Below, piece by piece: positions 1 to 64,000 of a DNA stretch of 64,000 bases. The stretch spans positions 62,001-126,000 of the forward strand of contig NZ_VEXQ01000002.1 of assembly GCF_006376615.1 (NCBI RefSeq). The letters run 5' to 3'. This DNA comes from Buttiauxella sp. B2. GTDB lineage: Bacteria; Pseudomonadota; Gammaproteobacteria; Enterobacterales; Enterobacteriaceae. Position numbers and translations under genes: made by a program. The first letter of the stretch is position 1, and every line of letters begins with the position of its first letter. Below the pieces are notes generated by a model. It was not told the origin of the DNA, searched no databases, and saw only the letters and a list, made by a program, of their open reading frames with translations.

Positions 1-665
1 AGCGTGGCAGGGATGGATTCAGGCAATGTCGCCAGTGCAGATTTGCGTTCAATCAGTAGCGTAAAGCGATTAATGAATGCATCGTTTTGCAGCCACTGTT
101 GCAGAGTTTTGCGGTAACGTGCGAAGTCCGGATGCGCTGAGGAATCCATCATGGAATGAATAAACTGCTGCATTGGCGGCTGGCAAATACCTTCGAGGTT
201 GTAGCCTACGCTCATGTTGAAAATAAATGATTTTTGCGCATGCGCAGGTTTTTCTGAGAATACCTTTTCCAGCAGATGGAGAATGAACCAGGCTTTTAGA
301 TATTCGTCGTAGGCTTTAGGGAGGGTAAATTCGGTAGACCACTCAGTATTAAAGGCCTCGTCTTCGGCGTCAATACACGGTTTTTCAAGCTCAAGCCGGT
401 CAAGGATTTGCACGGTTTTCAGTTCGATAAAACGGCCGCCCGTAAGCCAGGAAACGATAATATTTTGTGCTAATTGAGTGTGAGGACCAGCAGCTGGGCC
501 AATAGGCGTTTCACACGTTTCACCAAAGACATTAAATGAAGACGTTGGGTTCGCACGATAAAACTGCTGAGCCGGGATCCCGAAGATGGAATTGCTTTGC
601 TGATACTCATCGAAAATGCGCGTCAATAGTTCTTCGAATGGAACCGGACGCATAATATCTCCCAT
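1..665 (-). CDS. ygfK: YgfK, putative Fe-S/FMN oxidoreductase subunit (partial, C-terminus beyond window)
   Basis: Reading the minus strand from an ATG at 665 gives at least 221 codons with no stop before the window edge. The start MGDIMRPVPFEELLTRIFDE and the later GPAAGPHTQLAQNI stretch closely match the N-terminus of E. coli YgfK, a protein of about 1030 residues. The family has a dihydroorotate-dehydrogenase-like N-terminal part, followed by NAD(P)/FAD-binding and 4Fe-4S domains that would lie left of this window. YgfK was named a putative selenate reductase subunit and has more recently been linked genetically to anaerobic urate breakdown. The start is set by an AAGGAG ribosome site six bases upstream (672-677). 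A sigma-54 promoter lies at 739-754. ygfK is divergent from yqeC. Identity is sure; the reaction is not proven. Confidence 0.93.
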   Translation of the reverse strand, partial: MGDIMRPVPFEELLTRIFDEYQQSNSIFGIPAQQFYRANPTSSFNVFGETCETPIGPAAGPHTQLAQNIIVSWLTGGRFIELKTVQILDRLELEKPCIDAEDEAFNTEWSTEFTLPKAYDEYLKAWFILHLLEKVFSEKPAHAQKSFIFNMSVGYNLEGICQPPMQQFIHSMMDSSAHPDFARYRKTLQQWLQNDAFINRFTLLIERKSALATLPESIPAT

Positions 666-738
666 GACACTCTCCTTGCGACAAATTATAGGGTAATAGC
701 GCTTGTGGTTTTTCCACAAAAATAGTTGTTATGGTCTG

Positions 739-754
739 TGCAACTATCGAGCCA
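739..754 (-). promoter_or_regulatory. Sigma-54 (-24/-12) promoter of ygfK
   Basis: On the minus strand the sequence reads TGGCTCGATAGTTGCA. This matches the RpoN consensus TGGCAC-N5-TTGCA at all but one position, with exactly ten bases between the GG and GC doublets. Transcription would start near 728, giving a leader of about 63 bases before the ygfK ATG at 665. A candidate activator site lies about 170-185 bp upstream (926-938), the usual range for a bacterial enhancer. Confidence 0.8.
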
Positions 755-817
755 GGGAATCCGTCCGTAGTGAACAAGAATAATAATTGGGAGCTACTTC
801 TAATATTTATGCTGATT

Positions 818-833
818 TGTGAAATAGTTCACA
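818..833. promoter_or_regulatory. CRP (cAMP receptor protein) site, perfect core
   Basis: TGTGA-AATAGT-TCACA is a perfect match to the symmetrical CRP core TGTGA-N6-TCACA. It lies between the divergent genes ygfK and yqeC, about 65 bp upstream of the ygfK sigma-54 promoter and between that promoter and the proposed YgeV site. It could serve either gene. CRP may act here on a sigma-70 promoter for yqeC, or antagonise the sigma-54 promoter by bending DNA. The sequence match is strong; the regulatory direction is inference. Confidence 0.75.
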
Positions 834-925
834 CTCAGCGATTTGAGAATGAATATCAATAATAAACATCACCTGATGGTGGTGTCGGTTGTAGCTTTAT
901 TAATTCTCATAAATAGATGTTGAAT

Positions 926-938
926 ATCACTTTGATAA
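926..938 (+). promoter_or_regulatory. Proposed YgeV enhancer site upstream of ygfK
   Basis: ATCACTTTGATAA fits the 13-bp pattern WTCA-N3-TGATAA, which is also found upstream of the ygeW and xdhA sigma-54 promoters. It lies about 170-185 bp upstream of the ygfK -24/-12 element. A much weaker second copy (CTCATAAATAGAT) starts at 906. Assignment to YgeV is inferred from the shared pattern and from YgeV being the only sigma-54 activator encoded in the cluster. Confidence 0.5.
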
Positions 939-1172
939 AAATTTTCTGGCAAAAACACTTTTCTTTGAACGCAATCGATTAAATACAAATTGGTTGAAAA
1001 ATAACGTTTTTTAACGATCGTTGTCGTGGAATTTATTAAATGTAGTCGGTAATCTTTTGAGCGAGTTAAACATGGTGAAGAATTGAATTAATTACATCTG
1101 ATATAACTGTTGTATCCAAAGTTAATTCGTTACTTTCAGAAATGATTTCAATTATTTCAAGAGGCGAGAATA

Positions 1173-1967
1173 GTGTTAATAGCCCATATACCTGAGCCCT
1201 TAAATTCTATTTCAGATGGTGAAAGTATAATGCGCCAAAAAACAACGGTGATTAGTATTGTTGGAGCCGGTGGGAAAACGAGTACCTTATTCTGGCTAGC
1301 CCGTGAATTTGCTGGTATCGGGAAGCGAGTGATTGCCACTACCACCACACAAATGTATTTACCGGAAGAAAATATTCCCGTTTTGTTTTGCCACTCCCCC
1401 GACAAACTCCCGGGTGCTGCATTTCCTTCGCGGTCATTTTCCTGTTTTACGGGATGGGTCCCGGAAACAGGAAAAGTGCGGGGGTTTTCCCCGTTGCAAA
1501 TTGATGCCCTGGCACAACGAAATATCACCGATATCTTGCTGGTTGAGGCGGATGGCGCGCGAGGGTATCCACTGAAAGCTGCAGCTTTGCACGAACCTTG
1601 CATACCTCAATCCAGCCATTTCGTTATTGCGCTAATGGGCGGGCAGGTCATCGGCCAGGACATTGGGCCGCAGAATGTTCATCGCTGGCCACTGTTTAGT
1701 GCACTAACGGGTCTGCGGCAGGGGGAACGCTTTGGCATTGAAGCGCTGGTGAACTTCATCAATCACCGTGACGGCTTGTTCAAACAGGCACCCCCGCAGG
1801 CCAAACGAATCTGGTTAATTAACCAATGTTCTCATATTGAGAATATGAAGGACTCTCTGTCAGAGCTTCTTGCTCGCACTGAGCTTGATGCCATTTGGCT
1901 GGGGGCGGTCAGGGAGTTTCCACCGATTGCATGCGTATTACAACGCCATGAAAAGCACGATTACTGA
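1173..1967 (+). CDS. yqeC: YqeC, selenium-dependent molybdenum hydroxylase accessory protein (predicted)
   Basis: This 264-residue protein matches E. coli YqeC (256 residues). A P-loop-like GAGGKTST motif at about residues 31-38 suggests nucleotide binding. A downstream TTTTQMYLP stretch is typical of the family. YqeC proteins occur with XdhC-like YqeB proteins in genomes with molybdenum hydroxylases and are predicted to help build or load the cofactor; the biochemistry is unknown. The start is GTG at 1173, chosen because an AAGAGGCGAG ribosome site lies just upstream (1159-1168) and the length then fits the family. The next in-frame ATG (1230) would leave only seven residues before VISIVGAGGK. 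It lies 21 bp before yqeB and is probably co-transcribed with it. Confidence 0.88.
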   Translation: MLIAHIPEPLNSISDGESIMRQKTTVISIVGAGGKTSTLFWLAREFAGIGKRVIATTTTQMYLPEENIPVLFCHSPDKLPGAAFPSRSFSCFTGWVPETGKVRGFSPLQIDALAQRNITDILLVEADGARGYPLKAAALHEPCIPQSSHFVIALMGGQVIGQDIGPQNVHRWPLFSALTGLRQGERFGIEALVNFINHRDGLFKQAPPQAKRIWLINQCSHIENMKDSLSELLARTELDAIWLGAVREFPPIACVLQRHEKHDY

Positions 1968-1988
1968 TAACCATCTGTTGAGGCATTC

Positions 1989-3623
1989 ATGAAAATTTTC
2001 GCAGAAGCAGCAAAACTGGAGCAGCAAAATAGCCCCTTTGCGCTGGCACAAATTGTTGATAGTCGGGGGTCTACTCCACGTCATAGCGCGCAAATGTTGG
2101 TGCGTAACGATGGTAGCGTGTTAGGGACGATCGGCGGGGGAATGATGGAGCGCTGCGTGATTAATGAGGCGTTACTGGCACTCGCCGAGCGCAAACCCCG
2201 TTTATTTCATGGCCGCATGGCTCGTAACGGTGAAGATGCCGTTGGCTCCGACTGCGGTGGGGCGATGACCGTTTATATTGATGTCCACGGCCATAACCCG
2301 CGTCTAGTTCTGATCGGTGCTGGACATGTAAATCAGGCCATTGCGAAAGCGGCGGCTGCGCTGGATTTTAATATCCACGTTGCCGATGTTTATGCCGATA
2401 ACCTAAACCCTGATTACTTTCCTTTAACGACCCGTTTGTTACAGGCAAAAAGTTTCACTGAGGCTATAGATGCGTTGCAAATTGAGGCTGAAGATTACGT
2501 AGTGATTGCCACCAACAGCCAGGATAAAGAAGCGCTGGATTGCCTGATACATCGGCCCACTAAATATCTTGGCCTGCTGGCAAGCCACCGCAAAACTCAG
2601 ACATTTCTTCACCAATTGCGTACCAATAGCGTACCTGAAGCTGAGCTTGAGCGTTTGCATGCACCGATTGGTTTTAATATTGGGGCAGAAACCCCGCAGG
2701 AAATTGCTATCAGCATCCTGGCGGAAATTGTTCAGTACCGTCATCAAGCCCCGGGTGGCCCGATGAAAACACCTGAAACGGTAGGGCGGTTGGTGGTTAT
2801 TCGCGGTGCGGGCGATATTGCGACTGGCGTAGCACTTCGCCTTTATCATTCTGGTTTCCGTGTGGTGATGCTGGAAATGGCAAAGCCGACGGTAATCCGC
2901 TGTTCGGTGGCTTTTGCTCAGGCAATGTTTAACGGTGAAGTAAGTGTGGAAGGTGTTAAAGCCCGCCACGCGGCGAGTGTTGATGAGGTTCCTGCACTTT
3001 TACGTGCCGGTATCATTCCGATATTAGCTGATGAAAAAGCGAGTTTGCTGCCAATGCTGAGGCCCGATGGTGTGGTGGACGCGATTTTGGCCAAAGTGAA
3101 TAAAGGCACGCACCGGGGTATGGCTCCTGTGACGATTGCATTAGGGCCTGGTTTTGAAGCTGGAAAAGACTGCGACGCGGTGATTGAAACCAATCGTGGG
3201 CATTATCTGGGGCGGGTTATTTATCAGGGGCACGCGCAGGCTAATACGGGGATCCCTGGAAATATTAATGGTGAAACGACGCGGCGGGTAATGCGAGCCG
3301 CTGTCGCGGGAAAATTCCGTTGTAATGTGAAGCTGGGCGATATGGTGAATGAAGGGGATATTGTGGCCTGGCTTGGCGACACACCCGTGCTTGCGCCATT
3401 AAGCGGAATGGTGCGCGGTTTGCTCAATGACGGTTTGAGTGTAACGGTTGGTTTTAAAATTGGCGATGTTGACCCGCGAGGTATTGCGGCAGATTTTACC
3501 ACCGTGTCGGATAAAGCCCGCGCCATTGGCGGTGCCGTTCTGGAAGCGATGATGGCGTTACCGCAAAAGCAGACTCCAGTGACCAGCAAGGTACCGATTC
3601 GGGAAGATGCATTGGTGGGATAG
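1989..3623 (+). CDS. yqeB: YqeB, XdhC-like molybdenum hydroxylase maturation protein (two-domain)
   Basis: This 544-residue protein is collinear with E. coli YqeB (541). The first half (about 1-250) is XdhC/CoxI-like, with an N-terminal conserved block (AQIVDSRGSTPRHSAQM) and a Rossmann-type LVLIGAGHVNQAI motif near residue 105. XdhC proteins insert or sulfurate the molybdenum cofactor in hydroxylases. The second half starts with another dinucleotide-type motif (VVIRGAGDIATGVA) and belongs to the EF2563 family tied to selenium-dependent hydroxylases. The protein therefore looks like a natural fusion of two accessory modules. It follows yqeC closely and is convergent with yqeA across a shared terminator. 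Likely clients are XdhABC here or an XdhD-type enzyme outside the window. Confidence 0.9.
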   Translation: MKIFAEAAKLEQQNSPFALAQIVDSRGSTPRHSAQMLVRNDGSVLGTIGGGMMERCVINEALLALAERKPRLFHGRMARNGEDAVGSDCGGAMTVYIDVHGHNPRLVLIGAGHVNQAIAKAAAALDFNIHVADVYADNLNPDYFPLTTRLLQAKSFTEAIDALQIEAEDYVVIATNSQDKEALDCLIHRPTKYLGLLASHRKTQTFLHQLRTNSVPEAELERLHAPIGFNIGAETPQEIAISILAEIVQYRHQAPGGPMKTPETVGRLVVIRGAGDIATGVALRLYHSGFRVVMLEMAKPTVIRCSVAFAQAMFNGEVSVEGVKARHAASVDEVPALLRAGIIPILADEKASLLPMLRPDGVVDAILAKVNKGTHRGMAPVTIALGPGFEAGKDCDAVIETNRGHYLGRVIYQGHAQANTGIPGNINGETTRRVMRAAVAGKFRCNVKLGDMVNEGDIVAWLGDTPVLAPLSGMVRGLLNDGLSVTVGFKIGDVDPRGIAADFTTVSDKARAIGGAVLEAMMALPQKQTPVTSKVPIREDALVG

Positions 3624-3650
3624 CGCTGATATTATTATGAAATAAAATAA

Positions 3651-3685
3651 AAAGGGTGGATAAAGCTAGCGCTTATCCACCCTTT
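3651..3685. terminator. Bidirectional terminator between convergent yqeB and yqeA
   Basis: A perfect 13-bp inverted repeat (AAAGGGTGGATAA at 3651-3663 and its complement at 3673-3685) surrounds a 9-base loop. An A-rich run on the left gives a U-rich tail for the leftward yqeA transcript. The rightward yqeB transcript ends with UUUAC, a weaker tail. Confidence 0.8.
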
Positions 3686-3710
3686 ACTTGAATTCCAAAA
3701 TACTAGCCAG

Positions 3711-4643
3711 CTACTGGCAAATCACGGTTCCCGTTTTCCCTTCGATACCTTCTTTGGCTTTCTCAAGCACAGTGATCAGCGTTTCTCGTCCGGGACGGCT
3801 GGCCGCAAATGCTACGGCGGCTTCTACTTTCGGTAACATCGAACCTTTGGCGAAATGCCCTTCGTTGATAAAGCGCTCTGCGTCATTCAGGCTCAGGCGA
3901 TCCAGCCATTGCTCGGTTGGCTTGCCGTAGTTAATCGCCACTTTTTCTACGGCGGTGAGGATGATCAGCATGTCGGCGTTGATCATCTCTGCAAGCCGAG
4001 CACTTGCCCAATCTTTGTCGATAACCGCGTTGGCACCGCGTAAATGGTTACCTTCACGGATCACCGGAATACCACCACCGCCAACGGTTATCACCAGTTG
4101 CCCGGCAGCTAACATCGCTTTTACCGTTTCTTTTTCGATGATGTCGACAGGTTTGGGTGATGCCACCACGCGCCGCCATCCTCGACCGGAGTCTTCCATC
4201 ATCTGGTGGCCGTTTGCCATCAGAATTCGGGCTTCTTCGTGTGTAAAGAAAGAACCAATGGGTTTGGTCGGGTTGAGGAAAGCGGGGTCGTTTTTGTTGA
4301 CTTCTACTTGAGTAATAATTGTTGCCACTGGGACTTCCAGCCCGCGCAGATGAAGCTCTTCACGCAGGGCGTTTTGCAGATCATAACCAATATAGCCCTG
4401 GCTTAGTGCCACGCACACAGACATGGGTAACATCGGTGTATGGGCTTCGGTTTTGGCTGCGGCTTCAAATGCTCGGTTAATCATGCCAACCTGCGGGCCG
4501 TTACCATGTGTCAGTACAACTTTATGTCCTTGTTCAATCAAATCAACAATGGCGCGAGCGGTAATTTTCACCGCGACCATTTGCTCTGCCAGGCCATCGC
4601 CTAAAGCGTTGCCTCCCAAAGCCAGTACGATTGTTTTTTTCAT
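3711..4643 (-). CDS. yqeA: Carbamate kinase-like protein YqeA
   Basis: This 310-residue protein has the same length as E. coli YqeA and matches it throughout. It starts with VLALGGNALGDG, the carbamate-kinase signature of the amino-acid kinase fold, and has GNGPQVGM, TVGGGGIPV and a late KGSMLPKVEAA segment. The family makes ATP and carbamate from carbamoyl phosphate and ADP, or the reverse. It is the last gene of the leftward unit ygeW-ygeX-ygeY-hyuA-yqeA. The first gene, ygeW, encodes a carbamoyltransferase, so an ATP-yielding end step of purine ring breakdown is the natural reading. That coupling is inference from context. Confidence 0.92.
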   Translation of the reverse strand: MKKTIVLALGGNALGDGLAEQMVAVKITARAIVDLIEQGHKVVLTHGNGPQVGMINRAFEAAAKTEAHTPMLPMSVCVALSQGYIGYDLQNALREELHLRGLEVPVATIITQVEVNKNDPAFLNPTKPIGSFFTHEEARILMANGHQMMEDSGRGWRRVVASPKPVDIIEKETVKAMLAAGQLVITVGGGGIPVIREGNHLRGANAVIDKDWASARLAEMINADMLIILTAVEKVAINYGKPTEQWLDRLSLNDAERFINEGHFAKGSMLPKVEAAVAFAASRPGRETLITVLEKAKEGIEGKTGTVICQ

Positions 4644-4692
4644 CCCTACCTCGTTTGCAGATTGGTGGTTTATTTTTAAAAAAATTAGCGTG

Positions 4693-6090
4693 TTAAAAAT
4701 CTGAATAGTTAAACGGTTGGCGTTTCAAAAAATGCCCGCGCCCTGCGGTTCCGGTAAATTTCCCCTGGCTCCAGAGTGTTTCTCCGCGTGACAAGGTGTG
4801 GCGGATTTTTCCCTGGCATTCCATACCTTCGTAGGGGCTGTAATCGGCGTTGTCGTGTAATTCGCTGTGGCAAATTGTGGTGCTGGCTTGCGGGTCGATA
4901 ATCACCACATCGGCGTCGGCACCCACGACAATGCAGCCTTTTTGTGGCCACAAACCAAATAATTGTGCGGGCATGGTGCTGGTGAGTGAAACAAAGCGTT
5001 CCGGAGAAATACGCCCGCTCATGACACCTGCAGAAAACAGCAAAAGTAAGCGATTTTCCACGCCAGGCAGCCCGTTTGGGCAGCGGCTGAAATCGCCATT
5101 AGACAGCGCAACTCGTTGCTGATAAGGGAAAGTGCAGTGGTCTGTTGCGACCACATCAATCGTGCCGTCGCTAATACCGCACCATAGAGCATCTTGATCG
5201 CGTACGTCGCGCAATGGCGGGCTGAGAATAAATTTCAGGGCGTCTTCGCGCAGGTACAGGCGTTCATCCAGCATTAAATATTGCGGGCAAGTTTCTACCC
5301 AAACTTGCTGATGGCGCACTTTTGCCAGACGCAGGTAATCCAGCCCCAAACCGTTGGAAAGATGGACGATATACAGCGGTGCGTTGCCCGAAAGACGTGC
5401 CAGGTTAATCATCCTTGCTATGGCCTCTGCTTCACATTCTGGCGGGCGACTGCGCGCGTGATAGAGCGGGGCGGTAAGCCCCGCGGTAAGAAAATCAGCT
5501 CGCCGTTGGGCAATAACGGCATCGTTTTCCGGATGCACAGTGGTGAGCGCGCCGACTTCGTTAAGCCGTTGCAGCGCACGCAGGATGTCGCTGTCGTTCA
5601 GTTTGTAGAGATAGGTCAGATACAGTTTAAAACTGCTGATCCCTTCATCGACCATCGAGGGGATTTCATCAATGATGGCATCGTCAATATGCTGGATAAC
5701 GCCATGAAAGCTGTAATCGACAACCGCTTTATCACGGGCATAACCGTGGTAAACCTCGAGCTGGTGGTGCAGGTTGCATCCCGCTGGGCCAAATCCCATA
5801 TGGTCAATAATGGTTGTTGTACCACCACACGCAGCGGCGCGGGTGCCGGTAAAAAAATCATCACAGCTACTGGCAATGCCGACATCAATATTAAAATGGG
5901 TGTGAACGTCTATTCCGCCTGGCATCACGTAACAGCCTGTGGCGTCAATGACTTCACAAGTGTCAGGAACAGGAATGTCCGCTGCAATGTGTTCAAACTT
6001 GCCGTTAACTATTAGCACGTCGGCTTGCGTCTGGCCTGTTGAATTCACAACACAGCCGTTTTTAATCAGCACATTTTTTGTGGGATTCAT
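4693..6090 (-). CDS. hyuA: D-hydantoinase / dihydropyrimidinase family amidohydrolase HyuA
   Basis: This 465-residue protein aligns along its length with E. coli HyuA (461), a D-phenylhydantoinase. The binuclear metal site is visible: DVHTH gives His63 and His65, SSFKLYLTY gives Lys155, which is carbamylated in this family, and further His residues lie in TTVHPEN and LYIVHLSN; Asp lies in DVVATDHC. Hydantoinases open five- or six-membered cyclic diamides by hydrolysis, so in this cluster the substrate is probably a hydantoin-like intermediate from urate. It lies 61 bp after ygeY and 49 bp before yqeA in the same leftward unit. The start at 6090 follows a GGAG ribosome site. Confidence 0.92.
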   Translation of the reverse strand: MNPTKNVLIKNGCVVNSTGQTQADVLIVNGKFEHIAADIPVPDTCEVIDATGCYVMPGGIDVHTHFNIDVGIASSCDDFFTGTRAAACGGTTTIIDHMGFGPAGCNLHHQLEVYHGYARDKAVVDYSFHGVIQHIDDAIIDEIPSMVDEGISSFKLYLTYLYKLNDSDILRALQRLNEVGALTTVHPENDAVIAQRRADFLTAGLTAPLYHARSRPPECEAEAIARMINLARLSGNAPLYIVHLSNGLGLDYLRLAKVRHQQVWVETCPQYLMLDERLYLREDALKFILSPPLRDVRDQDALWCGISDGTIDVVATDHCTFPYQQRVALSNGDFSRCPNGLPGVENRLLLLFSAGVMSGRISPERFVSLTSTMPAQLFGLWPQKGCIVVGADADVVIIDPQASTTICHSELHDNADYSPYEGMECQGKIRHTLSRGETLWSQGKFTGTAGRGHFLKRQPFNYSDF

Positions 6091-6113
6091 GGGGGGAACT
6101 CCATCACTAACAG

Positions 6114-6137
6114 GCTCCGCTGGTGACCCAACGGAGC
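6114..6137 (-). other. Intercistronic hairpin between ygeY and hyuA
   Basis: A 6-bp inverted repeat (GCTCCG at 6114-6119, CGGAGC at 6132-6137) lies in the short ygeY-hyuA gap. No U-run follows, so it is not a terminator; it may stabilise one mRNA end or set relative expression. Evidence is only the repeat. Confidence 0.35.
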
Positions 6138-6151
6138 ACGGTCAGCAAAAA

Positions 6152-7369
6152 TTATTTCTTCAATTCAGATAAATAGGTCAACGGAATCGAGGCGTAAAGA
6201 GCAGCACAGGTAACCAAGTGATCTTTCCAGGTTTTTTCATTTGGTGCATGAGCTTCAGGTTCTTTGCCCGGGCCAAAACCGATGACCGGAATACCGTGAC
6301 GGCCCATGATGGAAACGCCGTTGGTGGAGAAAGTCCATTTGTCCACGACCGGATCTTTTTGGAACAGGCCCTGGTAGGCTTTGCTGAGGGTTTTAACCGT
6401 GATGTGGTCTTCTTCCACTTTCCAGGTTGGGAAGTAGCATTCGGTTGGATACACAAGGCCAGTCCACGATGGGCGATCGTACTGGTACATAGAAACAGTC
6501 GCTTTGGCGGCTTTTACAGAGTCGAGTGCGCGGATTTCTTCAAGTGCACCTTCCCATGATTCGCCCCAGGTTAAACGACGGTCAATGGAGACGGCGCAGC
6601 TATCTGCCACAGCACAACGGCTAGGTGAGGTGAAGAAGATTTCAGAGACGGTTAGCGTACCTTTGCCAAGGAAGTCGTCATTACCTAAACGCATGTTCAA
6701 CTGTTGAAGCTCGTTAAGGATTGGCCCCATTTTGAAGATGGCGTTATCACCACGCTCCGGTGCTGAGCCGTGGCAACTCACACCCTGAACGTCGATGCGG
6801 ATTTCCATGCGCCCGCGTTGGCCGCGATAAATCTGGCAATCTGTGGGTTCGGTACTGACGACGAATTCCGGGCGAATACCCGATTGTTCAATGATGTATT
6901 GCCAGCATAGGCCGTCGCAGTCTTCTTCCTGAACAGTGCCGGTAACCAGCAGGGTGTACTGATCTTCAAGCCCTAAATCTTTGATGATTTTACCAGCGTA
7001 GACCATAGAGGCCATGCCACCTTCCTGATCAGATGCGCCACGTCCACCAATCAGTTCTTCGGTTTCCATGCCCTGATATGGGTCGAAAGACCAGTTTTTG
7101 ATGTTGCCGACGCCAACGGTATCAATGTGGGCGTCCATTGCTATCAGGTGCGGGCCATGGCCAATGTAGCCGAGGATGTTGCCCATCGGGTCAATTTCAA
7201 CTTTATCGAAACCGACTTTTTCCATCTCTTCTTTGATGCGATACACGACGCGTTTTTCATCGCAGCTTTCGCTTGGGATGGCAATCATGTCGCGCAGGAA
7301 GCGCGCCATGTCGGCTTTGTAATGTTCAGCTTTTTCTACAACCAGTTTAAATGGAATCTGCTTAGTCAT
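6152..7369 (-). CDS. ygeY: M20 family metallohydrolase YgeY
   Basis: This 405-residue protein matches E. coli YgeY (403). M20 features are clear: [12 protein letters not shown] gives metal ligand His81 and catalytic Asp83, [10 protein letters not shown] gives bridging Asp114, and [10 protein letters not shown] gives the catalytic and metal Glu pair at about 148-149. A late [14 protein letters not shown] segment carries the final His. The family hydrolyses amide bonds of peptides, acyl-amino acids or carbamoyl-amino acids. Placed between a hydantoinase and an ammonia-lyase, it most likely removes a carbamoyl or acyl group from a ring-opened urate intermediate. The exact substrate is not shown by sequence. 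Confidence 0.92.
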
Positions 7370-7413
7370 TTCTTTAACTCCCTAAATGAAACTTATCAGT
7401 GAACCGCCGTGGT

Positions 7414-8613
7414 TCATGCTGTTGTGGGGTACGCGCCTTCCCAAACTACTTCGCGGTAGTGCTTAACGTCGGTATCCCCTTCGGTGCTGATAAGCAACAC
7501 CACGGAGTCGCGGTTAAGCCCAAGTCTTGCCATGAGTGTTTCACGCTGCGGGTGGTAGTGAACGGCTGCGAGCACGCCGAGACCGACCGCTCCCGATTCG
7601 CCGGAAACGATACGTGGGTCTTTACCGAGAGGGTTACCGAGTACGCGCATACCGAGTGCGGCAACGGAGTCCTGGCAGGAGATAAACTGCGTGGCGCAGT
7701 CACGGAGCACTGTCCAGCCAAGCGGGTTTGGTTCACCACAGGCAAGACCTGCCATGATGGTTGCCATATCACCGCTGACGTTAACGATGTCGCCTTTAAC
7801 GCCCGAGCGGTAAAGGCAGTCCGCGAGTTCTGGTTCGACTATCACGGAATGGAGGTGTTGCGCGCCATACACATCCGCCAGATAACCCAGTACACCACCC
7901 GCCATTGCTCCGACACCGGCTTGTAAAAAGACGTGCGTCGGGCGTTCAATACCGAGCTGTTTCATCTGTTCAACGGCTTCGTCGGCAAGGGTTGAGTAGC
8001 CCTGCATAATCCAGGTTGGGATTTTGGTGTACCCTTCCCAAGCCGTGTCCTGCACGACTTCCCAGCCGCGCTCCTGGGCTATTTTCATGGTCATACGCAC
8101 GGTGTCGTCGTAGTTCATGTCGGTGACGATACATTCTGCCCCAAGGTTCAGGATGTGATCCACGCGCTCTTGCGCCGAGCCTTTTGGCATATAAACAACG
8201 GCATGTTGCCCTAATTGCCGTGCCGCCCAGGCTACGCCACGTCCGTGATTTCCGTCGGTAGTGGTGGCAAAAGTCATTTTTTCTTTGATGGTGTTTTTGA
8301 TTTTCTCAAACGAGAAATCATTGATGTCCATCTGGTATTTTTCGCACAGCAATTGGGCGATGGCGTAAGTGCCGCCCAGCATTTTGAACGCGTTCAGGCC
8401 AAAGCGCTGTGATTCATCTTTGACCAGAATTTTGCCGACGCCAAACAATCCCGCCAGTGCATTCAATTCGCAAAGGGGTGTGGGCTGGTAACCGGCGATT
8501 TTCTGGTGAAAAGCGCGGGCTTTACGGGTCTGCTCGCTGGTGAACAGCGGGGATATTTCACCGTTGAATAAACGGTTTTGTTCGATGTCTAATTTCAAAG
8601 AGAAAACGGACAT
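7414..8613 (-). CDS. ygeX: 2,3-diaminopropionate ammonia-lyase YgeX
   Basis: This 399-residue protein matches E. coli YgeX (398), a PLP enzyme of fold type II that converts 2,3-diaminopropionate to pyruvate and two ammonia. The PLP lysine is Lys77 within RFGLNAFKMLGG. The asparagine-rich TTDGNHGRGVAW loop binds the substrate carboxylate, and a glycine-rich AGVGAMAGGVLG loop binds the phosphate. In this cluster it would supply pyruvate for central metabolism after the carbamoyl groups are removed. It follows ygeW by 66 bp, a gap containing a small hairpin. Confidence 0.94.
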   Translation of the reverse strand: MSVFSLKLDIEQNRLFNGEISPLFTSEQTRKARAFHQKIAGYQPTPLCELNALAGLFGVGKILVKDESQRFGLNAFKMLGGTYAIAQLLCEKYQMDINDFSFEKIKNTIKEKMTFATTTDGNHGRGVAWAARQLGQHAVVYMPKGSAQERVDHILNLGAECIVTDMNYDDTVRMTMKIAQERGWEVVQDTAWEGYTKIPTWIMQGYSTLADEAVEQMKQLGIERPTHVFLQAGVGAMAGGVLGYLADVYGAQHLHSVIVEPELADCLYRSGVKGDIVNVSGDMATIMAGLACGEPNPLGWTVLRDCATQFISCQDSVAALGMRVLGNPLGKDPRIVSGESGAVGLGVLAAVHYHPQRETLMARLGLNRDSVVLLISTEGDTDVKHYREVVWEGAYPTTA

Positions 8614-8655
8614 AACTTAACCTCATTTAGCAAAAGAGGATTTGCTGGAGGAGAC

Positions 8656-8672
8656 TCTGGCCTCAGGCCAGA
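8656..8672 (-). other. Hairpin between ygeW and ygeX
   Basis: TCTGGCC and GGCCAGA form a perfect 7-bp stem around a three-base loop just after the ygeW stop codon. No U-tract follows on the minus strand, so readthrough to ygeX is expected. It may protect the upstream ygeW message or act as a weak attenuator. Confidence 0.45.
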
Positions 8673-8679
8673 ATCCATG

Positions 8680-9867
8680 TTATTTGACGCGTTTCGCAGC
8701 ATCTTTAAGCAGTTGCTCAAGTACCTGGCCCGGTTTGGCGTATTTGCGCGACAGGATCATCGCGGCAATGATGTACGGTTTCCAGCTAGCTTCTTTGTAG
8801 GTTTCGATGCGGTATTTTTCGAACACAGTTTCGGTGACTTCACCTTCTTTGCACGAAACGCCAGAGATATCCGCAGGTAGACAGTGCATATACAGCGCTT
8901 CGCCATCGCGAGTGAGCTTCATCATATCTTCGGTGCAATGCCAGTTTTTATGCTTGGCATTTTGCGCAAGACACTGCTGTTCCAACGCTTTCAGACCGTC
9001 GTGGTCGTTGGCACGCAACAGAGTGGTGCGTTCTTCCATGACTTTGTAAGGTGCCCAAGATTTTGGATAAACGATATCGGCGTCTTTAAAGGCTTCTTCC
9101 ATTGAGTTGACCTGACGGAAGCTGCCACCTGAAGATTTGGCGTTGTTTTTCGCCACTTCAACAACATCAGGAATCAGTTCATAACCGTCTGGATGCGCGA
9201 GTGTGACGTCCATTCCAAAGCGGGTCATTAGACCGATGATGCCTTGTGGAACTGACAGCGGTTTGCCGTAGCTTGGGGAGTAGGCCCAAGTCATGGCAAT
9301 TTTTTTGCCTTTGAGATTTTCAAGCGAGCCGAAGTGTTCGCGAAGCCAGGCCAAATCCGCCATTGCCTGGGTTGGGTGGTCGATATCGCATTGCAGGTTG
9401 ACCAGTGCTGGGCGCTGTGGCAATACGCCTTCTTCGTAACCTTCGTCCAGTGCAGCACCGACTTCACGCATGTAAGCATTGCCCGCGCCGAGGTACATAT
9501 CATCACGAATGCCGATGGCGTCTGCACAGAAGGAGATCATATTGGCTGTTTCGCGGACGGTTTCGCCGTGGGCGATTTGCGATTTTCCTTCGTCGAGGTC
9601 TTGCTGTGCAAGGCCCAGCATGTTGAGTGCGGAAGCGTAAGAGAAACGGGTGCGGGTTGAGTTATCACGGAAAACCGAGATGCCCAAGCCATTGGTAAAG
9701 ACGTTGGTTGCGATGTTATCAGCACGCATGGATTTCAGCACGGCGGCTACGTCGAGGACTTGCTTAAGTTCATCCGGACTCTGTTCCCAGGTTAACAGAA
9801 AATCCTTTTCATGAAGGTGAGAGTTAAGTTTGCTGAGATCTTTAATCAAATCATTAATCGTTTTCAT
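8680..9867 (-). CDS. ygeW: Carbamoyltransferase YgeW
   Basis: This 395-residue protein matches E. coli YgeW (396), a member of the aspartate/ornithine carbamoyltransferase fold whose physiological substrate is still uncertain. The carbamoyl-phosphate loop STRTR is at residues 70-74 (FRDNSTRTRFS). The second conserved block HPTQAMADLAW and the C-terminal MHCLPAD motif are intact. It is the first gene of the leftward operon. Run in the catabolic direction on a ureido compound, it would give carbamoyl phosphate for YqeA. That role is inferred from gene order. A sigma-54-like promoter lies at 9954-9969. Confidence 0.93.
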   Translation of the reverse strand: MKTINDLIKDLSKLNSHLHEKDFLLTWEQSPDELKQVLDVAAVLKSMRADNIATNVFTNGLGISVFRDNSTRTRFSYASALNMLGLAQQDLDEGKSQIAHGETVRETANMISFCADAIGIRDDMYLGAGNAYMREVGAALDEGYEEGVLPQRPALVNLQCDIDHPTQAMADLAWLREHFGSLENLKGKKIAMTWAYSPSYGKPLSVPQGIIGLMTRFGMDVTLAHPDGYELIPDVVEVAKNNAKSSGGSFRQVNSMEEAFKDADIVYPKSWAPYKVMEERTTLLRANDHDGLKALEQQCLAQNAKHKNWHCTEDMMKLTRDGEALYMHCLPADISGVSCKEGEVTETVFEKYRIETYKEASWKPYIIAAMILSRKYAKPGQVLEQLLKDAAKRVK

Positions 9868-9953
9868 CAGAACACCCTTTTTTATGACTGGTCACAGGAC
9901 TGCTGTACTGTGCAGAATTAACCCATCAAATCTGTATGAGCTATTCGTTGATT

Positions 9954-9969
9954 AACAATAAGTATGCCA
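9954..9969 (-). promoter_or_regulatory. Sigma-54 (-24/-12) promoter of the ygeWXY-hyuA-yqeA operon
   Basis: The minus strand reads TGGCATACTTATTGTT. The -24 element TGGCA and the TTG of the -12 element are right and correctly spaced, but the -12 doublet is GT instead of GC. It resembles the xdhA promoter TGGCGTACTTCTTGCT closely. A start near 9943 gives a leader of about 75 bases to the ygeW ATG at 9867. Confidence 0.65.
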
Positions 9970-10143
9970 GGTGCAGGAATATGGTTTCCTGACCATGAAT
10001 GGGGAGTGGGAATTGTGAACGCAAACGCAAAAAACACTCTGATCGACTGAATTTACTGCGTGCTATTTGAACCCGAGATAATGCAAAATCAACACGTGCT
10101 TATAAGCTGGATGGCGCACTGGAGCATTATCATCACCCAGCCC

Positions 10144-10185
10144 TTCAAATTGATAACGGCAGACGGTGAGTTATCAATTTGATAA
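10144..10185. promoter_or_regulatory. Proposed YgeV enhancer: paired 13-bp sites
   Basis: Two copies of the WTCA-N3-TGATAA pattern occur here: TTCAAATTGATAA (10144-10156) and ATCAATTTGATAA (10173-10185). The second lies inside a perfect 7-1-7 palindrome TTATCAATTTGATAA (10171-10185). The two copies also form a perfect 13-bp inverted repeat (10145-10157 with 10170-10182) around a 12-bp spacer. The sites are about 180-220 bp upstream of the ygeW sigma-54 promoter and about 170 bp before the ygeV start, so they could mediate both operon activation and ygeV autoregulation. Confidence 0.65.
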
Positions 10186-10356
10186 ATAAATGCGAACTCT
10201 TTTACCCATTAAATTATAAATAAATGTAATTAATCAGGTTGTTGTCAATGTTTTTGTTTGGCGAAATAGTATTATGCAGCGTATATACGAGGCCAGTACG
10301 GCAGAATTATGCTGTCAATGATTGTAATTGTTTAATTGCAAAGGGAATCATCGATT

Positions 10357-12144
10357 ATGGTAGCCGTAAAAACTCAGTCGGTGTTGATGCAAATCCAACC
10401 GACGATCATGCGTTTTGCGAAGATGCTCGCAAGTGTGTTGCAACTGGAAGTCGAGATTGTTGATGTGAATATGGTCCGTGTGGCAGGCACTGGGCCATAT
10501 GATAAGTCGTTGGGGGTGAAGCTAAAAACCAATTCGCGATTGTTGAAACATGTTATTGAAACTAAGAAAGAAAAAGTCGTTACCCATTCGCGTACTGACC
10601 CTATTTGTGAAGACTGCACGGATAAACAAAATTGCCGGGAAAAGGCTTTCCTGGGGACACCTGTTATTTTCCAAAGTGCTTGTGTCGGCGTTATTAGCCT
10701 GGTGGCGCTTAACAATGAACAACAAGAAAGAATAAAAGATAATTTGCGTGAATTCTCAGATTATGTTCAGCATATTTCAAATATCTTTATTTCTAAACTT
10801 CTCGATGACCAGAGTGGGGAGGGTAACGCCAGTAGGATACTGTCAAACCTTATTGATAATATGGATCAAGGTGTATTGATCCTCGATAAAAATAATAATT
10901 TAAGATTTGCGAATGCTGTCGCATTAAAGATATTAAGTTCTAGTCATGAACAATTAATAGGAGAGGTGGTTTCTGCACGAGCGCTAACTTTCCAGGGTTC
11001 ATTTTCCAGTGGACACATGCAATATATTATTTCCTTCGGTGACCGTAGCGAGATAATTATTGGGCAATTGCAAACAGTGCAGGAAAACCAGATATTTTTA
11101 ATGGCGTTCCATCAATCACACTCTTCCATTAGCTCAGAGTCTAGTAACGAAGTCCCACAGATCGAACATCTTATCGGTGAATGCCAGCCTATGCAGGTAC
11201 TGAAGCGGTTGATAAGCCGCATAGCACCAGGTCCATCGAGCGTGATGATTGCCGGTGAAAGTGGCACCGGTAAAGAGGTTGTGGCGTGGGCAATCCATAA
11301 ACTCAGCAACCGTAACGACAAACCGTTTATAGCCATTAACTGCGCCGCTATCCCGGAACAACTGTTGGAAAGTGAGCTGTTTGGCTATGTGAAAGGGGCA
11401 TTTACCGGAGCCTCAACTACTGGTAAGCAAGGATTGATTCAGGCTGCCGACAAGGGAACGCTGTTTCTTGATGAAATTGGCGATATGCCGTTAATCATTC
11501 AGGCAAAATTGCTGCGCGCCATCGAGGCTCGTGAGGTTCAGCCGATAGGCTCTAGTAGGCCTATCGCTGTTGATATTCGTATTATTTCCGCAACCAATCA
11601 GAATCTGGAGAAGTATGTTGCTGAAGGGAAATTTCGTGAGGATTTGTATTACCGCCTGAATGTTATCCCCGTTACATTGCCGCCGCTGCGCGAGCGTAAA
11701 GATGATTTATCGCTGCTGATTCACTATTTTCTTAACCTGCATACCAAACGCATCGGTCTGGTGTATCCGGGGATTGCGCCGGAGGTGATGGCGTTGCTGG
11801 CGGCTTATCACTGGCCGGGAAATCTGCGCGAATTAAGCAATATGATGGAGTATTTGGTGAATGTTGTCCCTTCCGGTGAGGTGATTACCACGTCGTTGCT
11901 GCCGCCGAATATCGCCAACCAGCGGCATATTGTGGTGGATATCAACCGAGCACGCCCTGAGCAAACTTGCGACAGTAATGAACAGCCTGAGCATGGAACA
12001 CATGCGCTGGAGGAGATGGAAAAACAGCTTATAGCCGAGGCGCTGGTGCGCCACGGGAATAAGAAGCTGGCAGCGGACGAGTTGGGGATAGGGATTGCTA
12101 CCCTGTATCGCAAAATAAAGAAGTATGAACTGCTCTCGGCCTGA
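10357..12144 (+). CDS. ygeV: Sigma-54-dependent transcriptional activator YgeV
   Basis: This 595-residue protein matches E. coli YgeV (592), which has been implicated in urate utilisation. An N-terminal sensory region contains a cysteine triad (Cys84, Cys87, Cys93 in PICEDCTDKQNC) and then a PAS-like segment (about 170-270). The AAA+ domain has Walker A GESGTGKE (300-307), the sigma-54 contact loop GAFTGA (347-352) and Walker B LFLDEIGD with Asp372/Glu373. A Fis-type helix-turn-helix ends the protein (about 560-595). The ATG at 10357 was preferred over an in-frame TTG at 10336 because AAAGGGAA sits at the right distance and the E. coli protein starts at the same place. It is the likely activator of ygfK, ygeW and xdhA. 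Confidence 0.93.
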   Translation: MVAVKTQSVLMQIQPTIMRFAKMLASVLQLEVEIVDVNMVRVAGTGPYDKSLGVKLKTNSRLLKHVIETKKEKVVTHSRTDPICEDCTDKQNCREKAFLGTPVIFQSACVGVISLVALNNEQQERIKDNLREFSDYVQHISNIFISKLLDDQSGEGNASRILSNLIDNMDQGVLILDKNNNLRFANAVALKILSSSHEQLIGEVVSARALTFQGSFSSGHMQYIISFGDRSEIIIGQLQTVQENQIFLMAFHQSHSSISSESSNEVPQIEHLIGECQPMQVLKRLISRIAPGPSSVMIAGESGTGKEVVAWAIHKLSNRNDKPFIAINCAAIPEQLLESELFGYVKGAFTGASTTGKQGLIQAADKGTLFLDEIGDMPLIIQAKLLRAIEAREVQPIGSSRPIAVDIRIISATNQNLEKYVAEGKFREDLYYRLNVIPVTLPPLRERKDDLSLLIHYFLNLHTKRIGLVYPGIAPEVMALLAAYHWPGNLRELSNMMEYLVNVVPSGEVITTSLLPPNIANQRHIVVDINRARPEQTCDSNEQPEHGTHALEEMEKQLIAEALVRHGNKKLAADELGIGIATLYRKIKKYELLSA

Positions 12145-12169
12145 AATGGATTAGGCTGTGAAGAGCATA

Positions 12170-12195
12170 GGGAGTTGATGCGTGCATCATTCCCC
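12170..12195. terminator. Probable terminator between convergent ygeV and xdhC
   Basis: An interrupted hairpin (GGGA, then TGATGC against GCATCA, then TCCCC) lies between the two convergent stop codons. The U-run is poor on both strands, so this is only a moderate terminator candidate. Confidence 0.45.
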
Positions 12196-12202
12196 TTGTG
12201 CT

Positions 12203-12676
12203 TTATTGAGCGCTGGATTCACATTCCTGAACGGCTTCAACTACCATCTGGTAGCCTGTACAGCGGCATAAGTTACCTGCTAGTCCCTGACGAATTTGCA
12301 TCACTGTCATGGGTTGGCTACGCGGTTTTGCCAGTAGCGCAGTCGTTGCCATGATAAAACCCGGCGTGCAAAAACCGCATTGCACTGCACCACTCTCGGC
12401 GAACGCTTTCTGCACGTGCGATGGTTTCCCATTCACGCGCTCACCTTCAACAGTGCGGATGCTTTTCCCCTGCGCCCACACCGCCAGATAAAGACAGCTA
12501 TCAATAGCGACGCCGTCCACCAGCACCGTACAGGCCCCGCATTCACCCACGCAGCAACCTTGTTTAATACTGAGATAACCTTGCGCGCGCAGCACGTCAG
12601 ATAACGGCATCGCAGGTGTTACGCTGAGCTGCTGTTTTACGCCGTTTACACGGCAGTCGATAATTAAGGTATTCAT
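12203..12676 (-). CDS. xdhC: Xanthine dehydrogenase iron-sulfur subunit XdhC
   Basis: This 157-residue protein matches E. coli XdhC (159). It carries two [2Fe-2S] clusters. A plant-ferredoxin type site is formed by Cys41, Cys46, Cys49 and Cys61 ([11 protein letters not shown]). A helical site is formed by Cys100, Cys103, Cys137 and Cys139 (QCGFCTPG and CRCTGY). These relay electrons from the molybdenum centre on XdhA to FAD on XdhB. Its ATG overlaps the xdhB stop by four bases, suggesting translational coupling. It should not be confused with the maturation factor also called XdhC in other bacteria. Confidence 0.95.
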
Positions 12677-13551
12677 TGAATTTCCCCTCCAGCTTGTTTC
12701 ACCGCTTGCTCAATAACGCGTTTTGATAACGTGCTAATCAGATGTAATCGGAAGGCTTTTTCAGCACGCCAGGAGGTTCTCGGTGAAACGTCATGAGTGA
12801 CTGCTTCCGCGATTGCCGCCAGCGTTTCCTGGGTGAGCGGCTGCCCTATAGCTGCTTGTTCGGCATGAGCACAACGCACAGGCGTGGGAGCTGCAACGCC
12901 AAAGGCGAGTTTGATTTCACGGAAACGGCCGGCGTTTATTTCGCACAATGCGCTACAACCGATGGTTGAGATGTCCATCGCATTGCGCATAGCGTATTTG
13001 AAACTGGCCGCGCCTTTGTTGCGGTAGTTTTCTGGTTTGAAATGAAAAGCCACCAGTAATTCACCCGCTTCTAATGCCACTTTACCAGGCCCTGTATGGA
13101 AGCCGTTAATCGACGTGAAGCGGGTTCCTTGCGGTGTGGCAATTTCCAGCTCGGTTTCATATATCAGCGATGGGCAGGCTGAGTCTGCACTGGTTGCGCC
13201 ATTGCAAATGTTACCGCCGTAGGTGGCGACATTGCGGATTTGCGGCCCGGCAATCACTGCGGCGGAAGCCGTCAGCGCCGGAAGATGTTGTTGCACAAGC
13301 GGATGGTCGATGAGTTCACTAAATGTGGTGCCTGAACCAATACGAATATGGCCGCTGCCACTGCATGTCACACCGCGTAATTCGGGCAAATCATGAATAT
13401 CCACGATATGGCGAAAGCGCGGGTTGAGGTGGTGGAGCTCGATCAAAACATCGGTGCCGCCTGCAAGCAAACGGGCCTCGGGATTTTGCACCAGCAGCGC
13501 GACAGCGTGAGTTACGCTGTCGGCATGATGGTAACTTTCAATGTCATACAT
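12673..13551 (-). CDS. xdhB: Xanthine dehydrogenase FAD-binding subunit XdhB
   Basis: This 292-residue protein has the same length as E. coli XdhB. The FAD-binding signature [13 protein letters not shown] is at about residues 29-41, and [19 protein letters not shown] in the middle is typical of CoxM/XdhB flavoproteins. It passes electrons from the iron-sulfur subunit to the final acceptor. The gene lies four bases after xdhA and overlaps xdhC, in the order xdhA-xdhB-xdhC. Confidence 0.95.
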
Positions 13552-13555
13552 AGCG

Positions 13556-15862
13556 TTATCCTTTTATCAGCCCAGCGTCGACAAATTCCTGAAACAGGCG
13601 TTTTGGGGTGAGGGGGAGCGTATTGATGGCGACCCCTGTTGCCATACGTACGGCGTTACGAATGGCAGCAGCAGGGGAAATTATCGGCGGCTCGCCCAGC
13701 GCTTTGTGCCCATAGGCCGATTGCGGTTCGTAAGTATCGACAAAGGCGCATTCCAGATCGGGCAGGTCAGGCATGGTCGGCATTTTGTAGTCCAGCAGAT
13801 TAGGATTACGCACTACGCCGCTTTTCTCATCGACGATTAATTCTTCAAATAACGCCCAGCCAATACCCATACCCATGCCGCCGTGAACCTGCCCTTCGGC
13901 GAGTATGGGGTTAAGGATGCGCCCCGAATCATGCAGATTCAGGATACGGTTGATGGTGACTTTACACAGGGGAATATCGACGGTGACATCCACAAAAGTG
14001 CAGCCGTAGGTTGGCGGGTTAGTCTGGGTTTTAAAGGAAGATTCTGCTGAAAGTTGCCCACCATTCTGCGGGTGGTAGAAGGAATCCATTGCAAGATCAG
14101 CCACGCTTAACAGCGTTTGTGCAGGGCGTGTTTCCAGCACGATGTTGCCATTAATGATAGTCAGGTTAATTTCGGGTAGATGAAGCATCAATGCAGCGTG
14201 ATGCAGTATTTTTTGCCGTAAAATTTGTGCAGCTTCGCGCAAAGCTGGAGCGGTAACGTAGCTTTGACGTGAGGCGAATGCGCCAGGGTCAAATGGCGTG
14301 ATATCCGTGTCTTGCGTGGAAATAGTGTGAACCATGTTGAATGGCATACCCATGGTTTGTGCGACCATTTGCGCAAATACGGTGTCGGCACCTTGCCCGA
14401 CTTCGGTGGCTCCGCTTTGCAAATTGACAATGCCGTCCTGGTTTAGCACTAAGCGCACGCTGGAAATCTCAACGCCGACCGGCCAGGTGTTGGAAGTGTA
14501 ACTAAAACAGGCAACGCCTACGCCGCGCCGCACATCACCTTGGGTTTGTAAGCAGGCGGTTTTGCGCTCATCCCAACCGAATTTTTCACGGCCAAGTTTT
14601 AAGCATTCAATCAGTCCGGCGCTGTTTATCGCTCTGTTGTATAGGGTGTTGATATCGCCTTCACGGGCGGCATTTAGCAGACGAACATCGACGGGGTCGA
14701 GGTTTAAAGCGGCAGCGGCATCATCGAGCAATGATTCCAGCGCAAAGACAACTTGTGGCGCACCGTAGCCGCGCATAGCACCTGCAGAAGGAAGGTTGGT
14801 GTAGGCTGTGGTGGCGCGGTAACCATAGGCGCTGCGCGGGTAGAGCCAGGAAATTTTGCTACCTCCAGCGGAGGCAATGGAGTGCCCGTGCGAGGCATAA
14901 GCGCCGGTGTTGGACAACACATCCAACTCAAAGCCTTTTAAAATCCCTTCCGACGAGATGCCGAGATGCGCATCAATACTAAAAGCGTGGCGGGTGCGTG
15001 AGGCGAAGAAGCACTCTTCGCGGCTGATTAATACTTTGACCGGAATGCCACCTAATTTCAGTGTCAGAAACGCCGCCATGGGTTCTTCCAGCACGTCCTG
15101 TTTATTGCCAAAGCCGCCGCCAATGTAAGGCTTGATTACGCGTACTTTTGACCACGACATATCAAGCGCTTGCGCAACGACGCGACGCACAATGTGTGGA
15201 ATTTGCGTGCTGGAAACAATGGTGATGCGGTCGGGTTGTTCCATCCAGGCAAAGCAGGTGACGCCTTCCATATGGCAGTGCTGAATAATAGGCGTCTGGA
15301 AGTTGCCGGAAAATTGGTAATCGGCAGTTTTGATAGCGGCCTGTGGGTTGTTGGTTGAAACCTCGCTGCGTTTGAGCAAGTTTCCACCTTCATGTATGGC
15401 GGTGGCATCTACGGCTAGCGCGGCTTTTGGCGAGGTGATAACGGGGAGCTCATCCCAGGTGACAACCACCGTTTCAGCGGCTTTTTCGGCTGTCAGTTCG
15501 TCGCGCGCGACAACGATGGCGACGGCATCACCGAAATGACGCACATGGTTTGTCAACAAGAAGCGGTCGGCTACGTCTTGTTTTGCTGGTTCCAGCGTCC
15601 AGGCGTGGCCCGCGGTGGCAAAGGCGATATCTGGCACATCTTTCCAGGTAAAGACGGTGATAACGCCGGGTATTTCTAGCGCTGCGCGGTAGTCGATGGA
15701 TTTTACGAAACCATGGGCAATCGGGCTACGAACGTATTTGGCATAGCACATGCCTGCCATCGGGATATCGTCAGTGTATCGGGCTTGTCCTGTGACTTTT
15801 GCGAGGGCATCAATCCGTAAGCAAGGCAAGCCTAATGGTGTCTTATCCGTTATATCTGACAT
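13556..15862 (-). CDS. xdhA: Xanthine dehydrogenase molybdenum-binding subunit XdhA
   Basis: This 768-residue protein is collinear with E. coli XdhA (752) plus a longer N-terminus. It has the family blocks GGGFGNKQD, AMRGYGAPQ, QGADTVFAQM and DPGAFASRQSYV, and the catalytic glutamate at about 724 in LGEPPI. It oxidises hypoxanthine or xanthine toward urate with the molybdopterin cofactor. The start at 15862 is supported by an AGAGGAATT ribosome site seven bases upstream. A sigma-54 promoter at 15919-15934 and paired enhancer-like sites at 16035-16066 precede it. Maturation may depend on YqeB/YqeC encoded about 10 kb away in the cluster. Confidence 0.95.
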   Translation of the reverse strand: MSDITDKTPLGLPCLRIDALAKVTGQARYTDDIPMAGMCYAKYVRSPIAHGFVKSIDYRAALEIPGVITVFTWKDVPDIAFATAGHAWTLEPAKQDVADRFLLTNHVRHFGDAVAIVVARDELTAEKAAETVVVTWDELPVITSPKAALAVDATAIHEGGNLLKRSEVSTNNPQAAIKTADYQFSGNFQTPIIQHCHMEGVTCFAWMEQPDRITIVSSTQIPHIVRRVVAQALDMSWSKVRVIKPYIGGGFGNKQDVLEEPMAAFLTLKLGGIPVKVLISREECFFASRTRHAFSIDAHLGISSEGILKGFELDVLSNTGAYASHGHSIASAGGSKISWLYPRSAYGYRATTAYTNLPSAGAMRGYGAPQVVFALESLLDDAAAALNLDPVDVRLLNAAREGDINTLYNRAINSAGLIECLKLGREKFGWDERKTACLQTQGDVRRGVGVACFSYTSNTWPVGVEISSVRLVLNQDGIVNLQSGATEVGQGADTVFAQMVAQTMGMPFNMVHTISTQDTDITPFDPGAFASRQSYVTAPALREAAQILRQKILHHAALMLHLPEINLTIINGNIVLETRPAQTLLSVADLAMDSFYHPQNGGQLSAESSFKTQTNPPTYGCTFVDVTVDIPLCKVTINRILNLHDSGRILNPILAEGQVHGGMGMGIGWALFEELIVDEKSGVVRNPNLLDYKMPTMPDLPDLECAFVDTYEPQSAYGHKALGEPPIISPAAAIRNAVRMATGVAINTLPLTPKRLFQEFVDAGLIKG

Positions 15863-15918
15863 GGTAATTCCTCTATTCTCAGGAATAAGGTCACGCTTGG
15901 GTTAAAGCTCCTGAGTGA

Positions 15919-15934
15919 AGCAAGAAGTACGCCA
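15919..15934 (-). promoter_or_regulatory. Sigma-54 (-24/-12) promoter of xdhABC
   Basis: The minus strand reads TGGCGTACTTCTTGCT, with GG and GC doublets separated by exactly ten bases as RpoN requires. A start near 15907 would give a 45-base leader to the xdhA ATG at 15862. Enhancer-like sites lie about 100-145 bp upstream. Confidence 0.8.
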
Positions 15935-16034
15935 GTCGTCGCATTCAATGGCTGCACATGGCAGAACTGTGATGGAGATGAAGTAAACAGATGAATGACA
16001 GGGAATAGGTGATTTATAAGACGGCGATTTCGTT

Positions 16035-16066
16035 CTCATAATGATAGGCAGGGATCATTATGATAA
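16035..16066. promoter_or_regulatory. Proposed YgeV enhancer upstream of xdhA: paired sites
   Basis: CTCATAATGATAG (16035-16047) and ATCATTATGATAA (16054-16066) are two copies of the WTCA-N3-TGATAA pattern, 19 bp apart start to start. They also form a perfect 9-bp inverted repeat (CATAATGAT at 16037-16045, ATCATTATG at 16054-16062). The position about 100-145 bp upstream of the xdhA sigma-54 promoter fits an activator site. Confidence 0.6.
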
Positions 16067-16117
16067 ATCGCAGTGAGGACTCACCGATAAGGTTATTCCT
16101 CACTTGCGCATTGGCGG

Positions 16118-16540
16118 CTAAATTGTAATTTTCTTTCCGCCACGACTCACCGTTGTCGCTTGCCCATCGGCCCCGTAAAGATTAGGTTCCTGATGCGGCT
16201 TGAGTACCGCCAGCGCTTGTTCATTACGCGCTAACTGATCCTCTAATAACCAACCGTTATGCTGGTTGATATCACGTAAATGCTGCGTTTTTTGCGTAAT
16301 CGCCTGCCAACGCTGGCTAATATCCGTGCTGCCGGTATTTTCGGCATTCTGTGCGGCACGGCGAAGCTGCTCAAGATAATCAAGCGTGGCTAACAATGAG
16401 CTTTTATCTTCAGTAATGCGCTGTAACGCACTGCCATTCACATGGCCTGCGGATAATTGTTGCTGCTCGGCATCCATCACCTCTTTAAGAGAGTTGAGCA
16501 CCACAGTCATTTGATCCATCACTTCTAACAGACGACTCAT
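16118..16540 (-). CDS. flgN: Flagellar export chaperone FlgN
   Basis: This 140-residue helical protein matches E. coli FlgN (138). FlgN holds the hook-filament junction proteins FlgK and FlgL unfolded in the cytoplasm and hands them to the export gate; both clients are encoded in this window. Most of the protein is coiled-coil-like, and the conserved tail LKPHQEPNLYGADGQ precedes the C-terminus. It is the last gene of flgA-flgM-flgN, four bases after flgM. On its far side lies the xdhA control region. Confidence 0.94.
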   Translation of the reverse strand: MSRLLEVMDQMTVVLNSLKEVMDAEQQQLSAGHVNGSALQRITEDKSSLLATLDYLEQLRRAAQNAENTGSTDISQRWQAITQKTQHLRDINQHNGWLLEDQLARNEQALAVLKPHQEPNLYGADGQATTVSRGGKKITI

Positions 16541-16544
16541 GCAA

Positions 16545-16838
16545 TTATTTACTCGATAAATAGCTTTGAGCTTCCTGGATTAGTGCATCGGCGATTTTGC
16601 CGGTATCCATTTTAAGCTCACCGTTGCGGATAGCGGTTTTAAGCGCTTCAACGCGTTCCATATTGATATCACCGCTGCCCGGCTGAATTAATTTCGCCTG
16701 CGCATCACTGAGTGTCACATTGGTGCTGTTTGGTGTCGTGTTTTTTTCCAGACGGCTCTTTTGAATCGGAGCTTCTGGCGTTTCGCGCGGTTGTACAGTA
16801 CTTACCGGCTTTAAAGGCGATGTGCGATCAATGCTCAT
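16545..16838 (-). CDS. flgM: Anti-sigma-28 factor FlgM
   Basis: This 97-residue protein matches E. coli FlgM in length and sequence ([16 protein letters not shown] at the start). It binds and silences FliA until the hook is finished, when it is exported. The C-terminal half forms the FliA-binding helices. The ATG at 16838 was chosen over an in-frame codon 14 positions earlier because it fits the family and follows a GATGAGGAT ribosome site. A FliA promoter lies just upstream (16882-16908), so FlgM is made from both the flgA class-2 and this class-3 promoter. Confidence 0.95.
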
Positions 16839-16881
16839 TATTTTATCCTCATCGAGGGAATATCTATCATCTGTTAACACA

Positions 16882-16908
16882 CTATCGGCAGTCGCCGCAG
16901 AACCTTTA
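16882..16908 (-). promoter_or_regulatory. Sigma-28 (FliA) promoter of flgM
   Basis: On the minus strand TAAA (16905-16908) is followed by 15 bases and then GCCGATAG (16882-16889). This matches the FliA consensus TAAA-N15-GCCGATAA at all but the last base. Confidence 0.88.
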
Positions 16909-16934
16909 TAGTCTTCTTAATCGCCAACAGAATA

Positions 16935-17594
16935 TTATAAGTTAATCAGAATATTCCCATCCAAGTCGACTACACCGTTCACAACTTGACCCGAATCCAT
17001 CCTCACCCGCGCATTTTGCGCGACGGCTGCATTGTTCAGCGCCTTGCCTTCACTATTAACACTAAATCCTTCACCTGCCGCCACCACTTGAACGCGTTGC
17101 CCAGCCTTGACTCGCCAGGACTGGCGCACCATTGACAGCAAAATGGGCTGGTTTGGTGCGATATCGCGCAGAGTCACGGCATTACTTGCCTGGCTGATAT
17201 CTAACATCGCGCGCGGAGGCAGTTGATCTAGCCGCCCACGTTTGAGTTGCACCAGGCTTTCATTGATTACGCTACCTCGCGGCAAAACCTGAGTGGCAAC
17301 CACGTAATTTCCTGTGGCACGCACTTCAGCCTGAATGTATCGCTTGTCGTTACCGCATCGCGCCAGAACACTCACATTACCCCATAGCCGACCATTACCT
17401 GGCATTGAAAAATCGGGAAGTGGGCAGGGTGGTAACTGTGCGTCGGGCGTTTTAACAACCACCGACACCTCATCGCTTATACCTGCCAAACGTTGCTGAA
17501 AAAACTGGCTCAATGGTGCATCCAGGATGCTGGCAAATACCTGTGGGCAAGCCAGTAAAAGGGCAATTATGCTCCAGGTTTTCAGACCGCTCAT
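16935..17594 (-). CDS. flgA: Flagellar P-ring assembly chaperone FlgA
   Basis: This 219-residue protein has the E. coli FlgA length. A clear signal peptide (MSGLKTWSIIALLLACPQVFA) directs it to the periplasm, where it helps polymerise FlgI into the P ring. The C-terminal SAF domain is visible (GSVINESLVQLKRG, then QPILLSMVRQSWRVKAGQRV). It is transcribed leftward, divergent from flgB. Confidence 0.94.
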   Translation of the reverse strand: MSGLKTWSIIALLLACPQVFASILDAPLSQFFQQRLAGISDEVSVVVKTPDAQLPPCPLPDFSMPGNGRLWGNVSVLARCGNDKRYIQAEVRATGNYVVATQVLPRGSVINESLVQLKRGRLDQLPPRAMLDISQASNAVTLRDIAPNQPILLSMVRQSWRVKAGQRVQVVAAGEGFSVNSEGKALNNAAVAQNARVRMDSGQVVNGVVDLDGNILINL

Positions 17595-17746
17595 GACGCT
17601 TCTCCTTGTTCAGGTTGCAGTGATTTTAACCGCACACGGAATTGATCAAGGCGATAAATAGCGACGCATTTTGTGTCTATTCCAACGATAACGCACGCGT
17701 AAGGGGCTTTAAGCTGTCGGACAAATCCTAATTATGCGGAGGGAAC
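17595..17746. promoter_or_regulatory. Divergent flgA/flgB control region (expected FlhDC class-2 promoters)
   Basis: This 152-bp gap separates divergent flagellar units. In E. coli and Salmonella it holds FlhDC-activated promoters for both flgA and flgB. I could not place the loose FlhDC boxes by eye, so this is assigned by position. The flgB ribosome site is GCGGAGGG just before the ATG at 17747. Confidence 0.5.
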
Positions 17747-18163
17747 ATGCTAGACAAACTGGATGCCGCGCTGCGATTTCAGCAAGAAGCGATTAATTTG
17801 CGCGCCCAGCGTCAGGAAATTCTGGCAGCAAATATCGCCAATGCGGATACCCCAGGCTATCAGGCACGCGATATTGATTTTGCCAGTGAAATGAAAAAAG
17901 TGATGGACAGAGGACGTGTTGAAGGTAGCGGCGTATCGCTTGCGCTGACCTCCTCGCGCCATATTCCGGCACAAACTCAAACTGTCCCGCAGCTCGATCT
18001 TCTCTACCGAATTCCTGACCAGCCGTCGATGGATGGCAACACCGTCGATATGGACCGCGAACGTACACAATTTGCCGATAACAGCCTGAAATACCAGTCA
18101 GATCTCACGGTTCTTGGCGGCCAAATCAAGGGCATGATGTCGGTGCTGCAACAGGGTGGCTAA
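17747..18163 (+). CDS. flgB: Flagellar proximal rod protein FlgB
   Basis: This 138-residue protein matches E. coli FlgB. The rod-protein N-terminal helix with its [15 protein letters not shown] motif is at about residues 29-43. FlgB is one of the proximal rod subunits that join the MS ring to the rod and is exported without a cleaved signal. It starts the long flgB-J operon. Confidence 0.95.
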
Positions 18164-18166
18164 TAG

Positions 18167-18571
18167 ATGGCTTTACTGAATATTTTTGATATTGCCGGTT
18201 CAGCAATGACCGCGCAATCCAAGCGTATGAACGTGGCGGCGAGTAACCTGGCTAACGCCGATAGTGCTACCGGGCCTGATGGCCAACCGTATCGCGCTAA
18301 GCAGGTTATTTTCCAGGTTGATGCCGCACCAGGTGCGGAAACCGGTGGCGTAAAAGTGACCGGCGTTCAGGAAAGCCAGGAACCGGACAAATTGGTGTTT
18401 CAGCCGGGTAACCCGCTGGCAGATGCTAAAGGTTATGTGCGCATGCCGAACGTGGATGTGGTGGGTGAGATGGTCAACAGCATGTCTGCATCACGCAGCT
18501 ACCAGGCCAACGTGGAAGTACTCAACACCGTGAAAAGCATGATGTTGAAAACCCTGACTCTTGGTCAATAA
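18167..18571 (+). CDS. flgC: Flagellar proximal rod protein FlgC
   Basis: This 134-residue protein matches E. coli FlgC. It has the rod/hook N-terminal motif ([16 protein letters not shown]) and the C-terminal helix [19 protein letters not shown] that packs in the rod core. The gene starts three bases after flgB. Confidence 0.95.
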
Positions 18572-18582
18572 AGGAGAGACTG

Positions 18583-19260
18583 ATGGGCATCGCCGTTAAT
18601 ATGAATGACACCACAACTAGTGGTGTTAATACGACATTGAGTAATAGCAGCCTGACTGGTAGTAGTTCTGCCGATCTTCAGAGTAGTTTCTTGACGCTGC
18701 TGGTTGCGCAGTTGAAAAACCAGGATCCCACCAACCCGCTGCAAAACAATGAACTGACGACTCAGTTGGCGCAAATCAGCACTGTGAGTGGTATTGAAAA
18801 GCTCAATACCACACTGGGTTCGGTGTCAGGTCAGTTAACTAATAACCAGTCTGTCCAGTCCAGCGCCTTGATTGGACATGGTGTAATGATCCCCGGTACC
18901 AAAATTCTGGCAGGCAGTGAAGCAACCACACCATTTGGTGTTGAGCTGCAACAAGCCGCCGACAAAGTCACCGCGACGATAACCGATAACACGGGAAAAG
19001 TGGTGCGTACGCTCGATATTGGTGCGCTAACCGCAGGTGTTCATACCTTCACCTGGGATGGAACCATGACGGACGGCACGACCGCACCAGATGGTGCTTA
19101 CAACGTCGCTATTAATGCCAGTAATGGCAGTACGCAGTTGGTCGCTCAACCGCTTAATTTTGCCATGGTCAACGGTGTGACACTCAGTAATGGCAAGACC
19201 TTGCTTGACCTCGGTACTTACGGCACCTCCACCCTCGATGACATCAGGCAGATTATCTAA
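18583..19260 (+). CDS. flgD: Flagellar hook cap / hook scaffolding protein FlgD
   Basis: This 225-residue protein is near the usual E. coli length (231). The N-terminal export region contains SSFLTLLVAQLKNQDPTNPLQ, the conserved FlgD motif, at about residues 35-55. FlgD caps the growing hook and lets FlgE subunits add beneath it, then leaves. The C-terminal half forms the Tudor/FNIII-like fold. Confidence 0.94.
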   Translation: MGIAVNMNDTTTSGVNTTLSNSSLTGSSSADLQSSFLTLLVAQLKNQDPTNPLQNNELTTQLAQISTVSGIEKLNTTLGSVSGQLTNNQSVQSSALIGHGVMIPGTKILAGSEATTPFGVELQQAADKVTATITDNTGKVVRTLDIGALTAGVHTFTWDGTMTDGTTAPDGAYNVAINASNGSTQLVAQPLNFAMVNGVTLSNGKTLLDLGTYGTSTLDDIRQII

Positions 19261-19287
19261 GCCTCCAACCCTTTGCAGGAGTAAAAC

Positions 19288-20496
19288 ATGGGCTTTTCTC
19301 AAGCGGTCAGCGGCCTGAATGCTGCAGCGACCAACCTGGACGTGATTGGTAACAACATTGCCAACTCCGCCACCTACGGTTTTAAATCTGGCAGCGTTTC
19401 TTTCGCAGATATGTTCGCAGGCTCTAAAGTTGGCCTGGGCGTTAAAGTTGCTGGTATCACGCAGGACTTTAACGACGGTACAACCACCAACACTGGGCGC
19501 GGCCTGGATGTGGCTATCAGCCAGAACGGTTTTTTCCGCTTGGTGGACACGAATGGTTCGGTTTATTACAGCCGTAACGGTCAGTTCAAATTAGATGAAA
19601 ACCGCAACCTGGTGAACATGCAGGGTATGCAGTTGACGGGCTACCCCGCAACAGGCACCCCACCAACGATTCAGCAAGGTGCAAACCCGACCGGGCTTTC
19701 TGTTCCTAACACTCTGATGGCGGCGAAAACCACCACCACGGCATCGATGCAGATCAACCTGAACTCCACTGATGCTGTTCCGGCGAAAACTACTTTTAGC
19801 CCAACGGATCCCGAAAGTTACAACAAAAAAGGTTCTATCACTGTCTTTGACAGCCAGGGTAACTCCCATGATATGAACGTCTATTTTGTAAAATCAGCAA
19901 CAGCTAACACCTGGGATGTTTATACCCAGGACAGCAGCGTGGCGAATAGCCCTGTCGTTAAAGGGAATTCCATGGTGTTCAACAGCAATGGCGTGTTGAC
20001 TGGTGGAACGACCAATACATTCACGACTGGAGCTATCAATGGCGCCACTCCTGCGACGTTTGATCTCAGTTTCCTGAACTCCATGCAGCAAAACACCGGC
20101 TCAAACAACATCGTTGCTGCGAATCAGAATGGTTATAAGCCAGGTGACCTGGTCAGCTACCAGATCAACGATGATGGCACCCTTGTCGGTAACTACTCCA
20201 ACGAGCAAACCCAACTGTTAGGGCAAATTGTTTTGTCTAATTTTGCCAACCCTGAAGGTCTTGCATCAGAAGGGAACAACGTGTGGTCTGCTTCCAATGC
20301 ATCAGGTGTGGCGCTGCTGGGTACCGCGGGTAGCGGCAACTTCGGGACGCTGACCAACGGCGCGCTGGAGTCTTCAAACGTCGATCTGAGTAAAGAACTG
20401 GTCAACATGATTGTCGCGCAGCGTAACTATCAGTCTAACGCGCAGACCATCAAGACCCAGGACCAGATCCTCAACACCCTGGTTAACCTGCGCTAA
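19288..20496 (+). CDS. flgE: Flagellar hook protein FlgE
   Basis: This 402-residue protein is the same size as E. coli FlgE. The N-terminus (MGFSQAVSGLNAAATNLDVIGNNIANSATYGFK) and the C-terminus (SNVDLSKELVNMIVAQRNYQSNAQTIKTQDQIL) are the conserved D0 coiled-coil parts; the middle is the more variable surface domain. It forms the hook joining rod and filament. Confidence 0.96.
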   Translation: MGFSQAVSGLNAAATNLDVIGNNIANSATYGFKSGSVSFADMFAGSKVGLGVKVAGITQDFNDGTTTNTGRGLDVAISQNGFFRLVDTNGSVYYSRNGQFKLDENRNLVNMQGMQLTGYPATGTPPTIQQGANPTGLSVPNTLMAAKTTTTASMQINLNSTDAVPAKTTFSPTDPESYNKKGSITVFDSQGNSHDMNVYFVKSATANTWDVYTQDSSVANSPVVKGNSMVFNSNGVLTGGTTNTFTTGAINGATPATFDLSFLNSMQQNTGSNNIVAANQNGYKPGDLVSYQINDDGTLVGNYSNEQTQLLGQIVLSNFANPEGLASEGNNVWSASNASGVALLGTAGSGNFGTLTNGALESSNVDLSKELVNMIVAQRNYQSNAQTIKTQDQILNTLVNLR

Positions 20497-20515
20497 GCAC
20501 TAACGGGATAGTTTA

Positions 20516-21271
20516 ATGGATCACGCAATTTATACCGCCATGGGTGCGGCAAGTCAGACGCTGAATCAACAAGCGGTGACGGCCAGCAACCTGGCAAATG
20601 CTTCAACACCAGGCTTTCGTGCGCAGCTTACTGCGTTGCGCTCGGTACCTGTGGAAGGCCTTTCCCTGCCAACGCGTACGCTGGTGACAGCATCAACGCC
20701 GGGTGCGGATATGTCACAAGGGCAGCTTGATTACACTCAACGTCCACTGGATGTTGCCCTGCAACAAGATGGCTGGCTGGCGGTACAAAGTGCTGATGGC
20801 AGTGAGGCTTATACCCGTAACGGCAATATGCAGGTCAGCCCTGCCGGGCAGTTAACTATCGGTGGGCAACCGGTGATGGGCGACGGTGGCCCGATTGCTG
20901 TCCCGCAGGGTTCACAACTGACTATCGCGGCGGATGGGACTATCTCTTCGCTCAATCCTGGAGATCCACCCAATACCGTGGCACCGATTGGCCGTTTGAA
21001 ACTGGTGAAAGCCAGCGGCCAGGAAGTGGTGCGCGGTGATGATGGTTTATTCCGTTTGAGTGCTAATGCTCAGGCCACGCGCGGCACAACGTTGCAGGCC
21101 GATCCCAGCATCAGAGTCATGTCTGGTGTGCTGGAAGGCAGCAACGTTAAGCCAGTAGAAGCGATGGCTGACATGATAACCAACGCCCGCCGTTTCGAGA
21201 TGCAGATGAAAATTATCTCGAGCGTTGATGAGAACGAACAACGTGCCAATCAGTTGCTGTCAATGACCTGA
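20516..21271 (+). CDS. flgF: Flagellar proximal rod protein FlgF
   Basis: This 251-residue protein matches E. coli FlgF. The N-terminal NLANASTPGFRAQ motif and the C-terminal rod helix (AMADMITNARRFEMQMKIIS) are present. It sits between FlgC and FlgG in the rod. The gene follows flgE by 19 bp. Confidence 0.95.
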   Translation: MDHAIYTAMGAASQTLNQQAVTASNLANASTPGFRAQLTALRSVPVEGLSLPTRTLVTASTPGADMSQGQLDYTQRPLDVALQQDGWLAVQSADGSEAYTRNGNMQVSPAGQLTIGGQPVMGDGGPIAVPQGSQLTIAADGTISSLNPGDPPNTVAPIGRLKLVKASGQEVVRGDDGLFRLSANAQATRGTTLQADPSIRVMSGVLEGSNVKPVEAMADMITNARRFEMQMKIISSVDENEQRANQLLSMT

Positions 21272-21290
21272 TGTTAAGCCGTGTAATTAA

Positions 21291-22085
<795 letters not shown>

Positions 22086-22131
22086 GATGTTTGCCGGTGC
22101 GTTCACGCGCGCCGGCTGCCGAGACCTGAAG

Positions 22132-22836
22132 ATGAAAGAAATGCAAAACCCTATGGTTCTTCGTCCTGTCGTGATGTGTCTGGTGCTGGCAACAAGCGGT
22201 TGTGCCCTGATCCCCGCCAAACCGTTGGTAGAAGGGGCAACAACCGCCCAACCGGTTCCCGGCCCTGCGCCTGTGATTAATGGATCTATTTTCCAGACGG
22301 CACAGCCTGTGAACTACGGTTATCAACCGCTGTTTGAAGACCGTCGCCCGCGTAATGTTGGTGATACGTTGACCATTCAGCTTCAGGAAAATGTCAGTGC
22401 CAGTAAGAGTTCGTCGGCGAATGCCAGCCGTGATGGCAAAACAAACTTTGGTATGGACGTCACGCCACGTTATCTCGAAGGCCTGTTTGGCAACAATCGT
22501 GCTGATGTAGATGCTTCTGGTGGCAACAGCTTTAACGGTAAAGGTGGGGCAAACGCCAGTAATACCTTTAGCGGCACGTTAACCGTGACGGTGGATCAGG
22601 TGCTGGCAAACGGTAACCTGCATGTTGTAGGTGAAAAACAAATCGCTATTAATCAGGGCACCGAATTTATTCGTTTCTCCGGTGTGGTGAATCCTCGCAC
22701 CATCAGTGGTTCCAATACTGTACCGTCCACACAAGTGGCTGATGCACGTATCGAATATGTCGGTAACGGCTATATCAATGAGGCGCAGAACATGGGCTGG
22801 TTGCAACGCTTCTTCCTTAATTTATCGCCGATGTAA
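22132..22836 (+). CDS. flgH: Flagellar L-ring lipoprotein FlgH
   Basis: This protein of about 234 residues matches E. coli FlgH (232), forming the outer-membrane L ring. The lipoprotein signal ends in VLATSGC; the residue three before the cysteine is Thr rather than the usual Leu. The reading frame is open from 22087, but homology begins only after [10 protein letters not shown], so an ATG at 22132 or 22141 is the probable start; neither has a strong ribosome site. The mature part is highly conserved, for example in [15 protein letters not shown] and the C-terminal [17 protein letters not shown]. Confidence 0.9.
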
Positions 22837-22847
22837 GCGAGGGGTAC

Positions 22848-23945
22848 ATGACCAGATATTTGCTTGGATTTTTAATTATGCTGGTGGCGACGCAGGCATT
22901 GGCGGACCGTATCCGCGACCTGACAACCGTGCAAGGTGTGCGAGAGAACGCCCTGATTGGTTATGGGCTAGTCGTTGGGCTGGATGGTACGGGCGACCAG
23001 ACGACACAAACGCCGTTTACCACACAAACACTCAATAACATGCTTTCCCAGTTGGGCATTACCGTTCCTGCGGGCACTAATATGCAGCTCAAGAACGTGG
23101 CGGCAGTTATGGTGACCGCGAAGTACCCGGCATTTGCGCGCTCCGGACAAAATATTGACGTAGTGGTTTCCTCTCTGGGTAACGCCAAAAGCCTGCGTGG
23201 CGGCACATTGCTGATGACACCAATGAAAGGTGTTGATAACCAGGTTTACGCACTGGCTCAGGGCAACATTTTAGTCGGCGGTGCGGGAGCTTCTGCAGGC
23301 GGCAGCAGCGTTCAGGTTAACCAGCTCAACGGCGGTCGTATTACCAACGGTGCTGTTATCGAACGCGAGTTACCGGGCACGTTTGGCACCGGTAATGTTA
23401 TTAGTCTGCAATTAAACAATGACGACTTCACGCTGGCCCAGCAAATTACCGACACTATCAACCGCTCGCGTGGCTTTGGCAGTGCATCGGCATTAGATGC
23501 GCGCACTATCCAAATTCGTGTGCCAACCGGTAATAGCTCACAAGTACGTTTGTTAGCCGATATCCAGAACCTGGATGTGAACTTACCGGCACAAGACGCC
23601 AAAGTGATCATCAACTCACGTACAGGCTCGGTTGTAATGAACCAGGAAGTGACGCTGAACACTTGTGCGGTGGCGCAAGGAAACTTGTCGGTGACGGTTA
23701 ACCGCCAAGCTCAGGTCAGCCAGCCGGATACTCCATTTGGGGGTGGGCAAACTGTGGTGACGCCGCAAACCCAAATTGATTTACGCCAAAGTGGCGGTGC
23801 GTTACAGCGGGTTAACGCCAGCGCCAACCTCAATACCGTGGTTCGCGCACTCAATACGTTGGGGGCAACACCAATGGAGTTGATGTCGATTCTGCAATCC
23901 ATGCAAAGCGCGGGTTGTTTGCGTGCCAAAGTGGAAATCATCTGA
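22848..23945 (+). CDS. flgI: Flagellar P-ring protein FlgI
   Basis: This 365-residue protein matches E. coli FlgI in length and sequence. A Sec signal ([19 protein letters not shown]) precedes [20 protein letters not shown], and the two cysteines of the mature chain occur at DTCA-like NTCAVAQGN and SAGCLRAK, which form the stabilising disulfide in the family. Its stop overlaps the flgJ start by one base. Confidence 0.95.
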
Positions 23946-24886
23946 TGCTTAACGAAGCCCAGTCACTGGCTAATGCGGCGTGGGACGCTAACTCTCTCAA
24001 TGAGCTGAAAGCGAAAACTGGGCAAGATCCCAAGGGCAATCTCAAAACGGTTGCCCGCCAGGTGGAAGGGATGTTTGTGCAGATGATGCTAAAAAGCATG
24101 CGTGAGGCGCTGCCAAAAGATGGCTTATTTAGCAGCGAGCAGACACGTATGTATACCAGCATCTACGATCAGCAAATCGCGCAGCAGCTCAGTGCCAAAG
24201 GGCTTGGGCTTGCCGATATGATGGTTGAACAAATGGGGGGCAATGCAGATCCATCGGAAGACGCAGGTAAAGTACCGATGAAGTTTGATATGCAAACCGT
24301 AACCAGTTTCCAGAACCAGACATTAACGCAAATGGTGCGCCAGGCTATTCCCAAAGTGCCTTCTAACGAAGAACCGCTAACGGGCGACAGCAAAGACTTT
24401 TTGGCACAGCTTTCTTTACCAGCACGACTTGCCAGCGAGCAGAGTGGTATCCCTCATCACTTGATTCTGGCGCAGGCCGCGCTGGAGTCTGGCTGGGGAC
24501 AGCGACAAATCCTCACTGAAAAAGGCGAGCCAAGCTTTAACTTGTTTGGTGTTAAAGCTTCGGCAAACTGGAAAGGGAAGGTCACCGAAATCACCACCAC
24601 TGAATACGAAAATGGTGAAGCGAAAAAGGTGAAAGCTAAGTTCCGCGTGTATAGCTCTTATCTCGAAGCACTTTCTGACTACGTAGGCTTGCTAACCCGC
24701 AACCCTCGTTACGCCGCCGTAACTAATGCTGATACCGCGGAACAGGGGGCTCAGGCCTTGCAAAATGCAGGCTACGCCACCGATCCAAATTACGCACGCA
24801 AACTCACTGGCATGATTCAACAGATGAAAGCGATGGGTGATAAAGTCGCAAAAGCGTACAGCAACGATCTGTCAAATTTGTTCTGA
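23945..24886 (+). CDS. flgJ: Flagellar rod assembly protein and peptidoglycan hydrolase FlgJ
   Basis: This 313-residue protein matches E. coli FlgJ. The N-terminal half is the rod-cap domain (VARQVEGMFVQMMLKSMREALPKDGLFSSE). The C-terminal half (about 155-313) is a beta-N-acetylglucosaminidase with the catalytic Glu in AALESGWG, which opens the cell wall for the rod. The ATG at 23945 overlaps the flgI stop as TGATG; the upstream in-frame codons have no homology. Confidence 0.94.
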   Translation: MLNEAQSLANAAWDANSLNELKAKTGQDPKGNLKTVARQVEGMFVQMMLKSMREALPKDGLFSSEQTRMYTSIYDQQIAQQLSAKGLGLADMMVEQMGGNADPSEDAGKVPMKFDMQTVTSFQNQTLTQMVRQAIPKVPSNEEPLTGDSKDFLAQLSLPARLASEQSGIPHHLILAQAALESGWGQRQILTEKGEPSFNLFGVKASANWKGKVTEITTTEYENGEAKKVKAKFRVYSSYLEALSDYVGLLTRNPRYAAVTNADTAEQGAQALQNAGYATDPNYARKLTGMIQQMKAMGDKVAKAYSNDLSNLF

Positions 24887-24904
24887 ACACACGTTATTAA
24901 AGCC

Positions 24905-24931
24905 TCAAGTCCTGACGGGAGCTGCCGATAA
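24905..24931 (+). promoter_or_regulatory. Sigma-28 (FliA) promoter of flgKL
   Basis: TCAA (24905-24908), 15 bases, then GCCGATAA (24924-24931). The -10 is a perfect FliA element and the -35 TCAA differs from TAAA at one base, as in other enteric flgK promoters. It lies about 40 bp before flgK. Confidence 0.85.
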
Positions 24932-24971
24932 TAATCGACAGGACCCGTGATAAACGAGCAAAGGAAATTTC

Positions 24972-26633
24972 ATGTCCAGTAGCCTGATTAACAGTGCCAT
25001 GAGTGGCCTGGGTGCTGCTCAGGCGGCACTGAATACCGTCAGTAACAATATTTCAAATTACAACATTACCGGTTATACCCGCCAGACTACCGTGTTGTCA
25101 CAGTCGCAAAGTACGCTGGGCGCTGGTGGCTGGGTTGGTAATGGGGTGTATGTCAGCGGTGTGCAACGTGAATATGATTCGTTCATTACCAACCAACTGC
25201 GCGCGGCACAGACCCAAAGCAGTGGGCTGAATACGCAGTATCAACAGATGTCTAAAATTGACAACATTCTGTCTGGTACCACAAATACCCTTGCAACAAC
25301 CATGCAGAGCTTTTTCAGCGGCTTGCAAACGCTGGTCAGTAACTCTGAAGACCCGGCTGCGCGCCAGGCGTTACTGGGTAATGCCAGCGGCCTGGTAAAC
25401 CAGTTTAAGGTGACGGATCAGTATCTGCGTGACCAGGATAAGCAAGTTAATACCGCGGTTCAAAGCAGCGTTGAGCAAATCAACAACTACTCCAGCCAGA
25501 TAGCTAATCTCAACACTCAGATTTCACGCCTTACCGGTGTGGGAGCAGGTGCCGTACCTAACGATTTGCTGGATCAGCGCGACCAATTAGTCAGCGAATT
25601 AAACCAGATTGTGGGCGTAGAAGTTAGCGTTCAGGATGGTGGTACCTATAACGTATCCATCGCCAATGGGTTATCCCTTGTTCAGGGTGACAAAGCGAAT
25701 AAACTGGCGGCGGTGGGCTCCAGCGCAGATCCTTCTCGTATCACTGTCGGCTATGTTGATTCAGTTTCAGGAACCACTGAAATCCCTGAAAGCCAGCTGA
25801 AAAGTGGTTCACTGGGCGGTATGTTGACTTTCCGCTCGCAGGACCTTGATGGCGCCCGTAACCGTCTCGGACAATTGGCTCTGACGTTTGCTGATGCGAT
25901 TAACAAACAACATGGTAAAGGGTTCGATGCCGAAGGGACTGCAGGAAAAGACTTCTTCAAATTCGGCGGCCCGTCGGTTCTGAGCAATAGCAACAATGCC
26001 TCTAAATCCACCACACTGACTGCCAGTATGACGGACAGCACTCAGGTGCAGGCCAGCGACTACAAAGTGGTATATGACGGTACGGACTGGCAAGTCACGC
26101 GTCTGTCGGATAATAAGCAATTCACGGCTACGGTTACCGATGATGGCACCGGTAACAAGAGCATGAGCTTCGACGGGCTGAAGCTAGACATTAGTGGCAC
26201 AGCACCGACCAAAAATGACAGCTTTACGGTGAAACCAGTGTCAGATGCCGTAGTGAATATGGACGTGCTGATCACCGACGAAAGTAAGCTGGCATTGGCT
26301 GGTGCAGCAGACAATGGTGAAAGCGATAACCGAAATGCTCAGGCGTTGCTGGACTTACAAAGTGCCAAAACAGTGAATGGCAACAAATCGTTTAACGACG
26401 CGTACGCCAGCCTGGTTAGTGATGTTGGTAACAAAACCAGCACGCTCAAAGTCACCAGTACCACGCAAAATAATGTGGTCACGCAACTAAGTAACCAACA
26501 GCAGTCTATCTCTGGCGTCAACCTTGACGAAGAATACGGTAACTTGCAGCGTTTCCAACAGTATTACCTGGCGAACGCTCAGGTACTTCAGACAGCATCA
26601 ACTCTGTTTGATGCGTTACTGTCCATCCGTTAA
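24972..26633 (+). CDS. flgK: Hook-filament junction protein FlgK (HAP1)
   Basis: This 553-residue protein matches enteric FlgK (E. coli 547). The N-terminal MSSSLINSAMSGLGAAQAALN and C-terminal SGVNLDEEYGNLQRFQQYYLANAQVLQTAS are the conserved D0/D1 coiled coils. It joins hook to filament with FlgL and is a client of FlgN. It has its own FliA promoter. Confidence 0.95.
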   Translation: MSSSLINSAMSGLGAAQAALNTVSNNISNYNITGYTRQTTVLSQSQSTLGAGGWVGNGVYVSGVQREYDSFITNQLRAAQTQSSGLNTQYQQMSKIDNILSGTTNTLATTMQSFFSGLQTLVSNSEDPAARQALLGNASGLVNQFKVTDQYLRDQDKQVNTAVQSSVEQINNYSSQIANLNTQISRLTGVGAGAVPNDLLDQRDQLVSELNQIVGVEVSVQDGGTYNVSIANGLSLVQGDKANKLAAVGSSADPSRITVGYVDSVSGTTEIPESQLKSGSLGGMLTFRSQDLDGARNRLGQLALTFADAINKQHGKGFDAEGTAGKDFFKFGGPSVLSNSNNASKSTTLTASMTDSTQVQASDYKVVYDGTDWQVTRLSDNKQFTATVTDDGTGNKSMSFDGLKLDISGTAPTKNDSFTVKPVSDAVVNMDVLITDESKLALAGAADNGESDNRNAQALLDLQSAKTVNGNKSFNDAYASLVSDVGNKTSTLKVTSTTQNNVVTQLSNQQQSISGVNLDEEYGNLQRFQQYYLANAQVLQTASTLFDALLSIR

Positions 26634-26649
26634 TTAAGGAGTCTGGCGT

Positions 26650-27612
26650 ATGCGTATCAGTACCGCAATGATGTACCAACAGAACATGCGTGGCGTAACT
26701 AACGCACAAAGCGAGTGGCTGCGTTACGGCGAGCAGATGTCGACAGGCCAACGCGTTAACAAACCTTCTGATGACCCTATTGCTGCTTCACAAGCCGTGG
26801 TGCTCTCACAGGCTCAGGCGCAAAACAGCCAATATGCGCTGGCACGTACTTTTGCCACGCAAAAAGTATCGTTAGAAGAAAACGTGTTGGGGCAGGTGAC
26901 AACAGCTATCCAGTCTGCGCAGGAAAAAATCGTTTACGCCAACAACGGCACGTTAAGCGACGATGACCGTGGGTCACTGGCAACCGATCTGGAAGGTATC
27001 CGCAATCAGATATTGAACCTGGCCAACAGTACCGATGGCAATGGGCGTTATATTTTTGCTGGTTACAAAACCGAAAAGGCACCGTTTTCCGGCGATGCAG
27101 GTCAGGTAATCTATGGCGGTGGTGATACACCTGTTTCTCAGTCTGTAGATGCGTCACGTACCATGACGATTGGTCATACCGGTAAGCAAATTTTTGACAC
27201 GCTGACCAGTAATGCAGTCCCTGAACCCGGAACCGGTACGTCTGAAAGCAATCTATTCAATATGCTCGACTCAGCTATTGAAACATTGAGAACACCGACC
27301 GAAGGCAAAGATGATGCACAAAAAGCGGATTTAACCGCCGCCATTGATAAAACCAGCCGTGGCCTGAAAAACTCACTCAATAACGTACTGACAGTCCGTG
27401 CTGAGTTGGGTACACAGCTGAGTGAACTGGATAAGCTTGATGAGCTAGGCAGCGACCGTAGCTTAGGTCAGGCTCAGCAAATGAGTGATTTGATTAACGT
27501 GGACTGGAACTCAGCCATATCTTCTTATGTTATGCAACAGGCAGCGCTTCAGGCTTCTTATAAAGCTTTTAGCGATATGCAAGGGATGTCTTTGTTCCAA
27601 CTCAATAAGTAA
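26650..27612 (+). CDS. flgL: Hook-filament junction protein FlgL (HAP3)
   Basis: This 320-residue protein matches E. coli FlgL (317). The flagellin-like N-terminus MRISTAMMYQQNMRGVTNAQ and the conserved SGQRVNKPSDDP-type motif (STGQRVNKPSDDPIAA) are present. It is the second junction protein, adjacent to the first flagellin ring. The operon ends in a strong terminator. Confidence 0.95.
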   Translation: MRISTAMMYQQNMRGVTNAQSEWLRYGEQMSTGQRVNKPSDDPIAASQAVVLSQAQAQNSQYALARTFATQKVSLEENVLGQVTTAIQSAQEKIVYANNGTLSDDDRGSLATDLEGIRNQILNLANSTDGNGRYIFAGYKTEKAPFSGDAGQVIYGGGDTPVSQSVDASRTMTIGHTGKQIFDTLTSNAVPEPGTGTSESNLFNMLDSAIETLRTPTEGKDDAQKADLTAAIDKTSRGLKNSLNNVLTVRAELGTQLSELDKLDELGSDRSLGQAQQMSDLINVDWNSAISSYVMQQAALQASYKAFSDMQGMSLFQLNK

Positions 27613-27658
27613 TTTCTACCGTTTTGGGCGTGCTATGAAACTGAGCATGCTTTATATG

Positions 27659-27690
27659 CCCACTTCTGCACCCTGAAGTGGGTTTTTTTT
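27659..27690 (+). terminator. Rho-independent terminator after flgL
   Basis: CCCACTTC (27659-27666) pairs with GAAGTGGG (27675-27682) around an 8-base loop, followed by eight T residues. It ends the rightward flg transcript. Confidence 0.92.
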
Positions 27691-27716
27691 GCCCTAAATA
27701 CAGAGCCATGGCAAAT

Positions 27717-27746
27717 AAAAAAGCCGACCAGTTTCCTGATCGGCTT
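27717..27746 (-). terminator. Rho-independent terminator after rne
   Basis: An 11-bp stem with one G-T pair (27721-27731 with 27736-27746, loop TTTC) is preceded on the plus strand by six A residues. These give the U-run of the leftward rne transcript. It lies 20 bp beyond the rne stop. Confidence 0.9.
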
Positions 27747-27765
27747 TTCTCACAACGCTTAGCGG

Positions 27766-30700
27766 TTATTCAGTGCTTTGCGGGCGTGTAGCAGGAGCGG
27801 TTGCTTGATGAGTCGCACTGCTAGCACCGGCAGAACCACGACCAGTGAAGTCATAAGTTGGGCGTACCCAATCGCTATGATGCGGAGCTTCTGGCGTGTA
27901 TTCCGGGGCAGGGGCACGAGTCATTGGCGCCGTCGCATGTTTAACGACGTGAGCAACAACTGGCTGTTCTTGCTCAACAGCTTTCACTTCTGGTGTTGCT
28001 TGAACCACAGTTTCTTGTGCAACAGTTTTTTCAGCGACAACTTCCTGTGCAACAACTTCTAGCGGCTTAGTTTCTTCAACCTGCGCCATTGGCACAGTTT
28101 CGGCAACGGTTACAGGTGCTTCTTGCGTAAGCTCTGCTGCTTGTTGCTGTTGAGTTTCAGCTACAAGCTCTTCTTGTGCAGGTACGACTTCGTCAATCAC
28201 TTGTTCAGCAACAACGTCGTCCTCTACAGCAATCAAATGCGGTTGCTCGGTAACCGGTGTAGCAATGACTTCAGGGTGCGTAGTCTCAACATGAGCAGTT
28301 TCAATGGCCGGTTGCACTACTGCAGCTTCCTGAATCACTGGTTGCTCAATATTCAAATGCACAGCTTGTTCTTCGTGCGAAACGAAGACAGGCGTTTGAT
28401 CACCATTATCGTACTGAGATTCATCATGCGCACGGGCAACAGGATAACTAATCCAGGCTTTACCCGATGCCAGCTCAGGAGAAGCACATGCAACAAACAA
28501 TGGCATTGGAGACTGCGTTGGGTAACGCTCATCACGATAGCGGCGACGACGCTGACCACTGACACGTAAGTGACGTGGGGAACGACGAGAACGACGTGGC
28601 ATACCGTTAGAATCGTTACGTGAATCGTTGTTGTCTTCTTGATGTTGCTCAACGGCCGGTGTTTCAATCACCGCTGGTAACGGGATGGTCGCCAGTTCGG
28701 TACGTGCAACTGGTGCAGCGACTGCTTCGGAAACAACAGGCGTTGCCACAACTTCAGCCGCAGAATCTGGTGCAGATTCGAAGCGAACTTTCTGGCTCAA
28801 CTGACGTTGCTTACGACGTGGCATAACCTGAATGCGTTCTTCCTGCTCAGCTTCCGCCTCAACTTCTACAACATCATCACGTTGCAGAACTTTAACTTCT
28901 TGCTGTGCTTGGCGCTTATCATCGCTGCGGCGACGGTTACGATCACGGCGTGGTTGCTGTTCGTCACGTGCTTTTGGCTTTTCAGCTTCTTCAACAACGT
29001 TCTGACGAACTTCACGTACTTCAGTAGTTGGCTGCTGGCCCTGGCGGCGATTACGGCGATTATCGTCACGATCGCGGTTTTCACGCGGCTCACGATTATC
29101 ACGGTTGTCACGATTTTCGCTGCGATTATCGCGCTCACCACGATTATCACGGGTGTTGCGATCGCCACGATCACGGCGGTTGTTCTGACGACGGTTATTG
29201 CGACGATCCTGACCTTGACGTTGGCTTTCAGTCTCGGCCGGTTTCTCTTCCTGAACTTCTTTGCTTTCAGTGGTGCTTTCACCCGCAAAGAGGTTTTTCA
29301 GCGCACCGAAGAAACGGCTAATCAGACCAGGCTGTTCTATGGCTGGCACTTTTGCAACCGTTGGTTTGGCTACAGAGGCTGGCGCTGCGACAGGTGCTGG
29401 CTCTGGTGGAGCAGGAGGCTCGTCTGGCATGACAAAAGTCGCAAGCGCAGGTTGCTCAGGGCGTTTACGTTCGGCGTACTCTTCTTCAGACGGCATCGCC
29501 ATCTCTTCTTCATGCAGCTTAGGCAGCATGTAGCTCAGAGTTTTAGTTTCTTCGCCTTTACGCACACGCAGAACGGAATAGTGTGGAGTTTCCATCTGAT
29601 CGTTAGGAACGATGATGGCTTTCACGCCGCCCTGACGGGTTTCAATCGCGCTCACTGCATCACGTTTTTCGTTAAGCAGGTAAGAAGCTATTGGTACCGG
29701 GACAATCGCATGAACTTCCTGCGTGTTCTCTTTCAGTGCTTCCTCTTCAATCAAGCGCAGGATAGACAGCGACAGAGATTCGTTGTCACGCACGGTGCCT
29801 GTACCGCTACAACGCGGGCAGACATGGTGGCTGGACTCGCCCAGAGAAGGAGAAAGACGCTGACGAGACATTTCCAGCAGGCCAAAGCGAGAGATATGGC
29901 TAATCTGGATACGGGCTCTGTCCTGACGCACAGCTTCACGCAGACGGTTTTCAACTGCACGCTGGTGGCGCACAGGAGTCATGTCGATGAAGTCGATGAC
30001 AATCAAACCGCCCAGGTCACGCAAGCGCAGTTGGCGTGCGATTTCATCGGCAGCTTCAAGGTTGGTATTAAAGGCCGTTTCTTCGATATCTCCACCGCGA
30101 GTTGCGCGCGCGGAGTTGATGTCGATAGCGGTCAATGCTTCAGTAGAGTCGATAACAATCGAGCCACCGGATGGCAGACGAACTTCACGCTGGAAAGCGG
30201 ATTCGATCTGCGATTCAATTTGATAATGGCTAAACAGCGGGATTTCACCGGTGTAGAGCTTAATTTTGCTGCTAAAGTCAGGGCGACCTAAAGCACCGAT
30301 ATGTTGGCGAGCCAGTTCGAGTACTTTCGGGTTATCGATAAGGATTTCACCGATGTCCTGACGCAGGTAATCACGGAAGGCACGCACGATAACGTTGCTT
30401 TCCTGATGGATAAGGAATGGTGCAGGGCGATTTTCCGCCGCTTTTTGAATCGCTTCCCAGTGCTTCAGACGGAAGCTTAAATCCCATTGCAGTGCTTCAG
30501 CGGATTTACCCACGCCAGCAGTACGTACAATCAGACCCATGCCGTCTGGCAGTTCCAGAGAGGAAAGGGCTTCTTTCAATTCAGTACGATCGTCACCTTC
30601 GATACGGCGAGAAATACCACCAGCACGTGGGTTGTTCGGCATCAATACTAAATAACTTCCTGCCAGACTAATAAAGGTGGTCAAGGCTGCGCCTTTATTA

Positions 30701-31029
30701 CCACGTTCTTCTTTATCAATCTGAACAATCACTTCCTGGCCTTCGCGCAGAACATCTTTAATGTTCGGACGACCGTGTGATGAATAATTAGACGGGAAAT
30801 ATTCGCGGGCAATTTCTTTAAGAGGAAGGAAACCATGACGTTCCGCGCCGTAATCTACAAATGCCGCTTCCAGACTTGGTTCAATACGGGTGATTTTACC
30901 TTTATAGATGTTGGCTTTTTTCTGTTCGTGTCCAGGACTTTCAATATCCAGATCGTACAGGCGCTGCCCATCTACAAGGGCGACACGCAACTCTTCTTGC
31001 TGAGTCGCGTTTATTAGCATTCTTTTCAT
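27766..31029 (-). CDS. rne: Ribonuclease E
   Basis: This 1087-residue protein matches E. coli RNase E (1061). It begins [21 protein letters not shown], followed by the S1 domain (about 35-120). The DNase I-like domain carries the catalytic aspartates in [10 protein letters not shown] and VIDFIDM, and the Zn-link is CPRCSGTG. The C-terminal half is low-complexity, with an Arg/Asn/Asp-rich RNA-binding stretch, a degradosome scaffold, and a tail GRGSAGASS typical of the PNPase-binding end. RNase E starts mRNA decay and processes rRNA and tRNA at the inner membrane. The start codon lacks a strong ribosome site, as in E. coli. Confidence 0.96.
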
Positions 31030-31602
31030 CGTAACTTACTCATTATTCTTACATTGGTGACAGAGCTACGGGCATGGTGACGCTGACCGGGAGTGAACCG
31101 ATGGCCTCGTGACTAAACGCTAAGTCGCCAACCTCACGGTTGTCGCTTGCTGAGAGGCGCAAAGTGTCGGTAGCCTGTATTTCATACGGAAATACAGCGC
31201 AATTATCGTGGGAACAAGCCTTGGAAAAGTTTCGCAAGCGTTGATTCCATTTTACCGGCCAGGCTGCAACCCGCAGCCCGCTAACTGCCTGAAAGTACAA
31301 TACGTCTTACGCCATTGCTGCGTGGATGAACATTCAGGCAAAACTGGTAATTCCGCAAAATTCCTTGTTCTAACAAGTATCAACACGGAAAACCACAACA
31401 TTATTCCATTGCTAACCTTATTATAGCAAGATGACTTTTGCCTTTGATGCCTCGTTTCTGACAGTTTTTTAACTCACTTTTTCACTGCATGCCGCAGAAA
31501 GCTGAAAAAGGGGAGTCAGGCGACTTAAAACCAGGCAGATTCTCAGTTAAGCACATAAAAATGAGTGGCGCTATGCGCGCACGCTATTTAGAATCGCCGA
31601 CC
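31030..31602. other. rne leader and rne/rluC intergenic region
   Basis: This 573-bp gap has no gene I can support. Its left part would be the long rne leader, which in E. coli (361 nt) folds into hairpins cut by RNase E for autoregulation; the length here is similar if transcription starts at the -10 found near 31,420. The right part must contain the rluC promoter, which I could not place. The reading frame upstream of rluC is open from 31489 but has no family homology until 31603. Confidence 0.55.
31420..31425 (-). promoter_or_regulatory. Candidate -10 element for rne
   Basis: On the minus strand this is a perfect TATAAT. A start about seven bases on (near 31412) would give a leader of about 380 nt before the rne ATG at 31029, close to the 361-nt leader of E. 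coli rne. No good -35 was seen. Confidence 0.45.
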
Positions 31603-32565
31603 ATGAAAACACAGACTCCTTCAGTACAAATCGTTGCCATTTCCGCCGATGAAGCCGGGCAGCGTATCGACAACTTTTTGCTCGCTCGCTTAAAAGGTGT
31701 GCCAAAAAGTATGATTTATCGCATTTTGCGTAAAGGCGAAGTGCGGGTGAATAAAAAACGCATTAAGCCTGAATATAAAATCCAGGATGGGGACGAAATT
31801 CGTATTCCACCTGTCCGCGTTGCGGAACGTGAAGAAGAGGCAGTTTCGCCTCATCTGCAAAAAGTAGCCGCCCTGACTGATGCGATTCTGTATGAAGATG
31901 ACCATATTCTGGTTCTGAATAAACCATCTGGTACTGCGGTACACGGTGGTAGTGGCTTAAGTTTCGGTGTAATTGAAGGTTTGCGTGCGCTGCGTCCTGA
32001 AGCACGTTTCCTTGAGCTTGTGCATCGACTGGACCGCGATACATCCGGCATTTTGCTGGTTGCGAAAAAACGTTCGGCTCTGCGTTCGTTGCATGAACAG
32101 TTACGCGAGAAAGGCATGCAGAAGGATTATCTGGCGCTGGTGCGTGGTCAGTGGCAATCGCACGTCAAAGCGGTGCAAGCCCCGCTGCTTAAGAATATTT
32201 TGCAAAGCGGTGAGCGCATCGTGCGAGTTAATAGTGAAGGCAAACCGTCTGAAACGCGCTTTAAAGTGGAAGAGCGCTACTCATTTGCAACACTAATGCG
32301 TTGTAGTCCAATTACAGGACGTACTCACCAGATTCGTGTGCACACACTGCATGCCGGGCACCCGATTGCTTTTGATGATCGTTACGGTGACCGTGAATTT
32401 GATAAACAACTTACGGTTGCGGGAACGGGTCTGAATCGCTTGTTCTTGCACGCAGTGGCATTACGTTTCACCCATCCTAATACCGGTGAAATTATGCGTG
32501 TAGAAGCGCCGCTGGATGAGAAATTGAAACGTTGCCTTGCTGTGTTACGTAACGTGCGTTCATAA
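31603..32565 (+). CDS. rluC: 23S rRNA pseudouridine(955/2504/2580) synthase RluC
   Basis: This 320-residue protein aligns with E. coli RluC (319) from MKTQTPSVQIVAISADEAGQ onward, so the ATG at 31603 is used although the frame is open further upstream. An S4 RNA-binding domain (about 20-75) is followed by the RluA-type catalytic domain, with Asp144 in HRLDRDTSG as the nucleophile. It modifies three uridines in 23S rRNA. It is divergent from rne. Confidence 0.94.
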   Translation: MKTQTPSVQIVAISADEAGQRIDNFLLARLKGVPKSMIYRILRKGEVRVNKKRIKPEYKIQDGDEIRIPPVRVAEREEEAVSPHLQKVAALTDAILYEDDHILVLNKPSGTAVHGGSGLSFGVIEGLRALRPEARFLELVHRLDRDTSGILLVAKKRSALRSLHEQLREKGMQKDYLALVRGQWQSHVKAVQAPLLKNILQSGERIVRVNSEGKPSETRFKVEERYSFATLMRCSPITGRTHQIRVHTLHAGHPIAFDDRYGDREFDKQLTVAGTGLNRLFLHAVALRFTHPNTGEIMRVEAPLDEKLKRCLAVLRNVRS

Positions 32566-32576
32566 ATCGGTTGTCA

Positions 32577-32607
32577 TGCCATCTATCATAATTTGTGATA
32601 GATGGCA
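32577..32607. terminator. Terminator between convergent rluC and maf
   Basis: TGCCATCTATCA (32577-32588) and its perfect complement (32596-32607) form a 12-bp stem with a 7-base loop between two convergent stop codons. A short TTTA follows on the plus strand. Confidence 0.75.
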
Positions 32608-32624
32608 TTTATGCTTCATCTATC

Positions 32625-33209
32625 CTACGCCAGTAGCGGGTTAACACCCTCGTTACCCAGCATCTGACACAAACTTATCAGCGGTAGCCCCACTAAGGTA
32701 TTTGGGTCTTTTCCTGAAAGTCTTTCGAATAATGTGATCCCCAAACCTTCACTTTTAAAGCTCCCCGCACACTGCAATGGCTGTTCTTTATGGACGTAAT
32801 TGCGTATTTCTTGCTCGCTAAGACGGCGAAAATGCACATCAAACGGCTCACAAAGCACCTGTAAATTACTGGATGCGGAATTATAAAGCGCCAGGCCGGT
32901 GTAAAACGTCACAATGCTATTGCGGGCAATTAGCAATTGTTCGACTGCTTTTTCCTCAGTATGCGGCTTACCGACGATTTTCCCTTCTAACACACAGACC
33001 TGATCTGAGCCGATAATGAGGTGATTCGGATACTCTTTGCTCAGTGCTTGAGCTTTGGCTTGCGCCAGACGCGTGACTAAGTGGCGGGGGTCTTCATCAG
33101 CTATTGGTGTTTCATCTACCTGCGGAGCAGCACAAATAAAGGGGATTGCCAGTTTTTCAAGTAACTCCCTGCGGTAGGGTGAAGTCGAGGCCAGAACAAT
33201 TTGAGTCAT
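32625..33209 (-). CDS. yceF: Maf family nucleotide pyrophosphatase YceF (7-methyl-GTP type)
   Basis: This 194-residue protein has the exact length of E. coli YceF. Maf motifs are present: [15 protein letters not shown] at the start, [24 protein letters not shown], and [17 protein letters not shown] with the catalytic Asp. E. coli YceF prefers 7-methyl-GTP, hydrolysing it to the monophosphate and thus cleaning the nucleotide pool. It is divergent from yceD. Confidence 0.93.
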
Positions 33210-33349
33210 ATTTTGTCATTAATGATAGCGATTCGAGTAAAGGCATTTTAAACTGTGCCACCGCAATGTGTGCGAATAAATGGCAAAGGCGCTGTTTCGA
33301 GGCCTTTTTCTTTGACTCTATGACGTTACAAAGTTAATATGCGCGCCCT

Positions 33350-33871
33350 ATGCAAAAAGTAAAATTACCCCTGACTCTCGATCCGGTTCGTACGGCTCAA
33401 AAACGCCTTGATTACCAGGGTGTTTACACCCCTATTCAGGTAGAGCGTGTCGCCGAGTTTGTAGTCAGTGTAGACAGTGATGTGGAATGCGATATGCGAT
33501 TTGCTATCGATAACCAACGCCTCGCGGTTATTACCGGTGATGCGAAAGTTTCGGTAACACTGGCATGTCAGCGTTGCGGAAAGCCGTTTGCTCATCAGGT
33601 CTACACACAGTATTGTTTTAGCCCGATCGTCAAAGATGAGCAGGCTGAAGCACTCCCGGAAGGATATGAACCAGTTCAGGTCAACGAATTTGGTGAAATC
33701 GATCTTCTGGCGTTGGTTGAAGATGAAATTATCCTCTCCTTGCCAGTGGTTCCGGTGCATGATTCTGAACACTGTGAAGTGTCCGAGGCGGACATGGTCT
33801 TTGGCAAACTGCCTTCCGAGGCGGAGAAACCAAATCCATTTGCCGTATTAGCCAGTTTAAAGCGTAAGTAA
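33350..33871 (+). CDS. yceD: YceD, DUF177 family 23S rRNA accumulation protein
   Basis: This 173-residue protein is collinear with E. coli YceD. A paired-cysteine segment ([20 protein letters not shown]) and the acidic [20 protein letters not shown] block mark the family. Loss of YceD in bacteria and plants lowers 23S rRNA levels; the mechanism is unclear. It lies 16 bp before rpmF, a linkage conserved across bacteria. Confidence 0.93.
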
Positions 33872-33887
33872 TTGAGGAGTAAGGTCC

Positions 33888-34058
33888 ATGGCCGTACAAC
33901 AGAATAAACCAACCCGTTCCAAACGTGGCATGCGTCGTTCCCATGACGCGCTGACCACAGCAGCAGTATCCGTAGACAAAGTTTCTGGCGAAACTCATCT
34001 GCGTCACCACATCACAGCCGACGGTTTCTACCGCGGCCGCAAGGTTATCGCTAAGTAA
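33888..34058 (+). CDS. rpmF: 50S ribosomal protein L32
   Basis: This short gene of 56 codons plus stop was read directly. The product starts [20 protein letters not shown] and ends YRGRKVIAK, nearly identical to E. coli L32 (57 residues). It is basic, as expected for an rRNA-binding protein of the large subunit. It starts after a TTGAGGAGTAAGG ribosome site and lies between yceD and plsX, as in E. coli. It lacks the zinc-binding cysteines found in some L32 proteins. Confidence 0.97.
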
Positions 34059-34069
34059 TTGGCGATACC

Positions 34070-35104
34070 TTGACACGTCTAACCCTTGCGTTAGATGCCA
34101 TGGGTGGGGACTTCGGTCCTTCCGTGACAGTGCCTGCAGCATTGCAGGCACTGGACTCTAACTCTCAACTAAACCTTCTATTAGTCGGCGATCCCGACGC
34201 CATCACGCCATTACTTGCCAAAGCTGATTTTGAAAAACGTTCACGTGCGCAGATAGTACCTGCGGAGTCGGTTATTGCCAGTGATGCAAGACCTTCGCAA
34301 GCGATTCGACATAGTCGCGGATCTTCAATGCGAGTGGCGCTTGAATTAGTGAAAGATGGGCGAGCGCAAGCTTGCGTCAGTGCCGGAAACACTGGTGCAC
34401 TGATGGGACTGGCTAAATTATTGCTCAAGCCAATTGATGGGATTGAGCGCCCGGCGTTGATGACGGTATTGCCTCATCAGCATAAAGGCAAAACTGTCGT
34501 GCTGGATCTTGGCGCGAATGTCGATTGTGACAGCAATATGCTGGTGCAATTTGCGATAATGGGGTCCGTGATGGCTGAAGAAGTTCTCGGCATCAAAACT
34601 CCGCGAGTCGCGCTGCTGAATATTGGCGAAGAAGAAACCAAAGGTCTCGATAGTATTCGCGATGCATCAGCTTTATTAAAAACAATGCCTTCTATCAACT
34701 ATATTGGTTATCTTGAAGCTAATGAGTTATTGACGGGTAAAACCGATGTATTGGTATGTGATGGTTTTGTCGGTAACGTTACCCTGAAGACGATGGAAGG
34801 GGTTGCAAGAATGTTCCTTTCGCTTTTGAAATCACAAGGCGAAGGGAAAAAAAGGTCGTGGTGGCTAATTATTTTGAAACATTGGTTACAAAAGAGCCTG
34901 ACAAGGCGATTCAGTCACCTCAACCCCGACCAGTATAATGGCGCCTGTCTGTTAGGATTGCGCGGCACAGTGATCAAGAGTCACGGAGCGGCCAATCAGC
35001 GAGCGTTTGTTGTCGCGATTGAACAGGCAGTGCAGGCGGTGGCGCGGCAAGTTCCTACCCGGATTGCTGCCCGCCTGGAATCTGTATTACCCAAGAGTGA
35101 CTGA
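34070..35104 (+). CDS. plsX: Phosphate acyltransferase PlsX
   Basis: This 344-residue protein matches E. coli PlsX (356), here with a shorter C-terminus. It makes acyl-phosphate from acyl-ACP for phospholipid synthesis. The start [25 protein letters not shown] uses a TTG codon at 34070, 11 bases after rpm[24 protein letters not shown] and [16 protein letters not shown] are family blocks. It is part of the yceD-rpmF-plsX-fabHDG unit. Confidence 0.94.
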
Positions 35105-35109
35105 CGTAC

Positions 35110-36063
35110 ATGTATACGAAGATTATTGGTACGGGCAGCTTCCTGCCTGAACACGTGCGGACCAACGCAGACCTGGAAAAAATGGTGGATACTTCTGACG
35201 AGTGGATTGTCACCCGTACCGGTATCCGTGAACGCCATATTGCAGCGCCAAACGAAACCGTGGCAACTATGGGGTTCGCGGCAGCAACTCGCGCCCTGGA
35301 AATGGCTGGCATTGATAAATCCGAAATTGGCTTAATCATTGTTGCAACCACGTCCTCAACGCACGCTTTCCCAAGCGCTGCCTGCCAGGTGCAGGCAATG
35401 TTGGAAATCAAAGGTTGCCCGGCGTTTGATGTCGCAGCGGCTTGTGCAGGTTTTACCTATGCATTAAGCGTTGCTGACCTGTACGTGAAGTCAGGTGCAG
35501 TAAAACACGCACTGGTGATTGGTTCTGACGTGCTGGCTCGCACTTGCGATCCAACCGATCGTGGAACGATTATTATTTTTGGTGATGGTGCTGGTGCCGT
35601 TGTGCTTGGCGCTTCCGAAGAACCAGGTATCATCTCCACCCATCTGCACGCAGATGGTCGCTACGGCGAACTGTTAATGTTACCAAACGCCGATCGCGTG
35701 AATCCTGAGAATTCAATTCACCTGACCATGGCGGGTAACGAAGTCTTTAAAGTTGCGGTGACGGAGCTTGCTCACATCGTTGACGAAACCCTGGCTGCCA
35801 ATAATCTCGACCGCTCGGCGCTCGACTGGTTAGTGCCACATCAGGCGAACCTACGCATTATCAGCGCGACGGCGAAAAAGCTGGGTATGTCGATGGACAA
35901 TGTGGTTGTCACGCTCGACAGACACGGGAATACCTCAGCGGCTTCCGTACCGGCAGCGCTGGATGAAGCGGTTCGTGATGGACGGATTCAACGTGGCCAA
36001 CTGGTATTACTGGAAGCCTTCGGCGGCGGCTTTACCTGGGGTTCAGCACTGGTTCGTTTTTGA
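35110..36063 (+). CDS. fabH: 3-oxoacyl-ACP synthase III (FabH)
   Basis: This 317-residue protein has the exact E. coli FabH length. The catalytic triad is Cys112 ([12 protein letters not shown]), His in VPHQANLRI (about 244) and Asn in RHGNTSAAS (about 274). It condenses acetyl-CoA with malonyl-ACP to start fatty acid synthesis. It follows plsX by five bases. Confidence 0.96.
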
Positions 36064-36080
36064 TTATTAGGGATTTAACC

Positions 36081-37010
36081 ATGACTCAATTTGCTTTCGT
36101 TTTCCCGGGACAAGGTTCGCAAGCAGTAGGTATGTTGGCAGAAATTGCAGCAGCAAATCCTGTTGTTGAAGCCACCTTCCGTGAAGCTTCTGATGCGCTG
36201 GGCTATGATTTGTGGGCACTGACTCAACAAGGCCCCGCTGAAGAACTGAACAAAACCTGGCAAACTCAGCCTGCATTGTTGACAGCATCTGTTGCATTGT
36301 GGCGCGTTTGGCAGCAACAGGGTGGCAAAACCCCTGTGATGATGGCAGGGCATAGTCTGGGCGAGTATTCTGCTCTGGTTTGTGCTGGCGTTATGAATTT
36401 CGCAGACGCGGTGCGTCTGGTCGAATTGCGCGGCAAATTGATGCAAGAAGCGGTGCCAGCTGGCACCGGTGCAATGTATGCCATCATCGGTCTTGATGAT
36501 GCATCGATTGCGAAAGCCTGCGAAGAAGCGGCTCAAGGCGAAGTGGTTTCTCCGGTGAACTTTAACTCACCAGGCCAGGTTGTGATTGCGGGTAACAAAG
36601 ATGCAGTTGAGCGTGCGGGTGCAGCATGTAAAGCAGCTGGCGCAAAACGCGCTTTGCCACTGCCTGTTAGTGTGCCATCTCACTGCGCATTGATGAAACC
36701 TGCTGCTGATAAACTCGCCGTAGCACTGGAAAAAATCACGTTTAACGCGCCATCTGTTCCGGTTGTAAATAACGTTGACGTGAAATGCGAAACTGCACCA
36801 GACGCTATCCGTAGCGCGCTGGTACGTCAGCTTTACAGCCCTGTACAGTGGACCAAATCAGTAGAATTTATGGCAGAACAGGGTGTGACCCAACTGCTGG
36901 AAGTAGGGCCTGGTAAGGTTTTGACCGGCCTGACAAAACGCATTGTTGACACCCTGACTGCATCGGCCATTAACGAGCCGGTAGCGCTGTCAGCGGCGCT
37001 TGAGCAATAA
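36081..37010 (+). CDS. fabD: Malonyl-CoA:ACP transacylase FabD
   Basis: This 309-residue protein has the E. coli FabD length when started at the ATG at 36081 (MTQFAFVFPGQGSQAVG); an upstream in-frame ATG at 36060 overlaps fabH and has no homology. The nucleophile is Ser92 in GHSLGEYSA, and the catalytic His is in VPSHCALM (about 201). It loads malonate onto ACP. Confidence 0.96.
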   Translation: MTQFAFVFPGQGSQAVGMLAEIAAANPVVEATFREASDALGYDLWALTQQGPAEELNKTWQTQPALLTASVALWRVWQQQGGKTPVMMAGHSLGEYSALVCAGVMNFADAVRLVELRGKLMQEAVPAGTGAMYAIIGLDDASIAKACEEAAQGEVVSPVNFNSPGQVVIAGNKDAVERAGAACKAAGAKRALPLPVSVPSHCALMKPAADKLAVALEKITFNAPSVPVVNNVDVKCETAPDAIRSALVRQLYSPVQWTKSVEFMAEQGVTQLLEVGPGKVLTGLTKRIVDTLTASAINEPVALSAALEQ

Positions 37011-37024
37011 GACGAGGGAAACCC

Positions 37025-37759
37025 ATGAGTTTTGAAGGAAAAATTGCGCTGGTAACTGGTGCAAGCCGCGGTATCGGCCGCGCAATCGCGGAAACCTTAG
37101 TGGCCCGTGGTGCAAAAGTTATCGGTACTGCGACCAGCGAAAGCGGTGCGCAGGCGATCAGTGATTACTTGGGCGATAACGGTAAAGGTTATGTACTAAA
37201 TGTGACCGATCCGGCTTCAATTGAAGCTGTTTTAGGAAATATTCGTGCAGAATTTGGCGAAGTCGATATTCTGGTTAATAATGCCGGTATCACTCGTGAT
37301 AACCTGTTAATGCGCATGAAAGATGACGAGTGGAACGATATTATCGAAACCAACCTGTCATCAGTATTCCGTCTGTCAAAAGCGGTAATGCGCGCTATGA
37401 TGAAAAAGCGTCATGGTCGTATTATCACTATTGGTTCCGTGGTTGGTACCATGGGAAATGCTGGTCAGGCTAACTACGCTGCGGCTAAAGCTGGTCTGAT
37501 TGGTTTCAGTAAATCTCTGGCGCGTGAAGTCGCGTCACGTGGTATTACTGTAAACGTTGTTGCTCCGGGCTTTATCGAAACGGACATGACGCGTGCGCTT
37601 TCTGATGAACAGCGTGCGGGTATACTAGCGGAAGTTCCAGCGGGTCGTTTAGGCGACGCAAAAGAAATCGCCAGTGCTGTTGCATTTTTAGCCTCTGACG
37701 AGGCGGGTTACATCTCCGGTGAAACCCTGCACGTCAATGGCGGAATGTATATGGTTTAA
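37025..37759 (+). CDS. fabG: 3-oxoacyl-ACP reductase FabG
   Basis: This 244-residue short-chain dehydrogenase matches E. coli FabG. The NADPH-binding motif [12 protein letters not shown] is at about residues 11-22, NNAG is present near 86, and the catalytic Ser/Tyr/Lys are in GSVVG and YAAAKAG (Tyr about 151, Lys about 155). It carries out the first reduction of each elongation cycle. Confidence 0.96.
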
Positions 37760-37841
37760 CCACAATACAAAACTATTTGCGTTATTTGGGCGAATGCCCG
37801 CAAAATAGCGTAAAATCGTGGTACGACCTGCCGGGATTTAG

Positions 37842-37869
37842 TTGCATCTTTTTCAACATTTTATACACT
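37842..37869 (+). promoter_or_regulatory. Sigma-70 promoter of acpP
   Basis: TTGCAT (37842-37847), 16 bases, then TACACT (37864-37869). A start near 37876 gives a leader of about 40 bases to the acpP ATG. An acpP-specific promoter fits the very high demand for ACP relative to fabG. Match quality is moderate. Confidence 0.5.
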
Positions 37870-37914
37870 ACGAAAACCATCGCGAAAGCGAGTTTTGATA
37901 GGAAATTTAAGAGT

Positions 37915-38151
37915 ATGAGCACTATCGAAGAACGCGTTAAGAAAATTATTGGCGAACAACTGGGCGTTAAGCAGGAAGAAGTTATCAACTCCGCTTCCTT
38001 CGTAGAGGACCTGGGCGCTGATTCTCTTGACACCGTTGAGCTGGTAATGGCTCTGGAAGAAGAGTTTGATACTGAGATTCCGGACGAAGAAGCTGAGAAA
38101 ATTACTACCGTTCAGGCTGCCATTGATTACATCAACGGTCACCAGGCGTAA
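37915..38151 (+). CDS. acpP: Acyl carrier protein
   Basis: This 78-residue protein is virtually the E. coli ACP sequence: [20 protein letters not shown] at the start and the phosphopantetheine serine (Ser37 counting Met) in GADSLDTVE. It is strongly acidic and carries growing acyl chains. The frame is open upstream from 37777, but the ATG at 37915 after TAAGAG fits the known protein. A terminator follows. Confidence 0.97.
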
Positions 38152-38162
38152 GTGAACATCTC

Positions 38163-38190
38163 CAGGCGGTCATTCGACCGCCTGAGTTTT
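38163..38190 (+). terminator. Rho-independent terminator after acpP
   Basis: CAGGCGGTC (38163-38171) and GACCGCCTG (38176-38184) form a perfect 9-bp stem with an ATTC loop, followed by AGTTTTA. It probably lowers readthrough into fabF. Confidence 0.85.
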
Positions 38191-38208
38191 ATCTAAGTGT
38201 CCCACTAG

Positions 38209-39480
<1,272 letters not shown>

Positions 39481-39492
39481 GTCGTTATTAAT

Positions 39493-39520
39493 AAAGGGCT
39501 CGCTTGCGGGCCCTTTATAC
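39493..39520 (+). terminator. Terminator after fabF
   Basis: AAAGGGCTCGC (39493-39503) pairs with GCGGGCCCTTT (39506-39516) with one T-G wobble and a tight loop, ending in TTTATAC. It lies 12 bp after the fabF stop. Confidence 0.75.
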
Positions 39521-39594
39521 ATCTAAAACCTCTCCCTCTTGCTGCATCCCTTTCACGCTGGCACTCTTAACTCACGGAATGTTGAGGAGTTGTT

Positions 39595-40395
39595 ATGTAT
39601 TTAATCAATGGTGAGTTCACGGCCCATTTACCCGCAAACGATCGTGCAGTGCAGTTTGGCGATGGTTGTTTTACAACTGCGCGGGTCAAAAATGGGAGCG
39701 TTCGTTTCTTAGGACAGCACATTGACCGTTTACAGCAAGCTTGCGAAAAACTCCTGCTTCCGTTTAGTGAGTGGTCATTGATTGAAAGAGAAGTGCAGCA
39801 ACTTGCCGCCGGGGAACAACAAGCCGTGCTGAAAGTGATAATTACCCGAGGTAGTGGTGGGCGCGGCTACAGTGCGGCTAATTGCCTGCAACCAACACGC
39901 ATATTATCCGTTTCTGCGTACCCTTCTTTTTATCCTCAATGGCGCGAGCAGGGAATTAGCCTTGCACTAAGCCCTATTCAACTTGGCATCAACCCGCATC
40001 TTGCAGGAATTAAACATCTGAACCGTCTCGAACAAGTGCTGATTCGTACGCATCTTGAACAGACGAAAGCTCAGGAAGCCCTGGTTCTTGACAGTGATGG
40101 GTGGCTTACGGAATGCTGTGCCGCTAATTTATTCTGGCGTAAAGGATCTCAGGTATTTACACCGTATATAGATAAATCTGGTGTGAACGGCACTATGCGC
40201 CAGCATATTATTGCTTGTCTTGCTGATTCATCCTGGCGGGTAACTGAAGTGCGGGAAAGGTTAGACAGCCTGGCGCAGGCCGACGAAGTGCTCATTTGCA
40301 ATGCATTGATGCCGGTTATCCCTGTGAATCAAGCTGAGTCCTGGCGATTTGAATCTCGAGAACTTTATCAATTTTTAGCACCACTTTGCGAGTAA
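39595..40395 (+). CDS. pabC: 4-amino-4-deoxychorismate lyase PabC
   Basis: This 266-residue protein matches E. coli PabC (269), a fold-type IV PLP enzyme. The PLP lysine is in [13 protein letters not shown] (about residue 142), and the conserved [14 protein letters not shown] segment follows. It releases p-aminobenzoate for folate. It starts after a TTGAGGAG ribosome site and heads the pabC-mltG-tmk-holB-ycfH group. Confidence 0.93.
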
Positions 40396-40405
40396 CCGAT
40401 TAACG

Positions 40406-41428
40406 ATGAAAAAGATGCTACGTTTCTTTCTGCTGCTGTTAGTGGTATTGGGTGTGGCAGCAGGCGTTGGTGTATATAAAGTCCGCCAGCTTGCCGACAG
40501 CCATCTGACCATTGCTCAAGAAACCATATTTACCCTTAAACCTGGCACGGGTCGTCTGGCGTTGGGTAAACAATTGTATGAAGAGAAATTGCTCAATCGC
40601 CCACGCGTGTTTCAGTGGCTGCTGAAAGTTGAGCCGGACCTCGCTAACTTCAAAGCGGGGACTTACCGCTTCACACCGCAAATGACAGTTCGCGACATGC
40701 TCAAACTGTTAGCCAGCGGTAAAGAAGCCCAATTTCCTATACGTTTTGTGGAAGGGACTCGTCTGAGTGACTGGCTGAGACAACTGCGAGAAGCACCGTA
40801 TATCGAGCACACACTCAAAGATGACAGCTATGCTACTGTCGCCGAAGTTTTGAAGTTCGAGCACCCAGAATGGGTAGAAGGCTGGTTCTTTCCTGATACC
40901 TGGCTTTACACCGCGAATACCACCGATGTTGCACTGCTAAAACGTGCGCATCAGCGAATGGTCAAAGCAGTACAGGCTGCATGGGATGGCAAAAACGACG
41001 GGTTGCCATACAAAACGCAGAACGATTTGGTCACCATGGCATCGATCATCGAGAAAGAAACGGCAGTGGCAGAGGAACGCGACCAAGTGGCCTCGGTATT
41101 CATCAACCGCTTGCGCATTGGTATGCGTTTACAAACCGATCCGACGGTCATTTACGGGATGGGTGAAAGTTATAATGGTAAACTCACCCGTAAAGATCTC
41201 GAAACTCCAACGCCATATAATACCTACGTGATAAACGGTATGCCGCCTGGTCCAATCGCTATACCCGGTGATGCGTCGCTGCAGGCTGCTGCTCATCCGG
41301 CGAAAACGCCTTATCTTTATTTTGTCGCAGATGGAAAGGGCGGTCACACATTTAATACCAATCTTGCAAGCCACAATCAGGCTGTGCAGGTCTATATCAA
41401 AGCGCTGAAGGACAAGAATGGTCAGTAA
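40406..41428 (+). CDS. mltG: Endolytic murein transglycosylase MltG
   Basis: This 340-residue protein has the exact E. coli MltG (YceG) length. One N-terminal membrane helix (about 5-25) anchors it in the inner membrane. A LysM-like part follows, then the YceG domain with the catalytic Glu in [16 protein letters not shown] (about 218). It cuts nascent glycan strands to end their growth. It overlaps tmk by 11 bases. Confidence 0.94.
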
Positions 41429-42056
41429 ATTTATCGTTATCGAAGGGCTCGAAGGAGCAGGGAAAACTAACGCGCATAACGTGGTGGTTGCGACCTTAAA
41501 AGAACTGGGCATCACAGACTTGGTGTTCACGCGTGAGCCTGGCGGCACTCCGCTTGCGGAAAGATTGCGCGAGTTGACGCTGAACAACAAAGGCATCGGT
41601 GATGAAGTCGTTACTGATAAAGCTGAAGTGTTGATGTTTTACGCCGCGCGCGTGCAACTGGTTGAGACGGTTATCAAACCGGCACTTTCCCGTGGCGCGT
41701 GGGTCATCGGTGACAGACATGACCTCTCGACTCAAGCTTACCAGGGTGGAGGCCGTTGTATTGACCAAAAATTACTGATGGCACTGCGCAATACTGTTCT
41801 CGGTGATTTCTATCCAGATCTAACGATTTATCTCGATGTCACGCCAGAAGTGGGTCTGACCCGTGCGCGTGCGCGTGGCGAGCTGGATAGAATCGAACAG
41901 GAGTCTATCGACTTCTTTAATCGTACCCGCACTCGCTATCTTGAGCTTGCGGCTGCTGATGACCGCATTCATACCATTGATGCAACACAATCGCTGGATG
42001 CTGTTTCGCAGGACGTGCGTAACGCGGTGCTTGAATGGGCTAAGGGGCTGGCGTAA
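41418..42056 (+). CDS. tmk: Thymidylate kinase
   Basis: This 212-residue protein matches E. coli Tmk (213). The P-loop reads [12 protein letters not shown] near residues 10-21, where E. coli has GAGKTT; the second hydroxyl residue is Asn here. [15 protein letters not shown] and the LID-region [14 protein letters not shown] are intact. It phosphorylates dTMP to dTDP. The start lies inside mltG and its stop overlaps the holB start. Confidence 0.95.
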
Positions 42057-43063
42057 TGAAGTGGTACCCATGGTTACGCGCACCTTTTGAGCAAATTCTC
42101 AGCCAGTATCAGGCTGGTCGCGGGCACCATGCATTACTGCTTCATTCTTTATCCGGCATGGGGGATGACGCATTAATTTATGCGCTCACACGCTGGTTGA
42201 TGTGCCAGAAACCGCAAGGCAGTAAAAGCTGCGGTCAATGCCGCAGTTGCCAGTTGATGCAAGCCGGTACGCACCCAGACAGCTACGTAGTCGCACCTGA
42301 GAAAGGTAAATCAAGCCTTGGCATTGACGCTATTCGCGAGATTACCGAAAAGCTCTATAGCCACGCTCAACAAGGCGGGGCGAAAGTAGTCTGGCTGGAA
42401 GATGCCGGTTTACTCACTGAAGCCGCGGCGAATGCGCTGTTGAAAACCCTCGAAGAACCGCCTGCTAACACCTGGTTCTTCCTTGGGAGCCGTGAACCTG
42501 CACGTTTGCCAGCCACACTACGTAGCCGTTGCCTGTATTGGTATTTGACTCCACCGGATGAAACCTTTGCACTCGCGTGGTTGGCACGGGAAATCCAACT
42601 TGATAGCGCGCAATTACGAGCCGCCCTGCGTTTGAGCTCCGGCGCACCAGCGGGTGCTTTAGCACTGTTGCAACCAGATTCGTGGAAACACCGCCAGGCG
42701 CTGTGTGACAAGCTTAATGAAGCTTGTGCGTCGAAAAACATGCTGGCGCTTCTTCCTGCTTTGAATAGTGACGATGCGTCTGTTCGTGTTCACTGGCTGT
42801 GCTCGCTACTAGTTGATGCACTAAAATGGCAGCAAGGGGCAACGACGTGGCTGACCAATGATGATCAGCAAACCTTAGTGGCGAATCTTGCCAATAGCGC
42901 GACATCTGCGATGCTACAAGCCGTACTGCATAATTGGTTTACCTGCCGCGAAGCATTGCTTAGGGTGGTGGGTGTGAATCGCGAACTATTGCTGACTGAA
43001 CAATTGCTCACCTGGGAGCGTTTAATGCAACCAGGTGCGGTCCTTCCTACTTTCCATCTTTAA
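42056..43063 (+). CDS. holB: DNA polymerase III delta' subunit HolB
   Basis: This 335-residue protein matches E. coli HolB (334). The zinc module cysteines are visible in CQKPQGSKSCGQCRSCQ (about 51-67). The AAA+ fold lacks a functional Walker A, as expected for delta-prime, and ALLKTLEEPP and RSRCLYWYL are conserved clamp-loader blocks. It is the rigid stator of the clamp loader. The gene starts at the tmk stop (TAATG overlap). Confidence 0.95.
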   Translation: MKWYPWLRAPFEQILSQYQAGRGHHALLLHSLSGMGDDALIYALTRWLMCQKPQGSKSCGQCRSCQLMQAGTHPDSYVVAPEKGKSSLGIDAIREITEKLYSHAQQGGAKVVWLEDAGLLTEAAANALLKTLEEPPANTWFFLGSREPARLPATLRSRCLYWYLTPPDETFALAWLAREIQLDSAQLRAALRLSSGAPAGALALLQPDSWKHRQALCDKLNEACASKNMLALLPALNSDDASVRVHWLCSLLVDALKWQQGATTWLTNDDQQTLVANLANSATSAMLQAVLHNWFTCREALLRVVGVNRELLLTEQLLTWERLMQPGAVLPTFHL

Positions 43064-43073
43064 GAGTATCTGT

Positions 43074-43868
43074 ATGTTCCTGGTTGACTCACATTGCCAT
43101 CTTGATGGCCTCGATTATCAATCTCTGCATAAAAGCGTTGATGACGTTCTGGAAAAAGCCGCCGCGCGCGATGTGAAATTCTGCCTCGCCGTTGCCACCA
43201 CGCTCGATGGTTATCGCAATATGCGCGAGTTGGTTGGTGAGCGCGAAAATGTCGCCTATTCGTGCGGCGTGCATCCGCTTAACCAAAGCGAAGAATATGA
43301 TGTTGAAGAACTTCGCCGCCTGGCCGCTGATCCAGGTGTTGTGGCTATGGGGGAAACCGGGCTGGATTACTTCTACACTCCTGAAACCAAGCCACGCCAG
43401 CAGGAATCATTCCGTCACCACATTCAGATTGGTCGTGAACTGAATAAGCCAGTGATTGTTCACACGCGAGATGCGCGCGCCGATACGCTGTCCATTTTAC
43501 TTGAAGAGAAAGTGACAGACTGCGGTGGGGTACTACACTGTTTTACGGAAGACAGAGAAACTGCTGGAAAATTGCTCGATATGGGTTTTTACATCTCTTT
43601 CTCCGGTATTGTGACGTTCCGCAATGCCGAACAACTCAGGGATGCGGCGCGCTATGTGCCATTGGATCGCATCCTGGTGGAAACGGATTCACCTTACCTT
43701 GCGCCAGTGCCGCATCGTGGTAAGGAAAACCAACCGGCAATGACGCGTGACGTAGCGGAATATATGGCGGTACTGAAAGGCGTTTCACTTGAGGAGTTGG
43801 CCGTTGCGACGACTAAAAACTTCGCCACGTTGTTCCATATTCCTGACTCCCGCCTGCAATCCGCCTGA
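43074..43868 (+). CDS. ycfH: TatD-family metal-dependent hydrolase YcfH
   Basis: This 264-residue protein matches E. coli YcfH (265) from MFLVDSHCHLDGLDYQSLHK, so the ATG at 43074 is preferred to an in-frame codon at 43035 inside holB. The metal-binding His7 and His9 (SHCHLD), the Glu in MGETGLDYFYTPE, later His residues in VIVHTRDA and LHCFTED, and Asp in ETDSPYL define the family. Relatives are DNases or D-aminoacyl-tRNA deacylases; the substrate of YcfH is not settled. Confidence 0.93.
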   Translation: MFLVDSHCHLDGLDYQSLHKSVDDVLEKAAARDVKFCLAVATTLDGYRNMRELVGERENVAYSCGVHPLNQSEEYDVEELRRLAADPGVVAMGETGLDYFYTPETKPRQQESFRHHIQIGRELNKPVIVHTRDARADTLSILLEEKVTDCGGVLHCFTEDRETAGKLLDMGFYISFSGIVTFRNAEQLRDAARYVPLDRILVETDSPYLAPVPHRGKENQPAMTRDVAEYMAVLKGVSLEELAVATTKNFATLFHIPDSRLQSA

Positions 43869-44015
43869 TAAATCTAACTTATTTTAAAGCTCGTAATTAA
43901 TAATCGAAGCGAGTAAAGTGCACCGCCACAAAACAGGTGGTGCACACCACTTTTGTAACATTCAGAAACGCGTTTTGTAAATTTATGAAAGTTTTTCTTA
44001 TGGCTATTAGAGAAA

Positions 44016-44031
44016 CGTGATAGCCGTCAAA
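44016..44031. promoter_or_regulatory. CRP site of ptsG
   Basis: CGTGATAGCCGTCAAA resembles the activating CRP site of E. coli ptsG (consensus TGTGA-N6-TCACA; seven of ten core bases match). Confidence 0.65.
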
Positions 44032-44044
44032 CAAACTTTCGTCG

Positions 44045-44069
44045 ATTTATTTTACTCTGCGTAATAAAT
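44045..44069. promoter_or_regulatory. Mlc operator of ptsG
   Basis: A 25-bp AT-rich dyad with ATTTATTTTAC on the left and GTAATAAAT on the right, around CTCTGC, matches the Mlc operator of E. coli ptsG. Mlc represses until PtsG transports glucose and sequesters it. Confidence 0.7.
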
Positions 44070-44149
44070 CAAAAGGCACTTAGATGCCTGTTTATGGACT
44101 GACTCTCCCCTCAGTCCGATGCGCATAACGCGTAAAAAAAGCACAAATA

Positions 44150-44168
44150 CTCAGGAGCACTCTCAATT
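44150..44168 (+). promoter_or_regulatory. SgrS small-RNA target / ribosome site of ptsG
   Basis: The bases before the ptsG ATG read ACTCAGGAGCACTCTCAAT, preserving the E. coli ptsG segment that pairs with SgrS during glucose-phosphate stress. It includes the AGGAG ribosome site. Conservation over the whole pairing block implies a SgrS-type regulator elsewhere in this genome. Confidence 0.65.
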
Positions 44169-45602
44169 ATGTTTAAGAATGCATTTGCTAACCTGCAAAA
44201 GGTGGGTAAATCGCTGATGTTGCCAGTATCCGTACTGCCTATCGCAGGTATCCTGCTTGGCGTCGGTTCTGCAAACTTCAGCTGGCTACCAGCCGTGGTT
44301 TCTCATGTTATGGCGGAAGCGGGCGGTTCAGTTTTCGCCAACATGCCGCTGATTTTTGCTATCGGTGTTGCATTAGGCTTCACTAATAACGATGGCGTTT
44401 CTGCACTAGCCTCTGTGGTTGCCTACGGCATCATGGTTAAAACCATGGCGGTTGTCGCGCCATTGGTTCTGCATCTACCTGCTGAAGAAATTGCAGCAAA
44501 ACACTTGGCTGATACCGGTGTTCTGGGCGGGATCATCTCTGGTGCAATTGCAGCCTACATGTTTAACCGTTTCTATCGCATCAAGTTGCCTGAATATCTG
44601 GGCTTCTTCGCGGGTAAACGTTTCGTGCCGATCATCTCTGGTCTGGCTGCGATCTTCATGGGTATTGTGTTGTCCTTCATCTGGCCTCCAATCGGTACGG
44701 CTATTCAGACCTTCTCTCAGTGGGCTGCTTACCAGAACCCGGTTGTGGCATTCGGCATCTACGGTTTCGTAGAGCGTTGCCTGGTACCATTCGGTCTGCA
44801 CCACATCTGGAACGTTCCATTCCAGATGCAAATTGGTGAATACACCAACGCAGCGGGCCAGGTATTCCACGGCGATATCCCACGTTACATGGCAGGTGAC
44901 CCAACTGCGGGCAAACTGTCTGGTGGCTTCTTGTTTAAAATGTACGGTCTGCCTGCTGCGGCTATCGCAATCTGGCACTCAGCTAAACCTGAGAACCGTG
45001 CAAAAGTCGGCGGTATCATGATCTCCGCTGCGTTGACCTCGTTCCTGACCGGTATTACCGAGCCAATCGAGTTCTCCTTCATGTTCGTTGCTCCAATCCT
45101 GTACATTATCCACGCGGTATTGGCAGGCCTGGCGTTCCCAATCTGTATCCTTCTGGGTATGCGTGACGGTACTTCCTTCTCTCACGGTCTGATTGACTTC
45201 ATCGTGCTGAGCGGTAACAGCAGCAAACTGTGGCTGTTCCCAGTAGTGGGTCTGTGCTACGCGGCGATTTACTACACCGTGTTCCGTGTGCTGATTAAAG
45301 CTCTGGACCTGAAAACTCCAGGTCGCGAAGATGCAACTACCGAGACTACGACCACTTCCACAAGCGAAATGGCACCGGCTCTGGTTAGCGCCTTCGGCGG
45401 TAAAGAAAACATCACTAACCTGGATGCGTGTATTACCCGTCTGCGTGTTAGCGTGGCCGACATTTCTAAAGTCGACCAGGCTGGCCTGAAGAAATTGGGT
45501 GCAGCAGGTGTAGTTGTAGCTGGTTCAGGTGTTCAGGCAATCTTCGGTACTAAATCCGATAACCTGAAAACTGAAATGGATGAGTGGATCCGTAACAGCT
45601 AA
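44169..45602 (+). CDS. ptsG: PTS glucose-specific EIICB component
   Basis: This 477-residue protein has the exact E. coli PtsG length. The EIIC membrane domain (about 1-380) is followed by a Thr/Ser-rich linker ([10 protein letters not shown]) and the EIIB domain with the phosphorylated Cys (about 421) in [13 protein letters not shown]. It imports and phosphorylates glucose, using EIIA encoded elsewhere. A strong terminator follows. Confidence 0.97.
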
Positions 45603-45623
45603 GAAGAAGTTGGGGAGAACTAA

Positions 45624-45648
45624 GGGAGGCCATTGGCCTCCCTTTTTT
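45624..45648 (+). terminator. Rho-independent terminator after ptsG
   Basis: GGGAGGCC (45624-45631), ATT loop, GGCCTCCC (45635-45642), then six T residues. Confidence 0.93.
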
Positions 45649-45736
45649 ATTGCCGCAAAACTGCAAGTTGCAGGCGTTTGGAAAGGCTCTAAGGTGCCTA
45701 CAGCCAGAACCCATATAAAGAAATAATGGGTTAAGG

Positions 45737-45766
45737 TTGAAAGAGCAGGAGTAACTCGCTCATACT
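45737..45766 (+). promoter_or_regulatory. Candidate sigma-70 promoter of hinT
   Basis: TTGAAA (45737-45742), 18 bases, CATACT (45761-45766). Only four of six -10 bases match, so the call is tentative. It sits about 85 bp before the hinT ATG. Confidence 0.35.
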
Positions 45767-45849
45767 CTTACGTTATGTCTTAACAACGCTACGCACACAG
45801 CGATTTGACGGACAAAAATAGCCAGCAATTAATGAATAAAGGTAACGTC

Positions 45850-46206
45850 ATGGCCGAAGAAACTATTTTCAGTAAAATCATTCGCCGCGAGATTCCGGCA
45901 GATATCGTTTATCAAGATGAGTTAGTTACTGCATTCCGTGACATATCGCCGCAGGCGCCTACCCATATCCTTATTATTCCTAATGTTTTGATCCCAACGG
46001 TAAACCACGTCACAGCAAAGCATGAACTGGCTCTGGGGCGCATGATCACGGTTGCGGCAAAAATTGCTGAACAAGAAGGGATTGCAGAAGATGGCTACCG
46101 ACTGATCATGAATTGCAATCGCCACGGTGGGCAGGAGGTTTACCATATCCACATGCACCTGCTGGGTGGCCGCGTGCTGGGACCGATGCTGGCGCATAAG
46201 GGATAA
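45850..46206 (+). CDS. hinT: Purine nucleoside phosphoramidase HinT
   Basis: This 118-residue HIT-family protein matches E. coli HinT (119) from [19 protein letters not shown]. The histidine triad [11 protein letters not shown] is near residues 97-107. It hydrolyses AMP-linked phosphoramidates. The ATG at 45850 was chosen on homology; the frame is open upstream from 45805. It heads hinT-ycfL-lpoB-thiK-nagZ-ycfP, where each gene starts within about 45 bases of its predecessor. Confidence 0.95.
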
Positions 46207-46210
46207 TTTG

Positions 46211-46585
46211 ATGAAAACTAACCCGCTGTTAATGCTATTGGCCACCATATTGATGGTGGGATGCAGTACTAAACCTGCCATTCCCGTCAACGATGGGCAA
46301 TCGCTGGTTATGGAGGCGTCGGTGTTGGCGGCGGGGATCAGCGCTGAAAAACCAGATATTTCATCTAATAACGGCGCTACTGTGTCACGCAGTGAGTTGT
46401 ATAATGAGCAGTCTAAGCCGGTCATCATCAGCTATCGTTTTTATTGGTATGACGCGAAAGGGCTCGAGATTCATCCTCTCGAGCAATCGCGCACGATTAC
46501 GCTGCCGGCAAGATCTAGCGTGACGGTGTCATCAATAGCCAGTTATCCAGACGCACGTAAAGTTCGTCTTTATCTCTCTTTATAA
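46211..46585 (+). CDS. ycfL: YcfL family lipoprotein
   Basis: This 124-residue protein matches E. coli YcfL (125). A lipoprotein signal ends in ILMVGC, giving a lipidated Cys18. The mature YcfL domain includes NDGQSLVMEASVLAAGISAEKP and ISYRFYWYDAKGLEIHPLE, with an Ig-like predicted fold. Its function is unknown; it is encoded between hinT and lpoB. Confidence 0.92.
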   Translation: MKTNPLLMLLATILMVGCSTKPAIPVNDGQSLVMEASVLAAGISAEKPDISSNNGATVSRSELYNEQSKPVIISYRFYWYDAKGLEIHPLEQSRTITLPARSSVTVSSIASYPDARKVRLYLSL

Positions 46586-46595
46586 GGGGTGAATT

Positions 46596-47237
46596 TTGAT
46601 TAAGGGAATTTATCGATACCTGGTAATTATCGCTGCGGCGATGATTTTATCCGGGTGTATCAATCGTGGTGAAGCGCCAGCACCTGTGGAAGAAGTGAAA
46701 CCTGTGCCACAGCAGCCGGTCGAGCCTCAACCAACCGTGCCAACTGTGCCAACCGTTCCAACTCAACCTGGCCCAATTGAACAGCCTCAACCAACGATTC
46801 CTGCCACGCCCAAAGTTCGAAGCTACGACTGGGGCAGTACAATGCAGCCTATGGTAGGGAAAATGTTGCAAGCCGAGGGTGTGACCGCTGGTGGTGTTCT
46901 GCTGGTGGATAGCGTGAATAACCACACTAACGGCTCGGTGCAAACCAGCAAAGCGACAGAAGCGTTACGCGGTGCGTTGGCCAACAACAGCAAATTTACC
47001 CTTGTTTCTGCACAACAGCTTTCCCTGGCAAAACAACAACTGGGTTTATCTCCGCAGGACAGCCTGGGTTCTCGCAGCAAAGCAATTGGCATCGCCCGTA
47101 AGGTTGGCGCGCAGTATGTGCTCTATAGCAATGCTAGCGGCAATGTGAATGCACCAACGCTTAAAATGCAGTTGATGCAGGTGCAAACAGGTGAAATTAT
47201 CTGGTCAGGTAGCGGTGCTGTACAGCAAACCCAATAA
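46596..47237 (+). CDS. lpoB: Penicillin-binding protein activator LpoB
   Basis: This 213-residue protein has the E. coli LpoB length. A lipoprotein signal ends in MILSGC. A proline-rich linker (PQPTVPTVPTVPTQPGP) spans the periplasm and precedes the globular domain that binds PBP1B (MQPMVGKMLQAEGVTAGGVL). The start is a TTG at 46596, with AAGGGG six bases upstream overlapping the ycfL stop. Confidence 0.93.
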   Translation: MIKGIYRYLVIIAAAMILSGCINRGEAPAPVEEVKPVPQQPVEPQPTVPTVPTVPTQPGPIEQPQPTIPATPKVRSYDWGSTMQPMVGKMLQAEGVTAGGVLLVDSVNNHTNGSVQTSKATEALRGALANNSKFTLVSAQQLSLAKQQLGLSPQDSLGSRSKAIGIARKVGAQYVLYSNASGNVNAPTLKMQLMQVQTGEIIWSGSGAVQQTQ

Positions 47238-48045
47238 TTCAACACTGCAAAGTGTGATTGCACAGTACATACCGGCGGCTCAGGCCGCCGGTTGTTTTTC
47301 GCAACTCCAGGGATTAAGCGGCGGTAGCCTGCACTTTAAAGCGGGTGAGCAGGAATATGTCGCACGACACCAACTTGAGTCCCCGATGCCGGGTGTTTCG
47401 CTCTCAAGGCAATATCGTGCCTTAACACGTATTTCTCAGGGAATAGGGCCGCTGCCGGTTTGCATGGCAAAAGGATGGTTAATCGTCGAATGGTTAAGTG
47501 GTGAGGTAAAATCGGAACTCCCCTCACTGCAAACGCTCACATCCTTATTATATGATTTGCACCGACAACCCTGTTTTGGTTGGAGAATCAGTCTGTTGCC
47601 GTTACTGGAATACTACTGGCAAAACGCGGCAGCAGAGCGAAGAAGCTTGGCATGGCTAAAGCAGCTTAAAAAGATGAATAGGCAAGGTGAACCTAAACTG
47701 CTGCGACTTGCTCCACTGCATATGGATATTCATGCAGGTAATCTGGTACATCAACCAGAAGGTTTAAAACTCATCGACTGGGAATATGCCGGTGATGGGG
47801 ACGTAGCGCTGGAACTGGCATCCATTGCCGCCGCGAATAATATAGATTGCGAGCCGCTGATATCCACCTATGCCCAGTTAAGTCATATCCAGGTTGAAAC
47901 ACTAGGGCGGCAGGTTGAACGCTGGCGGCCATGGGTGTTCATGCTGATGGCATCCTGGCATGAATGCCGCTGGCAACAGACGCAAGACAGAACATTTATA
48001 ACCCTTGCAGATGAGGCGTGGAGCCGTTTGCAGGTGTTTGATTAA
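47215..48045 (+). CDS. thiK: Thiamine kinase ThiK
   Basis: This protein of about 276 residues matches E. coli ThiK (YcfN, 274), of the aminoglycoside-phosphotransferase-like kinases. The catalytic loop LHMDIHAGNLVH and the metal-binding LIDWEYAGDGD are intact. It phosphorylates thiamine in salvage. The start is likely GTG at 47215, overlapping the end of lpoB; a GTG at 47191 is possible but adds residues lacking in relatives. Confidence 0.9.
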   Translation: MLYSKPNNSTLQSVIAQYIPAAQAAGCFSQLQGLSGGSLHFKAGEQEYVARHQLESPMPGVSLSRQYRALTRISQGIGPLPVCMAKGWLIVEWLSGEVKSELPSLQTLTSLLYDLHRQPCFGWRISLLPLLEYYWQNAAAERRSLAWLKQLKKMNRQGEPKLLRLAPLHMDIHAGNLVHQPEGLKLIDWEYAGDGDVALELASIAAANNIDCEPLISTYAQLSHIQVETLGRQVERWRPWVFMLMASWHECRWQQTQDRTFITLADEAWSRLQVFD

Positions 48046-48060
48046 TTAAGAGAGGTAGAT

Positions 48061-49086
48061 GTGGGCCCGGTAATGTTGGATGTGGCAGGCTTTGAGCTGG
48101 ATGCCGAAGAGCGTGAAATTCTAAAGCACCCGCTGGTTGGTGGGTTGATTCTGTTTACGCGCAACTATCATGATCCTGAGCAATTGCGTGAACTGGTGCG
48201 CCAAATTCGCGCAGCCTCCCGCAATCGTCTGGTGGTCGCCGTTGATCAGGAAGGCGGGCGCGTTCAGCGTTTCCGTGAAGGCTTTACCCGTTTACCCGCT
48301 GCTCAATCCTTTGCCACATTACACGGTCTGGAAAAAGGCGGTAAGCTGGCCCAGGAAGCGGGTTGGTTGATGGCGTGCGAGATGATTGCCATGGATATAG
48401 ACATCAGTTTCGCGCCGGTGCTAGATATCGGCCATATTAGCGCCGCTATTGGTGAGCGTTCGTATCATGAAGACTCTGGTAAAGCGCTGGCGATGGCAAC
48501 GCGTTTTATCGACGGCATGCACGAAGCTGGCATGAAAACGACGGGTAAGCACTTCCCAGGGCACGGCGCGGTGACCGCTGATTCCCATAAAGAGACCCCA
48601 CGTGACTCACGCGAAGAAGCGCAGATCCGCGAACATGATATGCAAATCTTCCGCACACTGATTACGGATAACAAACTCGACGCGATTATGCCTGCCCACG
48701 TTATCTATACCGACGTTGACCCACTTCCAGCCAGCGGTTCCCCGCACTGGTTGAAAACTGTTTTACGCGGTGAACTGGGCTTCAACGGCGTTATCTTCTC
48801 AGATGATTTGTCTATGGAAGGGGCAGCGATCATGGGCAGTTATGCCGAACGTGGCCAGGCATCACTGGATGCAGGTTGCGATATGATCCTGGTCTGCAAT
48901 AATCGTAATGGTGCAGTTAGCGTGTTAGATAACCTGTCTCCGGTCAAAGCAGAGCGTGTTACAGGTTTGTATCATAAAGGTTCATTTACCCGTCAGGAGC
49001 TGATGTCATCAGCGCGCTGGAAGGAAGCAAACCAGCAACTTGAGGCGCTGCATGAGCAGTGGCAAGCCCACAAGGCGGGTCTTTAA
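48061..49086 (+). CDS. nagZ: Beta-N-acetylhexosaminidase NagZ
   Basis: This 341-residue family-3 glycosidase has the E. coli NagZ length. [18 protein letters not shown] carries the catalytic loop with His and Asp, and [11 protein letters not shown] holds the nucleophile Asp (about 248). It removes GlcNAc from recycled anhydro-muropeptides in the cytoplasm, producing signals that can induce AmpC. The start is GTG at 48061 after AGAGGTAG. Confidence 0.95.
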
Positions 49087-49128
49087 CTCCTCGGGCCAAC
49101 AGGCCTGAATTCGTGTGGTGAGGATGCA

Positions 49129-49671
49129 ATGATTATCTATTTACACGGTTTCGACTCAAACAGTCCTGGTAACCATGAAAAGGTGCTGCAACTCCAGTTT
49201 ATTGACCCGGACGTACGTCTTATCAGCTATAGCACCCGGCACCCGAAGCACGACATGCAGCATCTGCTCAAAGAAGTCGACAAAATGCAGCAGCTGAGCG
49301 ACGACGATCGCCCGTTGATTTGCGGCGTGGGGTTGGGTGGGTTCTGGGCCGAACGTATTGGTTTTCTGTGCGATATTCGTCAGGTTATCTTTAATCCAAA
49401 CTTATTCCCGCAAGAGAATATGGAAGGGAAAATCGACCGTCCTGAGGAATACACTGATATTTCGACTAAATGCGTGCAAAACTTCCGCGAGAAAAACCGC
49501 GATCGTTGCCTGGCAATCTTGTCGCGTAACGACGAAGCGCTGGATAACGCGCGAGCCGCCGAATTGTTGCATCATTACTATGAGATCGTATGGGATCAGG
49601 AACAGACCCACAAATTCAAAAATATCTCACCACATTTGCAGCGGATTAAGGCATTTAAAACCCTGGGCTAG
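49129..49671 (+). CDS. ycfP: YcfP, UPF0227 alpha/beta-hydrolase-like protein
   Basis: This 180-residue protein has the exact E. coli YcfP length. It begins [19 protein letters not shown], as in alpha/beta hydrolases, and has [13 protein letters not shown] where the nucleophile elbow would be; Gly replaces the usual Ser, so it may not be a classical esterase. Its function is unknown. It ends the hinT group. Confidence 0.92.
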
Positions 49672-49696
49672 ATGGCCTGTCAGACATGTTTTTTAT

Positions 49697-49724
49697 AAGG
49701 GTCAGCCATGTGCTGGCCCTTTTT
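49697..49724 (+). terminator. Rho-independent terminator after ycfP
   Basis: AAGGGTCAGC (49697-49706) pairs with GCTGGCCCTT (49712-49721) with one wobble pair, followed by TTT. Confidence 0.85.
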
Positions 49725-49747
49725 GTTTATCTTTTCGACATAAAAAT

Positions 49748-49761
49748 TTGACGCACATCAA
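49748..49761. promoter_or_regulatory. FNR site of ndh
   Basis: TTGACGCACATCAA matches the FNR consensus TTGAT-N4-ATCAA at nine of ten core bases. In E. coli FNR represses ndh in anaerobiosis from two sites; a clear second site was not found here. Confidence 0.7.
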
Positions 49762-49896
49762 TTTTGGTATGACCAATACACCATCCATGTTATTCTTTGG
49801 TCATATTACTGGGTTTGTTTGTGTAACTTGTTGTTAATTAAATGCTATTTACATAACCTTTAATTAACAATTGGTTAATATTTTAAGGGGGTCACT

Positions 49897-51201
49897 TTGA
49901 CTACGCCATTAAGAAAAATTGTCATTGTCGGTGGTGGTGCTGGCGGACTTGAACTGGCCACTCAGCTAGGTAAGAAACTGGGCCGTGGTAAAAAAGCGAA
50001 GGTTACACTTATCGACCGTAACCATAGTCATTTGTGGAAACCGTTATTGCACGAAGTAGCAACCGGTTCACTGGATGAAGGCGTGGACGCGCTGAGCTAT
50101 CTGGCTCATGCCCGCAACCACCACTTCCAGTTCCAGCTCGGTTCAGTAATGGATATTAATCGCGAAAGCAAAACCCTGACGCTCGCAGAATTGCGTGACG
50201 ACAAAGGGGAATTACTGGTTCCTGAACGCAAAATCCCTTATGACACGCTGGTGATGGCGCTGGGAAGTACTTCCAACGACTTCAACACGCCGGGCGTGAA
50301 AGAAAACTGCATCTTCCTCGACAACCCGCATCAGGCTCGTCGTTTCCACTCCGAAATGCTGAATCTGTTCCTTAAGTATTCTGCAAACTTAGGGGCTAGT
50401 GGCAAAGTTAATATTGCGATTGTTGGCGGTGGGGCGACCGGTGTTGAGCTGTCAGCTGAACTGCATAATGCAGTCAAACAACTACACAGCTATGGCTACA
50501 AAGGCCTGACTAACGAAGCGCTGAACGTCACGCTGGTTGAAGCTGGTGAACGTATTTTGCCTGCTTTGCCACCGCGTATTTCTGCGGCGGCGCATAGCGA
50601 ACTGACCAAACTGGGTGTGCGCGTACTGACGCAAACCATGGTGACATCTGCAGATGCTGGCGGTCTGAATACTAAAGACGGTGAATACATCGCCGCTGAT
50701 CTGATGGTTTGGGCTGCAGGAATTAAAGCACCAGATTTTATGAAAGATATCGGTGGCCTTGAAACTAACCGTATCAATCAGTTAGTGACAGAGGCAACGC
50801 TACAAACCACGCGCGATCCTGATATTTATGCAATTGGTGACTGTGCTTCCTGTGCACGTCCTGAAGGTGGCTTTGTGCCACCGCGTGCGCAAGCCGCACA
50901 CCAGATGGCATCGCTGGTATTGAACAATATTCTGGCGCAGATGAACAATAAGCCACTGAAAGCTTACATCTATAAAGACCACGGTTCACTGGTGTCCCTG
51001 TCTAAGTTCTCAACAGTGGGTAGCCTGATGGGTAACCTGATGCGTGGTTCGATGATGGTAGAAGGGCGCATGGCGCGTTTCGTCTACATCTCGCTTTACC
51101 GTATGCACCAGGTTGCACTGCATGGTTACTTCAAAACTGGCCTGATGATGCTGGTGGGTAGTATCAACCGCGTGATCCGTCCGCGTTTAAAACTGCACTA
51201 A
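49897..51201 (+). CDS. ndh: NADH dehydrogenase II
   Basis: This 434-residue protein has the E. coli Ndh length. Two Rossmann motifs are clear: [17 protein letters not shown] (FAD) at the start and [16 protein letters not shown] (NADH) near residue 175. A quinone-side [17 protein letters not shown] motif and an amphipathic C-terminus place it on the inner-membrane face. It oxidises NADH without proton pumping. The upstream FNR site fits aerobic use. Confidence 0.96.
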
Positions 51202-51223
51202 GTGCCTCTGCCCAAGAGATGCA

Positions 51224-51248
51224 AACCCGGCCTCGTGCCGGGTTTTTT
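51224..51248 (+). terminator. Rho-independent terminator after ndh
   Basis: AACCCGGC (51224-51231), loop CTCGT, GCCGGGTT (51237-51244), then TTTT. Confidence 0.92.
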
Positions 51249-51417
51249 GTTGCTGAACGCAGCATAAAAATTCATATATGACCTTTTCATGCTTAGGAAT
51301 GCTCTCAAACACCGCTTTTATCTGTATGAACCCGCACTTTTCATCCGTTGTCTGATTTGTCAAAAGCCCCATCTGGTTGCAAAATTGTAAGCAATTGCAC
51401 AATCAGGAGGATGTCCT

Positions 51418-51954
51418 GTGAATAAATCAATGGTAGCGGGTATAGGTATCGGTGTGGCCGCAGCACTGGGTGTGGCGGCGGTTGCCAGTATGAATGTTTT
51501 TGACCGTGGTCCTCAGTATGCACAGGTGGTGTCTGCGACACCGATTAAGGAAACAGTTAAAACACCGCGTCAGGAGTGCCGTAACGTAGCGGTCACTCAT
51601 CGCCGTCCGGTACAAGATGAAAACCGTATTGTCGGTTCTGCTCTGGGTGCTATAGCAGGTGGCGTCATTGGTCATCAGTTTGGTGGTGGACGCGGTAAAG
51701 ATGTTGCGACAGTGGCGGGTGCGCTGGGCGGTGGTTACGCTGGTAACCAGGTACAGGGCTCCATGCAGGAACGCGACACCTACACCACCACGCAGCAGAA
51801 ATGCACAACGATCTATGATAAATCAGAGAAGATGCTCGGTTACGACGTGACCTACCGCATTGGCGATCAACAGGGTAAAATCCGTATGGATAAAGACCCT
51901 GGTACACAGATCCCACTCGATGATAAAGGCCAGTTAGTTTTGAATAAAATCTAA
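51418..51954 (+). CDS. ycfJ: YcfJ, glycine-zipper (2TM) envelope protein
   Basis: This 178-residue protein matches E. coli YcfJ (179). A single N-terminal hydrophobic segment (AGIGIGVAAALGVAAVAS) is followed by a glycine-zipper pair (GAIAGGVIGHQFGGGRGKD and GALGGGYAGNQV) that can pack as a membrane hairpin. Its function is unknown; homologues are tied to stress and biofilm. The start is GTG at 51418 after a CAGGAGGAT ribosome site. Confidence 0.92.
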   Translation: MNKSMVAGIGIGVAAALGVAAVASMNVFDRGPQYAQVVSATPIKETVKTPRQECRNVAVTHRRPVQDENRIVGSALGAIAGGVIGHQFGGGRGKDVATVAGALGGGYAGNQVQGSMQERDTYTTTQQKCTTIYDKSEKMLGYDVTYRIGDQQGKIRMDKDPGTQIPLDDKGQLVLNKI

Positions 51955-51965
51955 TGGCTAAAATG

Positions 51966-51999
51966 ACGCCCCGCAATTTTTATGAACGGGGCGTTTTTT
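51966..51999 (+). terminator. Rho-independent terminator after ycfJ
   Basis: ACGCCCCG (51966-51973) pairs with CGGGGCGT (51987-51994) around a 13-base loop, followed by TTTTT. Confidence 0.9.
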
Positions 52000-52029
52000 C
52001 TATTAAGGGTTTATTAACTCCACCCTTAC

Positions 52030-52449
52030 TTACTGCGACGGAGATAAGGTAACACGGATAATAAAGCCAGAATCGCTAATCCCGTTCCAATCTATACAGC
52101 CGAGCGTAAAACTAAGCCCGACGATATCTTCGAGGGTTTTTCCATTTGAAATGTTTTTATTGAGTAAGCGTAAACCGTAATAGCCCGCCATAAAACCTCT
52201 TGCCATCTCGACGGCCGTTGCTTTATTGCTTAGTTCACTGCTTTGTTGTCCTTCGATAAATACTGCGACCAGAGTCTTTTCTAAACGCTGACGATATTCA
52301 TTATTCAGACTGGCAACGGCTTCATCTTTGTTGCCCATCTCGAGAGCTGAAAATAAGACCATCGCATCATATTATTCTGGCTGAGAAAGATCTTCGGCGA
52401 TACGTAGACTGATTTTTTTATGAATTGCCACGCACCACGGCTTGAGTTT
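52030..52449 (-). pseudogene. TetR-family regulator remnant (C-terminal part, internal stop)
   Basis: The open part is 52030-52362 (110 codons). Reading on upstream in the same frame gives a continuous helical stretch (KKISLRIAEDLSQPE) interrupted by a single TAA at 52372-52374 and then continuing YDAMVLFSALEMG. The following helices (LEKTLVAVFIEGQQSSELSN and ARGFMAGYYGLRLL) look like the ligand-binding part of TetR-type regulators. No DNA-binding helix-turn-helix is present; the frame runs straight into the stop of the neighbouring oxidoreductase gene. I read it as a decayed, truncated regulator. The family call is moderate because the diagnostic domain is missing. Confidence 0.55.
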
Positions 52450-53481
52450 TTATTTGTGATAACCACGTAATTGCTGCTGTATTTCCAGTAATGCAGTCAC
52501 CTCTGCTATCCGCCGCTGGGTGTAAGCAGGGACTTCTTCAGGCGCTTGCACAAATAGCCGATTCTCACCAAACACCACATCATGTAAACATCGGTCATAG
52601 AGTGGCCCTGCAAGTGTATTGCGTTCGGTACTCTGATCCGATATTTGTTCAACCACTTCGTTTATACCTTCACGGTCGATATTAATAATTTGCCCATCGT
52701 GAAGATAAATGCGCATCCCTTTTTGCCCGCCCGCAGGCCCGGCATATTTGTTGAGATGAAGTGTAAAGGGAATCTCGTTGAGGGTGCCGGTTAGTAGAGC
52801 TTCGCCTTCTGCAGTCGTAAAATCTCCGGTTGAAATTGCGTTACCCAGCCGGTCACGTGCGTAGCTAAGCTCAATGCTCAACTGGTCATTGCCACCGAGC
52901 TGGTGGAGAGTCTCTCGCATCATGGCGAGCGTATGAGTGCCGATATCCACAATTACGCCGTCAGGGTGGCGCAACTGGCGAGTATCTGCATCTCCTGTGG
53001 CGAAGTTCAAGGCAATAGCTTCACCCGCCGCATTAAAGCCACTTGGCTCGAGCAAAAAACCTTCAATACGGCTTATTTCATTGATGCTGCGAATGTAATT
53101 ACAGGCCTGGGTGCGTACCATCCAGTGATCTAATGCCAGAATACGAGCGGCGATTTGCGGTTCTTTGAGTAATATCTGGAGTTTCTCAAGCTGCTCAAGC
53201 GTGGCGGCGACTGGTTTTTCAACCACAATAGCGGGTACGTTACTTTGCAATACGGCTTCAAGCACCGGAAGATGATGAAGTGAGGAGGTTGTTATCAGAA
53301 CGATGTCCAGCGACTTTGCCAGCAACGCTTCAAGGGAATCGCAGCGCGAGATTTCATCAATTTGGCGTGTCGGATTGGCGTCATAGCCATAACATTTAAG
53401 AGCCGGAAAAGACATGCGGCGTAAAGCTGGAAGATATGCTGTTTCGATGACCGAACCTAAACCAATAAAACCTGCCAACAT
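52450..53481 (-). CDS. Gfo/Idh/MocA-family NAD(P)-dependent oxidoreductase
   Basis: This 343-residue protein opens with a dinucleotide-binding motif (MLAGFIGLGSVIETAYLPAL). It carries the family EKP motif in AIVVEKPVAATLEQLE (about 90) and a later DGVIVDIGTHTLAMM segment where the catalytic residues of the family lie. Members oxidise or reduce sugars, inositols or related compounds, and some act in siderophore or antibiotic synthesis; the substrate cannot be told. It lies between the TetR remnant and iutA, all leftward, in a block absent from the E. coli ycfJ-comR interval. A TAGGAT-like ribosome site precedes the ATG. No gene symbol is justified. Confidence 0.8.
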   Translation of the reverse strand: MLAGFIGLGSVIETAYLPALRRMSFPALKCYGYDANPTRQIDEISRCDSLEALLAKSLDIVLITTSSLHHLPVLEAVLQSNVPAIVVEKPVAATLEQLEKLQILLKEPQIAARILALDHWMVRTQACNYIRSINEISRIEGFLLEPSGFNAAGEAIALNFATGDADTRQLRHPDGVIVDIGTHTLAMMRETLHQLGGNDQLSIELSYARDRLGNAISTGDFTTAEGEALLTGTLNEIPFTLHLNKYAGPAGGQKGMRIYLHDGQIINIDREGINEVVEQISDQSTERNTLAGPLYDRCLHDVVFGENRLFVQAPEEVPAYTQRRIAEVTALLEIQQQLRGYHK

Positions 53482-53581
53482 AATTAAGATCCTACGAAAT
53501 ATAAGTCGTATCTATTATTAGAGTCCTTATGTTTTAGATAACTATTGCGCTGTGGTCGAGTGAGAATATGTGTACGAGCGT

Positions 53582-53612
53582 AAAAAGCAGGCTTATTTTT
53601 AATCAGCCTGCT
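53582..53612 (-). terminator. Rho-independent terminator after iutA
   Basis: On the minus strand AGCAGGC and GCCTGCT form a 7-bp stem (53586-53592 with 53606-53612) around an A/T-rich 13-base loop, followed by a U-run. It separates iutA from the oxidoreductase gene. Confidence 0.8.
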
Positions 53613-53623
53613 GAAATTACAAT

Positions 53624-55819
53624 TTAGAACAAGAAGGAGTAATTCACACCGTAAGTCCGTCCACGCCCTTTATATTCGTACAGCGATGGGCTGCCGTAGG
53701 TTGGGCTGTAGAGCAATGGTGCGCGTTGGCCCCATACTGTTGTGTAGTCTTTATCCAACAAGTTTTCGACGCTAAAGCTGAGTTTTCCCAGAGGCAGAGC
53801 ATAACTGCCGATAAAGTCGAGGGTATTGTAACCATTGATTTTATTGCCGCTTGCATCGGTCAAATCAAATGTCTGTTGGCTTTGTACGCGCAGGCTCCAT
53901 GGATCTGGCGCCCAACCAACGTACGCGGTGGCTTTCGAGGGGCTGGCATATATCACATCCCATTTCTGCCATTTACCGTCTACTTTTGTTTCTGATTTCA
54001 GCACATTGAAGTTAACACCCGTGCTCCAGACGGTTTCCGGGATGTAGTAATCTACTGCGCCTTCAACACCGTAAATACGACGATTATCATCCTGAACATT
54101 GATAGTCATATCTGCACGGTTGATGGAGATAGACTTGTCGGACAATGAGTAGTAGGCCGCAATCTGGCTACGCAAACTATCCCCGGTATAGCGCCAGCCC
54201 AACTCATAAGAATCGACCTTGATCCCCTGAAGTTTCGATTGCCCGACGTTAACACTGTTGACCAGTTGATAATGGCCGTTTGCCAGGCGATAAGTGCCGT
54301 TACCGTAGTATTTGCCTGGGTCTGGTAGCTCTACACCTTGCGAGAAGTTAAGCCAGGCTTGCTGGCGTTCGGTAATGTGCATTAACACACCCGCATTGAA
54401 CAACGCGTTGTCGTAATCAGTGCTGCCGCCAGGGATTGCATCCGCAGAGCTTGCGATACCATTTGCAATACCTTGTTGTTGAGTAAACCCAACAAAATCA
54501 TCAACTTTATTTTCTGTCCACTGATAGCGCACACCGCCGCTCACGGTAAACAGATCGTTGATGTCGTAGCTGGTTTGCAGGAACGGTGCGAGGTTGGTAA
54601 TGGTGTAACCTGGGTAACGTCCGGTGGAGTAAATGCTTTGGTTATTCAGGCCGCCTGAGGCATTGGCTTTTGCCAAATCAAAGAACATTTGGTTCGAGGT
54701 AAAGCTCTCGTGGTCGGCATCCACACCATAGGTTAGCTGCCAACCATCAAGTGGTTTACTGGTAATCGCAAGCTTTGCGCCATACTGGTCGGTGTCTTGC
54801 TGGGAGGCCGAGAAACTGGTGACGGTACTGCGCGTAAGTGTCGGGAACGGATAGAAAGTCAGCGATTCATCGCGATAGTAAATTTGCCCGACGACCTCCT
54901 GGCCAAGGAAATCGCTATTGGAATATTGCAGGCTAATCAGATGGCGCTCGGTGCCCGGAATACGATCTGAATTGAGTTGGTTGCTAACAAATGCATCGCC
55001 ATTGCCGGTTACAGCGGAGAAATTCTTACCCAGATTCAATCCGTAGTCATCATCACCCTGGCTCTTGTAATACTGAGTCACCACTTGCAATTGCTGGGTT
55101 TCATCAATATTTAACGTGCCGGTACCCATCACATCCAGACGGTCAGAATACTGTAATCCGGTTTGGGTGTTATCGAGTAGGGTTTGGTCGCCATTACCAT
55201 CAAACCAACCGCCAAACTTCTGATAAGCCACCGACAAGCGCCCGGAAGCATGATCGTTACCGCCGGAAATCGCACTGGCGACGCGCTCATCGTGATCTTT
55301 ACTGCTGTTGAAGCCCGATTTAATTCCCGTTTCAAATTCGACCTGCGTCTCAGGTTGCCCCTTTTTAGTGACAATATTAATCAGCCCACCGGTACTGCCG
55401 CCGCCATACATCGATGTGGCACCAGAGATCACTTCTATATGTTCGATATTGAACGGGTCGATGGAATCTAGCTGGCGGCTATCGGTACGGGAAGAGTTTA
55501 GACGCACTCCATCCACTAGCACCACGATAGAACGGCCACGCATATTCATGCCGTAGTTGGTGCGGCTCTGGCTGCTGACATCCAGACCAGGAATTAATTG
55601 CGCAAGGGCGTCTTTTAGCTCTTTGCCACCTTGAATCTGCTGTTCAAGTTCAGCACCTTCAATAACCCAGGTGGTTTGCGCCATTTCTGCAACAGTGCGG
55701 TGCATACGGTTTGCAGAAACCAGAATGTTTTCTTCGGTAGTTTCCTGCGCAAAGGCCGGAGTTATCATTGCCAGAAGCAATGGGTTAAGCACCCAGCACG
55801 CTTTTTTATGCATCATCAT
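53624..55819 (-). CDS. iutA: TonB-dependent ferric-aerobactin-type receptor IutA
   Basis: This outer-membrane receptor of about 731 residues is collinear with E. coli IutA, including the mature start, the plug block ALAQLIPGLDVSSQSRTNYGMNMRGRS, HIEVISGATSMYGGGSTGGLINIVTKKG, and a C-terminal beta-strand ending YGVNYSFLF. The signal peptide ends near PAFA. A TonB box is likely in the first mature residues (ENILVSA). Five ATG codons stand in a row (55811-55825) directly after AAGGA; the third (55819) has the best ribosome spacing. No aerobactin synthesis genes are nearby, so it probably takes up hydroxamate-citrate siderophores made by others. It is divergent from a ferric-siderophore reductase with a Fur-like site between. 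Confidence 0.9.
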   Translation of the reverse strand: MMMHKKACWVLNPLLLAMITPAFAQETTEENILVSANRMHRTVAEMAQTTWVIEGAELEQQIQGGKELKDALAQLIPGLDVSSQSRTNYGMNMRGRSIVVLVDGVRLNSSRTDSRQLDSIDPFNIEHIEVISGATSMYGGGSTGGLINIVTKKGQPETQVEFETGIKSGFNSSKDHDERVASAISGGNDHASGRLSVAYQKFGGWFDGNGDQTLLDNTQTGLQYSDRLDVMGTGTLNIDETQQLQVVTQYYKSQGDDDYGLNLGKNFSAVTGNGDAFVSNQLNSDRIPGTERHLISLQYSNSDFLGQEVVGQIYYRDESLTFYPFPTLTRSTVTSFSASQQDTDQYGAKLAITSKPLDGWQLTYGVDADHESFTSNQMFFDLAKANASGGLNNQSIYSTGRYPGYTITNLAPFLQTSYDINDLFTVSGGVRYQWTENKVDDFVGFTQQQGIANGIASSADAIPGGSTDYDNALFNAGVLMHITERQQAWLNFSQGVELPDPGKYYGNGTYRLANGHYQLVNSVNVGQSKLQGIKVDSYELGWRYTGDSLRSQIAAYYSLSDKSISINRADMTINVQDDNRRIYGVEGAVDYYIPETVWSTGVNFNVLKSETKVDGKWQKWDVIYASPSKATAYVGWAPDPWSLRVQSQQTFDLTDASGNKINGYNTLDFIGSYALPLGKLSFSVENLLDKDYTTVWGQRAPLLYSPTYGSPSLYEYKGRGRTYGVNYSFLF

Positions 55820-55889
55820 CATCATTCCTTGGATGGGGAAAAATTAACATTTGAAAATGTTTTGAAATAAGAATTCGTTGAATTTTGCC

Positions 55890-55908
55890 GATAACAGTTC
55901 TCATTATC
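55890..55908. promoter_or_regulatory. Fur box between iutA and the siderophore reductase
   Basis: GATAACAGTTCTCATTATC matches the 19-bp Fur consensus GATAATGATAATCATTATC at 14 positions. It overlaps a perfect 8-bp inverted repeat (ATTATCAA at 55903-55910, TTGATAAT at 55917-55924), giving room for a second Fur dimer. It lies in the divergent promoter region, so both genes are probably iron-repressed. Confidence 0.7.
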
Positions 55909-56011
55909 AATATCAATTGATAATATTTCTCAAATTAATTTCATGAATAATCACACTATTTACGTGGTTTACTTTTTTCAGATGAAGGTTTGTTACGACT
56001 AAGGAGTCAAC

Positions 56012-56905
56012 ATGGCAGGCGTGCAAGGCTATCGATTGTTCAATGTGCAGTTAGTGCATAAATCGCAAGTTTCACCTTCACTGCTTAGTCTGGTTTTTGG
56101 CGGCCCTGACATAGCAAATATGAAATGCAATTCGCCCGATCAGCGGATCAAAATGTTGTTCCCGTCTGACGATGGTTCGCTCCCGTCTCTTCCAGAGCAA
56201 GGGCAGTGGTATCAGTTGCTGCAAGAATTGCCGAAAGAAAAGAGGCCGATTGTGCGCACTTACACATTGCGCCACATAGACCGTGAGCGTCAGGAAGTGA
56301 CGGTTGAATTCGTCAGCCACGGCACTGAAGGCCCTGCTTCCGCGTGGGCCATAGCCTCACAACCTGGTGACTCAATACAAATTGTCGCCCCTAATGCTGA
56401 TTATCCAGAAGACAGTGGCGGTTATGAATGGACTCCCCCGGCGGGATTGCGCCAGGGATTAATTATCGCGGATGAGACAGCATTACCTGCGGCGCGTGGA
56501 ATTCTTGAGCTGTTGGCAACGCAACAAAATCCCCCGCGAATTCAGGCGTTCTTTGAAGTGCCAGAGCAGGGGGATTGCGTGGATTTAAGCGAGTTTAGTT
56601 TTGCGAGTATTCATTGGTTACCACGCAAACCGGCTAATGCCACGCATGGGGAATGTTTACTCAGTGCGGTCAGGAACGATGTGCGAGTCCCAAAGACTGC
56701 GGGCGTAACAGAAACCGTAAATGAAGAAGCTGAAGGTGAATTGTTGTGGGATAAAGCGACGACTGACAGCAATGCGTTTTACGGTTGGGTGGCGGCGGAA
56801 TCGTCAGTGGTGAAAATGCTGCGGCGGCATTTGATTGGTGAATGCGGTGTAAACCATGACGCCATCAATTTTATGGCGTACTGGAGTAAAGGGCGCGTGC
56901 GTTAG
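56012..56905 (+). CDS. Siderophore-interacting protein (FAD ferric-siderophore reductase, ViuB/YqjH family)
   Basis: This 297-residue protein has the SIP arrangement. The FAD-binding beta-barrel includes RTYTLRHID (about 90, the RxYT flavin motif) and VEFVSHGTEGPASAWAIASQPGD. An NAD(P)H domain begins LIIADETALPAARGILE, where GDETALPA-type motifs are diagnostic. The C-terminal FYGWVAAESSVVKMLRRHLI also fits. SIPs reduce Fe3+ in siderophores in the cytoplasm to release iron. Next to the divergent receptor gene and a Fur box, it completes an uptake-plus-release pair; an ABC transporter must lie elsewhere. Confidence 0.88.
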   Translation: MAGVQGYRLFNVQLVHKSQVSPSLLSLVFGGPDIANMKCNSPDQRIKMLFPSDDGSLPSLPEQGQWYQLLQELPKEKRPIVRTYTLRHIDRERQEVTVEFVSHGTEGPASAWAIASQPGDSIQIVAPNADYPEDSGGYEWTPPAGLRQGLIIADETALPAARGILELLATQQNPPRIQAFFEVPEQGDCVDLSEFSFASIHWLPRKPANATHGECLLSAVRNDVRVPKTAGVTETVNEEAEGELLWDKATTDSNAFYGWVAAESSVVKMLRRHLIGECGVNHDAINFMAYWSKGRVR

Positions 56906-56912
56906 CACAAAA

Positions 56913-56930
56913 GGGCGGCAAACGCCGCCC
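56913..56930. terminator. Terminator between convergent siderophore reductase gene and comR
   Basis: GGGCGGC (56913-56919), loop AAAC, GCCGCCC (56924-56930). The leftward transcript (comR) gains a four-U tail; the rightward tail is poor. Confidence 0.75.
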
Positions 56931-56937
56931 TGTCAGA

Positions 56938-57570
56938 TTAGATTTTTTTCAGTTCAGGCAACAATCGCATCGTAGTATTCACTATCTGCATCAGTTCCTC
57001 ATAACTGGCGTTTTCACGCGCGCTGACCGACATTCCCTGAATAATACAACACAAGTATTTAGCCAGTTTGTGCATACAGCTGGTGGCTGGTATTTCGCCT
57101 TTTTCCTGGCGTTTTACCAAAAAATGCACCAATGTTTTTTCCTGCATCGCGTGGCGCGCTTTTATCACTGCGGAAATATCTTCCGAAGAAGTAGCCAGTA
57201 CTGACGAAGTACAGATGATAAAGCAACCCGACGGTGTGTCTTTATCCGTAAACAGCTTAGCGACAACAGAAAGATAATCTTCCAGTGCTTCTTCGAGTGT
57301 CCGTTCTTCGCAGAACAAACACGCTTCGTGTTTTTGTGCAAAGCGGTCGATATAACGATCCAACACCGCTCGGAATAACCCCTCTTTATTGGTGAACTCT
57401 GCATACAGCGTCGGTGCTTTCGCGCCCGTAGCTTCAACCAAATGCGCCATAGAGGTAGCTTCGTAACCGTGTTGCCAGAACAAAGCCATGGCCTTGTCGA
57501 GTGCTGCTTCCCTGTCAAACACCTTCGGTCGGCCACGGCTTTTTTTGATGCAACTGATATCAGATGACAT
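56938..57570 (-). CDS. comR: TetR-family copper-responsive repressor ComR
   Basis: This 210-residue TetR protein closely resembles E. coli ComR (YcfQ). The basic start KKSRGRPKVFDREAALDKAM leads into the helix-turn-helix (ATSMAHLVEATGAKAPTLYAEF, about 42-63). The C-terminal part is ligand-binding. In E. coli it represses bhsA (comC), and copper relieves repression. It is divergent from bhsA, and repeated TTAACGAYCG boxes in the gap are its likely operators. Confidence 0.9.
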   Translation of the reverse strand: MSSDISCIKKSRGRPKVFDREAALDKAMALFWQHGYEATSMAHLVEATGAKAPTLYAEFTNKEGLFRAVLDRYIDRFAQKHEACLFCEERTLEEALEDYLSVVAKLFTDKDTPSGCFIICTSSVLATSSEDISAVIKARHAMQEKTLVHFLVKRQEKGEIPATSCMHKLAKYLCCIIQGMSVSARENASYEELMQIVNTTMRLLPELKKI

Positions 57571-57728
57571 ATGTGCCGTTTAACCTTTGTCTGTTTAGTG
57601 AGCGATCATTATAAAAATAATAACACGCACTAGCCAGAGGCTAATGATTAAAAATAATTTATTCCTATGCTTATGAAAAATAGTACTTTTATAAAATAGT
57701 TAACGACCGTTATAAAAATAGTTTGACG

Positions 57729-57744
57729 TGTGATGCAGATCACA
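57729..57744. promoter_or_regulatory. CRP site of bhsA, perfect core
   Basis: TGTGATGCAGATCACA matches TGTGA-N6-TCACA perfectly. It is 73 bp upstream of the bhsA ATG, between two proposed ComR boxes. Confidence 0.75.
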
Positions 57745-57751
57745 TCTATGA

Positions 57752-57775
57752 TTTACTTATCGATCGTTAAGTAAA
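57752..57775. promoter_or_regulatory. Proposed ComR operator palindrome
   Basis: A 24-bp palindrome with one mismatched pair has arms TTTACTTA and TAAGTAAA around a CGATCG core. It is followed by another TTAACGACC copy at 57780-57788. TetR repressors typically bind such dyads; ComR is encoded next door. Confidence 0.6.
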
Positions 57776-57817
57776 TGACTTAACGACCTTACAAATCATC
57801 TGCTCAAGGTAAATAAC

Positions 57818-58075
57818 ATGAAAAACGTAAAAACTCTTATCGCTGCTGTTGTTCTTAGCTCAATCTCTTTTGCAAGCTTCGCCGCTGTGGAAGTTCAGGC
57901 AACACCAGCAGGCCAACAGAAAATCGGTACCGTGAGCGCAACTGCCGGGACTAACCTGGGTTCTCTGGAAGCACAATTGGCTGAGAAAGCTGAACAAATG
58001 GGTGCAAGTTCATTCCGCATCACTTCTGTAACTGGCCCGAACACTCTGCATGGTACTGCTGTAATTTATAAATAA
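57818..58075 (+). CDS. bhsA: Multiple stress resistance protein BhsA (YhcN/DUF1471 family)
   Basis: This 85-residue protein has the E. coli BhsA (YcfR/ComC) length. A signal peptide ends at FASFA (about 22), and the mature DUF1471 domain includes KIGTVSATAGTNLGSLEAQLAEKAEQMGASSFRI. It is an outer-membrane or periplasmic stress protein that lowers copper permeability and affects biofilm. It is regulated by ComR, encoded divergently. Confidence 0.95.
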   Translation: MKNVKTLIAAVVLSSISFASFAAVEVQATPAGQQKIGTVSATAGTNLGSLEAQLAEKAEQMGASSFRITSVTGPNTLHGTAVIYK

Positions 58076-58119
58076 GCGTTACTCCCTCATTGCGCTGATT
58101 TATAAAACTTGCCAAGAAA

Positions 58120-58148
58120 AAGGCCTCGTTGAAAAACGAGGCCTTTTG
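58120..58148. terminator. Bidirectional terminator between bhsA and ldtC
   Basis: AAGGCCTCGTT (58120-58130), loop GAAA, AACGAGGCCTT (58135-58145), with A-run left and T-run right, so it serves both convergent genes. Confidence 0.92.
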
Positions 58149-58171
58149 CATTTCTGAAGGGTTCCGAGAAA

Positions 58172-59158
58172 TTAGATTTCGTTGGTTGCTGCGATATGTG
58201 CGTTCACGTCAACTGGCATTCCGGAACGATGTTTCATGGCTTGCTCCATTATGGATGCATCCGTTTCCGGTGCGGCCTGGAACTGCTTCATTTGTTCGGT
58301 GAGCACAATTGGCAGCACTTTCGGGTCGTCATTAATATCTTTAGACAGTGGCTGATGTACTTCAACTAAGCGCGTGCCGTCTGGCTCCACCGAGGTTTTA
58401 ATGGCGGTGTTGATGATGCGCACAGGTGTGCCCACTGGCATATCTTTATACAAAGCTTTGATGTCGTCATCGCGCAGGCGAATACAACCAGAGCTCACGC
58501 GCATGCCAATGCCAAAGTCCGCATTGGTACCGTGAAGCAAGTAAACGCCGCCAAAGGCTGCAAGACGAATCGCATGGTGGCCCATAGGGTTATCTGGTCC
58601 TGCCGGGACAACGACAGGAAGTTTGACGCCATTAGCCAGGTAACGAGCACGAATATTGGCTGTTGGTGTCCATGTCGGGTTGGCGCGTTTATCTGAAACA
58701 GTGGTCACCATTGTTGGCGTCACCGTATCGCCACCGAGTTGACCAATGCCAATTGGGTAGACCGTTACACTGTTCTGTCCTTTGGGATAGTAATACACGC
58801 GCAGTTCGGCAAGATTCAGTACCAGACCTTCGCGTGGCGCATCCGGCAGCAACATTTGGCGCGGAATCGTCAGCACACTCCCCGCACGTGGAACATAAGG
58901 ATCAACACCTGGGTTTGCCTGTAACAAAGCGAGGAAGCCGACATTATATTTTTTGGCAATAGCCTCAAGTGAGCCTCCGTCATTTTGTACCACATGGAAA
59001 AAATTCTGGCCGATCAGACGGCTGCCTTCAGCTGGCAGAGGATATGAATTGGCGTTCGCGGCAAAAGAGGTGAGTGTTGCGCTAACCAGCATAATCGACG
59101 CCAGCCAGCGTACGGCGCGAGCCTTGTGAGATGATAAAACGCTCAAAGAGGTAACCAC
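58172..59158 (-). CDS. ldtC: L,D-transpeptidase LdtC (YcfS)
   Basis: This 328-residue protein matches E. coli LdtC (320). A signal peptide (to about residue 37, FAANANS) is followed by a LysM-like segment (FHVVQNDGGSLEAIAKKYNVGF). The YkuD catalytic domain has HGTNADFGIGMRVSSGCIRLRDD, where the Cys is the nucleophile. It attaches Braun lipoprotein to peptidoglycan in the periplasm. A longer N-terminus than E. coli explains the extra length. Confidence 0.93.
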   Translation of the reverse strand: MVTSLSVLSSHKARAVRWLASIMLVSATLTSFAANANSYPLPAEGSRLIGQNFFHVVQNDGGSLEAIAKKYNVGFLALLQANPGVDPYVPRAGSVLTIPRQMLLPDAPREGLVLNLAELRVYYYPKGQNSVTVYPIGIGQLGGDTVTPTMVTTVSDKRANPTWTPTANIRARYLANGVKLPVVVPAGPDNPMGHHAIRLAAFGGVYLLHGTNADFGIGMRVSSGCIRLRDDDIKALYKDMPVGTPVRIINTAIKTSVEPDGTRLVEVHQPLSKDINDDPKVLPIVLTEQMKQFQAAPETDASIMEQAMKHRSGMPVDVNAHIAATNEI

Positions 59159-59304
59159 GGTAAACCCTATAATAATTAATGTTATAAAAAAGTTAATCCA
59201 TGATTATGGCAGGCGAGGGTGTCGGGAAACCCTGGTGAAATGAAATGATGTGTAAAGGTTTAGAAAATCGTGCCCAAGCGATGGACTAAGGCACGATGAG
59301 TTGA

Positions 59305-62300
59305 TTAAGCCGCGGCGTTCTGTGCTAGCTGGTGCATAAAGTTACGCACCCATTCCATACGGACTTTGCGGTCGGCGAGATCTTCAATGAATTTGAGTCG
59401 TGTCGGCCCATCAAGGCGGTAATGCTGGGGTTGTTTTTGCAATAAACCAATCAGCCAAACCGGATTGACATGGTTCTTCTCAGCAAACTCAATGACTCCG
59501 CCTTTATCGTTACCTTCAATTTTACGCACGCCGAGTTTCTGAGCTTGCTGACGCAATGCAGCAATATCTAGCAGATTACGTGCGGCATCCGGCAGCAAAC
59601 CGAAGCGGTCGATCAATTCTACTTTCAGCTCATCAAGCTCATGAGCGGTTTTTGCACTGGCGATGCGCTTATAGAATGACAGGCGAGTGTTCACGTCTGG
59701 AATGTAATCATCCGGCAGCAGGGCAGGCATACGCAGTTCGACTTCGGTCTGGCTGCTGGTCAAATCTTCAAGCGACGGCTCACGGCCTTCTTTGAGTGCA
59801 TCAACGGCGTTTTCCAGCAACTCCATATACAACGAGAAGCCAATGGTTTCCATTGAGCCGCTCTGGCCTTCACCGAGTAACTCACCAGCACCTCGAATTT
59901 CCAGGTCGTGCGTCGCCAGAGCAAAGCCTGCGCCCAAATCTTCAAGAGACGCGATAGCTTCCAGGCGTTTTTGCGCATCCGTAGTCATTGCTTTTGGATG
60001 CGGCGTTAATAGCCACGCATACGCCTGATGGTGCGAACGTCCAACGCGCCCACGCAACTGGTGTAACTGCGCGAGGCCAAAATGGTCTGCACGTTCGATG
60101 ATAATGGTATTGGCTGTTGGAATATCGATACCGGTTTCGATAATCGTTGTGCACACCAGCACGTTAAAACGCTGGTGGTGGAAATCATTCATCACCCGTT
60201 CTAATTCGCGCTCACGCATTTGACCATGGCCTATGGCGATGCGTGCTTCTGGCACGAGTTCAGCAAGACGGTCAGCCGCTTTCTGAATATTTTCTACATC
60301 GTTGAAAAGATAGTAAACCTGTCCACCACGCAACACTTCACGAAGAATCGCTTCGCGAACCACTAAGCTGTCGTATTCACGTACAAAGGTTTTTACCGCC
60401 AAACGGCGTGCCGGAGGTGTGGCGATAATCGACAAATCGCGCATCCCGCTCATGGCCATATTCAGCGTACGTGGGATTGGTGTTGCAGTAAGCGTCAGAA
60501 TATCGACATCGGCGCGCATTGCCTTGATGCGTTCTTTATGGCGCACGCCAAAGCGATGTTCTTCATCGACAATCAGTAGGCCGAGATCTTTCATCTTTAC
60601 ATCATCTTGCAGCAGCTTATGGGTGCCGATAAGAATGTCGACTTTCCCTTCCCGCGCTTCTTCAAGAATTTGTGCTTGTTCTTTGGCGGTGCGAAAACGT
60701 GACAGCATTTCGATGCGCACCGGCCAGTTGGCGAATCGATCGCGGAAGTTATCCAGATGCTGTTGGGCAAGCAGGGTGGTTGGCACCAGAACCGCCACCT
60801 GCTTATTGTTTTCCACAGCAAGGAATGCAGCACGCATCGCAACTTCGGTTTTACCAAAGCCCACGTCGCCACAGACCAGGCGGTCCATCGCCAACGGCTG
60901 GCACATGTCGCTTAATACGGCGTTAATGGCCTGAGCCTGATCTGGCGTGGTTTCAAACGGGAAGGTGTCGCAGAACATTTGATATTGTTCGCGATCTTGT
61001 TTAAACGCGAAACCTGTTTTAGCGGCACGTTGCGCGTAAATATCCAGTAATTCTGCGGCGACATCGCGCACTTTCTCCGCTGCTTTCTGGCGTGCGCGCG
61101 ACCAGGCATCACTACCGAGTTTATGCAGTGGCGCATTTTCTTCGGCACCGCCCGCATAACGGCTAATTAAATGCAGTGATGAAACGGGCACGTACAGTTT
61201 GGCGTCGCCAGCGTACGTCAGCATCAGGTATTCAGCGGTAATGCCACCGGCTTCAAGGGTGGTTAAACCCGCATAACGACCAACGCCATGTTCGAGATGT
61301 ACTACCGGTTGCCCGGTATGCAGCTCGGCCAGGTTGCGAATCAGCGTGTCCGGGTTAATCGTGCGGCGGCTATCCTGGCGGCGACGGCTAACGCGCTCAC
61401 CCAGCAGGTCGCTTTCGCAGATTAGCGCCCGGTTGCGCAGGGTATCGATGAAACCGTGCTCGCTTGAACCCAGCATCAGATAGCGGCCATTATCCACCGC
61501 TTCATCAAGACGATAGATACGCTTCGGTGCGACTTTGATTCGTGCCAGCAACTCACCAAGCGCTTCACGGCGGCCTTCACTCTCTACAGAAAACACCACT
61601 GGGCCTGCGAAAGATTCGAGGAATTTCCGCAAGCTATCGAGCGGTGCTTTTTGTTGTGCCTGGACTGCAAGATCTGGCAACGGGCGATAACCCAGATTGG
61701 TGAATGCGGCTTTGTCGGCCAGCGTTTCAGTTTTGAGCTGAATACGCGGCCAGGTTTTGAGTTCGCTGAACAGCTCGTCTACGCGCAGCCACAGGCTTTC
61801 CGGCGGCAGTAGTGGGCGCATTGGGTCAACGCCACGATTTTCGAAACGGGCAAATGTATCCTGCCAGAAGCGTTCGGCGCTGGATTCGATGTCGCCGGTA
61901 TTCACCAGCAAGGTGTTTTTCGGGAAATAACTAAACAGCGCGGGCAACGGCTCGCTGAAAAACAGCGGCTGCCAATATTCAATCCCGGCAGGGAGCATGC
62001 CTTTACTGACTTGTTGATAGATGTGCTCGGGTTCGCGTTTTACATCAAACTTGTCGCGCCACTGGCTGCGGAACAGTTCAATGGCGGTTTTATCGGTCGG
62101 GAATTCATGAGCTGGTAACAAGTTGATGGCATCAACTTCTTCAAGCGTGCGCTGAGTGTCAACGTCAAACACGCGCAGGCTGTCGATTTCATCATCGAAA
62201 AAGTCGATACGATAAGGTTGGTCGCTGCCCATCGGATACAAATCGAGCAATGCGCCACGGGTCGCAAATTCACCGTGCTCCATTACCTGATCGACACTGC

Positions 62301-62751
62301 GATAACCGGCCTGTTCTAACTGGCTGCGCAGATTATCGCGCGACAAACGTTGGCCTTTTTTCATCACCAGCGCGTGGCCGTGTAAATAGCTGTGCGGGCA
62401 AACGCGCTGCATCAGAGTATTGACCGGCAGGATCAGCACACCGCGCTGCATGGTTGGCAGTTGATAAAGCGTAGACAAGCGCGAGGAGATAATTTCCTGA
62501 TGCGGCGAGAAACTGTCGTAGGGCAGTGTTTCCCAGTCGGCGAGGTTCACCACAAGGCTTTCCGTAAACTGGCTAATTTCGTCATGCAGACGCAGAGCAT
62601 TTTGCATATCTGGGGCAATCAGCACCACCGGGCCATTATGGCGTTCGACGATTTCGGCAACCTCAGTTGCGCAGGCAGAACCGGTAAGTTCCCCAAGCTG
62701 GCGCTGATCACCAGCTTTTACAGGTAAGGAATAGCGATAATTTTCAGGCAT
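59305..62751 (-). CDS. mfd: Transcription-repair coupling factor Mfd
   Basis: This 1148-residue protein has the E. coli Mfd length. The N-terminal UvrB-like region is followed by the RNA-polymerase-interacting part. The translocase has Walker A GDVGFGKTEVAM, DEEH box (VDEEHRFG), TATPIPRTL, and a late QLRGRVGRS motif VI. The TRG and C-terminal UvrA-masking domains complete it. It removes stalled RNA polymerase and recruits UvrA. It is transcribed leftward from just after ycfT. Confidence 0.97.
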   Translation of the reverse strand: MPENYRYSLPVKAGDQRQLGELTGSACATEVAEIVERHNGPVVLIAPDMQNALRLHDEISQFTESLVVNLADWETLPYDSFSPHQEIISSRLSTLYQLPTMQRGVLILPVNTLMQRVCPHSYLHGHALVMKKGQRLSRDNLRSQLEQAGYRSVDQVMEHGEFATRGALLDLYPMGSDQPYRIDFFDDEIDSLRVFDVDTQRTLEEVDAINLLPAHEFPTDKTAIELFRSQWRDKFDVKREPEHIYQQVSKGMLPAGIEYWQPLFFSEPLPALFSYFPKNTLLVNTGDIESSAERFWQDTFARFENRGVDPMRPLLPPESLWLRVDELFSELKTWPRIQLKTETLADKAAFTNLGYRPLPDLAVQAQQKAPLDSLRKFLESFAGPVVFSVESEGRREALGELLARIKVAPKRIYRLDEAVDNGRYLMLGSSEHGFIDTLRNRALICESDLLGERVSRRRQDSRRTINPDTLIRNLAELHTGQPVVHLEHGVGRYAGLTTLEAGGITAEYLMLTYAGDAKLYVPVSSLHLISRYAGGAEENAPLHKLGSDAWSRARQKAAEKVRDVAAELLDIYAQRAAKTGFAFKQDREQYQMFCDTFPFETTPDQAQAINAVLSDMCQPLAMDRLVCGDVGFGKTEVAMRAAFLAVENNKQVAVLVPTTLLAQQHLDNFRDRFANWPVRIEMLSRFRTAKEQAQILEEAREGKVDILIGTHKLLQDDVKMKDLGLLIVDEEHRFGVRHKERIKAMRADVDILTLTATPIPRTLNMAMSGMRDLSIIATPPARRLAVKTFVREYDSLVVREAILREVLRGGQVYYLFNDVENIQKAADRLAELVPEARIAIGHGQMRERELERVMNDFHHQRFNVLVCTTIIETGIDIPTANTIIIERADHFGLAQLHQLRGRVGRSHHQAYAWLLTPHPKAMTTDAQKRLEAIASLEDLGAGFALATHDLEIRGAGELLGEGQSGSMETIGFSLYMELLENAVDALKEGREPSLEDLTSSQTEVELRMPALLPDDYIPDVNTRLSFYKRIASAKTAHELDELKVELIDRFGLLPDAARNLLDIAALRQQAQKLGVRKIEGNDKGGVIEFAEKNHVNPVWLIGLLQKQPQHYRLDGPTRLKFIEDLADRKVRMEWVRNFMHQLAQNAAA

Positions 62752-62790
62752 AGCGGCTGTCAGAATCTCTCAGGTTGCGCCGTTTATACC

Positions 62791-62827
62791 CCTTATCTTT
62801 CAAGCTGCAGGGGTGTTGGCTGCTTCA
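62791..62827. repeat. Possible remnant of an enterobacterial intergenic repeat
   Basis: The stretch around CTTTCAAGCTGCAGGGGTGT followed by TGGCTGC resembles the start of a widespread intergenic repeat of Enterobacterales that reads roughly TTCAAGTTGCAGGTGTGTTGG. Only one end is recognisable here. The identification is from memory of the motif, without a search. Confidence 0.35.
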
Positions 62828-62888
62828 CAAACGATGTTGTTTATTATCCGCGATCGTTTTGTATTAGCAACAGAATCGGCAACACCGT

Positions 62889-63962
62889 TTATCGAGCGTC
62901 CGTCGCTGTAACCATCCTGGCGGGCGGCGAGAAGAACATATCACCGCACAACGCACGGGATAATTTTCTGAACCCTAAACCGAATAGCGTACAAATCGCC
63001 AGGCTGGCAAATGGATAAACCATCAACACCACCAGAAGTAACTCGTCAGAAAGTTGGCCGTGATTGATTTGCCCAATCATAAACAAACTCAGCGCTTCAA
63101 TGATGATGCGGTGGGTGGTGTAAATCGCAATGGTGTTGGAGCCCACAATATTCAGGAAGGCGTCGCTACGGCTTTCACGCCAGCTATCGAGAAGATAAAA
63201 CAGTTTCATGATGACAAAAATCGACACCACGGAAATCAAGACCGGGACGTTTACCAGATATAACGCCACAGAGAGCAGGGCGGTGCCCGCACAAATTAGC
63301 GGATGCTTACGGACATCAAACGATTTCATGCTGCTCATTAGTTGCGGGCCAAACCACGCGCCAAGCCCGTAATAACACATATTACGTACCACGCTGTTCA
63401 TGCCCCACCATGGCAACGGCATAAAGCTGATGACCACATTTACCGCCAGCAACATCACGATAACCGGCACTTTGTATTGGCGCAGGCTTTTGAAAACCAG
63501 GAAATAAAGCACTAACGCATAGAGATACCAAAGGCTGGTGCTGGCCTTCGCCATGCTGGTGGAAAATTGCAGCAGGGTTTCCGAATACGCGGCATTAGAC
63601 GTTGGGTTACGCACCAGTTCTGGTGCCAGCCACTGGTTAATTAACGAGATACCCAGCCACTGCAAAATGCCCCACAACAGCAAGACATAAAAGATATTCC
63701 AGATGCGTTTATCAATGCAGTCACGCCATTTTACCGACTCAATGTAGCGAGTTATTAAAAAACCCGAGATAAAGAAAAACACTGGCATCCGAAACGGTGC
63801 CAGATAGAGATTCAGGTAAATCCAGCTTTTGGCGAGGTATTCTGGTAATCCGGCTGATAACTGGGTCAGATGCGGATAAAAAGTAATCACGGAGTGATAG
63901 ATAACGACGAGGCAGATGCACAATCCCTTGATATGGTTTATCCACAATTGTTTGTTTTTCAT
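62889..63962 (-). CDS. ycfT: Inner-membrane acyltransferase-3 family protein YcfT
   Basis: This 357-residue protein has the exact E. coli YcfT length, with LWINHIKGLCICLVVIYHSVITFYPHLT at the start. It has about ten hydrophobic segments typical of acyltransferase family 3, and the catalytic-type His in VIYHS. RMPVFFFISGFLI is the second signature. These enzymes transfer acetyl or succinyl groups to envelope glycans; no substrate is known for YcfT. It lies 137 bp before the mfd start, in the same direction. The remaining 38 bases to the right edge show no feature. Confidence 0.93.
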   Translation of the reverse strand: MKNKQLWINHIKGLCICLVVIYHSVITFYPHLTQLSAGLPEYLAKSWIYLNLYLAPFRMPVFFFISGFLITRYIESVKWRDCIDKRIWNIFYVLLLWGILQWLGISLINQWLAPELVRNPTSNAAYSETLLQFSTSMAKASTSLWYLYALVLYFLVFKSLRQYKVPVIVMLLAVNVVISFMPLPWWGMNSVVRNMCYYGLGAWFGPQLMSSMKSFDVRKHPLICAGTALLSVALYLVNVPVLISVVSIFVIMKLFYLLDSWRESRSDAFLNIVGSNTIAIYTTHRIIIEALSLFMIGQINHGQLSDELLLVVLMVYPFASLAICTLFGLGFRKLSRALCGDMFFSPPARMVTATDAR

Positions 63963-64000
63963 GCGATAGGAATATCTTCTGTTGGCTTGTATTTACCTTC

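Follow-up and report, generated by a model that had tools for sequence, protein, structure and literature searches.

A conserved palindrome predicted to serve as the YgeV operator at sigma-54 promoters of purine degradation, with a copy inside yqeC

Results

We analyzed a 64,000-nucleotide stretch of the Buttiauxella sp. B2 genome (the window) that contains a purine cluster. At its left edge lies the 5' part of ygfK (1..664, minus strand), which continues beyond the window. The plus-strand genes yqeC (1173..1967; PF19842) and yqeB (1989..3623), the latter encoding an XdhC/CoxI-family protein, are followed by ygeW (8680..9867, minus strand), which heads ygeW-ygeX-ygeY-hyuA-yqeA, by ygeV (10357..12144, plus strand), which encodes an activator of GAF-PAS-AAA+-HTH_8 architecture with a GAFTGA loop, and by xdhA (13556..15862, minus strand), at the head of xdhABC. 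An earlier note on this DNA had reported three sigma-54 promoters with -24/-12 elements of GG-N10-GC/GT spacing. Positions and spacing were confirmed in the sequence for all three, which are on the minus strand: CTGGCTCGATAGTTGCA at ygfK (739..755), CTGGCATACTTATTGTT at ygeW (9954..9970), and CTGGCGTACTTCTTGCT at xdhA (15919..15935). Three promoters is an undercount; ygfT/uacT, whose site lies just left of the window, and an intragenic yqeB promoter also carry sites. At the ygfT and yqeB promoters the -24 half is often degenerate and the -12 half reads TTGC(A).

The domain content of YgeV agrees with the note's description of an intact GAFTGA loop and a Fis-type DNA-binding end. Sigma54_activat, AAA lid, and HTH_8 Fis-type domains are all present, giving the AAA+ sigma-54 interaction domain, GAFTGA loop, and helix-turn-helix expected of an enhancer-binding protein. 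The stretch ATLYRKIKKY at the end of the helix-turn-helix is identical in 66 of 66 YgeV proteins, drawn from 66 of 67 sources (L086, where the protein is split in four pieces, was left out). The N-terminal GAF-type domain holds four invariant cysteines, suggesting that the signal perceived by YgeV could be purine- or redox-linked.

Upstream of the promoters the note had described a 13-mer, WTCA-N3-TGATAA, with copies at 926, 10144, 10173, and 16054 and a weaker one at 16035. The copies are there, but the 13-mer captures just one side, cut short, of a longer element: a palindrome of 15 bp, TTMTCA-N3-TGAKAA, which is most likely, as judged from sequence, the docking site of YgeV. The predicted ygfK operator, or upstream activating sequence (UAS), ATATCACTTTGATAA (924..938), lies 178 bp upstream of -24; this palindrome is also written TTATCATAATGATAA. 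Two operators are predicted at ygeW, a promoter-proximal, half-degenerate one (CCTTCAAATTGATAA, 10142..10156, 181 bp from -24) and a perfect distal one (TTATCAATTTGATAA, 10171..10185, 210 bp from -24), and the 29 bp between them recurs as the spacing of 23 site pairs in a set of 58 ygeW promoters. The predicted xdhA operators are likewise proximal (TTCTCATAATGATAG, 16033..16047, 107 bp from -24) and distal (GGATCATTATGATAA, 16052..16066, 126 bp from -24). In the window as a whole the 13-mer has 8 matches compared to 0.26 in dinucleotide shuffles, and the promoters hold 5 of the 8 (10171-10185 being counted on both strands). The copies at 30214, 30713, and 54084 were set aside as chance matches, all lying within long ORFs; only the one at 30713 attains a score of 9 with the matrix described below, and no -24/-12 element is paired with it. 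A perfect CRP-type dyad, TGTGAAATAGTTCACA (818..833), is located between the ygfK UAS and promoter and is a possible modulator, but it is weak on its own because the window has 3 matches with at most one mismatch against 2.2 expected by chance.

The scan of orthologous upstream regions that the note had proposed was clearly positive. We enumerated inverted repeats with no prior motif and with the window excluded. TATCA-N3-TGATA ranked first, exact in 48 of 105 orthologous promoters, far above the best repeat in each of five shuffled sets, which was found 2-4 times. A matrix built solely from ygeW sites and applied at a hit threshold of 10 recovered sites at 21/21 xdhA regions (shuffled mean 0.7), 23/23 at ygfK (1.5), 6/6 at ygfT (0.5), and 2/2 at uacT (0.3), and at 3/34 mocA and 1/23 yqeC upstream regions used for comparison. 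This hold-out is not fully blind, because the training sites were chosen after inspection of all promoters; the enumeration is. In alignments of the ygeW, xdhA, and ygfK promoters (many loci are related; 41, 16, and 20 promoters are left once near-duplicates are removed), the -24/-12 element and the palindrome are the two most conserved segments. At ygfK, the top 15 conserved columns make up the -24/-12 element and the UAS comes second, and UAS2 is also among the top segments for ygeW and xdhA. Given that AT-rich upstream regions from related species were sampled, a motif could be shared as a by-product of base composition and common ancestry. This explanation, to which we assign a negligible probability, is already contradicted: the dinucleotide shuffles yield far fewer matches, the main palindrome carries 1.36-1.53 bits per column where the median is 0.55-0.59, and the copy in yqeC coding DNA is constrained at the level of wobble positions. 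The sigma-54 promoters share dyad-symmetric sites set at a distance from them, as in the regulon of an enhancer-binding protein. The note's reading, in which YgeV drives the pathway through one operator, is supported, with binding predicted from these sites.

We examined specificity by computation within genomes. The exact palindrome has four copies in the 4.97 Mb of the window's genome, two of them in this cluster, and the reversed-pattern control has none. The exact match on a different contig (C23:181683) falls within an ORF and was rejected. Among 37 TGGCAC-N6-TGCW elements found in this genome, 30 others could be scored (seven without a locus were left out); one had a site score of at least 12 and none reached 14. 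Away from promoters, the bare exact palindrome is too common in some genomes, which counts against the model: over 16 YgeV genomes it was matched 60 times and the reversed control 14 times, and the control equals or exceeds the palindrome count in 3 of the 16. Outside the window, a triple-RidA gene on the same contig, some 101 kb beyond the xdhA promoter, has a pair of sites spaced by 29 bp together with a good -24/-12 element, making it a candidate target. Its orthologues, of which there are 9 in 35 genomes (35 of 36 searched, L061 left out), have a site scoring at least 13 nearby in 3 cases and the full arrangement in 0.

Site and protein are inherited together. Of 394 evenly drawn genomes, 16 have YgeV, 15 have YgeW, and 14 have both, and the site was present at 13/13 scored ygeW loci (13 of 15, the window's own and a truncated one being left out; 8 repeat Aeromonas genomes already counted). 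Those Aeromonas ygeW genes that were not found in the fetched ygeV flanks keep the site at 8/8 loci, at 199-231 bp. On a Salmonella conjugative plasmid, ygeV is accompanied by sites at the plasmid's ygeW, ygfK, and ygfT/permease promoters. Co-inheritance by itself cannot tell YgeV from other cluster-linked factors, and a different regulator, global or purine-specific, might bind the palindrome while YgeV acts elsewhere or without specific DNA. CRP could be named here, given its dyad at ygfK and a native site between ygeV and ygeW (PMC12507026). Against this alternative, which we regard as very improbable, ygeV is the sole regulator among 6 window and 7 outside ORFs (Pfam) and the homology-matched cluster genes, dyads 100-240 bp upstream of sigma-54 promoters are the site type of enhancer-binding proteins, and the site accompanies ygeV on the plasmid and occurs where ygeW was not found near ygeV.

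A further promoter lies within yqeC. Its sigma-54 element, TTGCACGAACCTTGCA (1587..1602, plus strand; chance expectation 0.01), is the counterpart of K-12 P-yqeC, which drives yqeB. A predicted operator, TTCTCATATTGAGAA (1829..1843), one of the genome's four exact palindromes, is located 248 bp downstream of this promoter, near the end of the coding sequence. The operator is found in 33 of 33 yqeC genes (33 of 34 used; L084 was too short) compared to 5.4 expected under synonymous codon randomization. Information at wobble positions peaks exactly at the promoter (9.0 bits) and the palindrome (8.0 bits), and a promoter of the same type was matched in 29 of 34 loci, always exactly 248 bp from the operator. 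The operator codons are TCT..GAG (Ser..Glu) in 24 genes, TAT..GAT (Tyr..Asp) in 6, and mixed in 3; they switch together, which preserves the palindrome although the encoded amino acids differ. Counting against the model, the synonymous null alone yields a score of at least 10 in Tyr..Asp-type genes with probability 0.21-0.71. A site is present upstream of yqeB in 50/50 loci. In five loci without yqeC and with a matched promoter (L050, L072, L080, L081, and L083), the yqeB sites are 50-167 bp upstream, so the invariant feature is that yqeB has a site close by, on one side or the other.

These observations make it probable that the yqeB promoter is under a downstream enhancer within the yqeC coding sequence, with the same 15 bp encoding YqeC and serving as a YgeV operator. 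A downstream-only enhancer is unusual, which counts against the model. Located in a transcribed region 248 bp past the promoter, the palindrome could instead act as a roadblock or as a repressor site, or else assist ygfK over a long range. We consider this unlikely: yqeB has upstream sites in the five yqeC-less loci, and ygfK has its own site in 23/23 loci. NtrC might also drive the yqeB promoter, leaving the nearby palindrome incidental. Counted against the NtrC dyad consensus TGCAC-N7-GTGCA, K-12 yqeC has a two-mismatch dyad about 95 bp past the promoter and the window a three-mismatch one at a similar place. The K-12 yqeC-internal transcript, and with it yqeB, has moreover been read as induced by nitrogen limitation (PMC4591121). 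We judge NtrC control distinctly unlikely, however, as wobble conservation at the dyad is moderate, at most 5.2 bits, compared with 9.0 at the promoter and 8.0 at the palindrome, and K-12 has no NtrC-like dyad with up to three mismatches at xdhA, ygeW, or ygfT/uacT. Dyads resembling the NtrC consensus do occur with two to three mismatches in the yqeC/ygfK region and, in the window, with three near ygeW and xdhA. For the preferred reading of a downstream enhancer, the hidden palindrome suggests, from sequence, an activator for a promoter proven in E. coli.

Discussion

We propose, with a probability of roughly 0.87, that YgeV is the sigma-54 activator of anaerobic purine and urate degradation and acts via the palindrome, including the copy in yqeC. 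We infer that YgeV, as a dimer, would bind the 15-bp sequence, often at paired sites 19-21 or 29 bp apart and roughly 105-240 bp upstream of sigma-54 promoters; targets would be ygeW(XY-hyuA-yqeA), xdhABC, ygfK(-ssnA-ygfM-xdhD), and ygfT/uacT. Its AAA+ ring would then loop to the waiting sigma-54 polymerase and remodel it. From the palindrome near the end of yqeC, YgeV may also activate the intragenic yqeB promoter 248 bp upstream. NtrC, FhlA, and FlrC similarly combine paired palindromes 100-200 bp upstream with an AAA+ ring and GAFTGA loop, and FlrC has downstream enhancers. These classical proteins differ from the present system in operator sequence, and here one enhancer lies inside a neighboring gene's coding sequence.

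Parts of this picture are in print, as far as the accessible portions of the papers cited here go. Sigma-54 ChIP-seq in K-12 placed sites at xdhA, ygeW, ygfK, ygfT, and inside yqeC, the same loci as here, and that 2015 study validated P-yqeC, the yqeB promoter, by ChIP-qPCR, RT-qPCR, and Western blotting; its accessible text gives neither an enhancer sequence nor a promoter-specific activator (Bonocora 2015, PMC4591121). An iModulon analysis grouped xdhABC, ygeWXY-hyuA, ygfK-ssnA-ygfM-xdhD, ygfT, and uacT under YgeV as putative regulator (PMC12132413). That group rests on co-expression and, in the accessible text, comes with no operator; it lacks yqeB and lists ybiY and rcsB (PMC12132413). We found no palindrome site at ybiY, a point against the model. 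In Clostridia, a different phylum, the predicted sigma-54 activator DioR is assigned the same pathway genes (ygeW-ygfK-ssnA-ygeY, dpaL, pbuX, and yqeB); we compared the two by gene lists, and the DioR DNA motif is given in a figure (Nie 2019, PMC6615313). Enterococcus and Collinsella clusters had no sigma-54 activator listed within the stretch fetched. IsrR of enterohemorrhagic E. coli is the same protein as YgeV and has been studied as an indole-responsive virulence regulator; the accessible text of that paper does not mention purine, xdh, a binding site, or EMSA (PMC9426417). Our literature search, with most subscription papers outside its reach, found no YgeV operator in print. Since the putative regulatory role of YgeV and the K-12 sigma-54 sites are already published, what is new, as far as such searches reach, is the predicted operator and the putative control of yqeB through the intragenic downstream site.

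Regulation of urate-degradation genes was described as still poorly understood in 2025 (PMC12507026), and bacteria that degrade uric acid in the gut are relevant to gout and microbiome engineering. With a defined operator, members of the regulon could be predicted from the sequences of other genomes and plasmids, and a binding assay would be at hand for finding the YgeV ligand. The yqeC site allows the idea of enhancers concealed within coding sequences to be tested cleanly, and the operator points to a candidate activator of an intragenic promoter that has been validated: if the model is true, YgeV is the activator that was missing when the yqeB promoter was validated in 2015, and the yqeC enhancer would tie maturation of the selenium-dependent molybdenum hydroxylase to the urate regulon.

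A palindrome common to the sigma-54 promoters of the purine cluster

The earlier note placed -24/-12 sigma-54 elements at ygfK (739-754), ygeW (9954-9969) and xdhA (15919-15934), with copies of a shared 13-mer, WTCA-N3-TGATAA, upstream; inspection of the sequence confirmed the elements and the copies at these promoters. The 13-mer occurs eight times in the 64-kb window compared to 0.26 expected from shuffles. Five copies lie at the three promoters; the remaining three sit within long ORFs away from them and were set aside. mocA, which in E. coli K-12 lies between yqeC and ygfK, is absent from window 664-1173 and from the Buttiauxella izardii locus (L022), and the xdhA neighbours at 16118-17594 are flgN- and flgA-type flagellar genes, where K-12 has actS.

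From 65 named YgeV-encoding loci and the K-12 cluster, we took the regions upstream of ygeW (58), xdhA (21), ygfK (23) and ygfT (6), window included. Inverted repeats built from 4- or 5-base half-sites around a spacer of 0-14 bases were enumerated in the 105 non-window promoters, blind to the 13-mer. The top repeat with 5-base half-sites, TATCA-N3-TGATA, was present in 48/105, while the best repeat in each of five shuffled promoter sets reached only 2-4 promoters. The scan of orthologous promoters proposed earlier put the palindrome far above shuffled sets. The 13-mer does recur at promoters, but the full motif, read off site-by-site tables, is the 15-bp palindrome TTMTCA-N3-TGAKAA, a putative docking sequence for YgeV. 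Measured from the -24 element, its centre is in most cases about 190-240 bp away at ygeW, 105-138 bp at xdhA and 135-178 bp at ygfK; outliers come from a few loci with an apparently wrong automatic -24/-12 pick (for example, L061 ygfK and L082-L083 ygfT). A second copy is frequent, 29 bp off at ygeW and 19-21 bp off at xdhA and ygfK. In all three non-redundant promoter alignments (41 ygeW, 16 xdhA and 20 ygfK), the two most conserved segments are the -24/-12 element and the palindrome.

Specificity depends on pairing with a promoter

A matrix was trained on 25 distinct ygeW sites, none from the window. At a threshold of 10, and in a hold-out that was not fully blind because the training sites were picked after all promoters had been viewed, it recovered 21/21 xdhA (shuffled mean 0.7), 23/23 ygfK (1.5), 6/6 ygfT (0.5) and 2/2 uacT (0.3) promoters. 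Control regions at the same threshold gave 3/34 for mocA and 1/23 upstream of yqeC, and sites numbered 3.26 per kb in target promoters versus 0.115 per kb elsewhere in the loci. The exact palindrome occurs four times in the window's 4.97-Mb genome, twice in the purine cluster, and the reversed-pattern control not at all. Over 16 other YgeV genomes there were 60 occurrences (1-8 each) versus 14 for the control (0-3 each), which equalled or exceeded the palindrome count in 3/16. Because these control counts are not negligible, the palindrome alone is insufficient, and specificity comes from its pairing with a promoter. The window's genome has 37 further TGGCAC-N6-TGCW elements, of which 30 were examined for sites 60-270 bp upstream; one had a site scoring at least 12 and none a site scoring at least 14.

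A site within yqeC and the yqeB promoter

The palindrome also lies near the 3' end of the yqeC coding sequence (window 1829-1843). It is present in 33/33 yqeC genes compared to 5.4 expected from random codon draws encoding the same proteins (chance per gene 0.03-0.71, highest for the Tyr..Asp type). Its symmetric positions are C/G in 24 genes, A/T in 6, C/T in 3 and never A/G; the A/T type is confined to Hafnia, Enterobacillus and Edwardsiella and thus reflects few events. In K-12, the palindrome is 248 bp downstream of the intragenic sigma-54 promoter validated there as that of yqeB (PMC4591121), and the K-12-type pattern was matched in 29/34 loci, always at 248 bp. All three Buttiauxella are among the five loci that lacked a match; for the window, an element was subsequently found at 1587-1602 (TTGCACGAACCTTGCA). 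Since promoter and palindrome share one coding frame, the constant spacing is by itself weak evidence. Wobble conservation is the stronger argument: across 26 non-redundant genes it peaks at the promoter (9.0 bits) and at the operator (8.0 bits), against a median of 2.7, and the amino acids encoded at the operator vary despite this conservation.

Loci without yqeC have a site upstream of yqeB in 16/16. In nine it lies at -66 to -101 from yqeB; five of the nine also have a matched promoter, and there the site falls between promoter and gene. In L050, L072, L080, L081 and L083, also without yqeC, sites lie 50-167 bp upstream of the matched yqeB promoter. Judged from these placements and those in loci with yqeC, what is constant is a site near yqeB on either side of the promoter; an enhancer fits these placements better than a roadblock.

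YgeV as the candidate activator

The proposal that YgeV acts here drew on its GAFTGA loop and Fis-type DNA-binding end. The window protein (10357-12144, forward strand) indeed carries GAFTGA, AAA+, lid and Fis-type HTH domains and is 70% identical to K-12 YgeV, and ATLYRKIKKY at the HTH end is identical in 66/66 YgeV proteins. Cysteines 84, 87, 93 and 109 of the GAF-type N-terminal domain (window 10606-10683) are likewise invariant in 66/66, a possible metal or Fe-S site. The Kluyvera genomosp. 3 ygeV (L086:10025-11770) matches in four separate pieces, reflecting a broken gene or sequencing errors.

Across 394 genomes drawn evenly from the order, 16 had YgeV, 15 had YgeW and 14 had both; the exceptions are two YgeV-only genomes (one of them 51% complete) and a YgeW truncated at the end of a contig. 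Eight Aeromonas genomes showed no ygeW within the fetched flanks of ygeV (at most 10 kb, less where the contig ends), and the site is kept at 8/8 of their ygeW promoters, at 199-231 bp. The ygeW promoters tested from the 394-genome draw had the site in 13/13, eight of them the Aeromonas genomes already counted; three belonged to families outside those of the window and the Aeromonas group (f6, f23) and scored lower, at 13.8-16.9.

The sigma-54 promoters of the K-12 purine cluster, including the yqeB promoter within yqeC (PMC4591121), and the YgeV gene group (PMC12132413) are already published. In clostridia, this pathway has a predicted activator of its own, DioR (PMC6615313). The literature searched, with most subscription journals outside its reach, yielded no published YgeV operator, in keeping with the earlier note, and no named activator for the yqeB promoter.

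Further targets and a mobile cluster

Beyond the left edge of the window, a single intergenic site is shared by ygfT-ygfS and a gene of the urate-permease type, as in K-12; their -24/-12 elements are weaker than that of ygeW. The ygfT promoters of K-12 (L021:35932-36368) and L078-L081 keep the TTGCA -12 and lack GG at -24 (for example, TATGCCCGTTTATTGCA); this degenerate type of element recurs at yqeB. A triple RidA-domain gene in the window's genome (L134:3212-4588) carries a pair of operator-like sites at 29-bp spacing together with a sigma-54 element, an arrangement not conserved in nine relatives, and is only a candidate regulon member. Its membership would make sense because 2-aminoacrylate, on which RidA acts, is released by YgeX.

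A second cluster type occurs in L078 and L080-L083 (Serratia microhaemolytica, Buttiauxella A111, Cedecea and Erwinia). XdhA is only 28-29% identical to K-12 in these clusters and ygfT adjoins; the operator is nevertheless the same. Finally, a conjugative Salmonella plasmid (CP053580.1) encodes a ygeV-type activator, ygeW-dpaL-ygeY-hydA-arcC, ygfK-ssnA, ygfT, a purine permease and fdhF. No site was found at fdhF; operators are present at the ygeW, ygfK and ygfT/permease promoters. By its gene content and predicted sites, this plasmid carries a mobile urate-degradation regulon with the same putative operators.
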